64,000 nt of DNA. Source: Promicromonospora soli. Lineage in GTDB: Bacteria > Actinomycetota > Actinomycetes > Actinomycetales > Cellulomonadaceae. A program made the position numbers and the translations under genes. This document shows, in pieces, positions 1-64,000 of this stretch. The notes below the pieces were generated by a model. That model searched no databases. It was not told where the DNA came from and was given only the letters and a program-made list of their open reading frames with translations. How positions within the stretch are numbered: the stretch's first letter is position 1; the number at the start of each line of letters is the position of its first letter. The DNA is taken from assembly GCF_014653785.1 (NCBI RefSeq), contig NZ_BNAS01000006.1, positions 372,001-436,000 on the forward strand, in the 5' to 3' direction.

Positions 1-110
1 TGGGCCGCCTGATCGACCAGGGCGTGGACGGCCTGATCACGGACCGCGCCGACCTGCTCAAGGACGTCCTGGTCGAACGAGGGCTCTGGGACCAGGGCGG
101 CCCGCTCTAG
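1..110 (+). CDS. Glycerophosphodiester phosphodiesterase, C-terminal end (partial)
   Basis: The reading frame is open from the window edge to a TAG at 108-110 and gives about 35 residues. It contains the segment DGLITDRADLLKDVL, which matches the C-terminal signature of GDPD-type phosphodiesterases, where a Thr-Asp-Arg/Lys-Pro-like turn closes the TIM barrel. Members cleave glycerophosphodiesters to glycerol-3-phosphate and an alcohol. Only the tail is visible, so catalytic residues cannot be checked. The stop overlaps the stop of the convergent next gene by four bases. Confidence 0.6.
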   Translation, partial: GRLIDQGVDGLITDRADLLKDVLVERGLWDQGGPL

Positions 111-835
111 TCGCCGCCGCCCCCACCACCACCGCCACCGGAGTCGCCGCCAGACCAGCCGCCGCCACCGCCGTCGGAGCTGCCGCCAGCGCTGCCCGAG
201 CCGGACCAGCCGGAGTCACCGCCCCAGGAGCTGCCGCCCGTCCAGCCGTCGGCGCCCGACCACGCCGACGAGCTGTCGTGCGAGCTGCCCGAGGCGCGGG
301 AACCTGTGTTCGGCCGTTCCCCGAGGCGCGTGGTGAATGCCCACAGCGTCCCGCCGTTGGGGAGCAGGAGCCGCGCTGGGCCCTTCACGTCGGGCCCGGC
401 GAAGAGCTCGACGGTCACGGGACCCTGCCGCAGGATCCGGGTTGGAGCCTCTTTCGCGAACAACAGGTGGAGATACCGGTGCTCCCCGCCGTGCAGGACC
501 ACCACCGTGCGCATCGGCTGGCCTGACACCTTGCGCTGCTTGGCCACGGCGTGTCCGCGCAGCGTCAGGGACACCGCACCTCGTGCGGCCCTGTCCCAGG
601 CGCCGTGGTTGCGCGCCTGACGCCTGACCTCGACGAAGAACACGAGCAGTCCGACGCCGGCCATGATCCCGACAACCCCGAGGAACAGCGGTGGCGCCTC
701 GAAGCCGTCACCCCAGAAGAGCGACGGCACGACGAGCAGGCCAAGGAAGGCGAGGAAGACCAGCGGGTAGACCAAGCGACGGATGCCGCGTGCTCCCGCC
801 GTGCGTGCGGACGGGAACCCAGGATCCGAGGTCAT
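107..835 (-). CDS. Membrane protein with Gly/Ser-rich C-terminal tail
   Basis: This 242-residue protein has two hydrophobic segments at about residues 20-42 and 47-68. A soluble domain (about 70-175) containing a VVVLHGGEHRYLHLLF stretch follows. The last 60 or so residues are low complexity, almost only Gly, Ser, Trp and Asp, ending in a poly-Gly run. Glycine-rich tails of this kind are common on actinobacterial membrane proteins of unknown role. I recognise no catalytic motif and assign no function. The gene converges on the GDPD gene with a four-base overlap, and it is separated from aroB by about 40 bp. Confidence 0.6.
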   Translation of the reverse strand: MTSDPGFPSARTAGARGIRRLVYPLVFLAFLGLLVVPSLFWGDGFEAPPLFLGVVGIMAGVGLLVFFVEVRRQARNHGAWDRAARGAVSLTLRGHAVAKQRKVSGQPMRTVVVLHGGEHRYLHLLFAKEAPTRILRQGPVTVELFAGPDVKGPARLLLPNGGTLWAFTTRLGERPNTGSRASGSSHDSSSAWSGADGWTGGSSWGGDSGWSGSGSAGGSSDGGGGGWSGGDSGGGGGGGGGD

Positions 836-874
836 GAGCTGAGGCTAATGTCCGACTCACCCCGACCGCACGTA

Positions 875-3842
<2,968 letters not shown>

Positions 3843-3939
3843 GCTCGGATTGTTTCACGCGCGTGACAGGGACGGTGCACCGGTCCGGTGGGCGGCACAC
3901 CGACGGCAGCCGCCGTCCGGCATCGGCGTGTCGGGCGGG

Positions 3940-4863
3940 TCACCGAGGGGCGGCGAGGGCCGCCTGGAGCGCCTCGTCCATCGCCGCCAGCGGTGCTGGG
4001 CGACCGGTCATGAGCCGCACCTGCTCAGCGGCCTGGTGCAGCAGCATGCGCTCGCCGCCCACGGCTCCGGCCCCCAGGGTGGTCCACGCGGACTGCAGCG
4101 CAGTGGGCCGCGGATCGTAGACGACGTCGAGCAGCACGCCGCCGGGCTTCTCGCCGGTCCCGGTGAGCGGGCCGGCGAGCGGGTCCGTGAGCAGGGTCGC
4201 CCACATGTCCGCCGCAAGCTTCGGCATCGTGGAGACGACGGCGTCCGCGGCCGCCAGGGCCGACGTCGTCGCCTTGTCGTCGAACACCTCGAACGACGGG
4301 CTCACGCCCATCCGGGCCACTGCCTCGCGGAGCGGGCCGATGCGGTCCAGGGACCGCACGAACACCCGCGGCGAGGCGCAGCCGAGCTCGGCGAGCGCCG
4401 CGAGCGCTGACGCCGCGGTGGCTCCCCCGCCCAGGACCACGGCGTCCGAGACCCGGCGGGTGCCGAGCCCTTCGCGCAGCGCTGCCACGATGCCGTGCAC
4501 GTCGGTGTTCGTGCCGGTCATGGTGACCCCTCCGCGGCCCGCACCCCCGACCGCTGAGAACAGCACGGTGTTCACGGCGCCGACCGCCTCGGCGAGAGGC
4601 TCGACGTGGTCCAGCAGCGGGATGACCACCTGCTTGAGCGGCATCGTCAGGCTCAGGCCGGCCCAGTCGGGGCTGACGTCGCGCAGGAAGCCCGCCAGGG
4701 CGTCCTCGGTGACGTCGTGCACGCCGTACTCCCAGCCGTCCAGGCCGAGTGCCCGGTAGGCCGCGCCGTGCAGCACCGGGGACAGGGAGTGCGCGACGGG
4801 ATGACCCAGTACGGCGGCGCGGCGCTTCGGGGTATGGGCGGAACCTGCGGTGACAGTGCGCAT
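3940..4863 (-). CDS. aroE: Shikimate dehydrogenase AroE
   Basis: AroE reduces 3-dehydroshikimate to shikimate with NADPH. The 307-residue protein begins MRTVTAGSAHTPKRRAAVLG and carries the substrate-site motif HPVAHSLSPVLHGAAYRALG, the catalytic Lys in SLTMPLKQ, GTNTDVHG, and the nucleotide-binding VVLGGGATAASALAAL. The ATG at 4863 is preferred over a longer frame to 4986, because that frame would overlap the mltG end. The upstream mltG stop lies 2 bp away, so the genes are very likely cotranscribed. Confidence 0.95.
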   Translation of the reverse strand: MRTVTAGSAHTPKRRAAVLGHPVAHSLSPVLHGAAYRALGLDGWEYGVHDVTEDALAGFLRDVSPDWAGLSLTMPLKQVVIPLLDHVEPLAEAVGAVNTVLFSAVGGAGRGGVTMTGTNTDVHGIVAALREGLGTRRVSDAVVLGGGATAASALAALAELGCASPRVFVRSLDRIGPLREAVARMGVSPSFEVFDDKATTSALAAADAVVSTMPKLAADMWATLLTDPLAGPLTGTGEKPGGVLLDVVYDPRPTALQSAWTTLGAGAVGGERMLLHQAAEQVRLMTGRPAPLAAMDEALQAALAAPR

Positions 4864-4865
4864 GA

Positions 4866-6014
4866 TCAGTAGCCGTTCGCGTCTTCCCAGGCCCGGAGCT
4901 CGGCCACGAGCGTGTTGAACTCCTCCTCCGTGGTGGCGAACTTGGTCTCGCCTGTCTCCAGGTTCACCGCGCACCAGTACATCCACGGGCCGTCGGCCGG
5001 CTTCATCGCCGCCTGGATGGCGCTGCGGCCCGGGTTCGAGATGGCCGTGGGCGGCAGGCCCTTGTGGCGGCGCAGGTTGTACGGGTTGGATGCGTCGTCC
5101 AGCTCGGACTGGTACAGCGCCCCGCTGGTGCGGCCGACGCCGTAGAGGATCGCGGCGTCGATGCCGAGGTACCAGTCCTGCTCGATCCGGCTGTGGATCA
5201 CGCGGGACATCTTGGGCTGGTCCTCGGGGTTCTTGGCCTCACGCTCGATCAGGGACGCCATTGCGAGGATCTCCTCGCGCTGGTCGGAGGGGACGTCGAC
5301 CGCGTCCAGCACGCTGACGGTCTGGACGATCATCTGCTGCAGGACGTCCGCTGCGGGAGTCTCCTCCGGCTTCACGTCGTACGTGCTGGGGAACAGCCAG
5401 CCCTCCGGCTTGCCGCCCGCCTCGGGTGGGAGCATCTGCTTGACGTTCTTGAACGCCGCCCTGACGTCGGCCTTGGGCCAGCCCTGCTTGATCATCCGCT
5501 GCTCGATCTGCGTGGCGGTCAGGCCCTCCGGGATGGTCAGCCCGCCCCGGACGACCTTGTTCTCCGCCAGCAGGGCCACGGCCGACGCCGCGCTCATCTG
5601 CAGGTTCAGCGTGTGCGTGCCCGGCTGGATCGCGACAGCGTCCGGGTTGGCGTTGAACGCCCGGATGAACGCACCGGAGCTGGCGACCACGTCCTTGGCG
5701 ACGAGCTCCTCGGCGATCGTGTACCCGTTGGCGTTCTCGGGCACCTCGACGTCGACCGGCTCCCCGCCCGCACCCTCGTAGTCGGCGGCCGCCAGCGGCG
5801 TCGGGATGCCGAAGAGGTAGCCGTCGTTCTTCACCGTCCACGCGCCGAGACCGCCGACGACCACCAGGACCGCGACCACGGCGATGATCAGCGGGCGCCT
5901 GACGCCCCGGCTCCTCCGGCGGGAGTAGACGTCGCGATCCCCTCGTCGCCCGCGAACGCCGCTGGCGTGCCTCGGTGGCCCCTGATAAGTCACTTCGGGA
6001 AGGGCCTCGGTCAC
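4866..6014 (-). CDS. mltG: Endolytic transglycosylase MltG, copy 1
   Basis: MltG is a membrane-anchored lytic transglycosylase that cuts nascent peptidoglycan strands and ends their elongation. The predicted 382-residue protein has a short cytoplasmic Arg-rich N-terminus, one membrane segment (LIIAVVAVLVVVGGLGAW), a LysM-like region, and a YceG domain with the catalytic Glu in MASLIEREA, followed by DAAILYGVG and NPYNLRRHKGLPPTAISNPG. The GTG start at 6014 is chosen for its upstream GGAG at 6-nt spacing. A longer frame to 6128 passes through an 18-bp tandem repeat. It is followed 2 bp later by aroE. A second, divergent copy lies immediately upstream. Confidence 0.93.
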   Translation of the reverse strand: MTEALPEVTYQGPPRHASGVRGRRGDRDVYSRRRSRGVRRPLIIAVVAVLVVVGGLGAWTVKNDGYLFGIPTPLAAADYEGAGGEPVDVEVPENANGYTIAEELVAKDVVASSGAFIRAFNANPDAVAIQPGTHTLNLQMSAASAVALLAENKVVRGGLTIPEGLTATQIEQRMIKQGWPKADVRAAFKNVKQMLPPEAGGKPEGWLFPSTYDVKPEETPAADVLQQMIVQTVSVLDAVDVPSDQREEILAMASLIEREAKNPEDQPKMSRVIHSRIEQDWYLGIDAAILYGVGRTSGALYQSELDDASNPYNLRRHKGLPPTAISNPGRSAIQAAMKPADGPWMYWCAVNLETGETKFATTEEEFNTLVAELRAWEDANGY

Positions 6015-6029
6015 GCTCGCTCCATCCTC

Positions 6030-6065
6030 TGCACTGCCTGGATCTCTTGCACTGCCTGGATCTCT
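6030..6065. repeat. 18-bp perfect tandem duplication upstream of mltG copy 1
   Basis: The unit TGCACTGCCTGGATCTCT occurs twice head to tail (6030-6047 and 6048-6065), just upstream of the chosen mltG start. It lies in the 217-bp space between the two mltG genes and may affect the leader. No function is evident. Confidence 0.9.
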
Positions 6066-6231
6066 GGTCGACCCACGCGCCTGGACAACGGCCGGGCGCG
6101 CGTCATCGCGGCCGCAGGTCACGATCACATCACAGCCCGGGTGCCGCGAACGCTACCCCGATCGGTGCATTCCCGGCCAACTCCCGGGATTCAGCACGCA
6201 GAACCGCCAGGAGCCCGCCCTGCCTGCGATT

Positions 6232-7401
6232 TCACCCGTTGGCGGCCTGCCAGTCGCGCAGCTCCTGCACGTACGTCTGGTGCTCCGCGAAGTCGTCGGC
6301 GAACTTGGTCTCGCCCGTGTCGAGGTTGACCGTGACCCAGAACTTCCAGTCGCCCGGTGCGGGGTTCAGGACCGCGTCGATCGAGACCTCACCCGGGTTC
6401 GCGATGGGGCCTGGCGGCAGCCCCGTGTGCTCGTACGTGTTGTACCGGTTCTTCGGGTTCTCGGTATCCGCCCTGGTCAGCTCCGTGCCCGGCTTGCCGG
6501 CGCCGTAGGCGACCGCGGCATCGATCTCGAGGAACATGCCGTCCTCGAGCCGGTTGTCGATCGCTCGCGCGATCTTCGGCTTGTCCTCGGCGTGAAAGCC
6601 CTCGCGCTCCACGAGCGACGCCTTGGTCAGCACCGTCTGCCAGTCGGCGCCGGAGACGTTCCTCTCCTTGAGCACGCCGCTGGTGCGCTCGACCATCTGG
6701 GACAGCAGCCCGACGGCCGTGTCGTCCGGCGTCACCGTGTACGTGTCGGGGTACAGCCAGCCCTCGGCATTGCCGCCAGCCTGCTTGGGGAGCCCGATCT
6801 TGCCGGGGCGGTTCAGGGCCGCCTCGAAGTCCTTGGCGGGCAGGCCCGTGACCTGCACCGCACGCTCGACGATCTGGTCGACCGTGTAGCCCTCGGGGAT
6901 GGTGAGCTGCAGGTCCACGGTCGCGTTCTTCACGAGCAGCGCGACGGCGTCCCGCGCGGGCATCTCCTCCAGCATGGTGTGCGTGCCGGGACGGATCAGC
7001 ACCGAGTCCGGGTTCGCCTCGAACGCCTCGGTGAACGCCGACACGCTGGCGACCACGCCGGCCTCGTAGAGCGCCTCGCCCATGGCCGCCCCCGTGGCGC
7101 CCTCGGCGATCTCGACGTCGACCTGGTCGCCGCCGGGTCCCGGGTAGTCCTTGGACTCGAGCGGGGTCGTGAGCCCTGTCAGGGACTCGAGGTTGGACCA
7201 CACCGCGTAGCCCGCGCCGCCGACCAGGACGAGGGCGACGAGGAGCACGACGAGCGAGCGGCCGCGCTTGCCGCGCCGACGGCGGCGCTGTGCCCTCCGG
7301 ACCGATCTCGGCCCGGGGAACGCGGGATCTGCCTGGGGGCGCGGGGGCGCCGTGAAGAGGTCCGTCACCGGAGACTCACTGTCCTTCGCTGGGGAGTTCA
7401 T
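6232..7401 (-). CDS. mltG: Endolytic transglycosylase MltG, copy 2
   Basis: This 389-residue paralogue of the downstream gene has the same architecture: a Pro/Arg-rich cytoplasmic segment, one membrane helix (SLVVLLVALVLVGGAGYAVW), then the YceG domain. The catalytic Glu is present in KASLVEREG, followed by DAAVAYGAGKPG and NRYNTYEHTGLPPGPIANPG. Both copies look catalytically intact, but the sequences have diverged well beyond a recent duplication. The ATG at 7401 is 4 bp from the ruvX stop. In most actinobacteria one mltG sits between ruvX and aroE, so the doubling is unusual. Confidence 0.92.
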   Translation of the reverse strand: MNSPAKDSESPVTDLFTAPPRPQADPAFPGPRSVRRAQRRRRRGKRGRSLVVLLVALVLVGGAGYAVWSNLESLTGLTTPLESKDYPGPGGDQVDVEIAEGATGAAMGEALYEAGVVASVSAFTEAFEANPDSVLIRPGTHTMLEEMPARDAVALLVKNATVDLQLTIPEGYTVDQIVERAVQVTGLPAKDFEAALNRPGKIGLPKQAGGNAEGWLYPDTYTVTPDDTAVGLLSQMVERTSGVLKERNVSGADWQTVLTKASLVEREGFHAEDKPKIARAIDNRLEDGMFLEIDAAVAYGAGKPGTELTRADTENPKNRYNTYEHTGLPPGPIANPGEVSIDAVLNPAPGDWKFWVTVNLDTGETKFADDFAEHQTYVQELRDWQAANG

Positions 7402-7405
7402 CTGG

Positions 7406-8059
7406 TCATTCGTGCGTGTCGTGCACGGTTTCCACCTCGACGAGCTCGCCGGCGCGCTCCCCCTTCGCCCGCTCCGCGTCAAGTGCAGATTGCAGAATGA
7501 TAACGGCTGCGGCCTGATCGATCACGGACCTGTGCTTCTTGGTTTTTCTGCCGGCCGCGTGGAGCGCTTGATGAGCCGACACCGTGGTCATCCGCTCGTC
7601 CACGAGCCGGACCTCCGCGCGCTCCCCCGTGGCGGCGAGCGCGACCACGAGCCGGGCCGCGAACTCGCGGGCGTCGGCCGTGGCCGCGCCCTCCTTCCCG
7701 GACAGGTGCCGGGGCAGCCCGACGTAGACGACGGCGGCGAATCGCTCGGCCGCCTCGGCGACGATCCGGGCCACGTCGGCGGTAGTGCCCTGGGCACTCC
7801 TCCCGGCCTGGCTGCCTGTCTGTCTGCCGGTCTGGCTGCCGGTCTGGCTGCCGGTCTGCTTGCCCGTGCTACCGCCCTGCTTGCCCGGCGTTGCGAGCAC
7901 CCGCGGCACGGTCTCCACCGGGGTGGCGACCAGGCCGTCGGGGTCGCTCGCGGCCAGCCCGATCCGCGCCATGCCGACGTCGACCCCGAGCCGGGCTCCG
8001 CGAGGGAGCCCGGGCCGGGCGTCGTCAGGCGGTTGCTGCGCCTGTGGAAGGGCGGCCAT
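7406..8059 (-). CDS. ruvX: Holliday junction resolvase-like RuvX (YqgF) with a repeat insertion
   Basis: RuvX/YqgF is an RNase H-fold nuclease that is usually encoded between alaS and mltG, as here. The protein starts with the conserved RLGVDVGMARIGLAASD, and has YVGLPRHLSGKEG, VRLVDERMTTVSA and a final IDQAAAVIILQSAL with the catalytic Asp. It is 217 residues, longer than the usual 140-180. The extra length is a Gly/Ser/Thr/Gln tract (about residues 55-85) made of four-residue repeats such as TGSQ, encoded by a 12-bp DNA repeat. The ATG at 8059 is 13 bp from the alaS stop. The insertion lies between the first two conserved blocks and is probably a surface loop. Confidence 0.9.
   Translation of the reverse strand: MAALPQAQQPPDDARPGLPRGARLGVDVGMARIGLAASDPDGLVATPVETVPRVLATPGKQGGSTGKQTGSQTGSQTGRQTGSQAGRSAQGTTADVARIVAEAAERFAAVVYVGLPRHLSGKEGAATADAREFAARLVVALAATGERAEVRLVDERMTTVSAHQALHAAGRKTKKHRSVIDQAAAVIILQSALDAERAKGERAGELVEVETVHDTHE
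7808..7867. repeat. Five imperfect 12-bp tandem repeats inside ruvX
   Basis: Five head-to-tail copies of a unit close to CTGGCTGCCGGT run from 7808 to 7867. Copies 3 and 4 are identical and the others differ at two to four positions. On the coding strand they specify TGSQ, TGRQ and TGKQ units. Because the unit is a multiple of three, copy-number change would keep the ruvX frame. Confidence 0.9.
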
Positions 8060-8072
8060 CGAGGCTCCGGCT

Positions 8073-10775
<2,703 letters not shown>

Positions 10776-10954
10776 GAGGTCAGTGGTCCTTCTTCTCGGT
10801 CGTACGGGATTGGGGTGCGCGAGTCGCGCAAGTCGCCCTACGTGACTCCACGCCTATTCTGCCGCTGGTAGCGCGGCAGACGAAAACTGAATGATCCGCC
10901 TGGACGACAGGCCTGCCTGGACGACCGGTCTGCCCGGAAGGCGGAGCGGTCTCG

Positions 10955-11209
10955 CTACCGCTCGTGGCGCGGCAGCTCGCCGCGGAGGGAGGCCATGAGC
11001 TCGGCCTCTCGCTCGGCGCGGGCCGTGGAGAAGTCCGACCGGAACGTGTGCGCCACCTGGTTCAGGCGCGTCCCGGCGCCGTCCAGCGCGGCCGCGGCGC
11101 GCACGCTCACGGCCTCGGGCGTGTAGCGAGCGACGATCTGGCGGCCCTTGTGGATCACGACGACGGTGACGGCCACGCCCACGCCCACCCAGAACAGGCG
11201 GCGGATCAT
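10955..11209 (-). CDS. Small membrane-anchored protein downstream of DUF948 gene
   Basis: This 84-residue protein has one N-terminal membrane helix (RRLFWVGVGVAVTVVVIHKG) and a charged amphipathic C-terminal half. Its start overlaps the stop of the DUF948 gene (ATGA), so the two are translationally coupled. The pair between rpsD and alaS is a standard actinobacterial arrangement, in which the second gene is annotated only as a domain of unknown function. No function is assigned. Confidence 0.8.
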   Translation of the reverse strand: MIRRLFWVGVGVAVTVVVIHKGRQIVARYTPEAVSVRAAAALDGAGTRLNQVAHTFRSDFSTARAEREAELMASLRGELPRHER

Positions 11210-11628
11210 GCGCCGGCCCCGGACGTGGTCGGGTCGGTGTGCTTGCCGCCGCGGGCGCCGGCCCGGGCAAAGGCCTGGCGCACTCCGTAGGAGAAGGCCG
11301 CGACCTTGACGAGCGGGCCGCCCAGCGTCGCCGCGTACAGGCCCGTCAGCGCGGACACGTTCTCACTGACCGACGCCGCGGACGTGGTGATCGTGTCGAC
11401 CTTGACGAGCTGCGTGTTCGCGGAGGCGACGGTGCTCGCGGCCTCGTCGAGGATCGGCACCGAGTGCTCGGTGACGTCGCGGACGCTCGAACGCGCCTCG
11501 TCGAGGAGCTTTCCCAGCTTCCACAGGGGAACGGCGAGGAAGCCCACAAGGAGCACGAACGCGATCGCCGCGATCAGTCCCGCCACGTCTCCGAGGTCGC
11601 CGAGGGTCATACCCATCTCCTGAGTCAT
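11206..11628 (-). CDS. DUF948 membrane protein
   Basis: The 140-residue protein has one N-terminal membrane helix (about residues 15-37, AGLIAAIAFVLLVGFLAVPLW). A heptad-like alpha-helical region resembling methyl-accepting chemoreceptor coiled coils follows (LDEARSSVRDVTEHSVPILDEA). This is the DUF948 pattern, and the location between rpsD and alaS fits. A start six residues later (MGMTLGDLG) is equally possible. The function is unknown in the family, with an envelope structural role presumed. It overlaps the next gene by four bases. Confidence 0.85.
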   Translation of the reverse strand: MTQEMGMTLGDLGDVAGLIAAIAFVLLVGFLAVPLWKLGKLLDEARSSVRDVTEHSVPILDEAASTVASANTQLVKVDTITTSAASVSENVSALTGLYAATLGGPLVKVAAFSYGVRQAFARAGARGGKHTDPTTSGAGA

Positions 11629-11693
11629 CTCGAGTTTTTGCTTCGTCCGGCCTGTTCACCGGGCCGCCTCGTCACCCTATCCCGGTACACGAA

Positions 11694-11724
11694 CGCCCCG
11701 CCCGCGCATCGCGCGGACGGGGCG
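11694..11724 (-). terminator. Terminator-like hairpin after rpsD
   Basis: CGCCCCG at 11694-11700 pairs with CGGGGCG at 11718-11724, with further GC pairing inside. It lies 17 bp past the rpsD stop. There is no long U run, as is common for high-GC genomes. Confidence 0.55.
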
Positions 11725-11740
11725 AACTTGTACCGACGGA

Positions 11741-12367
11741 TCAGCGAGCGTAGAACTCGACGACCATCTGCACGTCGCAGGTCACGGGGACCTCGGCGCG
11801 CTTCGGCTTGCGGGTCATCGTGACGGTCAGCTTCTCGAGCTGGACGTCCAGGTAGCCCGGCAGGGTCGGCAGCACGTCGCGGTGCGCGCCGGCGGCGGCG
11901 ACCTGGAACGGCACCGTGGTCTGGCTCTTCGGCTTGACCTGGATGGTCTGGCCGGGCTTCACGCGGAACGACGGGCGGTCCACGATCTTGCCGTCGACCA
12001 GGATGTGGCGGTGCGTCACGTGCTGACGCGCCTGCAGGATGGTGCGGCCGAAACCGGCACGCAGCACCACGGCGTCGAGGCGGGTCTCGAGGTCCTCGAC
12101 CATGACCTCACCGGTCAGGCCGGCCTGCTTGCGGGCGTTCTCGTACACCTTGAGGAGCTGCTTCTCGCGGAGCATGTACTGGGCGCGCAGACGCTGCTTC
12201 TCGCGCAGACGCACCGCGTAGTCCGACTCGGTGCGGCGACGGGCGCGGCCGTGCTCGCCGGGCGGGTACGGGCGCTTCTCGAAGTGCTTGACGGCCTTGG
12301 GCGTGAGCGCGAGGCCCAGCTTGCGGCTAAGGCGCACCTGGCGGCGCGCACGGGTCACAGAAGTCAC
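11741..12367 (-). CDS. rpsD: 30S ribosomal protein S4
   Basis: S4 is a primary 16S rRNA-binding protein that nucleates 30S body assembly. The 208-residue protein has the typical [14 protein letters not shown] segment, the [19 protein letters not shown] helix, and an S4 RNA-binding domain ([20 protein letters not shown], then [21 protein letters not shown]). The N-terminus lacks the four zinc-binding cysteines, so this is the C-minus (zinc-independent) form. It is monocistronic here, outside the alpha operon, as is usual in Micrococcales. A structured leader precedes it. Confidence 0.97.
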
Positions 12368-12430
12368 TGTGTCTTCCTGTCCTGTAGTGAATGAAGGTCA
12401 CACCCGCGCACAGCTCTCCCGCGAAGGGGA

Positions 12431-12482
12431 ACCGCACCGGGTGCGGGACCAGCCGATGGAGCGAGGCGATCAGATCGCCTCG
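12431..12482 (-). promoter_or_regulatory. Hairpins in the rpsD leader
   Basis: Two inverted repeats lie in the leader: CCGCAC/GTGCGG around 12431-12445, and CGAGGCGA (12462-12469) with TCGCCTCG (12475-12482). S4 often represses its own translation through a structured leader, so this is a plausible but unproven autoregulatory site. Confidence 0.35.
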
Positions 12483-12567
12483 GTCACGGGGCCGAGGTCC
12501 CAGGGAGCTGCCATAGGCAACCTGACTATCTTAACGCACGTCAGCGCTCCGGCTCGCCGTGGGTCGC

Positions 12568-12615
12568 GTCACTGCTCGGGCCTGTCACTGCTCGGGTCCG
12601 TCATTGCTTGGGCTC
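12568..12615. repeat. Three imperfect 16-bp tandem repeats at the rarA 3' end
   Basis: Units starting GTCACTGCTCGGG at 12568 and 12584 and GTCATTGCTTGGG at 12600 are spaced exactly 16 bp apart. The third covers the rarA stop codon. This looks like slippage-generated duplication of the gene end. Confidence 0.75.
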
Positions 12616-14007
12616 TGCGCTGCCGAGGATCCCCCGGATGCGCTCCAGCCGCTCGGAGACCTGCCGCTCGTAACCGCGGTCGCTCGGGTCGTAGTACCGC
12701 GAGCCCGCCAGCACGTCCGGCAGGTACTGCTGTGGTGCGACGCCGTGCGGCCAGTCGTGTGCGTACCGGTACCCCTCGCCGTGGCCCATCTGCTTCGCGC
12801 CCGCGTAGTGCGCGTCGCGCAGGTGCGCCGGCACCGTGCCGATCCGCCCGGCCCGCACGTCCGCGAGCGCCGCGTCCACGCCGAGGTAGGCGGCGTTCGA
12901 CTTCGGGGCGGTGGCCAGGTGCACGACGGCCTCGGCCAGCACGATGCGACCCTCGGGCATGCCGATGAGCTGCACGGCCTGCGCGGCGGCGACGGCGGTC
13001 TGCAGGGCGGAGGGGTCGGCCATGCCGACGTCCTCGGCGGCGGAGATGACCAGGCGCCGGGCGATGAAGCGCGGGTCCTCGCCCGCGGCCACCATGCGGG
13101 CGAGGTAGTGCAGCGCGGCGTCGACGTCGGACCCGCGGATGGACTTGATGAACGCGGAGATGACGTCGTAGTGCTGGTCACCGTCGCGGTCGTAGCGGAC
13201 GGCGGCGACGTCGACTGCGCGCTCGACGTCGGCCAGGCCGATCCGCGGGACGGCGTCGCCCCCGCCGGCAGAGACCTCGTCCGAGAGCACGGCGCCGGCG
13301 GCGGCCTCGAGGATGGTGAGCGCCTTGCGGGCGTCTCCGCCGGCCAGGCGCAGGAGGTGTTCGGTCGCTTCGTCGTCGAGCTCGACCGATCCGCCGAGGC
13401 CGCGCTCGTCGCTCACGGCGCGCAGGACGAGCTCACGGACGTGCTCGGTCTCCAGCGGCCGGAGCGTGAGCAGCAGCGACCGGGACAGGAGCGGCGAGTT
13501 CACGGAGAAGCTGGGGTTCTCGGTGGTCGCGGCCACGAGGGTGACCCACCGGTTCTCGACGCTGGGCAGCAGCGCGTCCTGCTGCGACTTGGAGAAGCGG
13601 TGGACCTCGTCGACAAACAGCACGGTCTCGTCGCCGCCGGTGGCGAGCCGGCGCCGGGCGTCCTCGACCACCTGGCGTACGTCCTTGACGCCGGCGGTGA
13701 CGGCGCTCAGCTCCACGAAGCGGCGTCCGGACACGGTGGCCACGAGGTAGGCGAGGGTGGTCTTGCCGGTGCCGGGCGGCCCCCAGAGGATGACCGAGGA
13801 CGGCGCCGAGCGTGTGGAGCCCTGGCCGTCTGCTGGTTCTATGAGCCGCCGCAGCGGCGACCCGGGCTCCAGCAGGTGCTCCTGCCCGGCGATCTCGTCG
13901 ATCGAGGCCGGGCGCATGCGGACGGCGAGGGGCGACGACGCCCGCGCGGCGGGGGTACCCACCGCGTCTGTCGTCACCGAGCTGAAGAGATCGTCGAACA
14001 CCGCCAT
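12601..14007 (-). CDS. rarA: Replication-associated recombination protein A (RarA/MgsA)
   Basis: RarA is a clamp-loader-like AAA+ ATPase that acts at stalled forks and binds SSB. The 468-residue protein has a Walker [18 protein letters not shown], a Walker [11 protein letters not shown], sensor 1 [12 protein letters not shown], an arginine finger region in [10 protein letters not shown], and the RarA-specific C-terminal domain ([20 protein letters not shown], then [10 protein letters not shown]). The length is full. The 0.5-kb stretch to rpsD contains only the repeat and the leader hairpins. It is transcribed away from the AI-2E genes' 3' end with a 60-bp gap. Confidence 0.95.
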
Positions 14008-14068
14008 CCCCCCAGCCTACGGACGCTCACCGACACTCCCGTGCAGAGAGAGGTCTCTACCTCGAGCG

Positions 14069-15319
14069 TCACCCTTCCCTGCTCGGACTGGCGGGGGTGG
14101 GTCGTGTGACGCCCCTAACGGCGCCGTCGGGCACTTCGGGCGGTGGCTCGCCCTTCTCGTCGTCTCCGGCGTCCTCTCCGGCGTCGTCTCCGGCCGGCAC
14201 TGCGTCGGGGCGGCTGCGCAGCGTGCCGAACACTGACCACGCCACCGAGATGAGCGGGACCGCGACGATCGCGCCGAGGATGCCGCCGACCACCGTGCCG
14301 CCCGTGACGCCCAGGGCGACCACCACGGGGTGCAGCGAGACCTGCCTTCCCATGATGAGCGGCTGCAGCACGTGCCCCTCGAGCTGGCCGATGCCGGCGA
14401 TGCCGAGCGTGACGATGAGGGCGATCAGGATTCCGTCCGCCGCGAGCGCCACCACCGCCGCGATGATCATCGCAAGGGGCGCGCCGATGAGCGGGATGAA
14501 CGTACCGATGAACACGAGCACGGCCAGGGGTGCCGCGAGGGGCACGCCGAGGATGGACAGGAAGATGCCCGCGAGGATGCCGTTGGTGATCGCGACGAGC
14601 ACGATGCCGCGGGTGTAGCCGGAGAACGTGTTCCAGCCGGCGCCCGCCACGGCCTGCCACCGGTCGCGGGTGCGCACGGGCACCTGGGTCATGAACCAGC
14701 CCCACATCTTGGCACCCGAGGCGAGGAAGAAGACCGTGCAGAAGATCGCCAGCGCCAGCACGGCGACGCCCTCGACGATCGAGCCGGCGCTCTCGGCCGC
14801 GCGGCTGACGAGGGTCTGGGAGTTCTCCTGGATCCAGCGGGCGGCCTCGCCGATCCACTGGTCGCGCGTGTCGACCTCGACGTCGACCGGCAGCGGGTTG
14901 TTCTCGATGAGGTCGACGATCTGGTCGATGCCGGTGTTGAACTCTCCCGCGAGCTTTTCCCACTGGCCGGCCACGGAGACGACGACGTACGCCACGAGGC
15001 CGCCGACGACGAGGAGGCCGGACAGGATGGCCGCCGCCGTGGCCAGGGCGCGGTGCATGACCCGGGCGTAGAAGTCGGTCACCGGGTTGAGCACCGCGGT
15101 GAAGACCAGCGCGAGGAACACCGCCACGAAGACGATCAGCACCTGCGTGACCGCCCAGAACACCAGGGCGATCCCGGCCACCAGGACGATCAGGCGCCAC
15201 GACCAGCCGGCGGAGGCGCGCAGCCAGGGCGGCGGGGCGGGCTGGGCCGGCGCCGGGTCGCCGTGCCGTGCGGCGTCTGCGTGTGGTGCGGGGTCAGACA
15301 CCGAGTCAGTCTGCCTCAT
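14069..15319 (-). CDS. AI-2E family transporter, copy 1
   Basis: This 416-residue polytopic membrane protein belongs to the AI-2E/PerM (UPF0118) family. It has N-terminal helices (LIVLVAGIALVFWAVTQVL), a large extracytoplasmic segment, then the conserved GYTRGIVLVAITNGILAGIFL, FIPLIGAPLAMI and LQPLIMGRQVSLHPVVV motifs. Both termini are disordered and rich in Pro, Ala, Asp and Glu. Family members export autoinducers or act as Na/H antiporters, and the substrate here is unknown. If the ATG at 15319 is used the gene overlaps the upstream paralogue by 14 bp. A GTG at 15301 would remove that overlap. Confidence 0.85.
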   Translation of the reverse strand: MRQTDSVSDPAPHADAARHGDPAPAQPAPPPWLRASAGWSWRLIVLVAGIALVFWAVTQVLIVFVAVFLALVFTAVLNPVTDFYARVMHRALATAAAILSGLLVVGGLVAYVVVSVAGQWEKLAGEFNTGIDQIVDLIENNPLPVDVEVDTRDQWIGEAARWIQENSQTLVSRAAESAGSIVEGVAVLALAIFCTVFFLASGAKMWGWFMTQVPVRTRDRWQAVAGAGWNTFSGYTRGIVLVAITNGILAGIFLSILGVPLAAPLAVLVFIGTFIPLIGAPLAMIIAAVVALAADGILIALIVTLGIAGIGQLEGHVLQPLIMGRQVSLHPVVVALGVTGGTVVGGILGAIVAVPLISVAWSVFGTLRSRPDAVPAGDDAGEDAGDDEKGEPPPEVPDGAVRGVTRPTPASPSREG

Positions 15320-16508
15320 CTGCGGGCCCTGTGCCCTGTCCTGTGCGCCGTCCTGTGACTTCTGCCGGGACCCGCGGGGTCTTGCGCAGCTTGCTGAACA
15401 CGGCCCAGGTCACCGCGGTGAGAGGCACGGCCACTACGGCGCCGAGCAGACCGCCCAGCACCGATCCGGCCGCGACCACGAGCGCCATCACCACGGGGTG
15501 CAGCGACACCTGCTTGCCGGTGATCAGCGGCTGCAGCACGTTCGCGTCGATCTGGGCCACCACCACCATGCCGATCAGCACCACCAGCGCCAGCACCGGT
15601 CCCTTGGCGGCCAGGGCCACGAGCACGCTGATCACGATGGCCGCCACGGGGCCGATCATCGGGATGAACGCTCCGAGGAACACCACCACCGACAGGGGCA
15701 GCGCCAGCGGCACGCCGACGACGGTGAGGAAGATCCCGGCCAGCACGCCGTCCGACAGCGCGACGAAGAACATGCCGCGCGTGAACCCGGAGAACGACGT
15801 CCAGCCGGCGCTCGCGGCGGCCTGCCAGCGGTCGTGCCGGTCCTCGGGGACGAGGGTCAGCACCCAGCGCCACATGCGGTCGCCCTGGGTCAGGAAGAAC
15901 ACCGTGCAGAAGATCGCGAGCACGACGGCGGTCGCGCCCTCCGCGATGGATCCCGCGCTCTCGGCGGCCGTGGTCAGGTAGGACCCCGCGTTGGCCTGGA
16001 GCCACGCTCCGCCGTCCTGCAGCCATTCGGTCGGCGTGCCCAGGTCGGCCAGAAGCGGGATGTCGGTGACCAGCACCGCGAGGTCCGTGAGGCCGGTGCC
16101 GAACTCCGTGGCGAGGTCCTCCCACCGGCTCACCACTGAGGAGACCACGTACGTCACGAGCGCGCCGACGGCGAGCACCGCGGTCAGCAGGGACGCCGCC
16201 ATGGCGAGCCCGCGGGGCATCACGCGGTCGTAGAGGTCGCCCAGCGGCAGCAGCACGGTCGTGAAGACGAGCGCGAGGAACAGCGCGACGAACACGAGCT
16301 GGACCAGGCTCACCACGTAGAACACGAGGGCCACGGCGAGCCCGATGCCGATCAGCTTCCAGGCCAGGTCACCCGTGGACCGGATCCACGGGGCGCCGAA
16401 GGCGGCCGGCGGCGGAGTGCTTGGCTCCGGGGTCGTCGGCTGCAAGGTGGTCGGCTGCTCCGCCGCTGTCGTCGGCGCTACCGTCGGCGCGTCAGCCGTC
16501 ATCGCCAT
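15306..16508 (-). CDS. AI-2E family transporter, copy 2
   Basis: This 400-residue paralogue of the next gene has the same motif series: TGDLAWKLIGIGLAVALVF, GFTRGMFFVALSDGVLAGIF, FIPMIGPVAAIV and LQPLITGKQVSLHPVV. It is clearly a tandem duplicate, and the two are cotranscribed with overlapping or abutting ends. The N-terminal 35 residues are Thr/Pro-rich and disordered. I saw no substrate clue in the context. Confidence 0.85.
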   Translation of the reverse strand: MAMTADAPTVAPTTAAEQPTTLQPTTPEPSTPPPAAFGAPWIRSTGDLAWKLIGIGLAVALVFYVVSLVQLVFVALFLALVFTTVLLPLGDLYDRVMPRGLAMAASLLTAVLAVGALVTYVVSSVVSRWEDLATEFGTGLTDLAVLVTDIPLLADLGTPTEWLQDGGAWLQANAGSYLTTAAESAGSIAEGATAVVLAIFCTVFFLTQGDRMWRWVLTLVPEDRHDRWQAAASAGWTSFSGFTRGMFFVALSDGVLAGIFLTVVGVPLALPLSVVVFLGAFIPMIGPVAAIVISVLVALAAKGPVLALVVLIGMVVVAQIDANVLQPLITGKQVSLHPVVMALVVAAGSVLGGLLGAVVAVPLTAVTWAVFSKLRKTPRVPAEVTGRRTGQGTGPADEAD

Positions 16509-16575
16509 GCTCCCACTATTGTTTTGGGCGAATTATCCAGGGCGGACGTTAGCGGCACGTCGCTTCCCCCGACAA

Positions 16576-16593
16576 CTCATGCGCGTGCATGAG
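16576..16593. other. Inverted repeat between GNAT and AI-2E genes
   Basis: CTCATGC and GCATGAG flank a 4-nt loop. The site is downstream of the GNAT gene and about 70 bp upstream of the AI-2E start, so it could be a weak terminator or an operator. There is no further evidence. Confidence 0.35.
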
Positions 16594-16623
16594 ACCAAGT
16601 GTTCACCCGAGCCCGGGCACGGG

Positions 16624-17205
16624 CTACCGGTCCCGGCGTGACGGGGGCCGCCGGGACTGGTGCTCGCCCGCAAGGATCGCGTAGTTGAGCTCGGTGGCCC
16701 ACGCGCCGTCGTCGGGCCGGATGTCGCTCTCCACGAGGCGGGCCTCCAGGCGCATGCCGAGTCGTTGGCACACCCTGGCCGATGCCGTGTTCTCCTCGTC
16801 GATCCGCGCGAAGACCCGGTGGAAGCCGTAGGTCCCGAACGCGAGGTCGAGCGCCGCGCGGACGGCCTCGGTGGCGTACCCGGCGCCGGACGCGTCGGGG
16901 CGGAGCCCGTAGCCCACCTCCACCTGGCCGGCTCCGGTAGCCCACTTGAGGAGCACCTCGCCGACGACCTGCCGTCCCGCGCGGTCGACCACCGCAAGGA
17001 CGAGCACGTCGCCCGGGATGCTGAAGGGGGCACCCGACCAGTCGGCCAGCTTCCGCGCGGCAAACTCCGGCGTCCACGGCGGCTGGAACATGTACCGCGC
17101 GACTGCCGGCTGCGAGCGCCAGGCGAGGAACGCCTCGGCGTCGTCCGGGGTGACCGGACGCAGCTGGAGGCGCTCGGTGGTCAGGGGCCAGTGCGGGGTC
17201 GTCAC
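16624..17205 (-). CDS. GNAT acetyltransferase of the RimJ/RimL type
   Basis: The 193-residue protein starts LTTERLQLRPVTPDDAEAFL, the usual beta1-alpha1 signature of RimJ/RimL-like N-acetyltransferases. It has the acetyl-CoA pocket in GYGLRPDASGAGYATEAVRA and the final motif VFARIDEENTASARVCQRLG. The substrate cannot be predicted. The gene is monocistronic and lies just before the tRNA-Leu gene on the opposite strand. The ATG start fits the alignment. Confidence 0.85.
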   Translation of the reverse strand: MTTPHWPLTTERLQLRPVTPDDAEAFLAWRSQPAVARYMFQPPWTPEFAARKLADWSGAPFSIPGDVLVLAVVDRAGRQVVGEVLLKWATGAGQVEVGYGLRPDASGAGYATEAVRAALDLAFGTYGFHRVFARIDEENTASARVCQRLGMRLEARLVESDIRPDDGAWATELNYAILAGEHQSRRPPSRRDR

Positions 17206-17348
17206 GCCTCGCCAGTGTGCCAGCGCTCGTCGGTCACGTCACTCCCCCGCGACCCAGGTCACACCTATTTCGATTCGGGATGGGCCGCTCGCGCGTGCTA
17301 TGTTTTTCCCCGCACCGGAACGGCGGAAACGCCGGGATCGGTCCACCT

Positions 17349-17433
17349 GTCCGGGTGGCGGAATGGCAGACGCGCTAGCTTGAGGTGCTAGTGCCCTTTA
17401 TCGGGCGTGGGGGTTCAAGTCCCCCTCCGGACA
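17349..17433 (+). tRNA. tRNA-Leu (anticodon GAG)
   Basis: The 85-nt cloverleaf has acceptor strands 17349-17355 and 17426-17432 with one G-U pair, a D arm with GGCGGAATGGCAGACG, and an anticodon stem CTAGC/GCTAG around the loop TTGAGGT, giving anticodon GAG. A long variable arm typical of class II tRNAs and a T arm GGGGGTTCAAGTCCCCC follow. CCA is not encoded. A strong terminator follows. Its 3' end is repeated at 58020-58100, which marks it as an integration site. Confidence 0.95.
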
Positions 17434-17496
17434 CTCGTTGAGACAGCGACACAGAAGGCCCCCGACCTCCACGTCGGGGGCCTTCTGTGTGGTCCG
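17416..17496. repeat. Left attachment-site-like repeat (tRNA-Leu 3' end)
   Basis: This segment covers the T-arm end of tRNA-Leu, the acceptor 3' strand and the whole downstream terminator. It recurs in direct orientation at 58020-58100, with a perfect 32-bp core (17425-17456 = 58029-58060) and about 76 of 81 positions identical by my count. A duplicated tRNA 3' end of this type is the standard footprint of tyrosine-recombinase integration. Confidence 0.8.
17449..17490 (+). terminator. Strong terminator after tRNA-Leu
   Basis: An 18-bp perfect stem (17449-17466 with 17473-17490) closes on a 6-nt loop CTCCAC. The arms begin ACACAGAAGGCC and end GGCCTTCTGTGT. The copy at 58053-58094 has the same loop but two mismatched stem positions. 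Confidence 0.9.
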
Positions 17497-17918
17497 GCTG
17501 TCGCGAGGGGGCAGGCCAGGAGCGGAGCACACCGGCCGTCGCGATGAGGATGTCCAAGGACGGACCGTCACCGCAGGCGACCGGCGAAGGGCGGTGGGAC
17601 ACACCTGCCAACCCCGTCGACACCTGCCCGCCCGCTCGCTTGCCCCCGCTCGCGCGGCGCATCGACGGTGTCCGGCGGGAGGCAGGCGAGGATCGCCACA
17701 ACCAGTACGCACTACACGGTGTCGCGGCCAGCATCCTCAGGACGGGCTCATTACGACTTCGAGTCCGTCGGACGCTGCACGGAGTAGCCGGGCGTGTGGA
17801 GTCGGTGTCGGTGACGAGGTCACCGCCGACGTGTGGCCGCTGCTGAGCGGCGCCGCTCACGGTTTGGACGCTCCGTGTTCGGCAGCGGAACACTCACGCT
17901 TGTTCGCCGGGGGGCGCT
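17497..17918. other. Stretch without a recognisable gene
   Basis: These 420 bp just inside the left island boundary contain open frames in several phases, but none has a ribosome-binding site or a recognisable product. One frame that reads through the tRNA in antisense is a known type of artefact. I see no repeats or regulatory motif here. Confidence 0.5.
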
Positions 17919-19001
17919 TCACAGTGCGGCCGGTGCCAGGAGGAGACGAGCGATGATCGTGGCCACGACGCTGGAGGCGATGGTGACCGCGCGCGCGAAG
18001 GTGCCTTCGTCGAAAGGCCAGGCCTGGATGCGTTCCGCCCGCTTCTCGAGGTTCTCGGCGGCGTTGAGCAACCCGGTCTGCTGCTGCAGGACTTCCAGCG
18101 TCGGACTCTGTCCGAGGGGCCGATAGGCCTCCTCGTACAGGCTCCGTGCCCGGTCGAGCTCCCGGCGCTTCAGGGTCACCATCTGTCGGTGCAGCCCACG
18201 CAGGGAGAGGAAGAAGAGCACGATGCCAGCCAGGAGGACCACCACGGTCACGACCACCGACGGCAGATCGGCGGAGCTCGCGAGGGCCAGCGGCGTGAAG
18301 GCTCCCAGCAGCGTCCAGAACCCCGTGAAGGCCAGCGACCCGACGGCCTGAAGCCCCAGGGTGCGGTCGCCGCGGTACTTGGTCAGGGTCAGCCGGCCTC
18401 GCCCGAGGCGGTACAGGCCGAGCTGCAAGGTGGCGTAGACCCACACCGCGGTGGCCATGGGAATCCCGATGACCAGCCACGTGAGGCCCTGGATCACCGC
18501 TCCGACCGGCTCACCGGCCAGCACTTCGTCCAACGGAAGAACAAGACCGACCGTCACCGTCAAGATCACCGGGATCGCGATGCTGTCCACCCCGCGGAAG
18601 AGCCGCTCGACGTCGGGTAGCTCCTCCTCCACCACACCCGCGAGCGCCGGCCGAAGCTGCCCGAGACCGTCGCTGATGCGGGCCGCCCCCCACAAGGACA
18701 GCAGGATCGCGAACGACGTCGCTACCCGGTTCGCCACCTCCCAAGAACGGTCGGCGACCGTGGTCCATCCGAAGGCTTCCGCGCCGAGGACAACTATCAG
18801 GTTGAGCCAGGGCACGAGCGCCCAGACCAGCATCCACGCCAGCCGCCGCCCCGGTAGCGCGTCCAGGATCCGCTCGGTCAGCGGCCGCGCCGCGGAGCCG
18901 CTGGTGGGCGCCGGCGCAATGAGAGAGGCCCGCGCCGCCCCAGCAGCGGCGTGAGGCCGGCGAACCTGAGGCGTCTGCATTGCGTTGCGGTTTGTCATCA
19001 T
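17919..19001 (-). CDS. Polytopic membrane protein of unknown function
   Basis: The predicted protein has about 360 residues. It has several hydrophobic segments (LAWMLVWALVPWLNLIVVLG, SIAIPVILTVTVGLVLPL, VVVTVVVLLAGIVLFFLSL), a charged stretch after the last central helix (QMVTLKRRELDRARSLYEEAYRPLG) and a final helix at the C-terminus. I do not recognise the family. The ATG at 19001 is one of several possible starts (18980 and 18998 are alternatives), and none has a convincing ribosome-binding site. It is the first gene inside the island and is transcribed toward the tRNA. Confidence 0.65.
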   Translation of the reverse strand: MMTNRNAMQTPQVRRPHAAAGAARASLIAPAPTSGSAARPLTERILDALPGRRLAWMLVWALVPWLNLIVVLGAEAFGWTTVADRSWEVANRVATSFAILLSLWGAARISDGLGQLRPALAGVVEEELPDVERLFRGVDSIAIPVILTVTVGLVLPLDEVLAGEPVGAVIQGLTWLVIGIPMATAVWVYATLQLGLYRLGRGRLTLTKYRGDRTLGLQAVGSLAFTGFWTLLGAFTPLALASSADLPSVVVTVVVLLAGIVLFFLSLRGLHRQMVTLKRRELDRARSLYEEAYRPLGQSPTLEVLQQQTGLLNAAENLEKRAERIQAWPFDEGTFARAVTIASSVVATIIARLLLAPAAL

Positions 19002-19236
19002 GACCGCCCAGCACTCGCTTGCGAGCCGAGCAACGACCCGTCTCACTGGGCAGCGTATGCCGCCTCCACAAGGCGCGCCCACCCCGCCGATGCTGGCGGA
19101 CGGGTCGGGTGAACTTGCCGCCGCTTCTGATTCCGGGATAGCCCCGGCCTAGAATCGGGATCACGAGCGGTTCACGACGTTGAGCGCCGACTCCTCCATC
19201 GGCGTCAGTCGAGCCGCAAAGCCGGAGGAGATTGCG

Positions 19237-20289
19237 ATGAAGGCAGTTGTGTACCACGGACCCGGTCAGAAGGCCTGGGAGGACGTCCCCAACCCAGCGC
19301 TGAGGGACCCGACGGACGCGGTCGTCAAGGTCGAGACCACCACGATCTGCGGCACCGACCTGCACATCCTCAAGGGCGACGTGCCCGCGGTCACCGACGG
19401 CCGGATCCTCGGTCACGAGGGCGTCGGGGTCGTGACCGAGGTAGGCGACGCCTGTACCAAGGTCAAGGTCGGCGACCGCGTGATCATCTCCTGCATCAGC
19501 AAGTGCATGGAGTGCGACTACTGCAGGCGGGGCCTGACCTCGCACTGCGAGACCCTGGGCGGCATCGGCTGGATCTTCGGCCACCTCATCGACGGCACCC
19601 AGGCCGAGTACGTCCGCGTGCCGTTCGCCGACAACGGGCTCATCCCGCTGCCCGACGGCGTCACCGCCGAGCAGGGCGTGATGCTCTCCGACATCCTGCC
19701 GACCGGGTTCGAGATCGGCGTGCAGTACGGACAGGTCAAGGACGGTGACGTCGTCGCCGTCGTGGGGGTCGGGCCGGTCGGCCTCGCGGCCGTCATGACC
19801 GCTCGCTCCAGCGGCGCCGCGAAGGTGATCGCCGTCGACAGCAACCCATTCCGCCTCAGGGCCGCCCGCGACTTCGGGGCCACCGACACCATAGAGGCCG
19901 GCCCTGACGCGCTCAAGCAGCTCAAGGCCTTCGGCCCAGGCGGCAAGGGCGTCGACGTGGCGATCGAGGCCGTCGGCATCCCCCCGACCTTTGCGCTCTG
20001 TCTCGACGCCATCCGCCCCGGCGGGCGGGTCGCCAACGTCGGTGTGCACGGCAAGCCGGTGACCCTCCCCATCGACCGGGACTGGATCAACAACATCACG
20101 ATCACGACGGGGCTTGTGAACGCCACGACCGCGCCGCAGCTGCTCGAGGACATCCAGGCCCGGCGGATCGCGCCCGAGAAGTTCGCGACCCACCGGTTTA
20201 CGTTCGACCAGTGGGACCAGGCCTACGACACGTTCTCCCGCGCCGCGGACGAGGAGGCGCTGAAGGTAGTCATCTCGAGCGAGGGCTGA
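19237..20289 (+). CDS. Zinc-dependent alcohol dehydrogenase (MDR family)
   Basis: This 350-residue medium-chain dehydrogenase shows the catalytic-zinc residues in TTICGTDLH and the GHEGVG motif, and the structural-zinc cysteines in CISKCMECDYCRRG plus a further Cys. The Rossmann fold is VVAVVGVGPVGLAAV. It resembles isopropanol/butanediol-type zinc ADHs. The ATG at 19237 is chosen for the strong GGAGGAG seven bases upstream, and a frame from 19180 lacks one. The flavodoxin gene follows within 41 bp, so cotranscription is likely. I saw no DevR-like box upstream. A role in reoxidising NADH during fermentation is an inference. Confidence 0.9.
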   Translation: MKAVVYHGPGQKAWEDVPNPALRDPTDAVVKVETTTICGTDLHILKGDVPAVTDGRILGHEGVGVVTEVGDACTKVKVGDRVIISCISKCMECDYCRRGLTSHCETLGGIGWIFGHLIDGTQAEYVRVPFADNGLIPLPDGVTAEQGVMLSDILPTGFEIGVQYGQVKDGDVVAVVGVGPVGLAAVMTARSSGAAKVIAVDSNPFRLRAARDFGATDTIEAGPDALKQLKAFGPGGKGVDVAIEAVGIPPTFALCLDAIRPGGRVANVGVHGKPVTLPIDRDWINNITITTGLVNATTAPQLLEDIQARRIAPEKFATHRFTFDQWDQAYDTFSRAADEEALKVVISSEG

Positions 20290-20329
20290 GTCCTCGCGGC
20301 GCTCGAACGACGATGTGAAGGGATACGTG

Positions 20330-20845
20330 ATGACTGCTGTCGTGCTCTATGAGTCGATGTTCGGGAACACCCGCCAGATCGCCCAGGCGATCGGCGACGG
20401 CCTCTCGGACTTCACCGATGTCCGCGTGGAACCTGCGTCGGCGGGTCCCGATCTGGCGGTCGACCTGGTGGTGATCGGTGCGCCCACCCATGCGCACAGT
20501 CTGCCAAGGGCGTCTTCAAGGGGGGATGCGGCGAAATGGGCGGCCGATCCGGAACAGCATCTGGACCTCGACCCCGACGCGTCCAAGCCCGGGGTCCGGG
20601 AGTGGATCGAGTCCCTCTCGACCGCGCCGGCCGCTTGGGCCGCGTTCGGCACACGCGTGGACATCCCACGCATCTTCGCCGGCGATGCGTCGGCGGGGAT
20701 CGAGCGACGGATCCGCCGCCTCCATTCACGTCCGGTTGCCGATTCCGAGTGCTTCCTCGTGACCACGAAGAACGTGCTCGTGGACGGCGAGCTCGATCGG
20801 GCTCGTGCGTGGGGGCGGTCGCTCGGCCAGGCCATGATCAAGTGA
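20330..20845 (+). CDS. Flavodoxin domain protein
   Basis: The 171-residue protein begins MTAVVLYESMFGNTRQIAQA, the FMN phosphate-binding loop of long-chain flavodoxins, and has VVIGAPTHAHSLPRA in the second FMN loop. It resembles the second flavodoxin at 36819-37346 (VVYESMFGNTEAVARAIGEG), so the island carries two paralogues. GAAGGGA precedes the ATG at 20330, and a GTG at 20315 is an alternative. It likely shuttles electrons or acts as a menaquinone-dependent oxidoreductase. The partner is unknown. Confidence 0.85.
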   Translation: MTAVVLYESMFGNTRQIAQAIGDGLSDFTDVRVEPASAGPDLAVDLVVIGAPTHAHSLPRASSRGDAAKWAADPEQHLDLDPDASKPGVREWIESLSTAPAAWAAFGTRVDIPRIFAGDASAGIERRIRRLHSRPVADSECFLVTTKNVLVDGELDRARAWGRSLGQAMIK

Positions 20846-20853
20846 CAGAGGAC

Positions 20854-21504
20854 ATGACTTCGGGACGCCGGTCGGCGCTCGGCGCTGTCGCTGCGGCGGC
20901 GGCGATAGTCGCCACGTGGGCCGTGCGGCGCGCGTCCCTTCGTTGGGGCGCGAGCGACGAGGAGCTCCGGATGCCGCTGCCCGGCGACGACGTCCTACCT
21001 GCGCCCGACCTGATGGCCACCCGGGCGATCACGATCAACGCCCCGAGTTCACGCGTGTGGCCGTGGGTCGCGCAGCTCGGCCAGAATCGCGGTGGCTTCT
21101 ACACGTACGACTGGCTCGAGAACCTGGTCGGCAGCGACATCCACAGCTCGAACGTCATCGTGCCTGCGCTCCGCATCCGCGCCGTCGGCGACGAGGTCCG
21201 CCTCGCCCCTCCCGTGGCGCTGAAGGTCGCCGCCGTCGAAGATGGGCGCCACCTCGTGCTAAGCGGCGCCGTCGGTCCAGACGGCACCGGTGCCGCGGCC
21301 CCGTACGACTTCACCTGGGCCTTCGTGCTCATCGAGCGCGCGCCAGGCATCACCCGCCTCATCGTGCGCGAGCGCTTCGCATATCTCGCCGGATGGGCGG
21401 CCGCGCTCGTCGAGCCCGTCGAGATGGTGAGCTTCTTCATGTCGGAGCGAATGCTCCGCGGCATCCGGGAGCGCGCCGAGCGCCCGACGCCGGCTGGGGA
21501 CTGA
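20854..21504 (+). CDS. SRPBCC-family protein with N-terminal anchor, copy 1
   Basis: The 216-residue protein has an N-terminal hydrophobic helix ([18 protein letters not shown]) followed by a START-like/SRPBCC domain: [20 protein letters not shown], then [13 protein letters not shown], and a C-terminal helix ending [12 protein letters not shown]. Such proteins bind hydrophobic ligands, but no ligand is known. The gene follows the flavodoxin within 10 bp. A GTG at 20842 overlapping the flavodoxin stop is an alternative start. A second copy lies at 22455, and a C-terminal scrap of a third is at 49542. Confidence 0.75.
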
Positions 21505-21511
21505 GCAAGCC

Positions 21512-22222
21512 ATGCGCGCACCGGCCGAGCCCGATACCCCATCCGGGGCGGACCAACGCCGGTCGGAGCGACGAGAGCGGGGCCGGTGGATCGTGGCGGT
21601 CTCGGCGGGCGAGGGAGTCGGCTTCGCGATCGCTACCGCCTTGGCGGTCCTCACGATCGGCGGCGGGATCGATGGGCCGGGCCGGTTGGCGCTCGCGGTA
21701 GTCGGCGGCGCATTCGAGGGCACGGCACTCGCGCTCGGGCAGTACCTCGGCATGCGTGAGGGTCACCCGGTCGCGTGGCGGTGGATCGCCGCAACTGCTC
21801 TTGCGGGCGCGTTCGCCTGGGCACTCGGGATGTTGCCCAGCACGGCTGGCATCGACCTCGGCTCACCCGTGGCGCTGATCACGATAGGGGTCGGCGGGAT
21901 CGTGCTCCTGGCGAGCATCCCCGTCGCGCAGTGGCTCGTGCTCGCTCGGCCACGTACGTTCCGGTGGGTTCCGGTGAACGCCGGTGCATGGGCGGTCTCG
22001 ATACTCTGGACATTCGCCCCGTCGCCGTTCATCGACGAACGCAGCCCGATTCCGTTGATCGTGGCCCTCTACGTGGTGGCTGGGATCCTGATGGCCGTCA
22101 CCTTCGCGTCCCTGACCGCCGGCGTCGCACGCACCATGTTCTTTCCCAGACGTGACGGCTCCGGTCAGCCCTCCGGCGCGCGAGGCAGCTCGACTGTGCG
22201 TCCTGACCCTTCGTGGCCGTAA
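21512..22222 (+). CDS. Polytopic membrane protein, about 6 helices
   Basis: The 236-residue protein has a short charged N-terminus (RRSERRERGRW) and about six hydrophobic segments (for example GEGVGFAIATALAVLTIGG, ALITIGVGGIVLLASIPVAQ, LIVALYVVAGILMAV). The pattern EGTALALGQYLGMR followed by WRWIAATALAGAFAWALG resembles the membrane protein at 54336-54920, so the two are probably distant paralogues. It begins 7 bp after the SRPBCC gene. No function is recognisable. Confidence 0.7.
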   Translation: MRAPAEPDTPSGADQRRSERRERGRWIVAVSAGEGVGFAIATALAVLTIGGGIDGPGRLALAVVGGAFEGTALALGQYLGMREGHPVAWRWIAATALAGAFAWALGMLPSTAGIDLGSPVALITIGVGGIVLLASIPVAQWLVLARPRTFRWVPVNAGAWAVSILWTFAPSPFIDERSPIPLIVALYVVAGILMAVTFASLTAGVARTMFFPRRDGSGQPSGARGSSTVRPDPSWP

Positions 22223-22454
22223 ATCCGCACCCACCGACTCCTTTCCCCGAGCCAACGGCGTGACACCCAACCGTTCGGTTGCGGCGACCTCGCCATGACG
22301 ATTGGCTACAGAGATGAGTTCCGGGAGCATCCCGGATGATTGATGTGATGCACGCGCAGGCGCGGCGGCATCCCGATGACCGCGTCGGCCGCCAGGCTCC
22401 CCGCAAGTGACTTGACTCTGGATCGCGACCCCGGCAGAAGCGGAGGATCGGCGC

Positions 22455-23117
22455 ATGTCAGCACATCGCTCCCGTAGGATCGCGGCCGTCATGTCGCTGC
22501 TGGCCGGGTATCTGGCGCTGCAGTGGCTTGGGCGCAGCTACGGGTCGACCGCGACCGAGCGCAGGGCGATGATGCCCGGCGACGAATTCGTGCAGCATCC
22601 GCAGGTCGGCGCCACGCATGCGGCCAGCATTCCTACGGCGCCCGACAACATCTGGCCGTGGTTGGTGCAGGTCGGGTGGCATCGTGGCGGCTGGTACACG
22701 CCGCGATGGGTCGACTTGCTCCTGTTCCCTGACAACTGGCCGAGCGCCCAACACATCCTCGACAGCTACCAGACCCTGAAGATCGGGGACTTCGTGCCGG
22801 ACGGCGCGCCGGAGACCGAGTGCGGGTTCCTCGTCCGTGAGGTCGAGCCCGGTCGGCGGCTGCTCCTCGAGTCGACGACGCACCTGCCGCTCTCATGGCG
22901 ACAGCGCAGACTGGCACACCTGCATTGGACCTGGAGCTTCCGGCTCACGCCGGTCGACGACGGGCGCGCCACGCGGTTGGTGTTCCGGTGGCGTGCCCGA
23001 ACACGCCCCTGGTGGCTCACGGCCGGCGCGCACCTTGTGATCATCCCCGCCGACTTCGTGATGTCTCGCGGCATGCTGCGCGGGTTGCGCCGCCGCGCCA
23101 CGTCGATAGCGCGATGA
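22455..23117 (+). CDS. SRPBCC-family protein with N-terminal anchor, copy 2
   Basis: The 220-residue paralogue of the protein at 20854 has an N-terminal hydrophobic segment (AAVMSLLAGYLALQWLG), then IPTAPDNIWPWLVQVGWHRG and GWYTPRWVDLL, and the same C-terminal RGMLRGLRRRA helix. The 230 bp before it carry no gene that I can support. The next gene starts 27 bp later, so the two may share a transcript. A lipid- or quinone-binding role would be typical of the fold but is not shown. Confidence 0.75.
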   Translation: MSAHRSRRIAAVMSLLAGYLALQWLGRSYGSTATERRAMMPGDEFVQHPQVGATHAASIPTAPDNIWPWLVQVGWHRGGWYTPRWVDLLLFPDNWPSAQHILDSYQTLKIGDFVPDGAPETECGFLVREVEPGRRLLLESTTHLPLSWRQRRLAHLHWTWSFRLTPVDDGRATRLVFRWRARTRPWWLTAGAHLVIIPADFVMSRGMLRGLRRRATSIAR

Positions 23118-23144
23118 GTCCCCGCTAGAGAATGGATTCATCAG

Positions 23145-23552
23145 ATGCATACCCTGTTCGGAGTCCTGCTGATCGTGCACGGGTTGATCACACTGGCCAT
23201 CTCTGCGGGATCGTTCGCCCCACAAGGCAATATTCCGAACCCGCGTTGGCTGCGGTGGTGGCCGTCCGAGCTGGGTCAGTCGTGGATCTTTCCCGGGATG
23301 GGATGGCCGGGCGGCGTGATCTGGCTGGTCGCGGGTCTACTGCTGCTGGGCGCTGGGCTCGGGTTCCTCGGGTTCCTGGTTCCCGTTGCGTGGTGGATTC
23401 CGTTGGCGATTGCCGGCGCGATCATTGGTCTGGTGGCGCTGATCCTGTACTTTCACCCCTATTACGTCCTCGCGGTGCTGCTGAACGTCGGCATCCTTTG
23501 GGTCGGGCTGCGTCCCGATTCGTCGCTGGCAGCGTTCTTCGGGATCCGTTGA
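23145..23552 (+). CDS. Small polytopic membrane protein
   Basis: The 135-residue protein has four predicted membrane segments (TLFGVLLIVHGLITLAI, GGVIWLVAGLLLLGAGLGFL, WWIPLAIAGAIIGLVALIL, VLAVLLNVGILWVGL). I do not recognise the family. It follows the SRPBCC gene by 27 bp and ends 4 bp before the convergent pflA stop. Confidence 0.65.
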   Translation: MHTLFGVLLIVHGLITLAISAGSFAPQGNIPNPRWLRWWPSELGQSWIFPGMGWPGGVIWLVAGLLLLGAGLGFLGFLVPVAWWIPLAIAGAIIGLVALILYFHPYYVLAVLLNVGILWVGLRPDSSLAAFFGIR

Positions 23553-23556
23553 GTCA

Positions 23557-24396
23557 TCAGTACGTCCTCAGGCCATGCGCCCGGAACTGGTCCCGCACTC
23601 GCTCGGTCAGCTCGACCGATGGTGGCTGGGTCGTCTCTAGCGCGTAGGTGCGACCGAGCGCGGCCCACTTGTAGCGGCCCATCTGGTGGAAGGGCAGCAC
23701 CTCGACGCGGGTCACGGTGCCGGGCCGGATCCCGTTCAGCTCATCCACATAGGCGGCGACGCGCTCGACGTTCTTGGCGTCGTCAGTCAGGCCGGGAACC
23801 AGGACGAACCGGACCCAGACCTCGGGGGCGTAGCCTCCGGCGTCCGGCAGGCCGACCCTGGCGAGACGCCGCCCGAATGTGAGTGTGGGCTCGAGCTCGC
23901 CGCCCGTGACCCGGCGGTACGTGTCCGGGTCGCCGGACTTCACGTCGAGCAGGATCAGGTCGGTATCGGCGAGCATCCGGTCGGTGAGGTTGGCACCGAG
24001 GTATCCGGAGGTGTCCAGCGTCGTATGTACCCCCAGCTCCTTCGCACCGTGCAGCACACGGGCCGCGAAGGCCGGCTGCATGAGTACCTCGCCGCCGGAC
24101 AGTGTCAGGCCGCCGCCGGTGGCCCGGAACACCGGCAGGTAGCGCCGCACCCGCGCGAGGATTTCCTCGGCCGTGACGGGCTCGCCGTCCTCCAGCGCGA
24201 GCATGTCAGGGTTGTGGCAGTACAGGCAGCGCAGCGGGCAGCCGGCCAGGAACACCGTGAGCCGGGTGCCGGGCCCGTCGACGGCGGTGACCAGCTCCCA
24301 CGAGTGCACCGAGCCCAACTCACCGGACCGCATGGCGGCCAACTGGAGGGACCGGACGTCGGGCCCGGTGCGGGCGGGTGCCAGGAGTGTCATCAC
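23557..24396 (-). CDS. pflA: Pyruvate formate-lyase activating enzyme
   Basis: This radical-SAM activase generates the glycyl radical on PFL using S-adenosylmethionine, a 4Fe-4S cluster and an electron donor such as flavodoxin. The 279-residue protein has the cluster motif [12 protein letters not shown] (CxxxCxxC), the [14 protein letters not shown] segment, DTSGY and [18 protein letters not shown]. It starts with an ATGA overlap on pflB, so the two are made together. Two flavodoxins elsewhere in the island are candidate electron donors. The pathway is strictly oxygen-sensitive, which fits a hypoxia regulon. Confidence 0.96.
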
Positions 24397-26675
24397 AGAG
24401 CCCCGTGGAAGGTCCTGCTCAGCACGTCGAGCTGCTGCTCGCGCGTCAGCCGGACGAAGTTGACGGCGTACCCGGAGACCCGGATCGTCAGCTGCGGGTA
24501 GTCCTCGGGGTGCTCCATGGCGTCCTCAAGGGTCGCGCGGTTCAGCACGTTGACGTTCATGTGATACCCGTCGAGACCAACCGACGCGTCCAGCAGGCCG
24601 GCCAGGTTGGCGACCTGCTCCTCGCGCGTTCGGCCCAGGCCCGACGGCACCACGGTGCTCGTCAGCGAGATGCCGTCCTGTGCCTCGCGGTACGGCAGCT
24701 TGGCCACCGACAGCGCCGAGGCGAGCATGCCGTGAGTGTCGCGGCCGTTCATCGGGTTCGCGCCCGGGGAGAACGGCTCGCCCGCCCGCCGCCCGTCGGG
24801 CGTATTGCCCGTGGCCTTGCCGTAGACGACGTTCGACGTGATAGTCAGGACCGACTGCGTGGGCACCGCGTCGCGGTACGTCGGGTGGCGGCGGATCTTG
24901 TCCATGAAGGACTCGACGAGCTCCACGGCGATGGCGTCAGCCCGGTCGTCGTCGTTCCCGTAGACCGGGAAGGATCCGGAGACGTCGTAATCGACCACGA
25001 CGCCACGGTCGTCGAACAGCGGCATGACGCGGGCGTACTTCACGGCGCTCAGGGAGTCCGCCGTGACCGCCAGCCCCGCGATGCCGCAGGCCATCGTGCG
25101 CAGCACGTCGCGGTCGTGCAGCGCCATCTCCAGGCGTTCGTACGCGTACTTGTCGTGCATGTAGTGGATGACGTTGAGTGCCTCCACGTAGGTCGCCGCG
25201 AGCCAGTCCATGGTCGTGTCGAGGCGGCGTCGTATGTCGTCGTACTCGAGCGGCCGGCCGGCCGCGACGGGCGGGAACGCCGGCATGACCTGAGCGCCGC
25301 TGACCTCGTCTCGTCCGCCGTTGATGGCGTACAAGAGGGCCTTGGCGAGGTTCACCCGAGCGCCGAAGAACTGCATCTGCTTGCCGACGGCCATCGGGGA
25401 GACGCAGCACGCGATCGCGGCGTCGTCGCCCCAGGCGGCCCGGATCTGGCGGTCCGACTCGTACTGCAGGGCGCTCGTGTCGATGGACACCTGGGCGCAG
25501 AAGTCCTTGAAGCCGCGCGGTAGGTCCTGGCTCCAGAACACCGTGAGGTTCGGCTCGGGTGCCGGGCCGAGGTTGTACAGGGTCTGCAGGTAGCGGAACG
25601 AGGTCTTGGTGACCAGGGTGCGCTCGTCGTCCCCCATCCCGCCGACGGTCTCGGTGACCCAGGTCGGGTCGCCCGAGAAGAGCGTGTCGTACTCCGGGGT
25701 GCGCAGGAAGCGCACGATTCGCAGCTTGATGACGAAGTCGTCGATGAGTTCCTGCGCCTCCTCCTCGGTGATCAGGCCGGCCGAGAGGTCGCGCTGGAAG
25801 TACACGTCCAGGAACGTCGAGGTACGGCCCAGCGACATCGCGGCGCCGTTCTGCTCCTTTACCGCACCCAGGTAGGCGAAGTACAGCCACTGCACCGCCG
25901 ATCGGGCCGTCGTGGCCGGGCGAGAGATGTCGTACCCGTACGAGGCGGCCATCTGCTTGAGCTCGCCCAGCGCGCGGAGCTGCTCGGCATGCTCCTCCCG
26001 TTCGCGGACGACCTTCTCACTGAATGGCTGCGCGTCGAGGCTGAGCTTGTCCGCCCTCTTGGCGTCGATCAGGGCGTCGACGCCGTACAGGGCCACCCGG
26101 CGGTAGTCACCGATGATCCGCCCCCGGCCATAGGCGTCCGGCAGGCCCGTGACGATGTGGCTGCGCCGCGCGGCGCGAACGTCCGGCGAGTAGGCGTCGA
26201 AGACACCCTCGTTGTGGGTCTTGCGGTACTTGGTGAACGTCTCCTTGACGGACTCGTCCACGCCGTAGCCGTAGGTCGCCAATGACGTCTCGACCAGACG
26301 CCAGCCGCCGTTCGGCATGATCGCGCGCTTCAGCGGCGCGTCCGTCTGCAGGCCGAAGATCAGCTCCGCGTCCCGGTCGATGTAACCGGGCGCGTGGGCA
26401 GTGATGCCTGCGGGGGTGTGCGGATCGACGTCGTACACGCCTCTGGCCCGTTCGGCCGGGAACATCGCGCTAACGGTGTCCCACACGTGCGTGGTGCGGG
26501 TGGTCGGCCCGGCGAGGAAGGTGGCGTCGCCCTCGTACGGGGTGTAGTTGCGCTGGATGAAGTCGCGCACGTCCACGTGATCCTGCCAGGGCCCGCCGGA
26601 GAACCCTGACCAGGCCGATCCGTACGGCTCGCTGGCCGACGCCGGTGTGGCCGGTACTTCGTGAACGATGCTCAT
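24393..26675 (-). CDS. pflB: Formate C-acetyltransferase (pyruvate formate-lyase)
   Basis: PFL cleaves pyruvate with CoA to acetyl-CoA and formate without NADH formation, under anoxia. The 760-residue protein equals the standard length. The active-site Cys-Cys is in [14 protein letters not shown], and the glycyl-radical site is [12 protein letters not shown] with the radical Gly at residue 735. The ATG at 26675 is preferred, since a GTG nine codons upstream gives a non-homologous extension. Two DevR-like boxes 126-160 bp upstream suggest hypoxic induction. PFL is uncommon in aerobic actinobacteria, which fits acquisition with the island. Confidence 0.97.
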
Positions 26676-26800
26676 GGTCTGCACCTGCTTTCGCTGGGAC
26701 ACCTTGACAAGCGAGGGACTCCGAGGTCGGGCCCGAGGGCCGGCGTCCGGCTATAGGGCTTACAGTTCAAATACCACCCCGGCGGACCCGACCCGAAGCA

Positions 26801-26814
26801 GTGGCGAAGGTCCC
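26801..26814 (-). promoter_or_regulatory. DevR-like box, pflBA proximal
   Basis: On the minus strand this reads GGGACCTTCGCCAC, with two mismatches to GGGACCTTNGTCCC. It lies about 126 bp upstream of the pflB start. A second site begins exactly 21 bp further upstream. Confidence 0.6.
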
Positions 26815-26821
26815 TCGTGCT

Positions 26822-26835
26822 CTGACGAAAGTCCC
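26822..26835 (-). promoter_or_regulatory. DevR-like box, pflBA distal
   Basis: On the minus strand this reads GGGACTTTCGTCAG, preceded by CGAC as at several other sites in the island. It is spaced 21 bp (two helical turns) from the proximal site, so two DevR dimers could bind on one DNA face. Confidence 0.55.
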
Positions 26836-27629
26836 GTCGCGAGATCAGCTTCTGCCGCCCTTGCGGCTGCGCGCACCTGCGCCGGCTGGCCCACCGCGAT
26901 CCTGCGCAGCCGGCGCAGTGTCGCCCCGAGCGCCTTGAGGACGACGAGCTCGCGCTGCTGCTCCGTGACCTGGGTGTACGCGACGAGCGCGACGATGAGG
27001 GTGCCGGCCGCGAACGCGACGCCGACCATGAGCCGCACCGGGGATCCGTAGATGTCGGTCGCCAGCTGCAGCGACGCATCGTGCAGCCCGGCCGGGCTCC
27101 GCACCGTGAACCCCGCCGCTTCGAGCCGGTTGCTGACCCCGGCAGGGTCGGATGTGGTCACCAGAATCGCGCCGGTGGTCCCGGTCGCCTGCAGCATCTG
27201 GTCCAGCCCGGCCGTCGTGGTGAACAGCAGCGGCGTCATGAACAGCGCGGTGTCGTCGGTCAGCCCGACCACTCACATCGGGTGCCCCGGCACTGGCAGT
27301 TGGTCGCCGAGCGTCAGGTCGTGCTGGTCTGCGAGCAACGCGTCCACGGCCACTCGTCGGCGGCCGGTGACCAGGAAGGCCCCGGCGAACAGACCGATGT
27401 GGTGCAACACGTGCGGAGTAAGCCCGGCGACGGTCGCGATCCCTGCGTGACGGCGTTCCAGGCCGCCGCCGCTCCGGGCCGGCGCGGCCGGCTCCGTTGC
27501 CCGCGTGTCCGCGCCGAAGTGGTTGTGGTCGTGGCTCATCGGGGTACTCATGAGGTGCGGCAGGGCAGCGTCGTCATTCGCGCGCGGGTCACGACGTTCC
27601 CGACCTGCTGCCCGGCCCAGCCTCAGGTG

Positions 27630-27836
27630 TCACGCCGGGCACACGTGATCAGGCTCCCATCCGGTGACGCCTTGGTGCATGCCCGGGTTGTGCATCCCGT
27701 CAAAGCCGGCGAGCTGGGCACACTGAACCACGTGCTGTCCGAAGCCTCCCGCGTCGGGAGCCGCTGACGCGGGAGTCGTGCCGGCCGACAAGAACACGAG
27801 CAGAGCTGCTGCGACGCCGGCGCGGATGGTCTTCAT
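27630..27836 (-). CDS. Small secreted protein
   Basis: The 68-residue protein has a clear signal peptide (MKTIRAGVAAALLVFLSAGT, then ASA-AP cleavage) and a mature part of about 42 residues with two cysteines (HVVQCAQLAGFDGMHNPGMH and a final DHVCPA). GAGGAGGAC precedes the ATG. No domain is recognised. It shares size, a signal peptide and paired cysteines with the protein at 53166. It is transcribed divergently from the DUF6448 gene across a tandem pair of DevR-like boxes, so it is a candidate hypoxia-induced secreted protein. Confidence 0.75.
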   Translation of the reverse strand: MKTIRAGVAAALLVFLSAGTTPASAAPDAGGFGQHVVQCAQLAGFDGMHNPGMHQGVTGWEPDHVCPA

Positions 27837-27962
27837 GATTGTCCTCCTCGTTGGACGTGCGCGCCCGCCGGCGCGACGTCGCGGGTGCTATGACTCCACC
27901 GTGCACCCCCACGCCTCGCGCCGCACGGGTTGGGACAGGGCCATCTGGCGTGGTGGGTCGAC

Positions 27963-27997
27963 GGGACCTTCGCCGTCGACATTGGGCCCTTCGCCCC
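27963..27997. promoter_or_regulatory. Tandem pair of DevR-like boxes
   Basis: GGGACCTTCGCCGT (27963-27976) and GGGCCCTTCGCCCC (27984-27997) start 21 bp apart. They lie between the divergent small secreted gene (start 27836) and the DUF6448 gene (start 28093), at about 126 and 95 bp respectively. The first carries the extended left flank TCGAC seen at other island sites. Confidence 0.6.
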
Positions 27998-28092
27998 CTG
28001 CCTCGCCCCCGCCCGCAGGAGCGATGCTGAACGTGACCTCTCGTCGCGGGTGCCGGCCCGCGCACCCCCCGCCTCTGAATGGAGCTGCCAAG

Positions 28093-28644
28093 ATGCCTCC
28101 TCACTGCGATTCACTTGACGGACCCGTCGTCACCGCCGCCCGACAGGCACTCGAGGCCGGCGACGTCGACCTGGTTCTGCCGTTCGTCCCCGAGCGCTGG
28201 GAGGACGACGTCCGCGCGGCTTTCGACAGCGTGCTGCCGGTACGCGGCCTGAGCGAGGAAGCCCGTGAGGTCGCCGACCGGCTGTTCTTCGAGACCGTCG
28301 TCCGGATCCACCGCGCCGCCGAGGGCGCCCCGTTCACCGGCGTGAAGCCCGCCGGGCTCGACGTCGGACCGGTGATCCCGCTCACCGAGCGGGCGATCAC
28401 CACCGGGTCACCGGAGCCGGTGGCGGAGTTCCTGACCCGCGTGCTGCACGACGAGCTCACGCACCGCTTGCACAAGGTCAACACCCTCTCCGCGGCCAAA
28501 GGCCGGTCGGTGGCTGATGGCCGGGAGTGGGTCGAGGCGATGCTCGGCTTCCAGGTGTACAGCCACCATCTGCTGCAGGCGATGCACGCTCCCGCGCACG
28601 CCGAGCAGGACGACGGCGAGAACCGCGGCCACACCCACGTGTAG
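28093..28644 (+). CDS. DUF6448 family protein
   Basis: The 183-residue soluble protein starts MPPHCDSLDGPVVTAARQAL and contains LFFETVVRIHRAAEGAPFTG, then KPAGLDVGPVIPLTERAI. This matches a family of unknown function annotated as DUF6448, with conserved His and acidic residues. The ATG at 28093 has GGAG 8 nt upstream, and a longer open frame upstream has no site. The C-terminus is His-rich (ENRGHTHV). Its position after paired DevR-like boxes makes it a likely regulon member. The biochemical role is unknown. Confidence 0.8.
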   Translation: MPPHCDSLDGPVVTAARQALEAGDVDLVLPFVPERWEDDVRAAFDSVLPVRGLSEEAREVADRLFFETVVRIHRAAEGAPFTGVKPAGLDVGPVIPLTERAITTGSPEPVAEFLTRVLHDELTHRLHKVNTLSAAKGRSVADGREWVEAMLGFQVYSHHLLQAMHAPAHAEQDDGENRGHTHV

Positions 28645-28704
28645 ATACCGACCAGCGCGTCCTCGACCACCGAACACCGGCCGGGTGGATGTTCTGGTGG
28701 ATGT

Positions 28705-31323
28705 TCATCCTCGAGAACCGGATCGGCCTGGGCGGGGTCCTGTGGGGCGCCGGCGTGCTCGTACGGCCTTGACGGAGGCGTCCGCAAGGACGACGGCCAC
28801 CGGCGCGAGGAGCGCCACCGCCCAGCCCGCGGCGGGTGGCGGGCTGCCGCCGAGCAGGCCGGCCAACGGGGGCGCCAGGAACACAGCGAGCAGGACGAGC
28901 TCGATCGCGACCGCCCAGAGCAGCATCGGGTTGCCGGTCATCCGGAGCGCCCCGGCCCAGCGATACTCGCTGCGGCAGGCGAAGGCGTTGCCGAGCTGCC
29001 CCAGGACGACGGCGGCGAAGGCTGCGCCGGAGGCGGCCGCCAGAGTCTGCGCGGACGGTTCGGCGCCGACGGTCCAGCCGGCCAGGGCGAGAACCACGAA
29101 GAACGCCGCCATCTCGACGACCGCCTCGGCCGGACCGAGGACGCCGAAGACCCGCACCAGCACACCGCGGTCGATCAGCGCGCCGATGGACGGCGGCTGC
29201 CGCATCGTCCTGCGGCTGGGTGGCTCCGCACCGAGGGCGAGTGCGGGCAGCAGATCGGTGCCGATGTCAAGGGCGAGGATCTGCAGCACGGTCAGGGCGA
29301 GGGGCACGTTGCCGCCGCTGAGTGCCCAGATCAGGAACGGCGTGAGCTCGGCGACGTTGTCGGTTAGGTGATATGTCAGGAACCGGCGGATGTTGGCGAA
29401 CGTCGCACGGCCCAGCTCGACGGCGGCGACGATGGTCGCGAAGTTGTCGTCCAGGAGCACCACGTCCGCGGCCTCGCGGGCAACGTCGGAGCCGCTGCGG
29501 CCCATGGCGATACCGATGTCGGCCTCGCGTAGCGCCGGCCCGTCATTGACCCCGTCACCCGTCATCGCGACCACGTGCCCCCGGGCATGGAGGGCGCGGG
29601 CGATCCGCAACTTGTCCTCGGGCGTGACACGGGCGATCACCACTCCGTCCCTGTCGACCAACTCACCGAGCGCATCGTCGTCCGCGGGAAGGTCGGACCC
29701 TTCCAGGACCGGCCCGTCCCGCAGCAACCCCACCTCTTGGGCGATCGCCGTCGCCGTGCCGAGGTGGTCGCCGGTGATCATGGCGAGCTTGATGCCCGCG
29801 CTGCGGCACGCGGCCACCGCGGCGTGGACGTCGTCGCGGGGCGGGTCCTCCAGACCGACGAGACCGAGCAGCTCCAGGTCCTTCTCCACATCGGGCAGGG
29901 GCGCGTCCTGGTCCGCCGCGCCAGCATCGCGGCGTGCGATCGCCAGGACTCGCAGACCCCGCGCCGCCATTTCGGCCACGGCACGGACAGCGTCGTCGCC
30001 CGCGGAGGTGAGCGCGAGGACCGAGTCCGGTGCGCCCTTGACGTAGACCCGATCTCCGGCGACGACCGACATGCGGCGGCGGCGGGAGTCGAACGGCAGG
30101 CGCCTGCGCAGCGGCCGCTCTGTCTCCTCGGCAGGCATGTCGACACCGGTGCGCAGGGCGAGCACGTGCAGGGCGACCTCCATCGGGTCACCGTGCGCCG
30201 TCCACTGCTCGCCACTGCGGACCATCCGTCCGGTCGAGCACCGCACGGCCGCCAGTGCGACGTCGCGGAGGGCCGGAACCACGCCGTTCTCGGCGTTGAT
30301 GCGAGCGGTGGGCGCGTACCCGTGACCGACGACGGACGCTGTTCCCTCGGGCGTCCATACCTCGACGACCGACATCTCGTTGCGGGTCAGCGTGCCGGTC
30401 TTGTCGGTGCAGATGAAAGTCGTGGAGCCCATGGTCTCCACCGAGTCGAGGCGACGGACCAACGCGTTGCGGGACGCCATCCGCTGCGCGCCCCGCGCCA
30501 GCGAAAGAGTTACGGTCGGCAGCAGTCCTTCCGGGACCAGCGCGACCATGACGCCGACGGCGAAGAGGAACCCGTCGGACGCCGGCATGCCGAGCATCTG
30601 GGAGACGATGAAGAACGCGACGCCGACGGCGATGGCGATCCCTGCGATCATGCGCACGACGCGCCGTAGCCGGATCGCGAGCGGACTCGCGGAACGGCTC
30701 GCCGTCCGGGTGAGAGCCATGATGTGCGCCAGCTCCGTCGCCGCCCCGGTAGCGGTGACCTCGACGGCCGCCTCACCCTCGACCACGTAGGTCCCGGCAT
30801 GGACGTCGTCCCCCGGCGATGGATGGGTAGTGGTGCTCTCGCCGGTCAGCGCCGACTCGTCGACTGCGAGCCCGGTCACGGAGACCACGCGGCCGTCCGC
30901 GGCCACCCCGTCGCCGGCCTCCAGGATTAGCACGTCCCCGACCACGATGTCCCGTACGGGGACCTGTCGACGGCGCCCGTCGCGCAGGACGATCGCCAGG
31001 GCCGGCATCAGCTCGAGCAGCTTCTGGCCGGCCTTGTCTGCCCGATACTCCTGCAGGAACGCGAAGGCGCCGTTGACGACCACCACCACGGCGATGGCGA
31101 CCGCGAGCTCGGGCATGTCGGCGATCCACGCGAGAACCGCCGCGGCCCAGAGAAGCAGGGCGAAGAAATGGACCATCTGCCCCAGGAGCAGTCTCACAGG
31201 AGACGGCGGACGAGGCTTCGGAACCAGGTTCGGGCCCAGATCCTGGAGGCGATGAGCCGCCTGGGACGATGACAGGCCGACACGTTCCCCGACGCCCGGT
31301 GTATTCGTGTCGACCGTCTCCAT
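28705..31323 (-). CDS. Cation-transporting P-type ATPase
   Basis: The 872-residue P-type pump has an N-terminal cation-ATPase domain (SSSQAAHRLQDLGPNLVPKP), the TGES loop (ALTGESTTTH), the phosphorylation site CTDKTGTLTRNE, the KGAPDSVL nucleotide-binding motif and the hinge VAMTGDGVNDGPAL. A C-terminal helix bundle with LDIGTDLLPALALG follows. The M4 sequence ALVPEGLLPTV resembles Ca/Na/K-type (P2) pumps more than heavy-metal pumps. The ATG at 31323 has GGAG at good spacing. It diverges from a universal stress protein over two DevR-like boxes, as with Mycobacterium tuberculosis ctpF/Rv1996. The transported ion is not determined. Confidence 0.92.
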   Translation of the reverse strand: METVDTNTPGVGERVGLSSSQAAHRLQDLGPNLVPKPRPPSPVRLLLGQMVHFFALLLWAAAVLAWIADMPELAVAIAVVVVVNGAFAFLQEYRADKAGQKLLELMPALAIVLRDGRRRQVPVRDIVVGDVLILEAGDGVAADGRVVSVTGLAVDESALTGESTTTHPSPGDDVHAGTYVVEGEAAVEVTATGAATELAHIMALTRTASRSASPLAIRLRRVVRMIAGIAIAVGVAFFIVSQMLGMPASDGFLFAVGVMVALVPEGLLPTVTLSLARGAQRMASRNALVRRLDSVETMGSTTFICTDKTGTLTRNEMSVVEVWTPEGTASVVGHGYAPTARINAENGVVPALRDVALAAVRCSTGRMVRSGEQWTAHGDPMEVALHVLALRTGVDMPAEETERPLRRRLPFDSRRRRMSVVAGDRVYVKGAPDSVLALTSAGDDAVRAVAEMAARGLRVLAIARRDAGAADQDAPLPDVEKDLELLGLVGLEDPPRDDVHAAVAACRSAGIKLAMITGDHLGTATAIAQEVGLLRDGPVLEGSDLPADDDALGELVDRDGVVIARVTPEDKLRIARALHARGHVVAMTGDGVNDGPALREADIGIAMGRSGSDVAREAADVVLLDDNFATIVAAVELGRATFANIRRFLTYHLTDNVAELTPFLIWALSGGNVPLALTVLQILALDIGTDLLPALALGAEPPSRRTMRQPPSIGALIDRGVLVRVFGVLGPAEAVVEMAAFFVVLALAGWTVGAEPSAQTLAAASGAAFAAVVLGQLGNAFACRSEYRWAGALRMTGNPMLLWAVAIELVLLAVFLAPPLAGLLGGSPPPAAGWAVALLAPVAVVLADASVKAVRARRRPTGPRPGRSGSRG

Positions 31324-31415
31324 CGTCACTCCAGATGCGCTCTGGTCACGTCCCTGCTCCGACACTATGCCCGCTGACGACGACGAGCCGACAGGGTCGA
31401 CGGTCACCGTTCGAC

Positions 31416-31429
31416 GGGACCTTCGGCGC
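31416..31429. promoter_or_regulatory. DevR-like box between P-type ATPase and usp (site 1)
   Basis: GGGACCTTCGGCGC has two mismatches to the consensus and an exact TCGAC left flank. It is 93 bp upstream of the ATPase start. Its surroundings (31390-31430) are clearly related to 33580-33620. Confidence 0.6.
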
Positions 31430-31468
31430 CGCCTGAACTTCGCCCGCGCCGTCGACCTCCGCGTCCGG

Positions 31469-31482
31469 GGGACCTTGGTCCT
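31469..31482. promoter_or_regulatory. DevR-like box between P-type ATPase and usp (site 2)
   Basis: GGGACCTTGGTCCT has one mismatch at the last base. It is 77 bp upstream of the usp start and 53 bp (about five helical turns) from site 1. Confidence 0.75.
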
Positions 31483-31558
31483 ACTGTTCGGGGCCGCCCG
31501 TCTCTGCCACGCAAAGTCGGCCGGCTGGTGTCCTGATGGTGAGCAGAGGAGGACGATC

Positions 31559-32440
31559 ATGAACTACACCTGGTACCGGGGCATCGTCGTCGGAGTCGAC
31601 GGCTCGCAGGAGAGCCTGTCGGCGCTGAACTGGGCGACCCTGACCGCCGATCGGCATGGAGCCCGTCTGACGGTGGTGGCTGTGCACCCCGTTCCGCCCG
31701 AGGCCGGCCCGGGCACGAGCAGTCTCATCGAGGACGCACGGGAGCAGGCACGCCGCGCGGCCCGTGCAGCGCGAGACCGGCTCGGTGGATGGCGCCCGGG
31801 AGGCAGGGACGTCGAGGTGCTCGTCCTGCCGGGGAACGCCGCCCGCGTCCTTGCCGAGCTGTCGAACAACGAAAACATCGTCGTGGTGGGGCGCCGCGGC
31901 CGCGGCGCGTTCGACCGTGCACTGCTCGGGTCCACGTCCTCAGCACTGGCGGCGGCCGCGCCCGGTACGGTCGCGGTGGTGCCAGCCGGCGCAGCGACCG
32001 ACGATCCCCGCCGGATCAGGGTAGGAGCAGGGTCCGTCGACGACCCGGACGCCCTGGGTACAGCATTCGCGGAGGCGGACGCGCGCGGGTGCCCCCTCGA
32101 GGTGGTGCACGTCACGGGGACAGACCCGATCTCGTCCGCGCTGCTCGACATGGACCCCGTGGCAGCGTCGTGGCACGAGGCCGCAGCGGCGGACCTGGCC
32201 GACCGGCTTGGCCGGTGGTCTGACAAGTACCCCCAGGTCACCTACACGGTAGTGATCCGCCGCGGGGACCCGGTCGCAAACCTGCTCCACGGCCTGACCC
32301 GGTACGACATGCTGGTGGTCGGCGGACGGAGCCATTCGGCTGTCACCGGTCGCCTGCTGCGCAGCGTGCCCGAAGCCGTGGTGCGCGGTGCGCCGTGCCC
32401 GGTCGTGGTCGTGCACGCACGTCGTCATCTGGTCGCCTGA
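31559..32440 (+). CDS. Universal stress protein, two tandem USP domains (A)
   Basis: The 293-residue protein has two USP domains. The first (GIVVGVDGSQESLSALNWAT) carries the ATP-loop pattern VVVGRRGRGAFDRALLGSTS. The second ends VVGGRSHSAVTGRLLRSVPE. GAGGAGGAC precedes the ATG at 31559. It is a close paralogue, with the same length, of the USP at 47005. Tandem-domain USPs such as Rv2005c, Rv1996 and Rv2623 are hallmark DosR-regulon members that bind ATP and slow growth. Its promoter region carries a near-perfect DevR-like box. Confidence 0.93.
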   Translation: MNYTWYRGIVVGVDGSQESLSALNWATLTADRHGARLTVVAVHPVPPEAGPGTSSLIEDAREQARRAARAARDRLGGWRPGGRDVEVLVLPGNAARVLAELSNNENIVVVGRRGRGAFDRALLGSTSSALAAAAPGTVAVVPAGAATDDPRRIRVGAGSVDDPDALGTAFAEADARGCPLEVVHVTGTDPISSALLDMDPVAASWHEAAAADLADRLGRWSDKYPQVTYTVVIRRGDPVANLLHGLTRYDMLVVGGRSHSAVTGRLLRSVPEAVVRGAPCPVVVVHARRHLVA

Positions 32441-32615
32441 CCGGGAGGCCCCGTCCGGCGAACGACTCCCGGTTGCGGCGCCACTGTTCGCGCCGGCCTG
32501 GTTTAGAGGCCGGCGTTCAGGAGAAGGCGGTCGTCCTGATGGTCCAGGAGGAACCGACAGCCGGTCAGGTGTCGGCCGCCGCCCTGCGGACATAGCCTGG
32601 GGAGGGAGGTGCGCG

Positions 32616-32801
32616 ATGGGAGATCGGAACGCGGGTGCCGCCGCAGGCGGCGGCGCGATCTACGGGCTTGGCATCTTCGGGGCGTGGGTCTATTTCTGGC
32701 AGCAGGCTGACGGGTTCTGGGAATTCGTGTGGGCGGTTGTCCAGGGCATCTTCTGGCCGGCGTTCATGGTGTACGAGGCGTTCGCGGCGCTCGGTGGCTG
32801 A
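32616..32801 (+). CDS. Small single-helix membrane protein
   Basis: The 61-residue protein has an N-terminal Gly/Ala-rich stretch and aromatic-rich hydrophobic segments (IYGLGIFGAWVYFWQQADGF, then VVQGIFWPAFMVYEAFAALG). The ribosome-binding site GGGAGGAGG-like sequence is directly upstream. Short proteins of this pattern are widespread in actinobacteria without an assigned role. It lies 175 bp after the USP gene. Confidence 0.75.
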   Translation: MGDRNAGAAAGGGAIYGLGIFGAWVYFWQQADGFWEFVWAVVQGIFWPAFMVYEAFAALGG

Positions 32802-32958
32802 CCCGCTCCAGCTCGGGTCCGCAGCTCACACTCTCGAGTGGTCCGATCCCGCATTGTTCGAGTTCTGGAAGGCCGGGATGCGCTCACCCCAACGCCATGA
32901 GCCGGTCCTGATAGCGCCGGCCTCCCTGGCGTCCAGGCATCAATGATCAGGGGACGGC

Positions 32959-33414
32959 ATGGAGATCGTTCGGGGAGAGCGGGTAGCGCAGGAGATAGTG
33001 GGCCTGCACGAATCGGTGCGGATGGAAGAACTCAGAGATTTCTTCCCCCGTGCCATGACGGCAGCCGGCGAAGCTCTCGAAGCGCGGGGTGTGGACCCGG
33101 CAGGGCCGCCCGTGGCCCTTTACGAGGGCATGAGCGAGGGGACGTTCGAGGTGACGGCCGGGTTCCCGGTCCCCACAGGGGCCGCACCGTCGGACGACGT
33201 CGTCGTCGCGATGCTCCCTGGGGGCGCAACGGTCGAGGTGATCCACGAAGGGTCCTACGACGGCCTGTCGGACACCTACGAGGAGCTCACTGCCTGGTTC
33301 GAGGAGAACGGGATGACGCCGCCGACAGTGATGTGGGAGGAGTATCTCGTCGGACCTGAGAGCGGAGCGGATCCCAGCCACTGGCAGACTCGCATCGTGT
33401 ACCCGGTGGGCTGA
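32959..33414 (+). CDS. GyrI-like effector-binding domain protein
   Basis: The 151-residue protein has the AraC effector-binding/GyrI-like fold. It begins with a beta-alpha segment, then PVALYEGMSEGTFEVTAGFP, the pattern VEVIHEGSYDGLSDTYEEL, and WEEYLVGPESGADP with the conserved acidic ligand-site residues. Stand-alone members bind or hydrolyse small cyclic or cationic ligands. No DNA-binding domain is present. GGGGAC is a moderate ribosome-binding site. I saw no DevR-like box directly upstream. Confidence 0.82.
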   Translation: MEIVRGERVAQEIVGLHESVRMEELRDFFPRAMTAAGEALEARGVDPAGPPVALYEGMSEGTFEVTAGFPVPTGAAPSDDVVVAMLPGGATVEVIHEGSYDGLSDTYEELTAWFEENGMTPPTVMWEEYLVGPESGADPSHWQTRIVYPVG

Positions 33415-33435
33415 GCCGGGACAGGGCTGTCCGCG

Positions 33436-33550
33436 TCAGTTCTTCAGGATCTCTCCCGAGCTCTCCAGCACGCGCTGTGCCGTGCTCGGTTCGCGCTTCA
33501 AGGGAATGACCTCGACCGGCGCATCCTCTGCGCCGTTGTTGAGTCGCTCC
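33436..33550 (-). pseudogene. C-terminal remnant of a universal stress protein
   Basis: Reading the minus strand to the stop at 33436, the frame gives DAPVEVIPLKREPSTAQRVL and ends GEILKN. This aligns with the end of the complete USP at 41516 (GAPVEVVPLTGEPATAPLVV, ending GTILKN). Only about 30-38 residues remain. A short upstream stretch beginning VDPARDVVVPG resembles the region upstream of the P-type ATPase. A DevR-like box follows at 33607. Confidence 0.65.
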
Positions 33551-33594
33551 CTCGAGCCTGCCGGGCACGACGACGTCCCTGGCAGGGTCGACCG

Positions 33595-36033
33595 TCACGG
33601 GTCCACGGGACCTTCGCCGGCAGGGGGTCTGCGGTCTCTGCTCTCGTCTCTCCAGCGAACCTCCCAGATCTCGCCCGGCGCCAGCGCCCGTTGCTGGCCG
33701 TCGAGGGCCACGGTGATCGGCAGCTGCCGCGAGCGCTCCATGCCGACGGAGACACCGTCGTGGGCACAGCGCACGGTGATGCCCCAGTGGTCCCGGTAGC
33801 GGAGCCGGAGCTCCAGGGCGTCGAGCTCGTCGGGCAGCAGTGGCTCCAGCCGGAGCACGCCACCGGTGACGTCCAGCCCCGTGTAGCAGCGCTGGACCAG
33901 GTCGACGGCTCCGGCCATCGCGCCGAGGTGTATCCCCTCGGCGGTCGTTCCACCCTGGACGTCGCCGATGTCGCTGTCGAGCGCCTCACGGAAGAACCGC
34001 CACGAGGCGCTGCGGTCCCGGCTGGCAAGCACCCAGGCGTGCACGACCGCGCTCAGGGTCGATCCGTGGCTCGTGCGCGCCAGGTAGTAGTCCACCGTGC
34101 GGTCCAGCGCGGCGCGGTCGAGCTGGTAGCCGAGCGCTGCCAGAGCGTCGAGCACGCCTCGCTCGCCGAGGAGGAACAGGAGCATCAGGACGTCCGCCTG
34201 CTTGGACGCCTGGTAGCGGTTCACCGAGTCGTTCTCCGCCTCCAGGATCCGGTCGAGCCGCCGGACGACGCCGTAACGCGACCGGTACGCCGGCCAGTCC
34301 AGCTCCGCGAGCCGGTCGTAACCCTCGAACTGGCTGATCACACCGTCGCCGTGGAACACCACCCGCATCCGCCGGCTGACGTGGTCGAACAGATCCGTCT
34401 CGTGCTCGGTCAGCCTCAGACGCGACCGCAGGGCCTTCCGCTCCCGCTCGGGCAGCAGCGCCAGGGCCTCCAGGGCGTACCGGAGCACCCGGGTGACCAT
34501 GACGTTCGTGTACGCGTTGTTGTCGATCCCGGGGCGGTCCGCGTCCGGGTATCGGTCGTGGTACTCGTCGGGTCCGACCACGCCCCGAATGTCGTACCGG
34601 TCCGCGGCGGCGTCGTAGGTCGCGAGGCTGCACCAGAACCGGGCTATCTCCACGAGCATCTCGGTGCCGTAGCCATGCAGGAACGCGAGATCGCCACTGG
34701 CCTGGTAGTACTGCCAGACGTTGTGCGCCACCGCGATCCCCACGTGCCGCTGCAGATCGGTGTGGTCCTCGAGCCACCGGCCGGACACCGGGTTGAGATG
34801 CATTCGCTGCGTCTCGTCCCTGCCGTCGCTTCCGCTCTGCCACGGATACATCGCGCCCCGGTAACCGGCTTCGGCTGCCGCGCGCCGCGCCCGTGGCAGC
34901 CGTCGCCACCGGTACATGAGCAACGACCGAGCCACCTGGGGCAAGCGCAGGAGCAGGAACGGGAACACGAACAACTCGTCCCAGAAGATGTGCCCCCGAT
35001 AGGCCTCGCCGTGCAGGCCGCGTGCAGGCATGCCGACGTCGAGCTGCGTCGTGTGCTCGGACAGGGTCTGCAGCAGATGGAAGACGTACAGGTTCAACGC
35101 CAGCTGCGAGTCACCAGGTACGGCCACCTCGCTCGTCCGCCAGAGGCGTTCCCAGGCGCGCACGTGGTCCGCCAGCAGCTCGTCGAAGGGCGGGATGCGG
35201 ACCGCGTGCCGCCGGGCGGCGTGCAGGGACTCGGAGATCGCCTGGTCCTGCGAGGTATACATCGCTACCCGCTTCTCGACCGTCACCGGCACGCCCTGGG
35301 CCATGTCCAGCCACAGCCGCACGGCCGACTCGCCGGCAGTGTGGTCGAACGTGGCGGTCACCGGCTTCGACCGGTCATTGACCACGACCGTCATCGCCTG
35401 TGCGATCCGGATCTGCGACGTGGCGGTGCGGACCTGTAACCAGGCGACGCCCTCGTCCCTGTCGTAGCCCTCCGCGACGGGGACGAGATGCCGGCCGTCG
35501 AGGTCCCGGTACCGCGCGACCCCGGAGTTGGACACCCGACCGTCGAGGCCTGCGCGGACCTCGAGCCGCCCCGACCAGTTCTCCGCGACGAATGTCGTCT
35601 CCAGGGCAGCGACGTGCGGGTCGTGCATCGACACCAGCCGCCGTTGGGTAACGGCGAGCACCCGGCCGACCGAGTCGCGAAAACGGGTTCGCCGGGTCAG
35701 CAGCCCTCGTCGTGTGTCGAGATCCTGCCGGTGTTCCAGGACGTCTCCCCCGGCAAGGCTCAGCCAGTCCTGTCCGGGCGTACGGAAGGTGAGCGGCAGC
35801 CAGTTCGGTGCGTTGACCAGGTCCTCGTTCTCGACCGCGCGGCCTGCCACCGTCGACGTCAGCCGGTCGTAGCAGCCGGCGAAGTACGTGCCCGGGTAGT
35901 GCACGCCGTCGGCCGGCGACTCCGGTGCGGCGCCCCGGGTGGCGACATAGCCGTTTCCCAGGGTGCACAGGGCCTCCCTCAGGCCTTCGGCGGCTGGGTC
36001 GAAGCCCTCATACGACAGGGTGACGTGTTGCAT
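33595..36033 (-). CDS. Glycoside hydrolase family 65 disaccharide phosphorylase
   Basis: The 812-residue protein has the three GH65 parts: an N-terminal beta-sandwich (TLGNGYVATRGAAPESPADG), an (alpha/alpha)6 catalytic domain, and a C-terminal beta-sheet domain. The general-acid Glu is in RGVVGPDEYHDRY, and phosphate-loop residues lie in the HGSTLSAVVHAW segment. Family members phosphorolyse maltose, trehalose, kojibiose or nigerose to beta-glucose-1-phosphate and glucose, saving ATP. The specificity here is open. GGGGAGG precedes the ATG at 36033. It overlaps the beta-PGM-like gene by 26 bp. The extreme C-terminus runs into a DevR-like box and may be altered by a rearrangement. Confidence 0.92.
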   Translation of the reverse strand: MQHVTLSYEGFDPAAEGLREALCTLGNGYVATRGAAPESPADGVHYPGTYFAGCYDRLTSTVAGRAVENEDLVNAPNWLPLTFRTPGQDWLSLAGGDVLEHRQDLDTRRGLLTRRTRFRDSVGRVLAVTQRRLVSMHDPHVAALETTFVAENWSGRLEVRAGLDGRVSNSGVARYRDLDGRHLVPVAEGYDRDEGVAWLQVRTATSQIRIAQAMTVVVNDRSKPVTATFDHTAGESAVRLWLDMAQGVPVTVEKRVAMYTSQDQAISESLHAARRHAVRIPPFDELLADHVRAWERLWRTSEVAVPGDSQLALNLYVFHLLQTLSEHTTQLDVGMPARGLHGEAYRGHIFWDELFVFPFLLLRLPQVARSLLMYRWRRLPRARRAAAEAGYRGAMYPWQSGSDGRDETQRMHLNPVSGRWLEDHTDLQRHVGIAVAHNVWQYYQASGDLAFLHGYGTEMLVEIARFWCSLATYDAAADRYDIRGVVGPDEYHDRYPDADRPGIDNNAYTNVMVTRVLRYALEALALLPERERKALRSRLRLTEHETDLFDHVSRRMRVVFHGDGVISQFEGYDRLAELDWPAYRSRYGVVRRLDRILEAENDSVNRYQASKQADVLMLLFLLGERGVLDALAALGYQLDRAALDRTVDYYLARTSHGSTLSAVVHAWVLASRDRSASWRFFREALDSDIGDVQGGTTAEGIHLGAMAGAVDLVQRCYTGLDVTGGVLRLEPLLPDELDALELRLRYRDHWGITVRCAHDGVSVGMERSRQLPITVALDGQQRALAPGEIWEVRWRDESRDRRPPAGEGPVDP
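33607..33620. promoter_or_regulatory. Orphan DevR-like box next to the USP remnant
   Basis: GGGACCTTCGCCGG is preceded by TCCAC and lies within the last codons of the GH65 gene. It is upstream of the minus-strand USP remnant, so it is probably that lost gene's old promoter site. Confidence 0.45.
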
Positions 36034-36793
36034 CGTGCCTCCCCGCCACGGTGAGGTCGGCGAGGTCGCCGACCACGACATGGGCTCCTCGGCCCGCCAT
36101 GTCCTCGCTGATCCGGCCGTGCCGGTCCACGCCGATCACCAGTCCGAACCCGCCCCGGTGGCCGGCCTCGATGCCGACCAGGGCGTCCTCGATCAGCGCG
36201 CAGCGGCCGGGCGGCACCGCGAGACGCCTCGCGGCCTCCAGGAACAATGCCGGGTCCGGTTTACCCGCGAGCCCGAGCCGCTCTGCGTCGAGACCGTCCA
36301 CCCTCACGTCCACCAGGGCCTCCACACCCGCGGCCCGCAGCACCGGCCCGCAGTTGCGGCTCGCCGACACGGCCGCGATGGCGGTCCCGCGATCCCGCAG
36401 TTCGTGCAGGAAGGCCAGCGTGGACCCGAACGCCTGGACCCCGTGGTCCCGGACCTCGTCAAGGAAGTATCGGTTCTTCCGGTTCAGCAGCGACTCGAGG
36501 GTATCCGCCCCGTCTTCGCCCAGCTCGGGCAGCGCGATCCCCCGCGAGCCGAGGAAGCCACGGGCACCGTCTTCTCGCGACCGGCCGTCGACGAAGCGCA
36601 CGTAGTCGGCTTCGACGTCGAACGGCGGCAAGCTGACACCGGCCCGAGGACCTTGGTCCCGGAGCAGCTCGTCGAACGCTCGCTTCCAGGCTGCCGCATG
36701 AATGCGAGCGGTGTCCGTGATGACGCCGTCCGTGTCGAGGACGACGGCGTCGATGGCCCCCAGGTCCAGCCTGGCGCGGCGCGTCGTTGTCAC
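36008..36793 (-). CDS. HAD-family beta-phosphoglucomutase-like enzyme
   Basis: The 261-residue protein has the HAD nucleophile and acid/base pair in VVLDTDGVITDTARIHAAAW (Asp20 and Asp22). It also has the VSASRNCGPVLRAAGVE motif, the lysine in GLAGKPDPALFLEAA, and the acidic motif ALIEDALVGIEAG. This arrangement is typical of beta-PGM, which turns beta-glucose-1-phosphate into glucose-6-phosphate. The neighbouring GH65 phosphorylase supplies exactly that substrate. The GTG at 36793 is chosen for GGGG at proper spacing. The gene sits in a flavodoxin-HAD-GH65 operon behind the box at 37428. Confidence 0.9.
   Translation of the reverse strand: MTTTRRARLDLGAIDAVVLDTDGVITDTARIHAAAWKRAFDELLRDQGPRAGVSLPPFDVEADYVRFVDGRSREDGARGFLGSRGIALPELGEDGADTLESLLNRKNRYFLDEVRDHGVQAFGSTLAFLHELRDRGTAIAAVSASRNCGPVLRAAGVEALVDVRVDGLDAERLGLAGKPDPALFLEAARRLAVPPGRCALIEDALVGIEAGHRGGFGLVIGVDRHGRISEDMAGRGAHVVVGDLADLTVAGRHDATRHPVV
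36647..36660. promoter_or_regulatory. Near-perfect DevR-like palindrome inside the HAD gene
   Basis: AGGACCTTGGTCCC differs from a perfect palindrome only at the first base, but it lies about 135 bp inside the coding sequence (codons for RDQGPRA). It may be chance in GC-rich DNA or an internal site for GH65. Confidence 0.35.
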
Positions 36794-36818
36794 GTCGTCA
36801 TCCCCTTTCACTGTGGAG

Positions 36819-37346
36819 TCAGGAGATCGGTCTGCTGGGCCGTCGCGCCGCGGTCTCGGCGCCCAGAACGCTCCCCCACACTCGGGCTCGATCAAGCTCG
36901 CCGTCGACCAGAGGACCGGCAATGTCGGTGACCCGGAAGCTTGCGGGAGCGGCGACGAGGGAGTAACCCAGCCGGTCCAGCCGGCGGCTCGCCGCGCGCG
37001 CTGCGGAGCCCGGGATGCGCGAGGCCACCCGGGTGTCGAACGTCGTGGCTTCCGTCTCAGCCTTGACTCCTGGAAGAGCGCCGAGCCACTCGCGGATGCC
37101 GCGATCGCGTGAGACGACGGCTGCGGACCGCTGGGCGGCATCACGCCTGGTCGTTGGGCGCGACATGCTGAAGGCGTGGGTCGGCCCGCCGACCACCAAC
37201 AGCGTGACGTCGGCAGGCACGGTGACGGGCGCCGCCCCCACCTCGACGACGTCGGCGTGCATCGACGCCTCGATCCCCTCCCCGATCGCCCGCGCGACCG
37301 CCTCGGTGTTGCCGAACATGGACTCGTAGACCACGAGCGCGCGCAT
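36819..37346 (-). CDS. Flavodoxin domain protein
   Basis: The 175-residue protein starts MRALVVYESMFGNTEAVARA (FMN phosphate loop), with LLVVGGPTHAFSMSRP as the second FMN loop. The C-terminal GPLVDGELDRARVWGSVLG parallels the copy at 20330. AGGAGG with good spacing precedes the ATG at 37346. It is the first gene of the minus-strand operon with the beta-PGM-like and GH65 genes. It diverges from the Acg-like nitroreductase, sharing the box at 37428. It is a plausible electron donor for PflA or a nitroreductase, which is an inference. Confidence 0.88.
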   Translation of the reverse strand: MRALVVYESMFGNTEAVARAIGEGIEASMHADVVEVGAAPVTVPADVTLLVVGGPTHAFSMSRPTTRRDAAQRSAAVVSRDRGIREWLGALPGVKAETEATTFDTRVASRIPGSAARAASRRLDRLGYSLVAAPASFRVTDIAGPLVDGELDRARVWGSVLGAETAARRPSRPIS

Positions 37347-37427
37347 CGCAATTACCTCCTGTGATTGGTAGTTCCACACTCCTTTGCTGACGCCATGGGA
37401 TGTCAGGGGCGTCCGGCCCGGGTCTGC

Positions 37428-37441
37428 GGGACGTTGGTCCC
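37428..37441. promoter_or_regulatory. DevR-like box between flavodoxin operon and acg-like gene
   Basis: GGGACGTTGGTCCC has one mismatch, and its outer arms GGGAC/GTCCC are perfect. It is 82 bp upstream of the flavodoxin start and 92 bp upstream of the nitroreductase start, so one site could serve both directions. Confidence 0.75.
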
Positions 37442-37532
37442 TGCCCAGAGCCTGCCCGCTCACGGAGACTGGGATTGCCGGCCGCGGAGCGGTCAATACA
37501 TCCGGCAGACGGTCACCTGAAGGGAGAAGGTC

Positions 37533-38492
37533 ATGGATGTCGTCGACGCACGGGTGGAGAGGATCCTGAGGGCAGGGGCGAGCGCTCCGAGCGTGTTCAA
37601 CACCCAGCCCTGGCAGGTGAAGGTCACGGACCACATCGTGGCCGTCCGTGCGGATCCGTCGCGGCAGCTTCACCACTCCGACCCGCACGGCCGCGAGATG
37701 CTGATCAGCTGCGGAGCCTTCCTGTTCAACGCCAGGACAGCCGCTCGCCGCGAGTCGCTGACTGCCGCGGTCAAGGTGCTGCCCGACCCGTCCGACGACC
37801 TGCTGGTTGCCGAGGTCGAGCTCGAGCCAGGCCCAGAGCCCAACATGGACGAGCTCGAGCTGTCCGTGGCGATCGCGCGACGCGCCACGTCACGAGTCCC
37901 GTTCGACGACCAGCCGCTGTTCACAGACGTCCTGATGGCCATCCAGCAGGCTGCCCGTGACGAGGGCGCGGAACTGCGCCTGATCCAACCCTCCGAGCCC
38001 GTGCGTGAGGAGGTCATGGGACTCGTGCGCCGGGCAGAGGCCCTCGCCGCGGAGGACCCGGTCGCCCGCGGCGAGGAGGCGGCCTGGACCACCACAGACG
38101 CGGACCGCTCCGACGGCATCCCCCAGGAGCTGCTCGGCCCGGAGCCAGTCAACGACCAGGCGCCGGTACGACGGTTCCTCGCCAGCGCGGGGAGTACACA
38201 GTTCGAGGAGCGGTCCACGACGGCGGTGCTCTGGACACGTGGTGACTCTGCCCGGGACTGGATCTGCGCGGGTCAGGCGCTGGAGCACGTGCTGCTGGTC
38301 GCTACCACCTACTTCGTCCACGCGTCGTTCGCGACCACCGTCCTGGAGAACCCGACGACCCGCCACGACCTGCGCCGAGTCCTGTCACTCGAGGGAGCAC
38401 CACAGATGCTGATGCGGCTGGGGTACAGCTCGTTGCCGATGCACACACCTCGCCGCTCCACCCACCAAGCGACCGCGCACCACGACGAGTGA
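37533..38492 (+). CDS. Acg family FMN-binding nitroreductase-like protein
   Basis: The 319-residue protein begins with a nitroreductase half-domain (RILRAGASAPSVFNTQPWQV) and has RRATSRVPFDDQPL. The second half contains TAVLWTRGDSARDWICAGQA and ends with PQMLMRLGYSSLPMHTPRR. This is the pattern of Mycobacterium tuberculosis Acg (Rv2032) and Rv3131, DosR-regulon proteins that bind FMN but lack normal nitroreductase activity. AAGGGAGAAGG lies before the ATG. A C-terminal scrap of a second copy is found at 57305. Confidence 0.9.
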   Translation: MDVVDARVERILRAGASAPSVFNTQPWQVKVTDHIVAVRADPSRQLHHSDPHGREMLISCGAFLFNARTAARRESLTAAVKVLPDPSDDLLVAEVELEPGPEPNMDELELSVAIARRATSRVPFDDQPLFTDVLMAIQQAARDEGAELRLIQPSEPVREEVMGLVRRAEALAAEDPVARGEEAAWTTTDADRSDGIPQELLGPEPVNDQAPVRRFLASAGSTQFEERSTTAVLWTRGDSARDWICAGQALEHVLLVATTYFVHASFATTVLENPTTRHDLRRVLSLEGAPQMLMRLGYSSLPMHTPRRSTHQATAHHDE

Positions 38493-38527
38493 TGGACGAC
38501 GCGCGACGTCGGTCCGGTCCTTAGCGT

Positions 38528-41383
38528 TTACCTACGCCACCCCGCCGGGATGCCGTGAGCGCCAGACCAGCTTGCGGAGCTCGTCGAACCAGAGCACGGA
38601 CGAGGCCATCGCGACCGCGACGCCCCAGTGCGCGAGGTCGAGGCCAGCCGTCCCGAAGGCGACCTGGAGGAAGGCACCTGCACGACGGCGATCTGGAGCA
38701 CCAGGCCCAGGCCGATCGCTGCCCAAAGCCAGCGGCCCGTGAACATCCGGTGGAACGCGCTGGTGGTCTCCGACCGGGAGTTGAGCACGTTGAACAGCTG
38801 CGCGAGGACAAGCGTGGTGAACCCGGCGGTGCGGGCCACCGTGAGGGAGTCGGTTCCCTCGACCAGCCCGCCCGGCAGGAAGATGTCGATGGTCAGCAGG
38901 GTTGCCACGCCCATGACGAACCCGATGGTCAGGACGCCCGTCCACATCCGCGCGTCGATGATCCGATCGTTGATGCCGCGCGGGGGACGTGCCATGACGT
39001 CGTCGGTCTCCGGGTCCACGCCCATGGCAAGGGCCGGCCCGGAGTCGGTCACGAGGTTGATCCACAGGATCTGCGTGGCCAGCAGCGGCACGACGACGGC
39101 CTCGCCGCCGGCCGCTCCCTCCAGGCCGACGACCCCGGCCAGCACTACGCCGAGGAGCACCGTGAAGACCTCGCCCATGTTTGACGAGAGCAGGTAGCGC
39201 AGGAACTTCTTGATGTTGTCGAAGATGATCCGGCCCTGGCGCACGGCGGCGACGATGGTGGCGAAGTTGTCGTCGCCCAGGATCATCTTGGCCGACTCCT
39301 TGGTCACCTCGGTCCCCGTAATGCCCATGGCCACGCCGATGTCGGCGGTCTTCAGGGCGGGGGCGTCGTTCACGCCGTCGCCGGTCATGGCGACCACGTG
39401 CCCGTCGGCCTGGAGGGCGTCGACGATCTGCAGCTTGTTCTGCGGCGCGACGCGGGCGTAGACGGACACGGTCCGCGTGGTCTCGCGCAGACCCTCGGCG
39501 TCGAGGCCGTCGAGCTCCGTGCCGCTGACCGCGCGCGCGCCGGGCTCCACGATGCCGAGGTCGCCGGCGATCCGGGTGGCGGTGACCGGGTGGTCGCCGG
39601 TGATCATCATGACGCGGATGCCGGCCCGGCGGGCCTCGGCGACCGCCGCCGCGACCTCGGGGCGTGGCGGGTCGATGATGCCGACCACACCGAGGTAGAC
39701 CAGGTCGGACTCGTGCTCCTCCAGCCCCTGGGCGCCAAGGCCTTCCGCGACCCGCCGGTAGGCGACGCCGAGCGTGCGGTACGCCTGCTGCGACAGGCGC
39801 TCGACGTCACCGAGCGCCCTCGCCCGGCGCTCCTCGTCCAGCGGGACGGTCCGGTCGCCGACCTGTATCTCGGTGCAGCGAGGCAGGAGCACGTCCGGTG
39901 CGCCCTTGGTGACCAGCGCCCAGGCGCCGTCGCCCGGCGGATCCACCAGCGCGGACATCATCTTGCGCTCGGACGTGAACGGGACCTCCCCGCGGCGCTC
40001 GAAGCCCGCGACTCGGTCCACGGTGCCGGTGAGCTTGTGCGCGGCCACAAGGAAGGCGGCCTCGGTGGGGTCACCCTGCACGGTCCACTCACCGTCGCGC
40101 TCGACGAGCTGGGCGTCGTTGGCCAGCGAGCCGCCGCCCAGCACCATGGACACTTCCCGGACGAGCTGCTCGTCAGTGAGCGGCTGGCCGACACCGTCCC
40201 CGCCGGTTCGCGCCTCGCCGTCGGGCCGATATCCCACTCCGGTGAGGGTGACCTCGCCGGAGGCGGTGAACACCCGCTGGATGGTCATCTCGTTCTTCGT
40301 CAGGGTGCCGGTCTTGTCCGAGGCGATCACCGAGGCCGAACCGAGCGTCTCCGCGGAGTGCAGCTTCTTGACCACGGCGTTCCGGCGCGCCATGCTCTGG
40401 ACTCCGACGGCCAGGACCACCGACAGGATCGCGGGCAGCCCTTCGGGTACGGCGGCCACTGCGAGCGAGACGCCGAGCAGCAAGACGGTGACGAGGTCCG
40501 ACGCCGTGCGGACGTCGTTGACGACTGCTGCCAGGACCATCACGACGGCGGCGATGCCGATCACCGTGAGGCCGAGAACCTTGCTCACCCGCGAGATCTC
40601 TCGTTGCAGCGGGGTGACCTCTTCGTCGGTGGCGTCGAGCAGCTCGGCGATGGCCCCCATCTCGGTGTCCATCCCGGTGGCCACCACGACGGCGCGGCCG
40701 ACGCCCTGGGCGACGGCGGTGCCCTTGTAGACCATGTCGAACCGGTCGCCCAGCGGCGCCGGGGCCGCGAGCACCGCAGCGTCCTTGAGGACGGCCTCGC
40801 TTTCTCCGGTCAGCGAGGACTCCTGGACGCGCAGCGCCGTCGCGCTCAGCAGGCGCGCGTCAGCGCCGACGGCGTCGCCCTCGGTGAGCATGAGCACGTC
40901 ACCGCGCACGAGCTCGGTCGACCGCGCGGTGACCCGGCGCCCGTCGCGCAGCACGGTGGAACTCGCCTCCGTCATGGAGCGGAGCGCCGCGACGGCGCCC
41001 TCCGCCTTGCTCTCCTGAACCAGGCCGAGCACCGCGTTGAGCACGACGATGGCGGCGATCACCACAGCGTCGACGGGCACGCCCTCCGCTCCCTCGACCC
41101 ACCAGACGGTCACCGAGATGGCTACAGCCACCAGCAGCAAGGCCACCAGTGGGTCCCGGAACTGGTCCAGGACCTTGCGCCAGAGCGGCACAGGTGGTCT
41201 GGACCGCAGCTGATTCGGGCCGTCCGCGGCCAGGCGGCGCGCGGCCTCGGCCTCGTTCAGCCCGACGGACGGGTCGACGCCGAGCTCGCGGGCGACGTCG
41301 TCCGCCGCCCGCACCGACGGATCGAAGGGCAGACCAGCGGGCGCGGCGACGGACGACGGCTGGGCAGACCTCGGAGTGGCCAC
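38528..41383 (-). CDS. P2-type cation ATPase, CtpF-like, with frameshifted C-terminus
   Basis: The 951-residue frame has the cation-ATPase N-domain (ELGVDPSVGLNEAEAARRLA), the TGES loop (SSLTGESEAV), the phosphorylation site ASDKTGTLTKNE, the KGAPDVLL motif, and MTGDGVNDAPALKTADIGVA. P2A-type membrane segments follow (VAAVPEGLPAILSVV, NLVTDSGPALAMG). It resembles Ca-ATPase-like CtpF of the mycobacterial DosR regulon. Near 38672-38678 the expected continuation (PFLQVAFGTAGLDLAHWGVA) is in another frame, so the last 40-odd residues as read are out of frame and the last helix is lost. This is a real one-base deletion or a sequencing error. It diverges from a USP gene. Confidence 0.85.
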   Translation of the reverse strand: MATPRSAQPSSVAAPAGLPFDPSVRAADDVARELGVDPSVGLNEAEAARRLAADGPNQLRSRPPVPLWRKVLDQFRDPLVALLLVAVAISVTVWWVEGAEGVPVDAVVIAAIVVLNAVLGLVQESKAEGAVAALRSMTEASSTVLRDGRRVTARSTELVRGDVLMLTEGDAVGADARLLSATALRVQESSLTGESEAVLKDAAVLAAPAPLGDRFDMVYKGTAVAQGVGRAVVVATGMDTEMGAIAELLDATDEEVTPLQREISRVSKVLGLTVIGIAAVVMVLAAVVNDVRTASDLVTVLLLGVSLAVAAVPEGLPAILSVVLAVGVQSMARRNAVVKKLHSAETLGSASVIASDKTGTLTKNEMTIQRVFTASGEVTLTGVGYRPDGEARTGGDGVGQPLTDEQLVREVSMVLGGGSLANDAQLVERDGEWTVQGDPTEAAFLVAAHKLTGTVDRVAGFERRGEVPFTSERKMMSALVDPPGDGAWALVTKGAPDVLLPRCTEIQVGDRTVPLDEERRARALGDVERLSQQAYRTLGVAYRRVAEGLGAQGLEEHESDLVYLGVVGIIDPPRPEVAAAVAEARRAGIRVMMITGDHPVTATRIAGDLGIVEPGARAVSGTELDGLDAEGLRETTRTVSVYARVAPQNKLQIVDALQADGHVVAMTGDGVNDAPALKTADIGVAMGITGTEVTKESAKMILGDDNFATIVAAVRQGRIIFDNIKKFLRYLLSSNMGEVFTVLLGVVLAGVVGLEGAAGGEAVVVPLLATQILWINLVTDSGPALAMGVDPETDDVMARPPRGINDRIIDARMWTGVLTIGFVMGVATLLTIDIFLPGGLVEGTDSLTVARTAGFTTLVLAQLFNVLNSRSETTSAFHRMFTGRWLWAAIGLGLVLQIAVVQVPSSRSPSGRLASTSRTGASRSRWPRPCSGSTSSASWSGAHGIPAGWRR

Positions 41384-41417
41384 ACAGCGATCATTCCATC
41401 GACGGCCGACAGCACAT

Positions 41418-41431
41418 CGGCCGAAGGTCCC
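41418..41431 (-). promoter_or_regulatory. DevR-like box between CtpF-like ATPase and usp
   Basis: On the minus strand this reads GGGACCTTCGGCCG with the extended flank ATCGAC. It is 35 bp upstream of the ATPase start and 85 bp upstream of the USP start. Confidence 0.6.
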
Positions 41432-41515
41432 GTCGATCGGTGACCGTTGCCCCTCCCGCGTGCCGGCCCAACCCGGCAGTCTCGGAAGAAACGACACGAG
41501 GAGGGACGGATCACG

Positions 41516-42400
41516 ATGAGCACCACGCAGAGGCCCTCTCCGGCTGTCGTCGTCGCCATCGACGGCACCGGACGGGGAACGGGAGCGCTCCGGTACGCGA
41601 TCGACGAGGCCCGCGCCCGGGGAACCGCGGTGCGGATGGTCCATGTCCTGGACGACCGAGGAAGTGCCGGCCACGAGATCATGGAACCAGCCATGTCGCA
41701 GGCCTGTGCCGCAGCGCCAGACCTCGAGTTCGATTGGCTGTTCGGGCGAGGCCCGCGAGCGGACGAGCTCATCGAGGCGGCCGCAGGCGCCGACCTCCTG
41801 GTACTCGGCCGGGCCGCGCGACAGAGCGCCGAAGGTCCCACCGTCGGTTCCGTGACGGCCGAAGTGGCCGGGCGCGCCGACGCTCCCGTGGTGGTCGTTC
41901 CCGCCGACTGGCAGGCAAGGGGCCACGGCCGCATCGTCGTCGGGATCAAGTCGGCCGCCACCGCCGGCGAGCTGCTCGCGCACGCGTTCTCGGCGGCGTC
42001 CGCACGACACGCGGTCCTGCGGGTGGTGCACGCATGCGCTGCCCCGGAACCCGCCGACCCGGTCCGGGTGGAGGCGCACCCTGGCGACCGGCGCACCTCC
42101 GAGGGCCGGATGCTGGAAGCGCTCGTGCACGACTGGTCCGCCGTCTATCCGGACGTCGAGGTGAAGACGTCGTTCGTCCATGGGTGGCCGGCCCGCGTCC
42201 TGGTCGACGCCGCGGCGGACGCCGACGTCCTGATGACCGCCCGGCACCACCGGGACCTGCGGCACCTGGTACGTCTCGGCCCGATACCGCGGGAAGTCGT
42301 CGGGACCTCCGGCGCCCCTGTCGAGGTCGTCCCCTTGACCGGTGAGCCGGCCACGGCACCGCTGGTGGTCGAACGGTCAGGGACGATCCTGAAGAACTGA
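41516..42400 (+). CDS. Universal stress protein, two USP domains, divergent type (B)
   Basis: The 294-residue protein starts PAVVVAIDGTGRGTGALRYA and has a second domain from GRIVVGIKSAATAGELLAHA. The first domain keeps a weak nucleotide loop (LLVLGRAARQSAEGPTVGS). It is clearly more divergent than the two USPs at 31559 and 47005. Its C-terminus ends VVERSGTILKN, which matches the remnant at 33436. GAGGAGGGAC precedes the ATG. It diverges from the CtpF-like ATPase over one DevR-like box and ends before a strong terminator. Confidence 0.88.
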   Translation: MSTTQRPSPAVVVAIDGTGRGTGALRYAIDEARARGTAVRMVHVLDDRGSAGHEIMEPAMSQACAAAPDLEFDWLFGRGPRADELIEAAAGADLLVLGRAARQSAEGPTVGSVTAEVAGRADAPVVVVPADWQARGHGRIVVGIKSAATAGELLAHAFSAASARHAVLRVVHACAAPEPADPVRVEAHPGDRRTSEGRMLEALVHDWSAVYPDVEVKTSFVHGWPARVLVDAAADADVLMTARHHRDLRHLVRLGPIPREVVGTSGAPVEVVPLTGEPATAPLVVERSGTILKN

Positions 42401-42418
42401 GCCCTGCCTGCAGCACCG

Positions 42419-42449
42419 AACGGCACCGTGACGATGTCACGGTGCCGTT
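42419..42449. terminator. Terminator hairpin between convergent genes
   Basis: AACGGCACCGTGAC (42419-42432) pairs perfectly with GTCACGGTGCCGTT (42436-42449) across a 3-nt loop. It lies between the USP stop and the convergent DUF1876 stop and could serve both. Confidence 0.85.
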
Positions 42450-42470
42450 CCCTGCTGTGCCCTGCAACGG

Positions 42471-42752
42471 TCACGGGTGCAGATGGACCGGGCGGTGCTC
42501 GATCTCGGCGATGTCGTCCGACGTCGCCCGCAACAGCCGGTCAGCCAGATCACGCAGCGCACGGGCGGCGGCGAGCTCCTCCCCGATCTCCCTGACCTGC
42601 GGGTCGTCCGGATTGCGCCGGGCACGCCCATGACCTTCGAGCGACGTCCCGCTCGACGTAGTCAGTACGGCGTGCGCGGCGGTGAGTGTGCCGTCGCGCT
42701 CGATGTCATCCGCGTCGAAGAGGCGGATGGCGACGTTCCAGGTATGGGCCAT
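42471..42752 (-). CDS. DUF1876 (Rv1738-like, dsRBD-like) protein
   Basis: The 93-residue protein begins MAHTWNVAIRLFDADDIERD and has ARRNPDDPQVREIGEELAAA, then RALRDLADRLLRATSDDIAE. This matches the DUF1876 family. Its member Rv1738 is among the most strongly DosR-induced proteins and has a fold like hibernation-promoting factors, so a ribosome-silencing role has been proposed for the family. CAGGAG precedes the ATG at 42752. An imperfect DevR-like box lies 82 bp upstream. Confidence 0.88.
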   Translation of the reverse strand: MAHTWNVAIRLFDADDIERDGTLTAAHAVLTTSSGTSLEGHGRARRNPDDPQVREIGEELAAARALRDLADRLLRATSDDIAEIEHRPVHLHP

Positions 42753-42833
42753 GGCAATGCTCCTGTCGATCGGTTCCCGCCGTCGGAAGGCGAGCATGCT
42801 CCCAGCGTTCCGCGCGCACCGATCCGTGCAACA

Positions 42834-42847
42834 GGGACCAACGACCC
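42834..42847. promoter_or_regulatory. DevR-like box between DUF1876 gene and SDR gene
   Basis: The plus strand reads GGGACCAACGACCC (minus strand GGGTCGTTGGTCCC), with two mismatches to the consensus. It is 82 bp upstream of the DUF1876 start and 110 bp upstream of the SDR start. Confidence 0.55.
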
Positions 42848-42956
42848 AAGGCCTCAGGACCGACGGCACAGGGCGTGAGGGAGCCCCGCTGCCTAGCGTG
42901 AGAAATGCCCGACAACCCGCCAGGATCGGCACGACACCAGGCACGGAGGAACCATC

Positions 42957-43727
42957 ATGCGCACCATCGTCGTCACCGGCTCGGCCTCGGGCATCGGCCG
43001 TGCCACCTTGCGGCTCCTCGAACAGCGAGGCGACCGCGTCATCGGAGTGGATCTCCACGACGCCGAGATCGAGGCCGACCTCGGCACGCCGGATGGCAGG
43101 GCCGAGATGATCGAGCACTTGCGGGCGCGGCGGCACCACATCGACGGCGTCGTCGCCAACGCTGGCCTGGCGCACCAGACCCCGGCCGACGTCGCGGTGA
43201 ACTTCTTCGGCACGGTGGCCACGCTCGACGGGCTGCTGCCGCTGCTCGCCGGCTCGCACGCCCCGCGCGCTGTCGCCACTGCGTCGATGGCCATCATCAT
43301 GCCGTCGGACGCCGAGCTGGTGGACCTGTGCCTGGCCGGTGACGAACCCACGGCACTGGACCGCGCTGCCAAGCTCGTCGAGGCGGAGCAGGGCGGGTTG
43401 ATCTACGCCAGCAGCAAGGTGGCGCTGTGCCGGTGGCTGCGCCGAGCGGCCACCGGGAAGGAGTGGGCCGGCGCGGGCATCCCACTCAACGCCATCGCGC
43501 CCGGGGTTGTCGAGACGCCCATGGTCGCGGGCATGATCGGCACGGAGATCCAGCGCGCAGCCATCTCCGCCATGGTGCCGATGCCGCTGAACGGCTTCAT
43601 GCGGCCCGAGGTCCCGGCATACCTCCTGACCTGGCTCGTCAGTGAGAAGAACTCGCACCTGTGCGGCCAGGTCATCTTCATCGACGGCGGGGCCGACGCC
43701 ATGATCCGCGGCGACTCCACCTGGTGA
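42957..43727 (+). CDS. Short-chain dehydrogenase, 3-alpha-HSD/carbonyl reductase type
   Basis: The 256-residue SDR has the cofactor motif VVTGSASGIGRATLRLL, the DGVVANAGLA segment and the catalytic Tyr/Lys in GGLIYASSKVALCRW. The AIAPGVVETPM signature and a final CGQVIFIDGGADAM follow. The short N-terminal half and the spacing resemble 3-alpha-hydroxysteroid dehydrogenases of the bacterial HsdA/DhaA type. The true substrate is unknown. GGAGGAACC precedes the ATG. It lies between two DevR-like boxes and could be cotranscribed with doxX and devR, although a perfect box starts a new unit. Confidence 0.88.
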   Translation: MRTIVVTGSASGIGRATLRLLEQRGDRVIGVDLHDAEIEADLGTPDGRAEMIEHLRARRHHIDGVVANAGLAHQTPADVAVNFFGTVATLDGLLPLLAGSHAPRAVATASMAIIMPSDAELVDLCLAGDEPTALDRAAKLVEAEQGGLIYASSKVALCRWLRRAATGKEWAGAGIPLNAIAPGVVETPMVAGMIGTEIQRAAISAMVPMPLNGFMRPEVPAYLLTWLVSEKNSHLCGQVIFIDGGADAMIRGDSTW

Positions 43728-43758
43728 ACCGTCACCAGCGACCGCCGCAACCAGGCTT

Positions 43759-43772
43759 GGGACCAAGGTCCC
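43759..43772. promoter_or_regulatory. Perfect DevR-like palindrome upstream of doxX-devR
   Basis: GGGACCAAGGTCCC is an exact inverted repeat apart from the central pair. It lies 100 bp upstream of the doxX start and is the likely site for autoactivation of devR through doxX readthrough. Confidence 0.8.
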
Positions 43773-43872
43773 CTGGACACGGGGCCGGCGACCCTGCCGG
43801 GCGGCAGTGCACCGGAGGGATCGTGGTCACAGACGCCGGAACAGGTCCGGCGTACCCAACAGGAGGAACACC

Positions 43873-44445
43873 ATGAGCTCCATCAGCCACCACTCCGCAC
43901 AGTGGGCGCACGGACAGGTCGCGCGTGAGCGTGACGCCGCCGCGGCCACTCATGTCACCGGCGATGGCGTCGCCCGCTACTCCTTCGCGGGTGTCCGGCT
44001 GCTGCTCGCCTTCGAGCTTCTCTGGGCGTTCGGCGACAAGCTCCTCGGCTGGGGCCTGGCCACGCCGACCGACCGCGCCTGGATCAACGGCGGCTCCCCG
44101 ACCGAGGGCTACCTCAGCGGCGTCGAAGGCCCGTTCGCCGGATTCTTCGGCGCGCTGGCCGGCAACGCCGTTGTCGACTGGCTGTTCATGCTCGGCCTGC
44201 TCGGCATCGGCCTGGCGCTCGCACTGGGCATCGGCATGCGGATCGCCGCTGGCGCCGGCGCGCTGCTCATGCTGCTCATGTGGCTGGCGTCGCTGCCGCT
44301 GGAGAACAACCCCTTCGTCGACTACCACCTGGTCAACGCCGTCCTGCTCGTCGGGCTGGCCGCGTTCCTGGCCGGCGACACCGCCGGGCTCGGCAACTGG
44401 TGGGCACGGCTTCCGCTGGTGCAGCGGTTCCCCGTGCTGCGATGA
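43873..44445 (+). CDS. DoxX-like integral membrane protein
   Basis: The 190-residue protein has an N-terminal cytoplasmic stretch and four membrane segments: [60 protein letters not shown] and [17 protein letters not shown]. This is the DoxX / thiosulfate:quinone oxidoreductase small-subunit pattern. AGGAGGAACACC precedes the ATG at 43873. It lies directly upstream of devR behind a perfect DevR-like palindrome, so it is likely the first gene of that unit. The enzymatic role is not established. Confidence 0.85.
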
Positions 44446-44510
44446 CGACGTCCCTTGTGGTGCCCGTCCAGGGAATGACCCGGACGGGCATCACAACTAC
44501 GGTAGGGGGC

Positions 44511-45164
44511 ATGGACGTGCGCGTTTTTCTCGTCGACGACCACGAGGTCGTCCGGCGAGGCGTCGCCGACCTGCTGGAGTCCGAGCCGGGAGTGAGCGTC
44601 GTCGGTGAGGCAGGTACGGCACGAGAGGCGCTCGCCCGGGTCCCGGCGCTCGCACCCGACGTCGTGGTGCTGGACGTGCGACTGCCCGACGGCGACGGCG
44701 TCACCGTCTGCCGCGAGCTACGGTCCCAGATGCCCACCCTCGCCTGCCTCATGCTCACCTCGTTCTCCGACGACGAAGCGCTCTACGACGCGATCCTTGC
44801 CGGAGCCGCCGGCTACGTGCTCAAGCAGGTACGCGGCACCGACCTCGTCCAAGCCGTGCTGACCGTCGCGGCAGGCGGGTCGATGCTGGACCCCGGGGCC
44901 GCGGCCCGGGTCATGGAACGGCTCCGCGCCGACGCCCACCACGAGCCTGACCCCCTCGTCGACCTGACCGACCAGGAACGACGGATCCTCGCACTGATCG
45001 GGCACGGCCTGACAAACCGACAGATCGGCGCCGAGCTCTTCCTAGCCGAGAAGACGGTCAAGAACTACGTCTCCCGCATCTTCGCCAAGCTCGGGCTCGA
45101 GCGTCGGGCGCAGGCCGCGGTCCTCGCCGCGCGGCTGGAGCAGGACGAGCACCGCCGCACGTGA
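44511..45164 (+). CDS. devR: DevR/DosR-type response regulator
   Basis: The 217-residue NarL-family regulator equals the length of mycobacterial DosR. The receiver domain begins [20 protein letters not shown] with the phosphorylatable Asp55 in [10 protein letters not shown]. The HTH has [20 protein letters not shown], whose recognition helix matches DosR, including the residues corresponding to Lys179, Lys182 and Asn183. The two Thr residues of DosR phosphorylated by PknH (198 and 205) are both Ala here ([13 protein letters not shown]). The ATG at 44511 is chosen on homology. An upstream ATG at 44442 overlaps the doxX stop. The kinase gene is convergent, with only 28 bp between. Confidence 0.93.
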
Positions 45165-45192
45165 GCGGCGGCGTACGCGGGCCCGCCCGAGG

Positions 45193-46863
45193 TCAGTCCC
45201 CCGGAGTGCTGTCTGTGGGGAGCGGCACCCGCCACACCAGGCGGGTCCCGCTCCGGTCGGCGTCCGGGCTCGCTGGTCCGACGTCGAGGCTGCCGCCCAG
45301 CTCGTGCGCACGTCGGGCGAGGTTGCGCAGGCCGCTGCGCGGCGCACCCGGTGGTACGCCCGTGCCGTCGTCGCTCACGACGAGCACCAGGTCGTCCGCC
45401 ACGGCCAGCCGGACCTCCGCCCGGGACGCGGACGCGTGCCGGGCGACGTTGGACAGCGCCTCGCGCACAACGGCGACGACGTGGTCAGCGACGTCCGGCG
45501 GCACCAGAGCGTCTACAGCGCCCTCGAATCGCAGCGGCACCCCGAACCCGAGCGGCACAGCAGCGGCGTCGACCTCCGTGATCACACGCGAGCGCAGGCC
45601 GATCCGCCGAGCACCAGCGCCACCGGGCCGGTCGCCAGGCTGCAGCCGGTAGATCGTGGTGCGCACGAGGGAGATGGTCTCGTCGACCTCGTCGACCGCC
45701 GTGGCCAGCTGTTCCGCCAGCTCCGGTGGTGCGGTGCGCGCCAGACGCTGCAGCGACAGGCCGGTCGCGTAGAGCCGCTGGATGGCCAGGTCGTGCAGGT
45801 CTCGGGCGATGCGCTCGCGGTCGCGGAGCAGGACGAGGCGCTCGGCGTCGGCGCGCCCCTCCGCCAGCTCCAGGGCGACGGCGGCCTGCGCGGCGAAAGC
45901 GCCGAGAGCCTCGACCACGACCGACGAGAACGGCTCGCGGCCTCGGGTGCGGGCAGCAGCCAGGACACCACGGGCGCGGCCCTGCTCGCCGAGCGGCCAG
46001 ACTGCCAGCGGGCCGAGCTCGACCGGCAGGTCCAGCGCGAACTCGGCGCGCTCGTCGGTCGTGGCGTCGTCCGTGACCATCGGTACCCCGGTGCGGAACG
46101 TGAGTGCGGCGAACGTCCCGTCGGTAGACAGGACTGATCCGACCTGGTCCTCTGTGCCCAGCCCGGATGCGGTCTGCAGCACCAGGCGACCGGTGTCCGG
46201 GTCCGGCACGGAGACGGCCGTCAGGTCCGCGTTGGCCACCTCTCGTGCCTGACTGCCGATGAGCCTTAGGACGTCGTGCGGCGACGACCCGGCCAGGACC
46301 TGACGCGAGATCCGGTCGTTGGCGCGGGCCCACCGTTCGCGCAGCTGTGCGACGTCGTACAGCCGGGCGTTCTCCATAGCCACGCTTGCCGCCGACGCCA
46401 GGGCCTGCAGTACCTGCTGATCGTCGGCGGTGAAGTCGCCACCGTCGCGCTTGTCCGTGAGGTAGAGGTTGCCGAACGGCGAGCCGTGCACCCGCAGCGG
46501 CATGCCGACGAAGGTGCGCATGGGTGGGTGGTGTGCCGGGAAGCCGACCGAGACGGGGTGGGCGGACAAGTCGTGCAGACGCAGCGGCACGGGGTGACGA
46601 ATCAGCTCGCCCAGCACGCCGTGACCGGTGGGGTACGGGCCGATCGCTGCGATCTGGTCCTCCGACAGGCCGACCGTGAGAAACCGGGCTATCCGGCCGT
46701 CGTCGCCCAGCACGCCGAGGGCGCCGTACCGGGCGTCCACGAGCTCGACCGCGGTCTCGACGATGTGGTGCAGCACCGTCTCCAGGTCCAGGCCGCGGCT
46801 GACCGTGATGACTGCGTCGAGCAGCAGGTCAGTGCGGTCGCGCGCGCTAGCCGTCGGGTCCAT
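45193..46863 (-). CDS. devS: DevS/DosT-type heme-GAF sensor histidine kinase
   Basis: The 556-residue kinase has GAF-A (about 10-165), GAF-B (175-335), a HisKA_3 dimerisation domain with RERIARDLHDLAIQRLY (His357) and an HATPase domain (VVREALSNVARHA, then VSDDGTGVPP). In GAF-A the heme-ligand His of DosS (His149) is kept as His112 in GFPAHHPPMRTF, and the distal Tyr171 is Tyr134 in NLYLTDK. The DosS Glu87 position is Gly50, as in the oxygen sensor DosT. The protein lacks the roughly 40-residue N-terminal extension of DosS. It diverges from a USP gene over a perfect DevR-like palindrome. It should sense O2, NO or CO and phosphorylate DevR. Confidence 0.92.
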   Translation of the reverse strand: MDPTASARDRTDLLLDAVITVSRGLDLETVLHHIVETAVELVDARYGALGVLGDDGRIARFLTVGLSEDQIAAIGPYPTGHGVLGELIRHPVPLRLHDLSAHPVSVGFPAHHPPMRTFVGMPLRVHGSPFGNLYLTDKRDGGDFTADDQQVLQALASAASVAMENARLYDVAQLRERWARANDRISRQVLAGSSPHDVLRLIGSQAREVANADLTAVSVPDPDTGRLVLQTASGLGTEDQVGSVLSTDGTFAALTFRTGVPMVTDDATTDERAEFALDLPVELGPLAVWPLGEQGRARGVLAAARTRGREPFSSVVVEALGAFAAQAAVALELAEGRADAERLVLLRDRERIARDLHDLAIQRLYATGLSLQRLARTAPPELAEQLATAVDEVDETISLVRTTIYRLQPGDRPGGAGARRIGLRSRVITEVDAAAVPLGFGVPLRFEGAVDALVPPDVADHVVAVVREALSNVARHASASRAEVRLAVADDLVLVVSDDGTGVPPGAPRSGLRNLARRAHELGGSLDVGPASPDADRSGTRLVWRVPLPTDSTPGD

Positions 46864-46913
46864 CGGTGCCTCCCCGGGGCCACGTTAGCGCGCATGGGTA
46901 CCGACTACCCGGC

Positions 46914-46927
46914 GGGACCTTGGTCCC
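46914..46927. promoter_or_regulatory. Perfect DevR-like palindrome between devS and usp
   Basis: GGGACCTTGGTCCC is an exact inverted repeat apart from the central pair. It is 51 bp upstream of devS and 78 bp upstream of the USP gene, so one site could activate both. Confidence 0.82.
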
Positions 46928-47004
46928 CCTGACTGGGGCCGCCTGCCCCTGCCTGGATGACCCCGCTCACTGGTGTCCTGGTAGGGAAACGGAGGAGGGC
47001 AATC

Positions 47005-47886
47005 ATGAACATCAACTGGTACAAGGGCATCGTCGTCGGTGTCGACGGTTCGGACGAGAGCCTGGCGGCACTGGACTGGGCGGCGCACGCCGCAGACCTG
47101 CACGAGGCCCGCCTGACGGTTGTGGCGACCTACACCGTGCCGGCCGAGACCATCCGTGGCTACGCGGACTCCATCATGGACGCGCAGCAGGAAGCCCACC
47201 GTGCCGTCCGGGCAGCACGCACCCGGCTCGGCTCCCGGCGCCCGGGCGGCCGGGACGTGGAGCTGATCGTCCTGCCGGGGGCCGCCGCACTCGTGTTGAG
47301 CCAGCGGTCCAAGACCTGCGACCTCGTGGTGGTGGGGCGCCGCGGCCTGGGCGCGCTGGACCGAGTGCTGCTCGGTTCCACCTCCTCGGCGCTGGCGGCG
47401 TCGTCTCCGGGAGCAGTCGCCGTGGTACCTGCCGGGGCGACAACCGGAGACCCCCGCCGGATCCGGGTCGGTGTGGGACGCGACGAGGAACCGGATGTCC
47501 TGGGTGCCGCGTTCGCCGAGGCCGACGTACGCGGCTGCAGTCTTGAAGTGCTGCACGTGGCGGACACCAACCCGTTCTCCTCGGCACTGCCCGAGATGGA
47601 CCCGGTAGCCACTTCGTGGCACCAGGGAACCAAGGAAGACCTTGCCGACCGAGTGGCCAGGTGGTCCGAGAAACACCCGCGGGTCACCTGCACAATGGTG
47701 ATCCGCCGCGCGGACCCGGCCTCAGCGCTGCTCCACGACCTGTCCCCGGACGACCTCCTGATCGTCGGCGGACGCAGGCACCAGCCAGCCATGGGCCGCG
47801 TGCTGCGTAGCGTGCCCGACGCCGTGCTCCGGGCCGCGCCGTGCCCCGTCCTTGTGGTGCACACGCACGATCTTCCCGCCGCCTGA
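47005..47886 (+). CDS. Universal stress protein, two tandem USP domains (C)
   Basis: The 293-residue protein is a close paralogue of the USP at 31559. It starts NINWYKGIVVGVDGSDESLA and has the nucleotide loop VVVGRRGLGALDRVLLGSTS and the second-domain end GGRRHQPAMGRVLRSVPDAV. GGAGGAGGG precedes the ATG at 47005. Its position opposite devS over a perfect box makes it one of the most likely strongly induced genes. Confidence 0.93.
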   Translation: MNINWYKGIVVGVDGSDESLAALDWAAHAADLHEARLTVVATYTVPAETIRGYADSIMDAQQEAHRAVRAARTRLGSRRPGGRDVELIVLPGAAALVLSQRSKTCDLVVVGRRGLGALDRVLLGSTSSALAASSPGAVAVVPAGATTGDPRRIRVGVGRDEEPDVLGAAFAEADVRGCSLEVLHVADTNPFSSALPEMDPVATSWHQGTKEDLADRVARWSEKHPRVTCTMVIRRADPASALLHDLSPDDLLIVGGRRHQPAMGRVLRSVPDAVLRAAPCPVLVVHTHDLPAA

Positions 47887-47991
47887 GGACGCGTCCGGGA
47901 CGCTCCGGGCCAGAAAGCGGCCTGGCTTAGCCAGCCGGTCTGGCGGGCCGGGCAGCCGTCGAACATACAGTCGAAAGAGGAGGAGATCACG

Positions 47992-48237
47992 ATGATGTAC
48001 TGGGGCAACGGTATGGGCACCTGGGGCTACGTCCTGATGGCACTCAACATGGTGGTCTTCTGGGGTCTGCTGATCGGAGGCATCGCGCTCCTGGTGCGCT
48101 ACCTCCGTGGCGGTCCTGGGCAACCGCCACCGCCAGTGACGACGGACCCCGAGCACGTTCTGGGCGAGCGCTTCGCCCGTGGCGAGATCGACGAGGACGA
48201 GTACCGCAAGCGCCTACAGGTCCTCACCGGCAGATAG
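47992..48237 (+). CDS. SHOCT-domain membrane protein
   Basis: The 81-residue protein has one membrane helix (VLMALNMVVFWGLLIGGIAL), a Pro-rich linker (GPGQPPPPVTTDP), and a C-terminal SHOCT motif (LGERFARGEIDEDEYRKRLQ). The ribosome-binding site GAGGAGGAG is followed by two adjacent ATGs (47992 and 47995). SHOCT proteins are widespread with no defined role, and the motif probably mediates oligomerisation. It lies 105 bp after the USP gene. Confidence 0.85.
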   Translation: MMYWGNGMGTWGYVLMALNMVVFWGLLIGGIALLVRYLRGGPGQPPPPVTTDPEHVLGERFARGEIDEDEYRKRLQVLTGR

Positions 48238-48285
48238 GCGCACTCAAACCGCGACGCGGCCGACGAGATCCGCTCCAGGAGGCGC

Positions 48286-48660
48286 TTACTCCGCCGGGGC
48301 GAACGCCTGGAAGAAGACAGGGAACGTCCCGATCACCCCGAGGCCGATCAGGACCAGGGACACGGTCAGAGCCAGGCGTGACTCGACGGGCTTGTTGCGG
48401 TAGATCAGGTGCAGGACCGCCCACGCGACGAGCCAGATGATGACCGCGCCGGTGGTCTTGCCCGAGAGTGGTCCGACCGGGTCGTACAGGTTGAGGAACT
48501 CCTTGATCGGCTCGCTCGCCTCGGCCAGCGTGGTCAGGACGCCGAGCGCGAACGCGCCGACCCCTGCAGCCAGGATCGCGGCGGCGACCGGGCCTTCCGG
48601 TCTGTCGGCGGCTTCACCGAGTTCCGGGACGGGTGCTGCAGGATTCGTGTTCGGGGCCAT
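48286..48660 (-). CDS. Three-helix membrane protein
   Basis: The 124-residue protein has an N-terminal Pro-rich cytoplasmic part and three hydrophobic segments (AAAILAAGVGAFALGVLTTL, AVIIWLVAWAVLHLIY, LALTVSLVLIGLGVIGTFPV). I do not recognise it. It follows the next membrane gene by 9 bp, so the two form an operon. No DevR-like box is seen. Confidence 0.7.
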   Translation of the reverse strand: MAPNTNPAAPVPELGEAADRPEGPVAAAILAAGVGAFALGVLTTLAEASEPIKEFLNLYDPVGPLSGKTTGAVIIWLVAWAVLHLIYRNKPVESRLALTVSLVLIGLGVIGTFPVFFQAFAPAE

Positions 48661-48669
48661 GGCTTTCTC

Positions 48670-49182
48670 CTACAGCAGTGGAGCGGTCTTGGTGATCAAC
48701 GCCCCGAAGAGCCCGGCGACCGCGGCAAAGGCGAACGCCAGCACGAAGAGCGCGAGAGTGGTCTTGCGAAGCCGCTCGTGGCGGATGAGGCCCGCCCCGT
48801 AGTAGAGGACGATGAACGCGACGGTGGTCGCCAGGATGGGGCTCAGCCAGGCCACGTGTTCCTTCCACTCCATACCGAAGTGATGCCACTGGGCCGTCGC
48901 AGGATCGGCGAGAAGTACGGACCGCGGGCTGTCGGGCACGTCCTCCCGATACCAGGGGTAGACGATCCACGTGCCGGTCAGGACGGTTCCCCAGGCCGCC
49001 ACCGCCATGGCCGTCACGCCGATCTTCAGCCGAAGTGCCCTGCCTCGGATGCCCTCAGGTGTCATCAGGTGCGGGCGCAGGCTCCACAACCCCTCGAGCC
49101 CGCCTGCGAAGCCGAGGAGAAACACGGCGCCAAGGACCATTCCATGGATCAGAGTCCAGAACTCGTGATGCGTGAAGCTCAT
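48670..49182 (-). CDS. Polytopic membrane protein, operon with 48286 gene
   Basis: The predicted 170-residue protein starts MSFTHHEFWTLIHGMVLGAV and has about four membrane segments (VTAMAVAAWGTVLTGTWIVY, SPILATTVAFIVLYYGAGL, LALFVLAFAFAAVAGLFGAL). Several histidines lie at helix ends (HHEFWTLIHG, QWHHFGMEW, WKEHVAW). Such a pattern could suit heme or quinone binding, but no family is recognised. The ATG at 49182 is preferred over a longer frame to 49263. Confidence 0.7.
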   Translation of the reverse strand: MSFTHHEFWTLIHGMVLGAVFLLGFAGGLEGLWSLRPHLMTPEGIRGRALRLKIGVTAMAVAAWGTVLTGTWIVYPWYREDVPDSPRSVLLADPATAQWHHFGMEWKEHVAWLSPILATTVAFIVLYYGAGLIRHERLRKTTLALFVLAFAFAAVAGLFGALITKTAPLL

Positions 49183-49541
49183 GTGCCACCGCCTTCCGAC
49201 AGGGCGAGGCCGGCCCTCCAAAGAGATCCGCGCCTGTGCCTTCGCTTTCAATCTATCCAGCATCGAGCCTCAGCGCCCGGCCAAGGGGCGCATCGCCGGG
49301 AGCAGGCAGCTCGCCGGCCGCCCGCGAGGCGCGACGGAACCCGGTCCCACGCCTGGGCCACGCTCGCTCGGCGCCTGATGCAGACCTGGGGCACACGCAC
49401 GGACGAGTCCACTGCCCCGCTGGCCTGGGACGACGTCGTACCGTCGCCCTGCGGTGGCCACCAGGGCGGCGACGATCGGCGCGCCCAATCGCGTGCGGCC
49501 CTGGCATACACGCGATGGTGGTCGGCCCTCATAGTGGACCC
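49183..49541. other. Stretch without a recognisable gene
   Basis: About 360 bp upstream of the two-gene membrane operon show open frames but no ribosome-binding site, domain or DevR-like box. It leads into a cluster of gene remnants (49542-50550). Confidence 0.5.
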
Positions 49542-49610
49542 GTGCAGCCGGTCGCCTGGCTCATGACGGCGCGGATGCTGCGGGGCATCCGGGAGCGAGC
49601 AGTACGTGCA
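49542..49610 (+). pseudogene. C-terminal scrap of an SRPBCC-family gene
   Basis: The frame reads [20 protein letters not shown], close to the C-terminus of the intact SRPBCC protein at 20854 ([14 protein letters not shown]). Nothing upstream in this frame resembles the rest of the family, so about 23 residues remain. It abuts the next remnant tail to tail. Confidence 0.45.
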
Positions 49611-49616
49611 CGCCTG

Positions 49617-49985
49617 TCACTTGCTGAGGCGCGTCAGTTCCTCGCTCATGGCGCGCACAAAGACGGCACCGGGCACGTTCGCCGCGTCGAAGTGGACGCT
49701 GCAGGAGAGCCGGCCGGCATACGAGACCGCCGCGACGCCCAGCCGGACGTTCGCGGCGAGCACCGCAACCGGCCAGATCGCGACCACGGGAGCGCCCGCG
49801 AGGCGCGGCGCTCCCGCCGGACCCGGCACGTTGGTGACGAACCCGCCGACAACGTGCTGCCGCTGCCCGATGCGATCCATGATGCGCGCCCCGACCGGGC
49901 CGCGCATGAACTCCAGTGTCCCCTGCTCCCGCGCCTGTACCTTCTCCGCTCGGGTCTGCTCCGCGATCAGCCGGCCGGTCCACAG
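49617..49985 (-). pseudogene. C-terminal remnant of a wax ester synthase/diacylglycerol acyltransferase
   Basis: On the minus strand the frame gives GGFVTNVPGPAGAPRLAGAP, then VVAIWPVAVLAANVRLGVAA and VSYAGRLSCSVHFDAANVPG. This is the C-terminal domain of WS/DGAT (Tgs) enzymes that make triacylglycerol or wax esters. About 120 of roughly 460 residues remain. The N-terminal half with the HHxxxDG active site is absent, and a TGA blocks the frame near 49985. In Mycobacterium tuberculosis tgs1 is a DosR-regulon gene, so this island probably once had that function too. Confidence 0.75.
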
Positions 49986-50550
49986 TCACTTTCGACCCGT
50001 CGCTGCCGATGCTGTCCCTGGACCTGTCCCGGGTTGCGGAGAACTGCAGCGCCCTGAGCGTGCTGATGACGTGTGCCTCGGCCTGGATGGAAGGCGTCCT
50101 GACCGACCCCGACGGCGGCCAGCGATGGGTCGTCTACGACGAGGCCTGGCGGCTGATGTGGCCCACCCTGCCTTGCTGCGCCGGATGGATGCGCACTGGC
50201 GGCTGGCCCGGTACTACGGCATCGCGAACATGCTCATCTTCCACCGCCTGTCGGACCTGGACAACGTCGGCGACGCCGGCACCGCGCAACGCTCTCTGGC
50301 CGCCGCCCTGCTGGCCAACGCCGAGACCCGGGTCATCGACCGGCAGGAGACCGACCAACTCGGTACCACCGCACGGGCTCTCGGCCTGACCGGCACCGAG
50401 ACCACGCTCCTGCCCACCCTCGGTCTCGGCCAAGGCCTGTGGCGCAACCGGAACAGGTCGTTCCTGGTTCAGGCCCAGCTCCACCCCGACGAGGCCCGGC
50501 TCTTCGAGACCGGCACCAAGGCACGCGGGAACCCTTCGAAAGTCCCGTGA
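49985..50550 (+). pseudogene. Frameshifted C-terminal remnant of a VirB4/TraC-like conjugation ATPase
   Basis: The first frame reads LSLDLSRVAENCSALSVLMT, then a Walker B-like QRWVVYDEAWRLM. Near 50165 the match shifts frame to LARYYGIANMLIFHRLSDLD, VGDAGTAQRSLAAALLANAE and RQETDQLGTTARALGLTGTE. This is the C-terminal ATPase half of the VirB4-type proteins of actinobacterial integrative and conjugative elements. The Walker A half is missing and the frame is broken, so it is inactive. It is direct evidence of conjugative-element ancestry of the region. Confidence 0.75.
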
Positions 50551-50909
50551 TGCGCGCTCTCGGGCGGGTACGCCGTGACCTTCGCCGGCGCCGGATACGA
50601 CGACGCCGAGCGGAGGGCATCCTGCCCGAGTTCGCCGAGCGGCACATCGCTCCCGACCGGATAGACAGGAGGCGGGCCGACGGCCGCACTCGGTTCTCCG
50701 TACCCGGCCCCACCGTCCGGGCGGGCGACTGGGCGGCGCGGGACAGGTCGTCCGGAGAAGATTTCGGTTGATTCCCCTCGGCGGTGGACGCCATCGCGCG
50801 TAGTTGGTCACGCCGCGCCCGCGGTGCATATGGTCGAGCGCTGCGGGCGCCCAGGAGCTCGACCGCCCAGCGCCCAGCGCCACCGGTCCCCCGGTACCCG
50901 CTCGGTGTC
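50551..50909. other. Stretch without a recognisable gene
   Basis: About 360 bp between the conjugation-ATPase remnant and the LuxR-type gene carry Arg-rich open frames typical of non-coding high-GC DNA. At the left edge, on the minus strand, a weak DevR-like half site (GGGACTTTCGAAGG, 50532-50545) overlaps the remnant's last codons. Confidence 0.45.
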
Positions 50910-52619
50910 ATGATCGAGAGCATGGAGGACGGCGACCTGTTGACGGCAGGCACGGACGCCCTGGACCGGGGCGACTGGGCCGCCGCGTGGGACAAGTTCG
51001 ACCTTGCGTGGCGCGCCAAGGAGACTGCGGATGCACTCGACGGCCTGGGACGCGCGCTGTGGTGGTTGAACGATCCGGCCGGCGCCCTGGAACTGCGCGG
51101 ACGCGCGTTCGCCCGGTTCCGCCACGAGGGTCGCGACGCCGAGGCCGCGGCGGTGGCGATCTGGCTTGCCCGCGAGCACCACAACCTCTACCGGTCCAAG
51201 GAGATGGGCGACGGGTGGCTGTCCCGGGCCCGGTCGCTGGTCAGCAGCCTCGACGATCCGCGTGGCCTCGCCGGCTGGCTGCTGCTGGCCGAGTCGGAAG
51301 CGGGCCCCCTGGACTTACCGTCCGCTCGGCTGGCGGACCGCGCCGTGGTGGTTGCCCGCGATCAGGGTGATGCTGACCTCGAGATCGTCGCACTGATGCG
51401 CCGGGCCGCCTGCACCGTCAGCGCAGGAGCGGTAGACGAGGGGTTGTCAGATCTGCGGCAGGCCATGGTCGCGGCGACGTCCGGCGAAGGCCATGACGTG
51501 CAGTACGTCGGTGAGGCGCTGTGCACCCTGCTCGAGGTCGGCGGTCTGCTGGGAGATCCTGGAGTGGTAGAGCCGTGGGCCACATTTCTGGTCGACTTCC
51601 GGGCGTCATACACCTTGGGCCCCCTGCTCCCCTTCGGAACCACGCGGGCCACCGATCTGATCTCGGCGTTCTGCACCGGCTGTTGCGGCGGCGTGTACCT
51701 GGTGACGGGCAGGCTGGACGCCGCGGAGGAACAGCTCGGTCAGGCTGTGACTCAGCTCGCCGCGACCGGTCTCCGGCCTCGCTGCCTGCACCCGGTCGCC
51801 GATCTGGTGGAGCTCCGCGTCCTGCAAGGGCGACTCCAGGAAGCGGAAGTGCTGCTTGCCGACTTCGAGGACGACATCGAGTGCGCAGCCTCAGCGGCGG
51901 ACCTGGACCTTGCTCTCGACCGTCCGCAGCGCGCCGCCGAACGGCTCGCCGGCGCGATCCACGCGCTGACGAACACGCCGGTCCTCACGCTCCGGCTCCA
52001 CGCCAAGCTCGTCGACGCGGCGCTGTCCGCAGGCGACCTGCCATTTGCCGAGGCGTCCGCACGCAGCGTCGCGGAGCTGGCCGATGTGACGGGCACCGCT
52101 CTGCACCGGGCACAGCGCGACCACGCCGCCGGAAAAGTCGCTCTCGCCACCGGCCGTGCCGATGCGACGAGCCTGCTCCGCTCGGCGGCACAGGGGTTCG
52201 CGAAGGCCGGGGCGCCGCTGCCGGCCTGTCGGGCACGGCTGGACCTGGCTCGTTCGCTCGCGGGGCGCGACCGCGGCCTCGCGATCACCGAAGCACGCAG
52301 CGCCCTGCACGCCTTGGACCGGATGGGGGCGACGGCCGAGGCCGACCGGGCCGCGGCATTCCTCCGCGAGCTCGGCGCGAAGGGCAGAACCGGTCCCCGC
52401 ACCGCCGGGCTGCTCAGCAACCGGGAGATGGAAGTGCTCGGGTTGGTGGCCGAGGGGATGTCCAACGCCGAGATCGGCCAGCGACTGTTCATCAGCACCA
52501 AGACGGCAGGCCACCACGTGAGCAGCATCCTCACCAAGCTGGGGGTCCGCAGCCGCACCGAAGCGGTGGCGTTCGCCCTGCTCAACCTGCCCGCCGCCGG
52601 CGGACGCACGTCATCCTGA
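50910..52619 (+). CDS. LuxR-family transcriptional regulator with TPR-like N-terminal region
   Basis: The 569-residue protein has a long alpha-helical TPR-like part (ALDRGDWAAAWDKFDLAWRA, repeated helical hairpins to about residue 490). The C-terminal LuxR HTH is LLSNREMEVLGLVAEGMSNA, then IGQRLFISTKTAGHHVSSIL. There is no AAA/NACHT ATPase domain, so it is shorter than MalT-type regulators. The ATG at 50910 is tentative, with 50922 as an alternative. It precedes the SnoaL-like gene by 120 bp and may control it. The ligand is unknown. Confidence 0.85.
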   Translation: MIESMEDGDLLTAGTDALDRGDWAAAWDKFDLAWRAKETADALDGLGRALWWLNDPAGALELRGRAFARFRHEGRDAEAAAVAIWLAREHHNLYRSKEMGDGWLSRARSLVSSLDDPRGLAGWLLLAESEAGPLDLPSARLADRAVVVARDQGDADLEIVALMRRAACTVSAGAVDEGLSDLRQAMVAATSGEGHDVQYVGEALCTLLEVGGLLGDPGVVEPWATFLVDFRASYTLGPLLPFGTTRATDLISAFCTGCCGGVYLVTGRLDAAEEQLGQAVTQLAATGLRPRCLHPVADLVELRVLQGRLQEAEVLLADFEDDIECAASAADLDLALDRPQRAAERLAGAIHALTNTPVLTLRLHAKLVDAALSAGDLPFAEASARSVAELADVTGTALHRAQRDHAAGKVALATGRADATSLLRSAAQGFAKAGAPLPACRARLDLARSLAGRDRGLAITEARSALHALDRMGATAEADRAAAFLRELGAKGRTGPRTAGLLSNREMEVLGLVAEGMSNAEIGQRLFISTKTAGHHVSSILTKLGVRSRTEAVAFALLNLPAAGGRTSS

Positions 52620-52739
52620 CCTCGCCAAAGACCGGCGGACCCCGCTCGATGGGTAAGCGGATAGGGAATCCTCCCGATGCTCGGCGTACTTCCGGGGCGC
52701 ACGCTGGACTCAAACCAGCCGGAAGACCGAGGAGGAGAC

Positions 52740-53147
52740 ATGGAAACCGCCGAGAAGGCCGTCGTACGACGCTTCTACGAGATCGCTGGAAGACCCGAGG
52801 ACCTCGACGAGGTGGTCGCACCCGACCTCAAGGGCCACGCGGGCGCTGGATCAGACCTGGCGGAGCTGAAGGCCTCGCTCGCCAGCTTCCTGGTTCCATT
52901 CCCTGACCTCACGCCCGAGCTGCGCTACCTGGTGCAGGAGGACGACCTGGTCAGCGTATGGCTGACCTACACCGCCACACATCAGGCCGACTTCGCCGGC
53001 GTCCCCGCCAGCGGCCGCCGCGTCAAGTTCGCCGAATGGGACCTGATGCGGGTCCGCGACGGCAAGATCGTCGAGATCACGCAGTACTGCGACCTCTTCA
53101 CGATCATGTCCCAGATCGGCGCGCTCCCCACCGCAGCGCCCGCGTGA
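52740..53147 (+). CDS. SnoaL-like / ester cyclase NTF2-fold protein
   Basis: The 135-residue protein begins AEKAVVRRFYEIAGRPEDLD. It has ASFLVPFPDLTPELRYLVQE, TATHQADFAGVPASGRRVKF and a final AEWDLMRVRDGKIVEITQYC. This is the SnoaL-like polyketide cyclase-related NTF2 fold. Such proteins may be small-molecule isomerases or simply binders. GAGGAGAC lies directly before the ATG. It is followed by a small secreted protein gene 18 bp later, so the pair is likely an operon. Confidence 0.85.
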   Translation: METAEKAVVRRFYEIAGRPEDLDEVVAPDLKGHAGAGSDLAELKASLASFLVPFPDLTPELRYLVQEDDLVSVWLTYTATHQADFAGVPASGRRVKFAEWDLMRVRDGKIVEITQYCDLFTIMSQIGALPTAAPA

Positions 53148-53165
53148 AAGAGGAGGAGAGACACC

Positions 53166-53444
53166 ATGCTGATCCGTTCCACGACTCGACTCGTCCTGCT
53201 GTCCGGTGCCGTGGCGCTGGTGGGAGTCCTGGCCACTGCAGCCCCCGCAGTGGCAGCACCAAGCTGCGTCGCGCAGTCCATCGCGAGCGAGCACGACTCT
53301 GCCGGGACCGCCTGGGGACACGACGTCGTCGCGTTTCTTGCAACGAGTCCGGAGGTGCTCGAGGAGTACGGCTTCCACAGGTTCGGCGACCTGGCGTCCT
53401 ACGGCGCGCAACAAGACCACGGCGACTGCCCGGCCGGCCTGTAG
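53166..53444 (+). CDS. Small secreted protein
   Basis: The 92-residue protein has a signal peptide (LVLLSGAVALVGVLATAAPA, cleavage after AVA-AP) and a mature part with two cysteines (SCVAQSIASEHDSAGTAWGH, final DHGDCPAGL). AGAGGAGGAG precedes the ATG. The family is unrecognised. It is the same size class and cysteine layout as the DevR-box-linked protein at 27630, although no box is found here. A terminator follows. Confidence 0.78.
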   Translation: MLIRSTTRLVLLSGAVALVGVLATAAPAVAAPSCVAQSIASEHDSAGTAWGHDVVAFLATSPEVLEEYGFHRFGDLASYGAQQDHGDCPAGL

Positions 53445-53466
53445 GAATCCGGGACTTCTGGGCATA

Positions 53467-53504
53467 CGAAGAGGGCCACGGCCAAACAGCCGCGGCCCTC
53501 TTCG
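53467..53504 (+). terminator. Terminator hairpin after the small secreted protein gene
   Basis: CGAAGAGGGCC pairs with GGCCCTCTTCG, with an inner CGGC/GCCG stem. It begins about 22 bp after the stop codon. Confidence 0.85.
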
Positions 53505-53652
53505 ACTCGTACCCGAGTCGACGCTGCTCTGCCAGGAACCGATCCTTCCCGACACGAAGCTGCCCACAACGGAACCGCCACCGGGGTCGGGTCAACATGA
53601 TCCCCCGGTTAGCGGATTTGCGCAGTGGGCCCATTGAGCCAGTTGGCGACTA

Positions 53653-54339
53653 CTACGAGATCAGTGCAACTCCGACGGCGACTAGCCAGATGGACCAAGC
53701 GACATATGCGATGGGGGTCAACGTCGCGGCCAGCTTCCAGCCCTCCTGCTCGAAGGCGCCGACGAACTCAAAAGAACACATCATCAATAGGCCGCCTACG
53801 ACGATCCCGGCAACGCCGAGCCACCCCGGCGTGTTCGTGGCTTGAATCAGAGCGACTCCGGACAAGACGCTCCAGCCGCCCGTAAAGAGGTAGCCGAGGT
53901 GCTCGCCGACGGCGACTCCGAGATAGCGGTTGAACGACTGGAACACGATGTCGATGGCTTCGCGACGAGCCGGGCTTGCATCAGCATCGGCGCGTGCGAG
54001 ACAGGGCACCAGAAAGGGCCAGCGGATCAGTCCTAGGAACTGGACGACCCCTGCCAACACGCCGGTCGTCGCAGCGACCACCACCACGGCGCGGTTGGCG
54101 TCGACCAGAGCGGCCGCAAGCAGGACAGCCAAGGGCACGAGCAGCACTGCGGTCAGCGAGAAGGCCCACCACAGCAGCAGGAGATGGGCACCACCTGCGC
54201 GGAAACGGGCGAGCACCTCCGAAGTAGGGCGTCGCAGAATGTCCGGGTAGTCGAAGCTTCGCGCGAGCAAGAAGAAGCAAAGATTGAACGCTAGGGGCAG
54301 GCCTATGAGAAGAGCGCCGGCAACGCGTGCTGTACTCAC
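53653..54339 (-). CDS. Polytopic membrane protein, possibly DUF4386-like
   Basis: The 228-residue protein has about six membrane segments (AGALLIGLPLAFNLCFFLLA, LTAVLLVPLAVLLAAALVDA, TTGVLAGVVQFLGLIRWPFL). The motifs FDYPDILRRPTSEVLARFRA and SFNRYLGVAVGEHLGYLFTG are conserved in DUF4386-type proteins, so that label is tentative. It starts at GTG with a four-base overlap on the upstream membrane gene, so the two are translationally coupled. The function is unknown. Confidence 0.72.
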   Translation of the reverse strand: MSTARVAGALLIGLPLAFNLCFFLLARSFDYPDILRRPTSEVLARFRAGGAHLLLLWWAFSLTAVLLVPLAVLLAAALVDANRAVVVVAATTGVLAGVVQFLGLIRWPFLVPCLARADADASPARREAIDIVFQSFNRYLGVAVGEHLGYLFTGGWSVLSGVALIQATNTPGWLGVAGIVVGGLLMMCSFEFVGAFEQEGWKLAATLTPIAYVAWSIWLVAVGVALIS

Positions 54340-54920
54340 TGGGCGGCCTGACCCGTCGCTCCCCCAGCTTCGAACGCCCCATGAAACAAGGCCGCAAGGA
54401 GCAGCCAGGTCAGCAGGCCGAAGACGACTGCTCCGCCCGCGCCGAAGACCGGGAACCGCTCATCGATGTTTCTCGTGATCACGTACGAGGTGGTGAACCA
54501 GCCAAGCGCCCAGGCAGGCGGGTTCGCGACCGCCCACCACGGCGCGCCGGGAATCGCGTCTCGCGCGAGGACCAGCGCCTGTAGCACCCCCACACCAACG
54601 CCGGTCACGGCTGCCATGAGCACGATGTCGCCCCGATCGATCCCGTAGTCGACAAGAGCTGCACCCGCGGTCAGACCCAGGGCCAATCCCGCACACGTCG
54701 CAGGGATCCAGAGCCACGAGATCCATCTCCGCAAGACGAACCACTGGGCCGCTCCGATGATCGCGCCCGCGATGAGCCCCTCGGCGAGTGCCGCTCCCAC
54801 GGAATCGACTCCGTCCACGACCAGGTCGGCGATATACCCCCCGATCGGGAAGCCGACCAGGATCGCCACCGGCCACAGCCACATCCGACGCGCGGTCGTC
54901 CAGTAACTCTGGGATTCCAT
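54336..54920 (-). CDS. Polytopic membrane protein
   Basis: The 194-residue protein begins MESQSYWTTARRMWLWPVAI and has about six hydrophobic segments (GLIAGAIIGAAQWFVLRRWI, ATCAGLALGLTAGAALVDYG, AVTGVGVGVLQALVLARD). The layout resembles the membrane protein at 21512. GGGAGGTGG precedes the ATG at 54920. It forms a coupled pair with the DUF4386-like gene. No function is recognised. Confidence 0.7.
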   Translation of the reverse strand: MESQSYWTTARRMWLWPVAILVGFPIGGYIADLVVDGVDSVGAALAEGLIAGAIIGAAQWFVLRRWISWLWIPATCAGLALGLTAGAALVDYGIDRGDIVLMAAVTGVGVGVLQALVLARDAIPGAPWWAVANPPAWALGWFTTSYVITRNIDERFPVFGAGGAVVFGLLTWLLLAALFHGAFEAGGATGQAAQ

Positions 54921-55120
54921 GGTCGTGCCACCTCCCGTGGTCCACGCGTTCAGTCTTGCCCTCAGGGTGGGAACGCACATTCCGGCATCCGCATGCGCCG
55001 CAGCTGCCGTTAACCACCACCCTCCGGCGGACGGCTGCCGTCAACTGCACGCTTCAGATCGCGACCTACCGCTGGAGTAGCAGTGCAGCCTTCTGACACA
55101 GACGAGTGGGCGCCTGCTGG

Positions 55121-56839
55121 TCAGCGTCGTCCGTCGGACTGTGGGACGTCGGTGCCTTCTTCCGCGCGTTGCGTGTGGGAGCGGGCGTGGGCGACGGCGT
55201 CGTCCAGTGCTGTGAACAGGTGGCTCTCGTGGCGGAGCTCGTCCAGCACACCGACGGTGGTCATCAGCTTGCGGTGCCGCGGTTGCACACCCTTGACCAG
55301 GACCGTGATGCCACGCTGCTCGAGCGACGTGACCAGCTCGGCCAGGGCTCGTGCTCCAGTGGCGTCGACCATGCCCAATTGGGACAGGCGCAGTATGACG
55401 ACCAGGACGTCCTCGCGGACCGAGGCGTCGGTCACCTCGGTCAGGATCCGGTCTGACGCCCCGAAGAACATGGCGCCGTCCAGCCGGAACAGCGCGATGT
55501 TCTCGTCGCCCTCGTACGCGACGCCGGGTAGCGGCTCGCGGTGCACGGACGAGGCGCGGGCCAGGCGCCGTAGCGCGAAGAACGCCGCGACAACCAGCCC
55601 GATCTGTACCGCCTCGATGAGGTCGAACGCCACGGTGATCACGGCCGTGACGACGAACGTGACGGCATCGGACCGGGTCGAGCGCAGCACCGCGCGGATC
55701 GTGCCGGCGCCGATCATCCGGAACGCGGTCACCATGAGCACGCCGGCCAGTGCGGCAAGCGGGATGCGCCCCACCGGGCCGGTGGCAAGGTAGATCACGG
55801 CGAGGATGACCAGCGCGTGGATGACGGCGGCCAGGCGGGTGCGGGCGCCCGAGCGCACGTTGACCGCGGTGCGCGCGATCGCGCCGGTAGCGGGCATGCC
55901 ACCGAACAGGCCGGAGGCGACCGATGCCAGACCTTGGCCGACGAGCTCGCGGTCGGGGTGGTAGACGGACCCACCGGGTGCCATCGATGCGGCCACCCGC
56001 GCGGACAGCAAGGACTCGATGGCGGCCAGTGCCGCGATCGCGACGGCCGCGCCCAGCAGGTCCCCGAGCGCGGTGGCGCTGAGGCCGGGCAGCACCGGTA
56101 CGGGCAGGGTGTCGGGCAGTGCCCCGATCCGGGCAATTGGCGCCCCCGTAGTCTCGGCGAGCACGGTAGCGAGCACGACGGCGACGAGCGAGGCGGGGAT
56201 CGCGGTGTGCAGACGGGGCAGGACGAGCATGAGGGCGGCGACCAGCGCCACGACCGCCAGCGACCACAGCGTGGTCGCGTCCAGGGCCAGGGCGTCCAGG
56301 GCACCGGCCGCGTCGGCGACCGCGTGTACCGCGGTGACCAGGGTGTTGCCACCGACGGCCGCGTCCTTCCCAAGTGCGGCCGGGACCTGTTGCAGGAAGA
56401 TGATTGCGGCGATCCCGAGCGTGAAGCCCTCCACGACCGGCCAAGGGATGAACGTGACCACCCGCCCGAGCCGCAGCAGCCCGGCTGCCAGGACGATCAG
56501 CCCGCCGAGCACGGTAACCAGGGCGACCGACGGCAGCCCGTACGCGGCGACGATGGGCGCCAGGACGACCGCCATGGCACCAGTCGGGCCGGAGACCTGG
56601 AACCGTGAACCGCCGAACACCGCCGCGAGCAGTCCCGCGATAACGGCGGTCACCAGGCCCGCAGCCGCGCCGACGCCCGAGCTGACGCCGAACGCAAGTG
56701 CCAGCGGCAGGGCGACCACGCCGACAGTCAACCCGGCGAGCAGGTCCGCACCGAACGTCCGGGGGCGCAGCTCGTAGTCGTCGGGCCTGGGCAGCAGATC
56801 GCGCACGTCCAGCCTGACCAGCGCCTCCCGGACAGTCAC
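55121..56839 (-). CDS. SulP-family anion permease with STAS domain
   Basis: The 572-residue protein has a SulP transmembrane domain (LLAGLTVGVVALPLALAFGV, FQVSGPTGAMAVVLAP, GMPATGAIARTAVNVRSGAR). A C-terminal STAS domain from about residue 440 follows (IALFRLDGAMFFGASDRILT, then LRLSQLGMVDATGARALAEL). SulP members move sulfate, bicarbonate or dicarboxylates. The ion is not predictable, and no carbonic anhydrase is adjacent. The gene overlaps the ArsR-type regulator by four bases (ATGA), so that regulator likely controls it. Confidence 0.92.
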   Translation of the reverse strand: MTVREALVRLDVRDLLPRPDDYELRPRTFGADLLAGLTVGVVALPLALAFGVSSGVGAAAGLVTAVIAGLLAAVFGGSRFQVSGPTGAMAVVLAPIVAAYGLPSVALVTVLGGLIVLAAGLLRLGRVVTFIPWPVVEGFTLGIAAIIFLQQVPAALGKDAAVGGNTLVTAVHAVADAAGALDALALDATTLWSLAVVALVAALMLVLPRLHTAIPASLVAVVLATVLAETTGAPIARIGALPDTLPVPVLPGLSATALGDLLGAAVAIAALAAIESLLSARVAASMAPGGSVYHPDRELVGQGLASVASGLFGGMPATGAIARTAVNVRSGARTRLAAVIHALVILAVIYLATGPVGRIPLAALAGVLMVTAFRMIGAGTIRAVLRSTRSDAVTFVVTAVITVAFDLIEAVQIGLVVAAFFALRRLARASSVHREPLPGVAYEGDENIALFRLDGAMFFGASDRILTEVTDASVREDVLVVILRLSQLGMVDATGARALAELVTSLEQRGITVLVKGVQPRHRKLMTTVGVLDELRHESHLFTALDDAVAHARSHTQRAEEGTDVPQSDGRR

Positions 56840-57267
56840 TGCTTCACCGCCTTCTCGATCGGGGCCCTCTCAGCCAGGGCTGCTTTGAGCACGCCCCGAG
56901 CGCTGGCCCCGGGCAGGGCCGGCAAATGGTGCGCGATGGCGAGCAAGCCGTCATCGGCGTCCTTGCCGGCCAGGCGCCGCAGCAGGAAGGCACGCGCGAC
57001 GACGAGCAGGTCGGCGACCAAGGGCTCGGTCAGCCGGTACACCACGGCGTTGCCCGAGCGCGTCGAGTCAACGACACCCGCGCGCTTAAGAACCGCCAGG
57101 TGCTGGGACAGCGCGGAGGGTTCAGCACCCGTGACATCCAGCAGGCGAGAGACCGGCGCGGCCAGGCGCGGGTCGGCCGCGATCACTTCCAGCACCCGGA
57201 TGCGGACCGGATGGGCCAGGGCCTTGAACAGCTCTGCCTTGATCGCGTACAGGGGCTGCGTATCCAC
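56836..57267 (-). CDS. ArsR-family winged-helix regulator
   Basis: The 143-residue protein begins with an ArsR-type HTH: AELFKALAHPVRIRVLEVIA, then GAEPSALSQHLAVLKRAGVV. A beta-wing follows (STRSGNAVVYRLTEP). There are no obvious metal-binding cysteines, so it may sense something other than a metal. It is translationally coupled to the SulP permease, a pair seen in many actinobacteria. It starts with an ATG 37 bp from the nitroreductase remnant. Confidence 0.88.
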   Translation of the reverse strand: MDTQPLYAIKAELFKALAHPVRIRVLEVIAADPRLAAPVSRLLDVTGAEPSALSQHLAVLKRAGVVDSTRSGNAVVYRLTEPLVADLLVVARAFLLRRLAGKDADDGLLAIAHHLPALPGASARGVLKAALAERAPIEKAVKQ

Positions 57268-57304
57268 TCCATGACTTTAGCAGTCGCTGAAACCACTATC
57301 CTCA

Positions 57305-57391
57305 CCGCAGATGCTCATGCGGCTGGGGTACTGCTTGATGCCGCAGCACACACCTCGCCGGTACGCACCACGTGCGGCTACGCGCGACTAG
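57305..57391 (+). pseudogene. C-terminal remnant of an Acg-like nitroreductase
   Basis: The frame reads PQMLMRLGYCLMPQHTPRR, nearly the same as the end of the complete Acg-like protein (PQMLMRLGYSSLPMHTPRR at 38399-38458), then stops at TAG 57389-57391. Only 28 codons remain, and the DNA is also strongly similar. It joins directly to a truncated ADH gene on the other strand. Confidence 0.75.
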
Positions 57392-57566
57392 GAATGAACG
57401 GCGGGGTCGGCTTGACCCGCCAGTCACCGCGGGCGGCGTGGATGTCGGTGTGGCACAGGCCGCTGGTCTCGATCCGGACCAGCACCTCGCCAGGCCCTGG
57501 CTCGGGGACAGGCACGTCCATGACCTGCAGCGGGGAGGTGAAGTCGGTGACGACTGCGGCTTTCAT
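57378..57566 (-). pseudogene. N-terminal remnant of a zinc alcohol dehydrogenase
   Basis: The frame starts MKAAVVTDFTSPLQVMDVPV and continues VRIETSGLCHTDIHAARGDW, with the catalytic-zinc Cys, up to PTPPFIP. It is then cut off at about 57393, where the antisense of the nitroreductase remnant begins. About 58 of roughly 340 residues are left. It resembles AdhP-type enzymes rather than the complete ADH at 19237. Two DevR-like boxes lie 90-125 bp upstream, so it was probably a regulon member. Confidence 0.75.
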
Positions 57567-57655
57567 GACAGCTCCGTTCGAAAGGTGGTGCGAGGCCGAC
57601 ATCCGCGGTGAGCGGCGCCGGTTCCAACATCCCTCCGAACGGCATGCGTGAAGCA

Positions 57656-57690
57656 GGGGCGAAGGTCCCTCCGCCGACGATGAAGGTCCC
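57656..57690 (-). promoter_or_regulatory. Tandem pair of DevR-like boxes upstream of the ADH remnant
   Basis: On the minus strand these are GGGACCTTCGCCCC (57656-57669, one mismatch) and GGGACCTTCATCGT (57677-57690) with the TCGAC left flank. They start 21 bp apart. Order, spacing and flanks match the pflBA pair (26801-26835). Confidence 0.65.
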
Positions 57691-57884
57691 GTCGATCCAC
57701 GACAGCGGCTACTCCGAGCGGCCTCCGGGCAGCGGTGAGCCGGGGTCGACGAGCCCAGCTGCGGGACGTGGTAGAAGCGCCGCAGTGACCGAGGTCGCGC
57801 TTGACGCAGTCATGTGACAAAAGCGCGATGATCCCTTCCGAACCGAGGTTGTGTGGCACCAGCACACAAACTTCGGAGGTTCGT

Positions 57885-58020
57885 ATGAGCAATGGGTCAA
57901 GCAGGAACTCCCCGAGACGCCCTGCACGAGAAGCTGACCGGCGCCGTCGAGGCGCTCGTGAGCGGCGACGACTGGCGGCGCGCAATCGAGTTCGCCGCCC
58001 GGTTCCGCTCCCGGTCTGGC
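57885..58020 (+). pseudogene. N-terminal remnant of an ArdC-like mobile-element protein
   Basis: GGAGG precedes an ATG at 57885. In the frame from 57892 the product is ALHEKLTGAVEALVSGDDW, then RRAIEFAARFRSRS. This matches the N-terminal ssDNA-binding domain of ArdC-like antirestriction or plasmid proteins, whose next block would continue with a Phe/Asn-rich strand. The match stops abruptly where the tRNA-Leu-derived repeat begins (58020). A small frame shift near the start is also likely. It is therefore a plasmid or ICE gene cut at the island's right junction. Confidence 0.6.
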
Positions 58021-58100
58021 AGGTCCCGCTCCGGACACTCGTTGAGACAGCGACACAGAAAGCCCCCGACCTCCACGTCGTGGGCCTTCTGTGTTGTCCG
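58020..58100. repeat. Right attachment-site-like repeat (tRNA-Leu 3' end copy)
   Basis: This is a direct-repeat partner of 17416-17496, with a perfect 32-bp core at 58029-58060. It includes the last bases of tRNA-Leu and a slightly degraded copy of the downstream terminator. No other part of the tRNA is present, so it is a 3' fragment, not a second gene. Confidence 0.8.
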
Positions 58101-58144
58101 CACCGTGGCCTCGTCGGCATCGCGGGGCTGGCAGGATGCGCGGT

Positions 58145-59022
58145 GTGACACCCCGTCTGCAGGCTGCGCTGGACGCCGTCGACCACACGTTCGACGGCTT
58201 CACCTGCGCTGCGGACAACCCGTGCACGCACTGCTACGGCGATCGCGACGAAGGGCTCCCCGAGCTCACCATCCCGGGAACGCTTCTTGCCCCGGACCTG
58301 CTGGACTCGCTGGCGTACCGGACACCGAGCCTGTTCACCGACCACGCGGCCATGGTGCGCAGGATCCTGCCCCAGATGGCTCGAAGGCTGGCCGACGGCA
58401 CACTCCACACGTACTGGCCCGAGCAGCACTGCCTGGCGCGCAGTAACTGGCGCGAATGGCCGACGTCGCAGGCCGACGCCATCCGCGAGCTCATCGAGGC
58501 GTGGTGGGAGGACCTCGTCACGACCCGTGAACCGCACCACGACATCGCCCTGGCGTTCGCGACGTTCGCGGCCGTGACCGGTGATCTCGCCGCGGCCTTG
58601 GCGTCCTGGCCCGACGACGACACGGCGAACCGCCACCTTGTGACCGTCAGCCGCGGGTGGATCGACGACCTGATCAACGACGAAGACCCATCGACATCCT
58701 GCAGTTCGGAACGCAGCCGACGGTCGCGGAGATCATGTCGGCCTGGTACCTGACCACCGGCACGGACCGGCTACAGGGTGTCGACCCCGAGCTTGCCGAC
58801 CTCACGACCCTGGTCTGCCTCCCCCACACCGAGCGCATGAACCGGCTCTACGGCGCGGCGCTACCCGACGCACCGGCCTCAGGGGCCGCGATCGTCAGTC
58901 ACCCCGCCTGTGCGGGGCACGTTCGGCGATGGTGCTGGAGAGCCTGCTGGCGAGCGCACTGCTGGAGAGCTTCCCCTTCACGGACTTGGCGCGATCCAGT
59001 GCCTCGCCGCCGACCCGCCTGA
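58145..59022 (+). pseudogene. Frameshifted gene of unknown function with displaced 3' end
   Basis: From GTG 58145 (AGGA 8 nt upstream) the frame gives TPRLQAALDAVDHTFDGFTC and CHTYWPEQHC-like residues, with a CTHCYG cysteine pair. Near 58687-58690 the continuation (IDILQFGTQPTVAEIMSAWY) lies in another frame, which implies a one-base deletion. That second frame continues through RMNRLYGAALPDAPA to a stop at 59020-59022, but the natural ending (LYGAALPDAPA, stop) is found 3.8 kb away at 62647-62683. The family is unknown to me. Confidence 0.65.
58842..58879. repeat. 38-bp direct repeat, left copy
   Basis: It is identical at 37 of 38 positions to 62644-62681. It lies in the 3' part of the frameshifted gene. 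The two copies flank the 3.76-kb segment carrying the GH43-like gene. Confidence 0.85.
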
Positions 59023-59083
59023 CAGTGTCGACGCCATCCGCTCCTGTCTCGAGGACCTTGCCCTTCGCCTCGCCCGGTGACAT
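58895..59083 (-). CDS. Possible small protein, unknown
   Basis: The 62-residue open frame begins MSPGEAKGKVLETGADGVDT and continues with amphipathic helical sequence (LDRAKSVKGKLSSSALASRL). The composition is less Arg-rich than the shadow frames, which favours coding, but no ribosome-binding site or family is recognised. It lies just inside the segment flanked by the 38-bp repeats and overlaps the readthrough tail of the frameshifted gene. Confidence 0.35.
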   Translation of the reverse strand: MSPGEAKGKVLETGADGVDTVRRVGGEALDRAKSVKGKLSSSALASRLSSTIAERAPHRRGD

Positions 59084-59184
59084 CGACCTCCGCGTGAGCT
59101 CGGGCGGGTGCGGCGGACCTGGCCACCACACCCGCCCCACGCCGGGTTACGCGGCGCCCGAAGCGCGGACCGCTGTCTCGAGGA

Positions 59185-62100
59185 TCAGCTCGCCGCGTCG
59201 GGCTCGTCCCAGAACCGCGTGCGGAGGAAGGTCCCCGTCGACGTCGCCGAGGAGTTGTTCGCGGTCGCGGTGACGCCGGCGTCCAGCCGAGCGTCCGGGG
59301 TGGTCAGCGGCGCTGTCCCGACCTGCGTCCACGGGTGCTCCGGCGACGTGCGGTAGTAGCCCGTCATCGTGGTCTCGGAGGTGCGTTCGAGGCGGAGGTA
59401 GACGGGCGCCGTCGCGAGCGCGGCCTTGCTGCCCTCGCTGTCGAGCCAGCCGTTGCCGTTCGCGTCCCACTGCAGGTACGCGCCCGAAGGGCTCGTCACG
59501 AGGTCGACGTACCCGTCAGCGCTGCCCTTGCCGGAGACCGACAGGTCGTTACGGACGACGAGTCCGGCGCGCGGGTCCGAGCTGCCCCCGCTGTCCAGGT
59601 CCGCAACATAGGTCTGGATCGACCCGCCGACCGGGAGCCGGTCGGGCTGGTAGACGACGCTGAGGTTGTCATTGCTGGTCCACAGGCCCGCGTCCGAGTC
59701 GCTGATGCGGAACGAGGCCCCTTCCCCCTCGCAGAAGGACGCCGGCCGGGTCCCCAGCGCCGCCGAGTGCCACGGCACGCTCACCGCGTCGTCGGCGCAC
59801 CCGGTGGCGGTGAACCGGAGTGTGTACGTCCGTGTCGTGCGCCCGTCCGGCGCGGTGACGGTCACGCGCGCGGACGCCTGGTCGGCGGCGACCGCGACGG
59901 TGGCGTCGTCCTGGACCGGGTCGGCGGTCACCTGCGGGACAAGGCCCCACGGTCCGGAGGTGACCTGGTACCCGAAGGTGTCGGGGTCGAAGCCGGGGAC
60001 GGCGACGCCGTCGACGGTGACGCCCGTCAGCCGCGCGTCGCTGCCGGGATGCAGGACGCGCACGAGGTAGACCCGCTCGGCGACCGCGTCGCCGCCCTCG
60101 TTCGCGGTCACGGTGACGTACGCCCACGGGCGCTCGGCGGTGGCAGGGTCGACCGAGACCGTCGCGGCCGGGTCGCTCGCGGTTCCCGTGACGACGGGCT
60201 CGGTGCCGGTCGTGACGACCGTGTGGTCCCAGTCCGCCGGGTCGAAGCCGTCGACGGGCTCGCCGTCAACGGTCAGGGTCGCAAGGTCGGTGGCCGACGT
60301 CGGCGCGAGCCCGAGGATCTCGACCTCTGCGACCGCCTGCCACGTGACGGTCTCGGTGGTCAGCCGCAGGCGGACGGCGGTAGTAGGCGGGACGGACGAC
60401 GTGTCCAGACGGACAACGGGCGCGGGTCCTGAGGCGTCCTGCGCGACGTCAGCCGCGACGTCTGTCGTCTGCCAGTCGCCGTTGGTGTCCTGGTACTCGA
60501 CAGCGATCCGCGACGGCCACGTCGCGGTCGTGCCGTCCTTGTACAGGTGGACAACGACCTCCTGCGGCGCGCGCAGCTCGGACCACGCGTATTCGAGCGT
60601 GCTGTTACGCGGGTAGTTGCCCCCGGCGGCCCAGTCGTCCCAGCCCTTACCGAGGCTTCCGTCGACGGTGCTCGCGGCGAGCTCCTGCCGGAACGACGCC
60701 GTGACGGTGGCATCGGGTGCGAGGTTGTGCACGCCGTGCGCGACGACGTCGACGGTGCGCTGGAACGTCCGGCCGGCGGTGAAGTCGTCGTCGGCGGCGA
60801 GCGTGCCCGTGATCGTCTGCGGACCCGCCGACCGGATCACGGTCGGGCTCCACGTCACGGGGACGTCCGTGGCGACGTCGTTCGCCGTGACCTCGACGGT
60901 GTCGGGCAGCACCTCCGACAGGTCGTCGTTGGTGCGTACTGTCGCGGGGAGCCGGTCATCGGTGACTTCCCAGATGTACTGGCCCGCGCCCTTGTCGTCC
61001 CAGTACTCGTCGGTCCAGCCGTCCGCCCAGCGAGCGTCTTCGGCGGCGGGGTTGCGCATCTCGAGGCGCCCGCCCTCGCCGATCGTGATCGGCAGCCAGA
61101 CGTACGTCGAGTCCGCGGCGCCGGCGTTCCAGCGGTCGCCCATGTAGACGAACTTGCCGCTGCCCGGGTCGAGCGGGAGGACGTTCGTGGACTGCGACCC
61201 AAAGCTCGTCTTGCGCGAGTCGCCGACCGACAGCAGGCCGTCGCCGCCCTCCGGAATCCTGTTGTAGGCGACGTTCTCGTACTCGTCGTCCGGGTCGACC
61301 CCGCGGATCCAGGTGCCGAGCATCGAGTCGGCGGTGTAGTAGGTCTCCGGGTTGGGCGACCAGCCCGTCGCGCCGGACGCGACCGTGTAGTACTTGCCGT
61401 CGTGCACGAAGACCGCCGGCGCCTCAAGGACACCGCACCGGCGCACGATGCTGTAGTCCTCACCCGCGACGGGAGCGCGCTTGGTGCCGTCGGCCCAGAT
61501 GCGCGGATACCGCCCGTCGGCCGAGTACTGGATGCCGACCTCGTCCTGGGTGGTCGTCTTCTCGACGTTCGTGTACTGGTCGTTGAGCCGCGCGATGTAG
61601 AGGCTGCGGTTCTCCTCCGAGGAGTACACGACGTACGCGGTGCCGTCGGTGTCCTGGAAGACCGTCATGTCGCGGGCCTGGCCCGGCGTGGCGCTGGGCA
61701 TGTTGCACGCGGTCTGGTAAGTCGGCTCGTTGTAGAGGCGGTATGCGCCCCGGAGCTCGAAGGGCCCGGTCGGCGAGTCGGCGACGGCGACCGCCGCCAG
61801 CGACCGGGCGTAGTTGCTGCCCCCGGGTGTGATGCTCCCGTCGGAGTGCCACCACATCACCCATTTCTCGGTGTCCTCGTTGTAGAGCACCTTCGGCCGC
61901 TCGAAGATCGAGTTGAGCTGTGCCTCGCCCGAGTCGGTCGTAGCCCGGACGTTGAGGTAGTAGAAGAGCTCGTCGATGCGCTCGGTGCGCGGCGTGCCGT
62001 CGTCGGCCACTGTGTCGTAGAGCGCGTCGAAGTACTCCGACTCCAGCTCCTCGCGCGATGTGACCGACCGCATCACCACGCCCTCGTTCGTCCAGTTGTA

Positions 62101-62490
62101 GGTGTCGGTCGAGGAGTACAGCGAGACGCCAGGGCTCTCGTAGTAGCCGTTGGACCGGTCTTCGCCGTACCAGTAGTAGACGGTCGTGCCGTTCTGGTCG
62201 ACGGCGGTGGTGTCGCCCGCTTCGACGCCGAGCTCCTCTGAGGTGCTGGTGACGACCTGACCGCCGTGCGCCTGGATGTGCCGCCCCTCGGTGTCGTACC
62301 AGTGGGGCTGGAAGTAGCTGCCCGACGAGGAACCCGGGTCGGACACGGCCGGATAGGCCTCGTAGTCGATCGGATCGGGGATGGTCGGCACGTCAGCGGC
62401 GGCGGGCGGGACCACACCTGCCGCGAGGGCGACGGACAGAAAGATCGGGGCGACCGTCGCCGACCGTCGACCGGCACGTCGAATGCTCAT
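59185..62490 (-). CDS. Secreted multidomain GH43-like glycosidase
   Basis: The 1101-residue exported enzyme has a signal peptide (ATVAPIFLSVALAAGVVPPA) and a GH43-like five-blade propeller from about 40 to 500 (HGGQVVTSTSEELG, VYYWYGEDRSNGYY, FERPKVLYNEDTEKWVMWWH, VLEAPAVFVHDGKYYTVASG). It resembles the exo-beta-1,3-galactanase type, but this is tentative. A bacterial Ig-like domain follows (about 515-580), then an F5/8-type carbohydrate-binding domain (NLAPDATVTASFRQELAAST). Two cadherin-like sandwich repeats (LATLTVDGEPVDGFDPADWD; RLTGVTVDGVAVPGFDPDTF) and a C-terminal DUF1349/concanavalin-like module come last. GAGGAAC supports the ATG at 62490. It is probably cell-wall or plant-polysaccharide directed. 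Confidence 0.85.
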   Translation of the reverse strand: MSIRRAGRRSATVAPIFLSVALAAGVVPPAAADVPTIPDPIDYEAYPAVSDPGSSSGSYFQPHWYDTEGRHIQAHGGQVVTSTSEELGVEAGDTTAVDQNGTTVYYWYGEDRSNGYYESPGVSLYSSTDTYNWTNEGVVMRSVTSREELESEYFDALYDTVADDGTPRTERIDELFYYLNVRATTDSGEAQLNSIFERPKVLYNEDTEKWVMWWHSDGSITPGGSNYARSLAAVAVADSPTGPFELRGAYRLYNEPTYQTACNMPSATPGQARDMTVFQDTDGTAYVVYSSEENRSLYIARLNDQYTNVEKTTTQDEVGIQYSADGRYPRIWADGTKRAPVAGEDYSIVRRCGVLEAPAVFVHDGKYYTVASGATGWSPNPETYYTADSMLGTWIRGVDPDDEYENVAYNRIPEGGDGLLSVGDSRKTSFGSQSTNVLPLDPGSGKFVYMGDRWNAGAADSTYVWLPITIGEGGRLEMRNPAAEDARWADGWTDEYWDDKGAGQYIWEVTDDRLPATVRTNDDLSEVLPDTVEVTANDVATDVPVTWSPTVIRSAGPQTITGTLAADDDFTAGRTFQRTVDVVAHGVHNLAPDATVTASFRQELAASTVDGSLGKGWDDWAAGGNYPRNSTLEYAWSELRAPQEVVVHLYKDGTTATWPSRIAVEYQDTNGDWQTTDVAADVAQDASGPAPVVRLDTSSVPPTTAVRLRLTTETVTWQAVAEVEILGLAPTSATDLATLTVDGEPVDGFDPADWDHTVVTTGTEPVVTGTASDPAATVSVDPATAERPWAYVTVTANEGGDAVAERVYLVRVLHPGSDARLTGVTVDGVAVPGFDPDTFGYQVTSGPWGLVPQVTADPVQDDATVAVAADQASARVTVTAPDGRTTRTYTLRFTATGCADDAVSVPWHSAALGTRPASFCEGEGASFRISDSDAGLWTSNDNLSVVYQPDRLPVGGSIQTYVADLDSGGSSDPRAGLVVRNDLSVSGKGSADGYVDLVTSPSGAYLQWDANGNGWLDSEGSKAALATAPVYLRLERTSETTMTGYYRTSPEHPWTQVGTAPLTTPDARLDAGVTATANNSSATSTGTFLRTRFWDEPDAAS

Positions 62491-62643
62491 GGGTATCTGT
62501 TCCTCACGCATCGTTGCGGACTCAGATCAAGCAGGTGGAGAAGCGTCATGCGTGCTGATGCTCGGACGCTCACACCGATGTTTGCGTCACCATTTGCGGA
62601 GTTTGTCACCCGCTGCGTAGGTAGTCAAGGGTGCGGCCGGGAG

Positions 62644-62681
62644 CCGGCTCTACGGCGCAGCGCTACCCGACGCACCGGCCT
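62644..62681. repeat. 38-bp direct repeat, right copy with the original gene end
   Basis: This is the partner of 58842-58879. Here the frame LYGAALPDAPA ends in TGA at 62681-62683, which looks like the authentic C-terminus of the gene broken at 58145-59022. The region 62491-62643 upstream has no other feature. Confidence 0.8.
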
Positions 62682-62698
62682 GACCGACCGGTCGCCTC

Positions 62699-63595
62699 TC
62701 ACTTGCCGGATGGGCGCGACTCCTCCCACGCCCTGTACGCATCGCGGGCACGCACTACCGCCTCCGCCACCGAGAACGCCTGCTGCCACGCTCGCTCGTC
62801 GAGCTCGTCGTAGTGCTTGAAGTAGGCGAGGAACCAGCCGTCGGCGACCTCGACGCTTACCGGCCGACCACGATCGGTCAGCAGCGCGACCAGCTCGTCG
62901 GTCATGAACGCTCGGGCACCTGCGTGGTCGTGGGTTCGCGCGACCAGCGCGTACTTCTCGTCCTTGAAGGCGTCGGTGCCAAGGATGTCGGCGGGCCGTA
63001 CCCCACCCGTCCGGCCGTGGTGGAAGGTGAGCCGCGGAGGCTCCACGTCCAGCTGGGCGGCAAGAAAACGCACCTGGATCGTCCCCTGACCCTGCCAGCG
63101 CGTGTGGGTGGCCAGTTCGAAGGACAGGCCACCGGCCGGCCATTGCACCCGGTGCATCGTGCGGGCGTGAGGCAAGGAGACGAAGATCGAGCCCGGCAGC
63201 AGCCGCACCTGCGCCTCCGGTTCGACCGGTAGGTCGTTGGCCCGGGCGAACGTGACCAAGCGGACCAGCCGCCCAACGCTGCGGCGCTCGCTCAGGGCCA
63301 CGAGCACCTTGACCAAAACCCCCAGGAGCACCGTCCCTGCGATGAAGAACCCGCCCACAACCAGCGCGTCGGGGTCGCCCTCCACGAGCTGCACAACGAT
63401 GGCGATCAGCACGAGGAGGGTCAGGAACCCGCCCACGAGCCAGCCAATCGCGGTGCTTGCCCGCCCGGCGCCGCCGACGTGCCGCGCGGTCTCCGGGCCG
63501 AAGTCACCGCGGCGAGCCGCTTCGAGCACCGCGGCCGAATCGGTGGCGGTGGGGGTCGCCCGCAATGGGGCGTAATCGACCATGTCCGGACTCAT
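62699..63595 (-). CDS. Membrane protein of unknown function
   Basis: The 298-residue protein has a soluble N-terminus (LEAARRGDFGPETARHVGG) and two membrane segments (AIGWLVGGFLTLLVLIAIVV; LVVGGFFIAGTVLLGVLVKV). A mostly beta, soluble C-terminal domain of about 180 residues follows (SLPHARTMHRVQWPAGGLSF, LTFHHGRTGGVRPADILGTD). No motif is recognised. The start may be 63595 or the ATG four codons later (63583). Confidence 0.7.
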   Translation of the reverse strand: MSPDMVDYAPLRATPTATDSAAVLEAARRGDFGPETARHVGGAGRASTAIGWLVGGFLTLLVLIAIVVQLVEGDPDALVVGGFFIAGTVLLGVLVKVLVALSERRSVGRLVRLVTFARANDLPVEPEAQVRLLPGSIFVSLPHARTMHRVQWPAGGLSFELATHTRWQGQGTIQVRFLAAQLDVEPPRLTFHHGRTGGVRPADILGTDAFKDEKYALVARTHDHAGARAFMTDELVALLTDRGRPVSVEVADGWFLAYFKHYDELDERAWQQAFSVAEAVVRARDAYRAWEESRPSGK

Positions 63596-63672
63596 CCGTC
63601 ACAGACTAGGGGCTCTCCTGCGAAAACCCTGCTCGACCGACAGGCCTCGACCCACGGGCGCTGCGCTGTGCA

Positions 63673-64000
63673 TCAGAAGTCGCTGTCGCCGTCGGTCTCG
63701 GTGTAGCTGGTCGTCGCGGCGGAGTTGCCGGCGAGGTCGGTGGCGCCGGTGCCGGGTGTCCAGGTGATGTCGGCTGGGGCGGCCGCGATGGTGGTGGTGC
63801 GGCTGGGTGTGCCGAGGGTGATGGTGAGGCTGGTTCCGCTCACGGTGAGCGTCGTGGGGGTTCCGGTGAGACCGAACGTGGTCGCAGCGCTGACGTAGTC
63901 GCTCCTCTTGAGGTTCAGGTTGCCGAGGGGCAGGGCGGTGGTGTTGGTGGCGTTGTAGATGGCCAGCTTGTCCTTTGCGCCGCCCGTTCCGGTTGCCCGG
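63673..64000 (-). CDS. C-terminal end of a secreted Thr-rich beta-repeat protein (partial)
   Basis: The frame is open from the window edge to a TGA at 63673-63675. It reads LAIYNATNTTALPLGNLNLK, then TTLTVSGTSLTITLGTPSRT, and ends ATDLAGNSAATTSYTETDGD plus SDF. High Thr/Ser/Gly content and the DLAGN motif are typical of extracellular Ig-like or adhesin-type domains. No anchoring motif is visible at the C-terminus. The rest lies outside the window. Confidence 0.6.
   Translation of the reverse strand, partial: RATGTGGAKDKLAIYNATNTTALPLGNLNLKRSDYVSAATTFGLTGTPTTLTVSGTSLTITLGTPSRTTTIAAAPADITWTPGTGATDLAGNSAATTSYTETDGDSDF

Follow-up and report, generated by a model that had tools for sequence, protein, structure and literature searches.

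What would a DosR-type regulon govern in an actinobacterium such as Promicromonospora soli, and is the cluster of short palindromes found in its genome such a regulon at all? DosR has been studied mainly for tuberculosis latency. The original prediction, made for the window considered here (the whole 64,000-nucleotide stretch of DNA that was analysed), took fifteen copies of a 14-bp motif as defining a hypoxia or dormancy regulon outside mycobacteria. Each of the 15 coordinates listed does carry the sequence as described, in one orientation or the other, and the clustering of DosR/DevR-like sites is confirmed as real. Judged from its sequence, the cluster is very probably a DosR/DevR-type regulon of a Promicromonospora/Myceligenerans-like actinobacterium, and it is most likely an oxygen-limitation regulon that has been rewired toward fermentation and bd-oxidase control.

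Gene content of the cluster

The genes concerned are listed below, with the family matches on which their names are based.

23557..24396 (-): pflA, pyruvate formate-lyase activating enzyme; NCBIfam TIGR02493, 274.4 bits, over cut-off
24393..26675 (-): pfl, formate C-acetyltransferase; NCBIfam TIGR01255, 1125.7 bits, over cut-off
28093..28644 (+): DUF6448 protein, 183 aa; Pfam PF20046, start set by translation
28705..31320 (-): P-type cation ATPase, pump 1, start approximate; Pfam E1-E2_ATPase etc., NCBIfam TIGR01494
31559..32440 (+): usp1, tandem universal stress protein; Pfam PF00582, two stretches
32959..33414 (+): GyrI-like small-molecule-binding protein; Pfam PF06445
33595..36081 (-): GH65 glycoside hydrolase/phosphorylase; Pfam PF03632
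36008..36793 (-): HAD hydrolase of the beta-phosphoglucomutase family; NCBIfam TIGR02009, 138.6 bits, below the cut-off of 153.35
37533..38492 (+): Acg-family FMN-binding oxidoreductase; NCBIfam NF047509, 268.9 bits, over cut-off
38528..41350 (-): P-type cation ATPase, pump 2, start approximate; Pfam and NCBIfam
41516..42400 (+): usp3, a third universal stress protein, missed by the original prediction; Pfam PF00582
42471..42752 (-): Rv2632c-like (DUF1876) protein; Pfam PF08962
42957..43727 (+): short-chain dehydrogenase (SDR); Pfam PF13561/PF00106
43873..44445 (+): gene for a small membrane protein, upstream of devR; resemblance to DoxX seen by eye only, no match in Pfam or NCBIfam
44511..45164 (+): devR, response regulator; PDB 3c3w DevR, E 1.2e-77
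45193..46863 (-): devS, sensor kinase; GAF-GAF-HisKA_3-HATPase (Pfam), DosT GAF 2vzw, E 1.6e-49
47005..47886 (+): usp2, tandem universal stress protein; Pfam PF00582, two stretches
50784-52619: another LuxR-type regulator
57378..57566 (-): truncated adh, a 62-codon frame

About 60 codons at the start of the adh remnant correspond to an alcohol dehydrogenase whose length in relatives is 336 aa. In relatives, too, the membrane-protein gene adjoins devR. The label 'CtpF-like' for pump 1 is that of the original prediction. The P-type pump and the DUF1876 family are mycobacterial DosR targets, and the families standing behind the boxes here (universal stress proteins, P-type pump, Acg and DUF1876) fit a DosR regulon, as had been claimed. 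Genes of the core targets (universal stress proteins, the Acg family and devR itself) are present together with sites, through which they would be regulated. Other mycobacterial targets, namely hspX, fdxA, narK2 and tgs1, are not among the annotated genes of the window. Universal stress proteins and Acg count among the M. tuberculosis DosR targets (for part of this, PMC2442614).

Clustering and tandem geometry of the boxes

The exact form GGGACCTTNGTCCC occurs twice in the whole 5.38-Mb genome, both times inside the window (43759 and 46914); five of the six genome-wide sites with at most one mismatch to GGGACCTTGGTCCC lie in the window (p = 1.4e-9), and 10 of the 36 genome copies of the left part, GGGACCTTNG, fall within the 30.9-kb span, against 0.21 expected (p = 9e-15). 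At up to two mismatches there is no genome-wide excess (79 matches, against 86 for a reversed control), nor does a loose palindrome scan of the window alone find one (104 against 112.5 expected). Since the loose motif shows no excess and the close matches are clustered, the signal is a cluster of close matches. The predicted enrichment therefore stands for close matches and falls for matches at two mismatches; the motif is not equally common elsewhere in its close form, strict sites being concentrated in the cluster.

A scoring matrix was built from 26 sites of relatives, with the window left out and a background of 18 stretches (360 kb) of the genome only; its training sites were picked for their closeness to the consensus, so that its scores favour the consensus form. 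Across 31 kb this matrix finds 11 sites of at least 13 bits, against 0.26 expected, and 10 of the 15 predicted sites reach that score. The credible boxes are as follows.

26801..26835 (-): tandem pair upstream of pfl; 13.5 bits at the proximal site, 26801, and 9.4 bits at the distal one, 26822; 21-bp pitch, 125 bp from the pfl ATG
27963..27997 (+): tandem pair upstream of the DUF6448 gene; 9.2 and 10.1 bits, 21-bp pitch
31416..31429 (+): box between pump 1 and usp1; 14.4 bits
31469..31504 (+): box upstream of usp1; 21.4 bits, weaker second site 22 bp on (by eye)
37406..37441 (+): upstream of acg; proximal box 37428, 20.9 bits, weaker distal site about 22 bp upstream (by eye)
41418..41431 (-): box between pump 2 and usp3; 14.4 bits
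42834..42847 (-): box between the DUF1876 and SDR genes; 14.4 bits
43759..43795 (+): upstream of the membrane-protein gene and devR; perfect arms, 23.6 bits, second left arm at +22/+23
46914..46950 (+): perfect-arm box between devS and usp2; 23.6 bits, second left arm at +22
57656..57690 (-): tandem pair upstream of the adh remnant; 16.6 and 10.1 bits, 21-bp pitch

Thirteen of the fifteen claimed sites are credible, four of them (26822, 27963, 27984 and 57677, at 9.2-10.1 bits) solely as partners in a tandem pair. The remaining two are unsupported: 33607, at the 3' end of the GH65 gene, was rejected at 6.2 bits, and 36647, despite its 22.0 bits, falls within the HAD coding sequence and is conserved in none of the three orthologues aligned (G003, G006, G008). 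A further site absent from the original list, 41826, lies inside usp3 and scores 14.4 bits. The two sites described as perfect are so in their 6-bp arms, while their TT centre is not self-complementary.

It is scarcely believable that chance in GC-rich DNA, helped by selective reading, produced the sites: the two loose searches and the low score at 33607 would suit such an account, but strict-site clustering and the scan with a matrix from other genomes rule out a chance origin for the strong sites, and boxes have been conserved while their flanks diverged. At two core promoters, box columns are 0.96 identical, against 0.52-0.64 in the flanks, in a sample of 12 genomes chosen because the box is present.

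GGGAC-N4-GTCCC is the mycobacterial DosR consensus, and the sites ahead of the putative target genes here have this geometry, with the GGGAC/GTCCC arms that had been claimed for them. What is new is that many promoters are tandem pairs of sites 21-23 bp apart. In 19 of the 24 core promoters (two in each of 12 genomes) a second left arm (GGGNC) follows at +21 to +23, whereas no other offset between +15 and +39 has one in more than 2 of the 24; it is missing in 5 of the 24 by this simple arm test, and pairing is not clear at the pump 2/usp3 and SDR promoters. Close packing of at least two sites per promoter is likewise a feature of the DosR regulon, in which the site proximal to the transcription start overlaps the -35 element and induction by hypoxia or NO goes with binding of DevR~P. 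M. tuberculosis DosR promoters carry several sites that are bound cooperatively (PMC3029386).

The putative regulator and its known counterparts

DevR is by best match an orthologue of the NarL-type regulator of M. tuberculosis, and it keeps the DosR recognition helix, a 10-residue helix common to both proteins, as had been predicted. The first GAF domain of DevS, which may bind haem, retains the His of HHPPM and the Tyr of NLYL, 22 residues apart as in 2vzw; we take these to be the proximal His and distal Tyr of the haem pocket, numbered His149/Tyr171. One DevS-type kinase was found in the genome at E 1e-30, with 23 of 44 first-look candidates scored, a point of difference from the M. tuberculosis system.

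It is improbable, if somewhat less far-fetched than chance, that the boxes, though genuine operators, serve a NarL/LuxR-type regulator other than DevR, or that they respond to nitrate, NO or redox state and not to oxygen. The window does encode a second LuxR-type regulator, there are box-bearing relatives in which the best nearby DevR-like protein is just 41-47% identical, and one relative (G008) has devR with no devS match in its genome at E 1e-30. Against this, all of the 11 clusters have a strong box between devS and usp2 and 10 of them have one upstream of the membrane gene-devR pair, the recognition helix is that of M. tuberculosis DevR, and the presumed haem-pocket residues are kept.

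The reading as a DosR regulon is supported in its regulator, kinase, box geometry and gene families, and we infer the following course from haem binding to physiological role. DevS, through its haem-type GAF domain, would detect the loss of oxygen (perhaps NO or CO) and pass phosphate to DevR. The resulting DevR~P would occupy, in a cooperative manner, pairs of GGGAC-N4-GTCCC-like sites, often one strong and one weak, set two helical turns apart and about 50-150 bp upstream of the start codon. It would activate the universal stress proteins, Acg, the cation pumps and its own genes, and also a fermentation branch made up of pyruvate formate-lyase, its activase and, among the relatives, alcohol dehydrogenase.

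DevR and the GAF kinase closely resemble in sequence those of the M. tuberculosis DevS/DosT-DevR system, with which the cluster also shares GGGAC-N4-GTCCC sites, several to a promoter. In M. tuberculosis devR-devS is one operon, whereas here devS is convergent to devR and a membrane-protein gene lies ahead of devR; the sites here also differ in having C at the first central position (GGGACC..GGTCCC), and the set in including pfl/pflA and adh. A DosR-type regulon outside mycobacteria fits the evidence, yet it is no novelty, because the OsdK/OsdR regulon of Streptomyces coelicolor, clustered round its regulator, has already been tested experimentally (PMC5069765). OsdR binds SCO5978-SCO5979 intergenic DNA in EMSA, at a predicted site, CGGGACCTTCGGCCCT, with the same core as here; sites such as AGGGACCTTCGGCCCC share that core, many at about -50 to -160, whereas the Streptomyces consensus, AGGGCCGATCGGCCCT, differs (PMC5069765). 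Universal stress proteins, a nitroreductase and a zinc dehydrogenase belong to the OsdR set, which unlike the present one includes nitrate reductase and pyruvate phosphate dikinase, and its Table 1 has no pfl or cydABDC (PMC5069765). Neither a DosR regulon containing pfl or cydABDC nor DosR in Promicromonospora or Cellulomonas was described among the best-matching papers listed, in which subscription journals are thinly covered.

Fermentation and bd-type respiration

A new observation is that the genes with boxes include pfl/pflA and adh. Across 59 genomes, 11 of 29 pfl loci have a box of at least 13 bits no further than 400 bp away, where 0.5 sites would be expected, and 200 column-permuted matrices gave a mean of 0.195 loci and a maximum of 3. 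The other 18 loci have no such box within that distance; they include those of G020, G021 and G029, all of which have a DevR orthologue. In G001 and G011 the box stands ahead of adh (22.7 bits) instead of pfl. In G003 a pfl/usp1/GH65-HAD/adh/usp3 island lies on contig C2 and devRS on C4, with boxes kept ahead of pfl, usp1 and adh.

The true regulon might consist of the core alone (usp1/usp2, acg and devRS), with pfl, DUF6448 and the GH65 neighbours as passengers bearing non-functional weak sites. We consider this unlikely, though it is the strongest of the alternatives. It would account for the 9.2-13.5 bits of the window's pfl and DUF6448 sites, for the failure to keep the HAD site, and for the lack of a DUF6448 relative at E 1e-8 in the relatives' regions searched, owing to which the 27963/27984 pair is argued from geometry alone. 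It sits poorly with the pfl tandem block, kept between the window and G003 though the surroundings have changed, with the recurrence of pfl boxes across the family, and with the strong adh boxes of G001 and G011. A family search for GH65 matched four genomes out of 14 controls, those of E. coli, B. subtilis, Bacteroides ihuae and L. lactis. We take M. tuberculosis Rv2006 to be a HAD-GH65 fusion. Because the same protein (otsB1, 1327 aa) is described as an antigen of the DosR regulon (PMC2442614), GH65/HAD may not be an addition to the DosR families.

Boxes are also found, and this too is new, ahead of cydA outside the genus and not inside it: among 30 cydA loci checked, 10 of 17 outside have a box, 82-188 bp upstream of the gene, and 0 of 13 inside, the cydA of P. 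soli itself being without one. Several of the boxed loci have a cydABDC-devS-devR arrangement. A separate count of 10/10 cydA boxes came from regions preselected for kinase or box. Column-permuted matrices gave a mean of 0.31 loci at cydA promoters, but this control is less telling than its mean suggests: one permutation reached 13/30, above the observed 10, probably by matching a different element that the genus conserves.

The genes of the cluster speak for fermentation and redox adaptation no less than for dormancy. FNR belongs to a different protein family from DevR and has a different DNA site, and the present system is not an FNR member. In its working it would resemble FNR-type anaerobic control, in which low oxygen turns on pyruvate formate-lyase and alcohol dehydrogenase (PMC4601167). 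More speculatively, and with the balance tilted somewhat against it, the family's DosR system may be a general low-oxygen switch in the role of FNR/ArcA, governing bd-type respiration and pyruvate formate-lyase/ethanol fermentation, which Promicromonospora would have rewired, leaving cydA boxless and filling the regulon with usp, acg and pfl-adh. The cluster is a concrete candidate for fermentation control in these actinobacteria and provides a candidate promoter rule of two sites, two helical turns apart; and if the general switch is real, the 'dormancy' regulon of mycobacteria would be a specialised version of a more ancient fermentation/respiration switch.

Predicted boxes in the window and in the host genome

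The window and its boxes were set against the remainder of the genome from which they came, whose closest named loci, judged by DevS, belong to Myceligenerans salitolerans (89%) and several Promicromonospora species (78-87%).

Host genome: 20 contigs, 5,378,526 bases; the window spans C6:372001-436000

The original prediction had placed 15 copies of a DosR-like palindrome in the window, and rereading confirmed the given sequence, on one strand or the other, at 15 of 15 coordinates. Both whole-genome copies of GGGACCTTNGTCCC lie inside the window, as do five of the six genome sites that match GGGACCTTGGTCCC with at most one mismatch, and 10 of the 36 genome copies of GGGACCTTNG fall within the 30.9-kb span, where 0.21 would be expected (p = 9e-15). 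When GGGACCTTGGTCCC is loosened to at most two mismatches there is no genome-wide excess, because its 79 matches compare with 86 in the reversed control.

With a matrix trained on 26 different sites from the loci of relatives, the window excluded, 11 sites between 26.7 and 57.8 kb reach 13 bits or more, against three (0.26 per 31.1 kb) in a 360-kb background of 18 other stretches of the host genome, from whose original 20 the window neighbour L037 and L039, chosen for a site, had been left out. The proposed sites at 26801, 31416, 31469, 36647, 37428, 41418, 42834, 43759, 46914 and 57656 all reach this score. Those at 26822, 27963, 27984 and 57677 score only 9.2-10.1 bits, but all are members of tandem pairs, while 33607 was dropped as a box because it scores 6.2 bits. 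Site 36647 scores 22 bits, but it sits within HAD codons and is not conserved in three orthologues, an odd position for a score of a level that seldom arises by chance. The scan also returned a 14.4-bit site at 41826, inside usp3. Box ends lie 50-146 bp upstream of start codons, with starts set by eye (those of usp1, usp3 and the membrane gene are off by 3-9 bases).

Regulator, sensor and genes of the cluster

The window's DevR aligns with that of M. tuberculosis (3c3w) at E 1.2e-77, and the match includes the recognition helix, which is retained as had been proposed. The first GAF domain of DevS contains the HHPPM histidine and a tyrosine 22 residues further on, which we take to be the haem residues; it matches DosT (2vzw) at E 1.6e-49 and DevS (2w3d) at E 3.8e-45. 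Elsewhere, L099, a locus of relative G008, carries at 14270-14970 a devR of 92% identity, preceded by a 17.1-bit box; a search of that genome at E 1e-30 gave no match to DevS, and this is possibly an orphan DevR. At the same threshold the genome of G005 has four DevS-type matches, one with an internal stop, and the window genome has one. Strong boxes also occur away from devRS at L089 (G005) 10415 (23.6 bits) and L090 (G010) 8240 (22.7 bits), of which one is near a second DevS-type kinase and one adjoins a SHOCT gene.

Pfam and NCBIfam identify pflA, pfl, DUF6448, two P-type cation pumps, a GyrI-like protein, GH65, an Acg-family FMN oxidoreductase, an Rv2632c-like/DUF1876 protein, an SDR, devR, devS and three USP genes, one of which the original prediction overlooked. 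The HAD falls in the beta-PGM family at a score under that model's cut-off, and the small membrane protein encoded ahead of devR has no match in either database. Between pfl and DUF6448, 26760-27272 on the minus strand shows a weak FtsX-like permease match over a short stretch and is perhaps a gene remnant. The stretch 47992-55000, lying between the cluster on one side and the adh remnant and sulP/arsR on the other, holds genes for SHOCT, two membrane proteins, a large LuxR-type regulator, SnoaL and DUF4386, with no sites of at least 9 bits.

Conservation and tandem geometry

Twelve regions from relatives were examined first (G001, G003-G006, G010, G011, L021, L023 and L028-L030), and 11 of them have the core of membrane gene-devR/devS/usp2. 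A box of at least 15.5 bits precedes usp2 in 11/11 regions with the core, and one of at least 21.4 bits precedes the membrane gene-devR pair in 10/11, L028 having a 10.4-bit site. Mean column identity is 0.96 in boxes versus 0.52-0.64 in flanks across 12 genomes selected for having boxes. In additional members of the family, both boxes are present in G032 and weaker ones in G029; the scanned region of G020 has no box at 12.5 bits.

The adh promoters of five species (the window remnant, G003, G001, G011 and L023) combine a distal half-box with a proximal box at 21-22 bp. The cluster regions contain 66 boxes scoring 13 bits or more, many orthologous to one another; around these, a near-perfect second left arm occurs seven times at -21/-22 and at most once at other offsets. 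GGGNC stands at +21 to +23 in 19/24 core promoters (8/12 before the membrane gene, 11/12 before usp2); no other offset between +15 and +39 has it in more than two of the 24. On these counts, many seemingly single boxes combine a strong with a weak predicted site, matching the cooperative primary and secondary sites of M. tuberculosis DevR described in PMC3029386.

In G001 and G011 adh is full length (336 aa) and immediately precedes pfl in the same orientation, with a 22.7-bit box upstream of adh, and we infer a single adh-pfl operon. Contig C2 of G003 carries pflA-pfl, usp1, GyrI, GH65-HAD, adh, usp3, arsR and sulP, with devRS on another contig (C4). Its pfl promoter retains the pair, usp1 still has an exact box upstream, and adh has one of 19.6 bits. 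The window adh (57378-57566), 31 kb from pfl, is truncated to roughly its first 60 codons, with both tandem boxes still in place.

Boxes beyond the genus and the proposed regulon

In a set of 59 genomes that includes the host's, 44 contain the strict pattern GGGACSTTNGTCCC, which has 103 matches versus 12 for the reversed control; DevR is found in 27 (E 1e-65) and pfl in 29 (E 1e-150). A box scoring 13 bits or more lies within 400 bp upstream of pfl in 11/29 loci (9/25 outside the genus), where 0.5 sites are expected from the remainder of the same loci and none of 200 permuted matrices gets to 11 loci. Among the best 30 of 60 cydA matches to a G026 query, boxes of at least 16 bits precede cydA in 10 (10/17 outside the genus, 0/13 inside it), with 0.2 sites expected from the remainder of these loci, and one of 200 permuted matrices got to 13 loci, above the observed 10. 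The cydA box is present in 10/10 regions of a biased set chosen for kinase or box (L133-L135, L137-L140, L142, L143 and L151), 84-135 bp upstream of cydA.

L133 (locus of G026), 5582-13953: CydA, CydB and two ABC proteins, then a DevS-like kinase and a DevR-like regulator

The L133 regulator is 45% identical with a similar helix, and the kinase match starts only at the second GAF.

A DosR regulon outside mycobacteria is already known for the Streptomyces regulator OsdR (PMC5069765). Among the matches listed, in a search with most subscription journals outside its coverage, there was no published report of DosR-type sites before pfl or cydABDC. The locus is best read as a DosR-type oxygen-limitation regulon with many predicted operators in tandem, in which sensor activity, phosphotransfer, binding and induction would be expected by analogy with the tested M. 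tuberculosis and Streptomyces systems. On the same best reading the switch recurs across the family and its box-bearing targets vary: outside the genus they are cydA (in L133, cydABDC) and pfl, and among Promicromonospora-like genomes they are usp, acg, pumps and pfl-adh.
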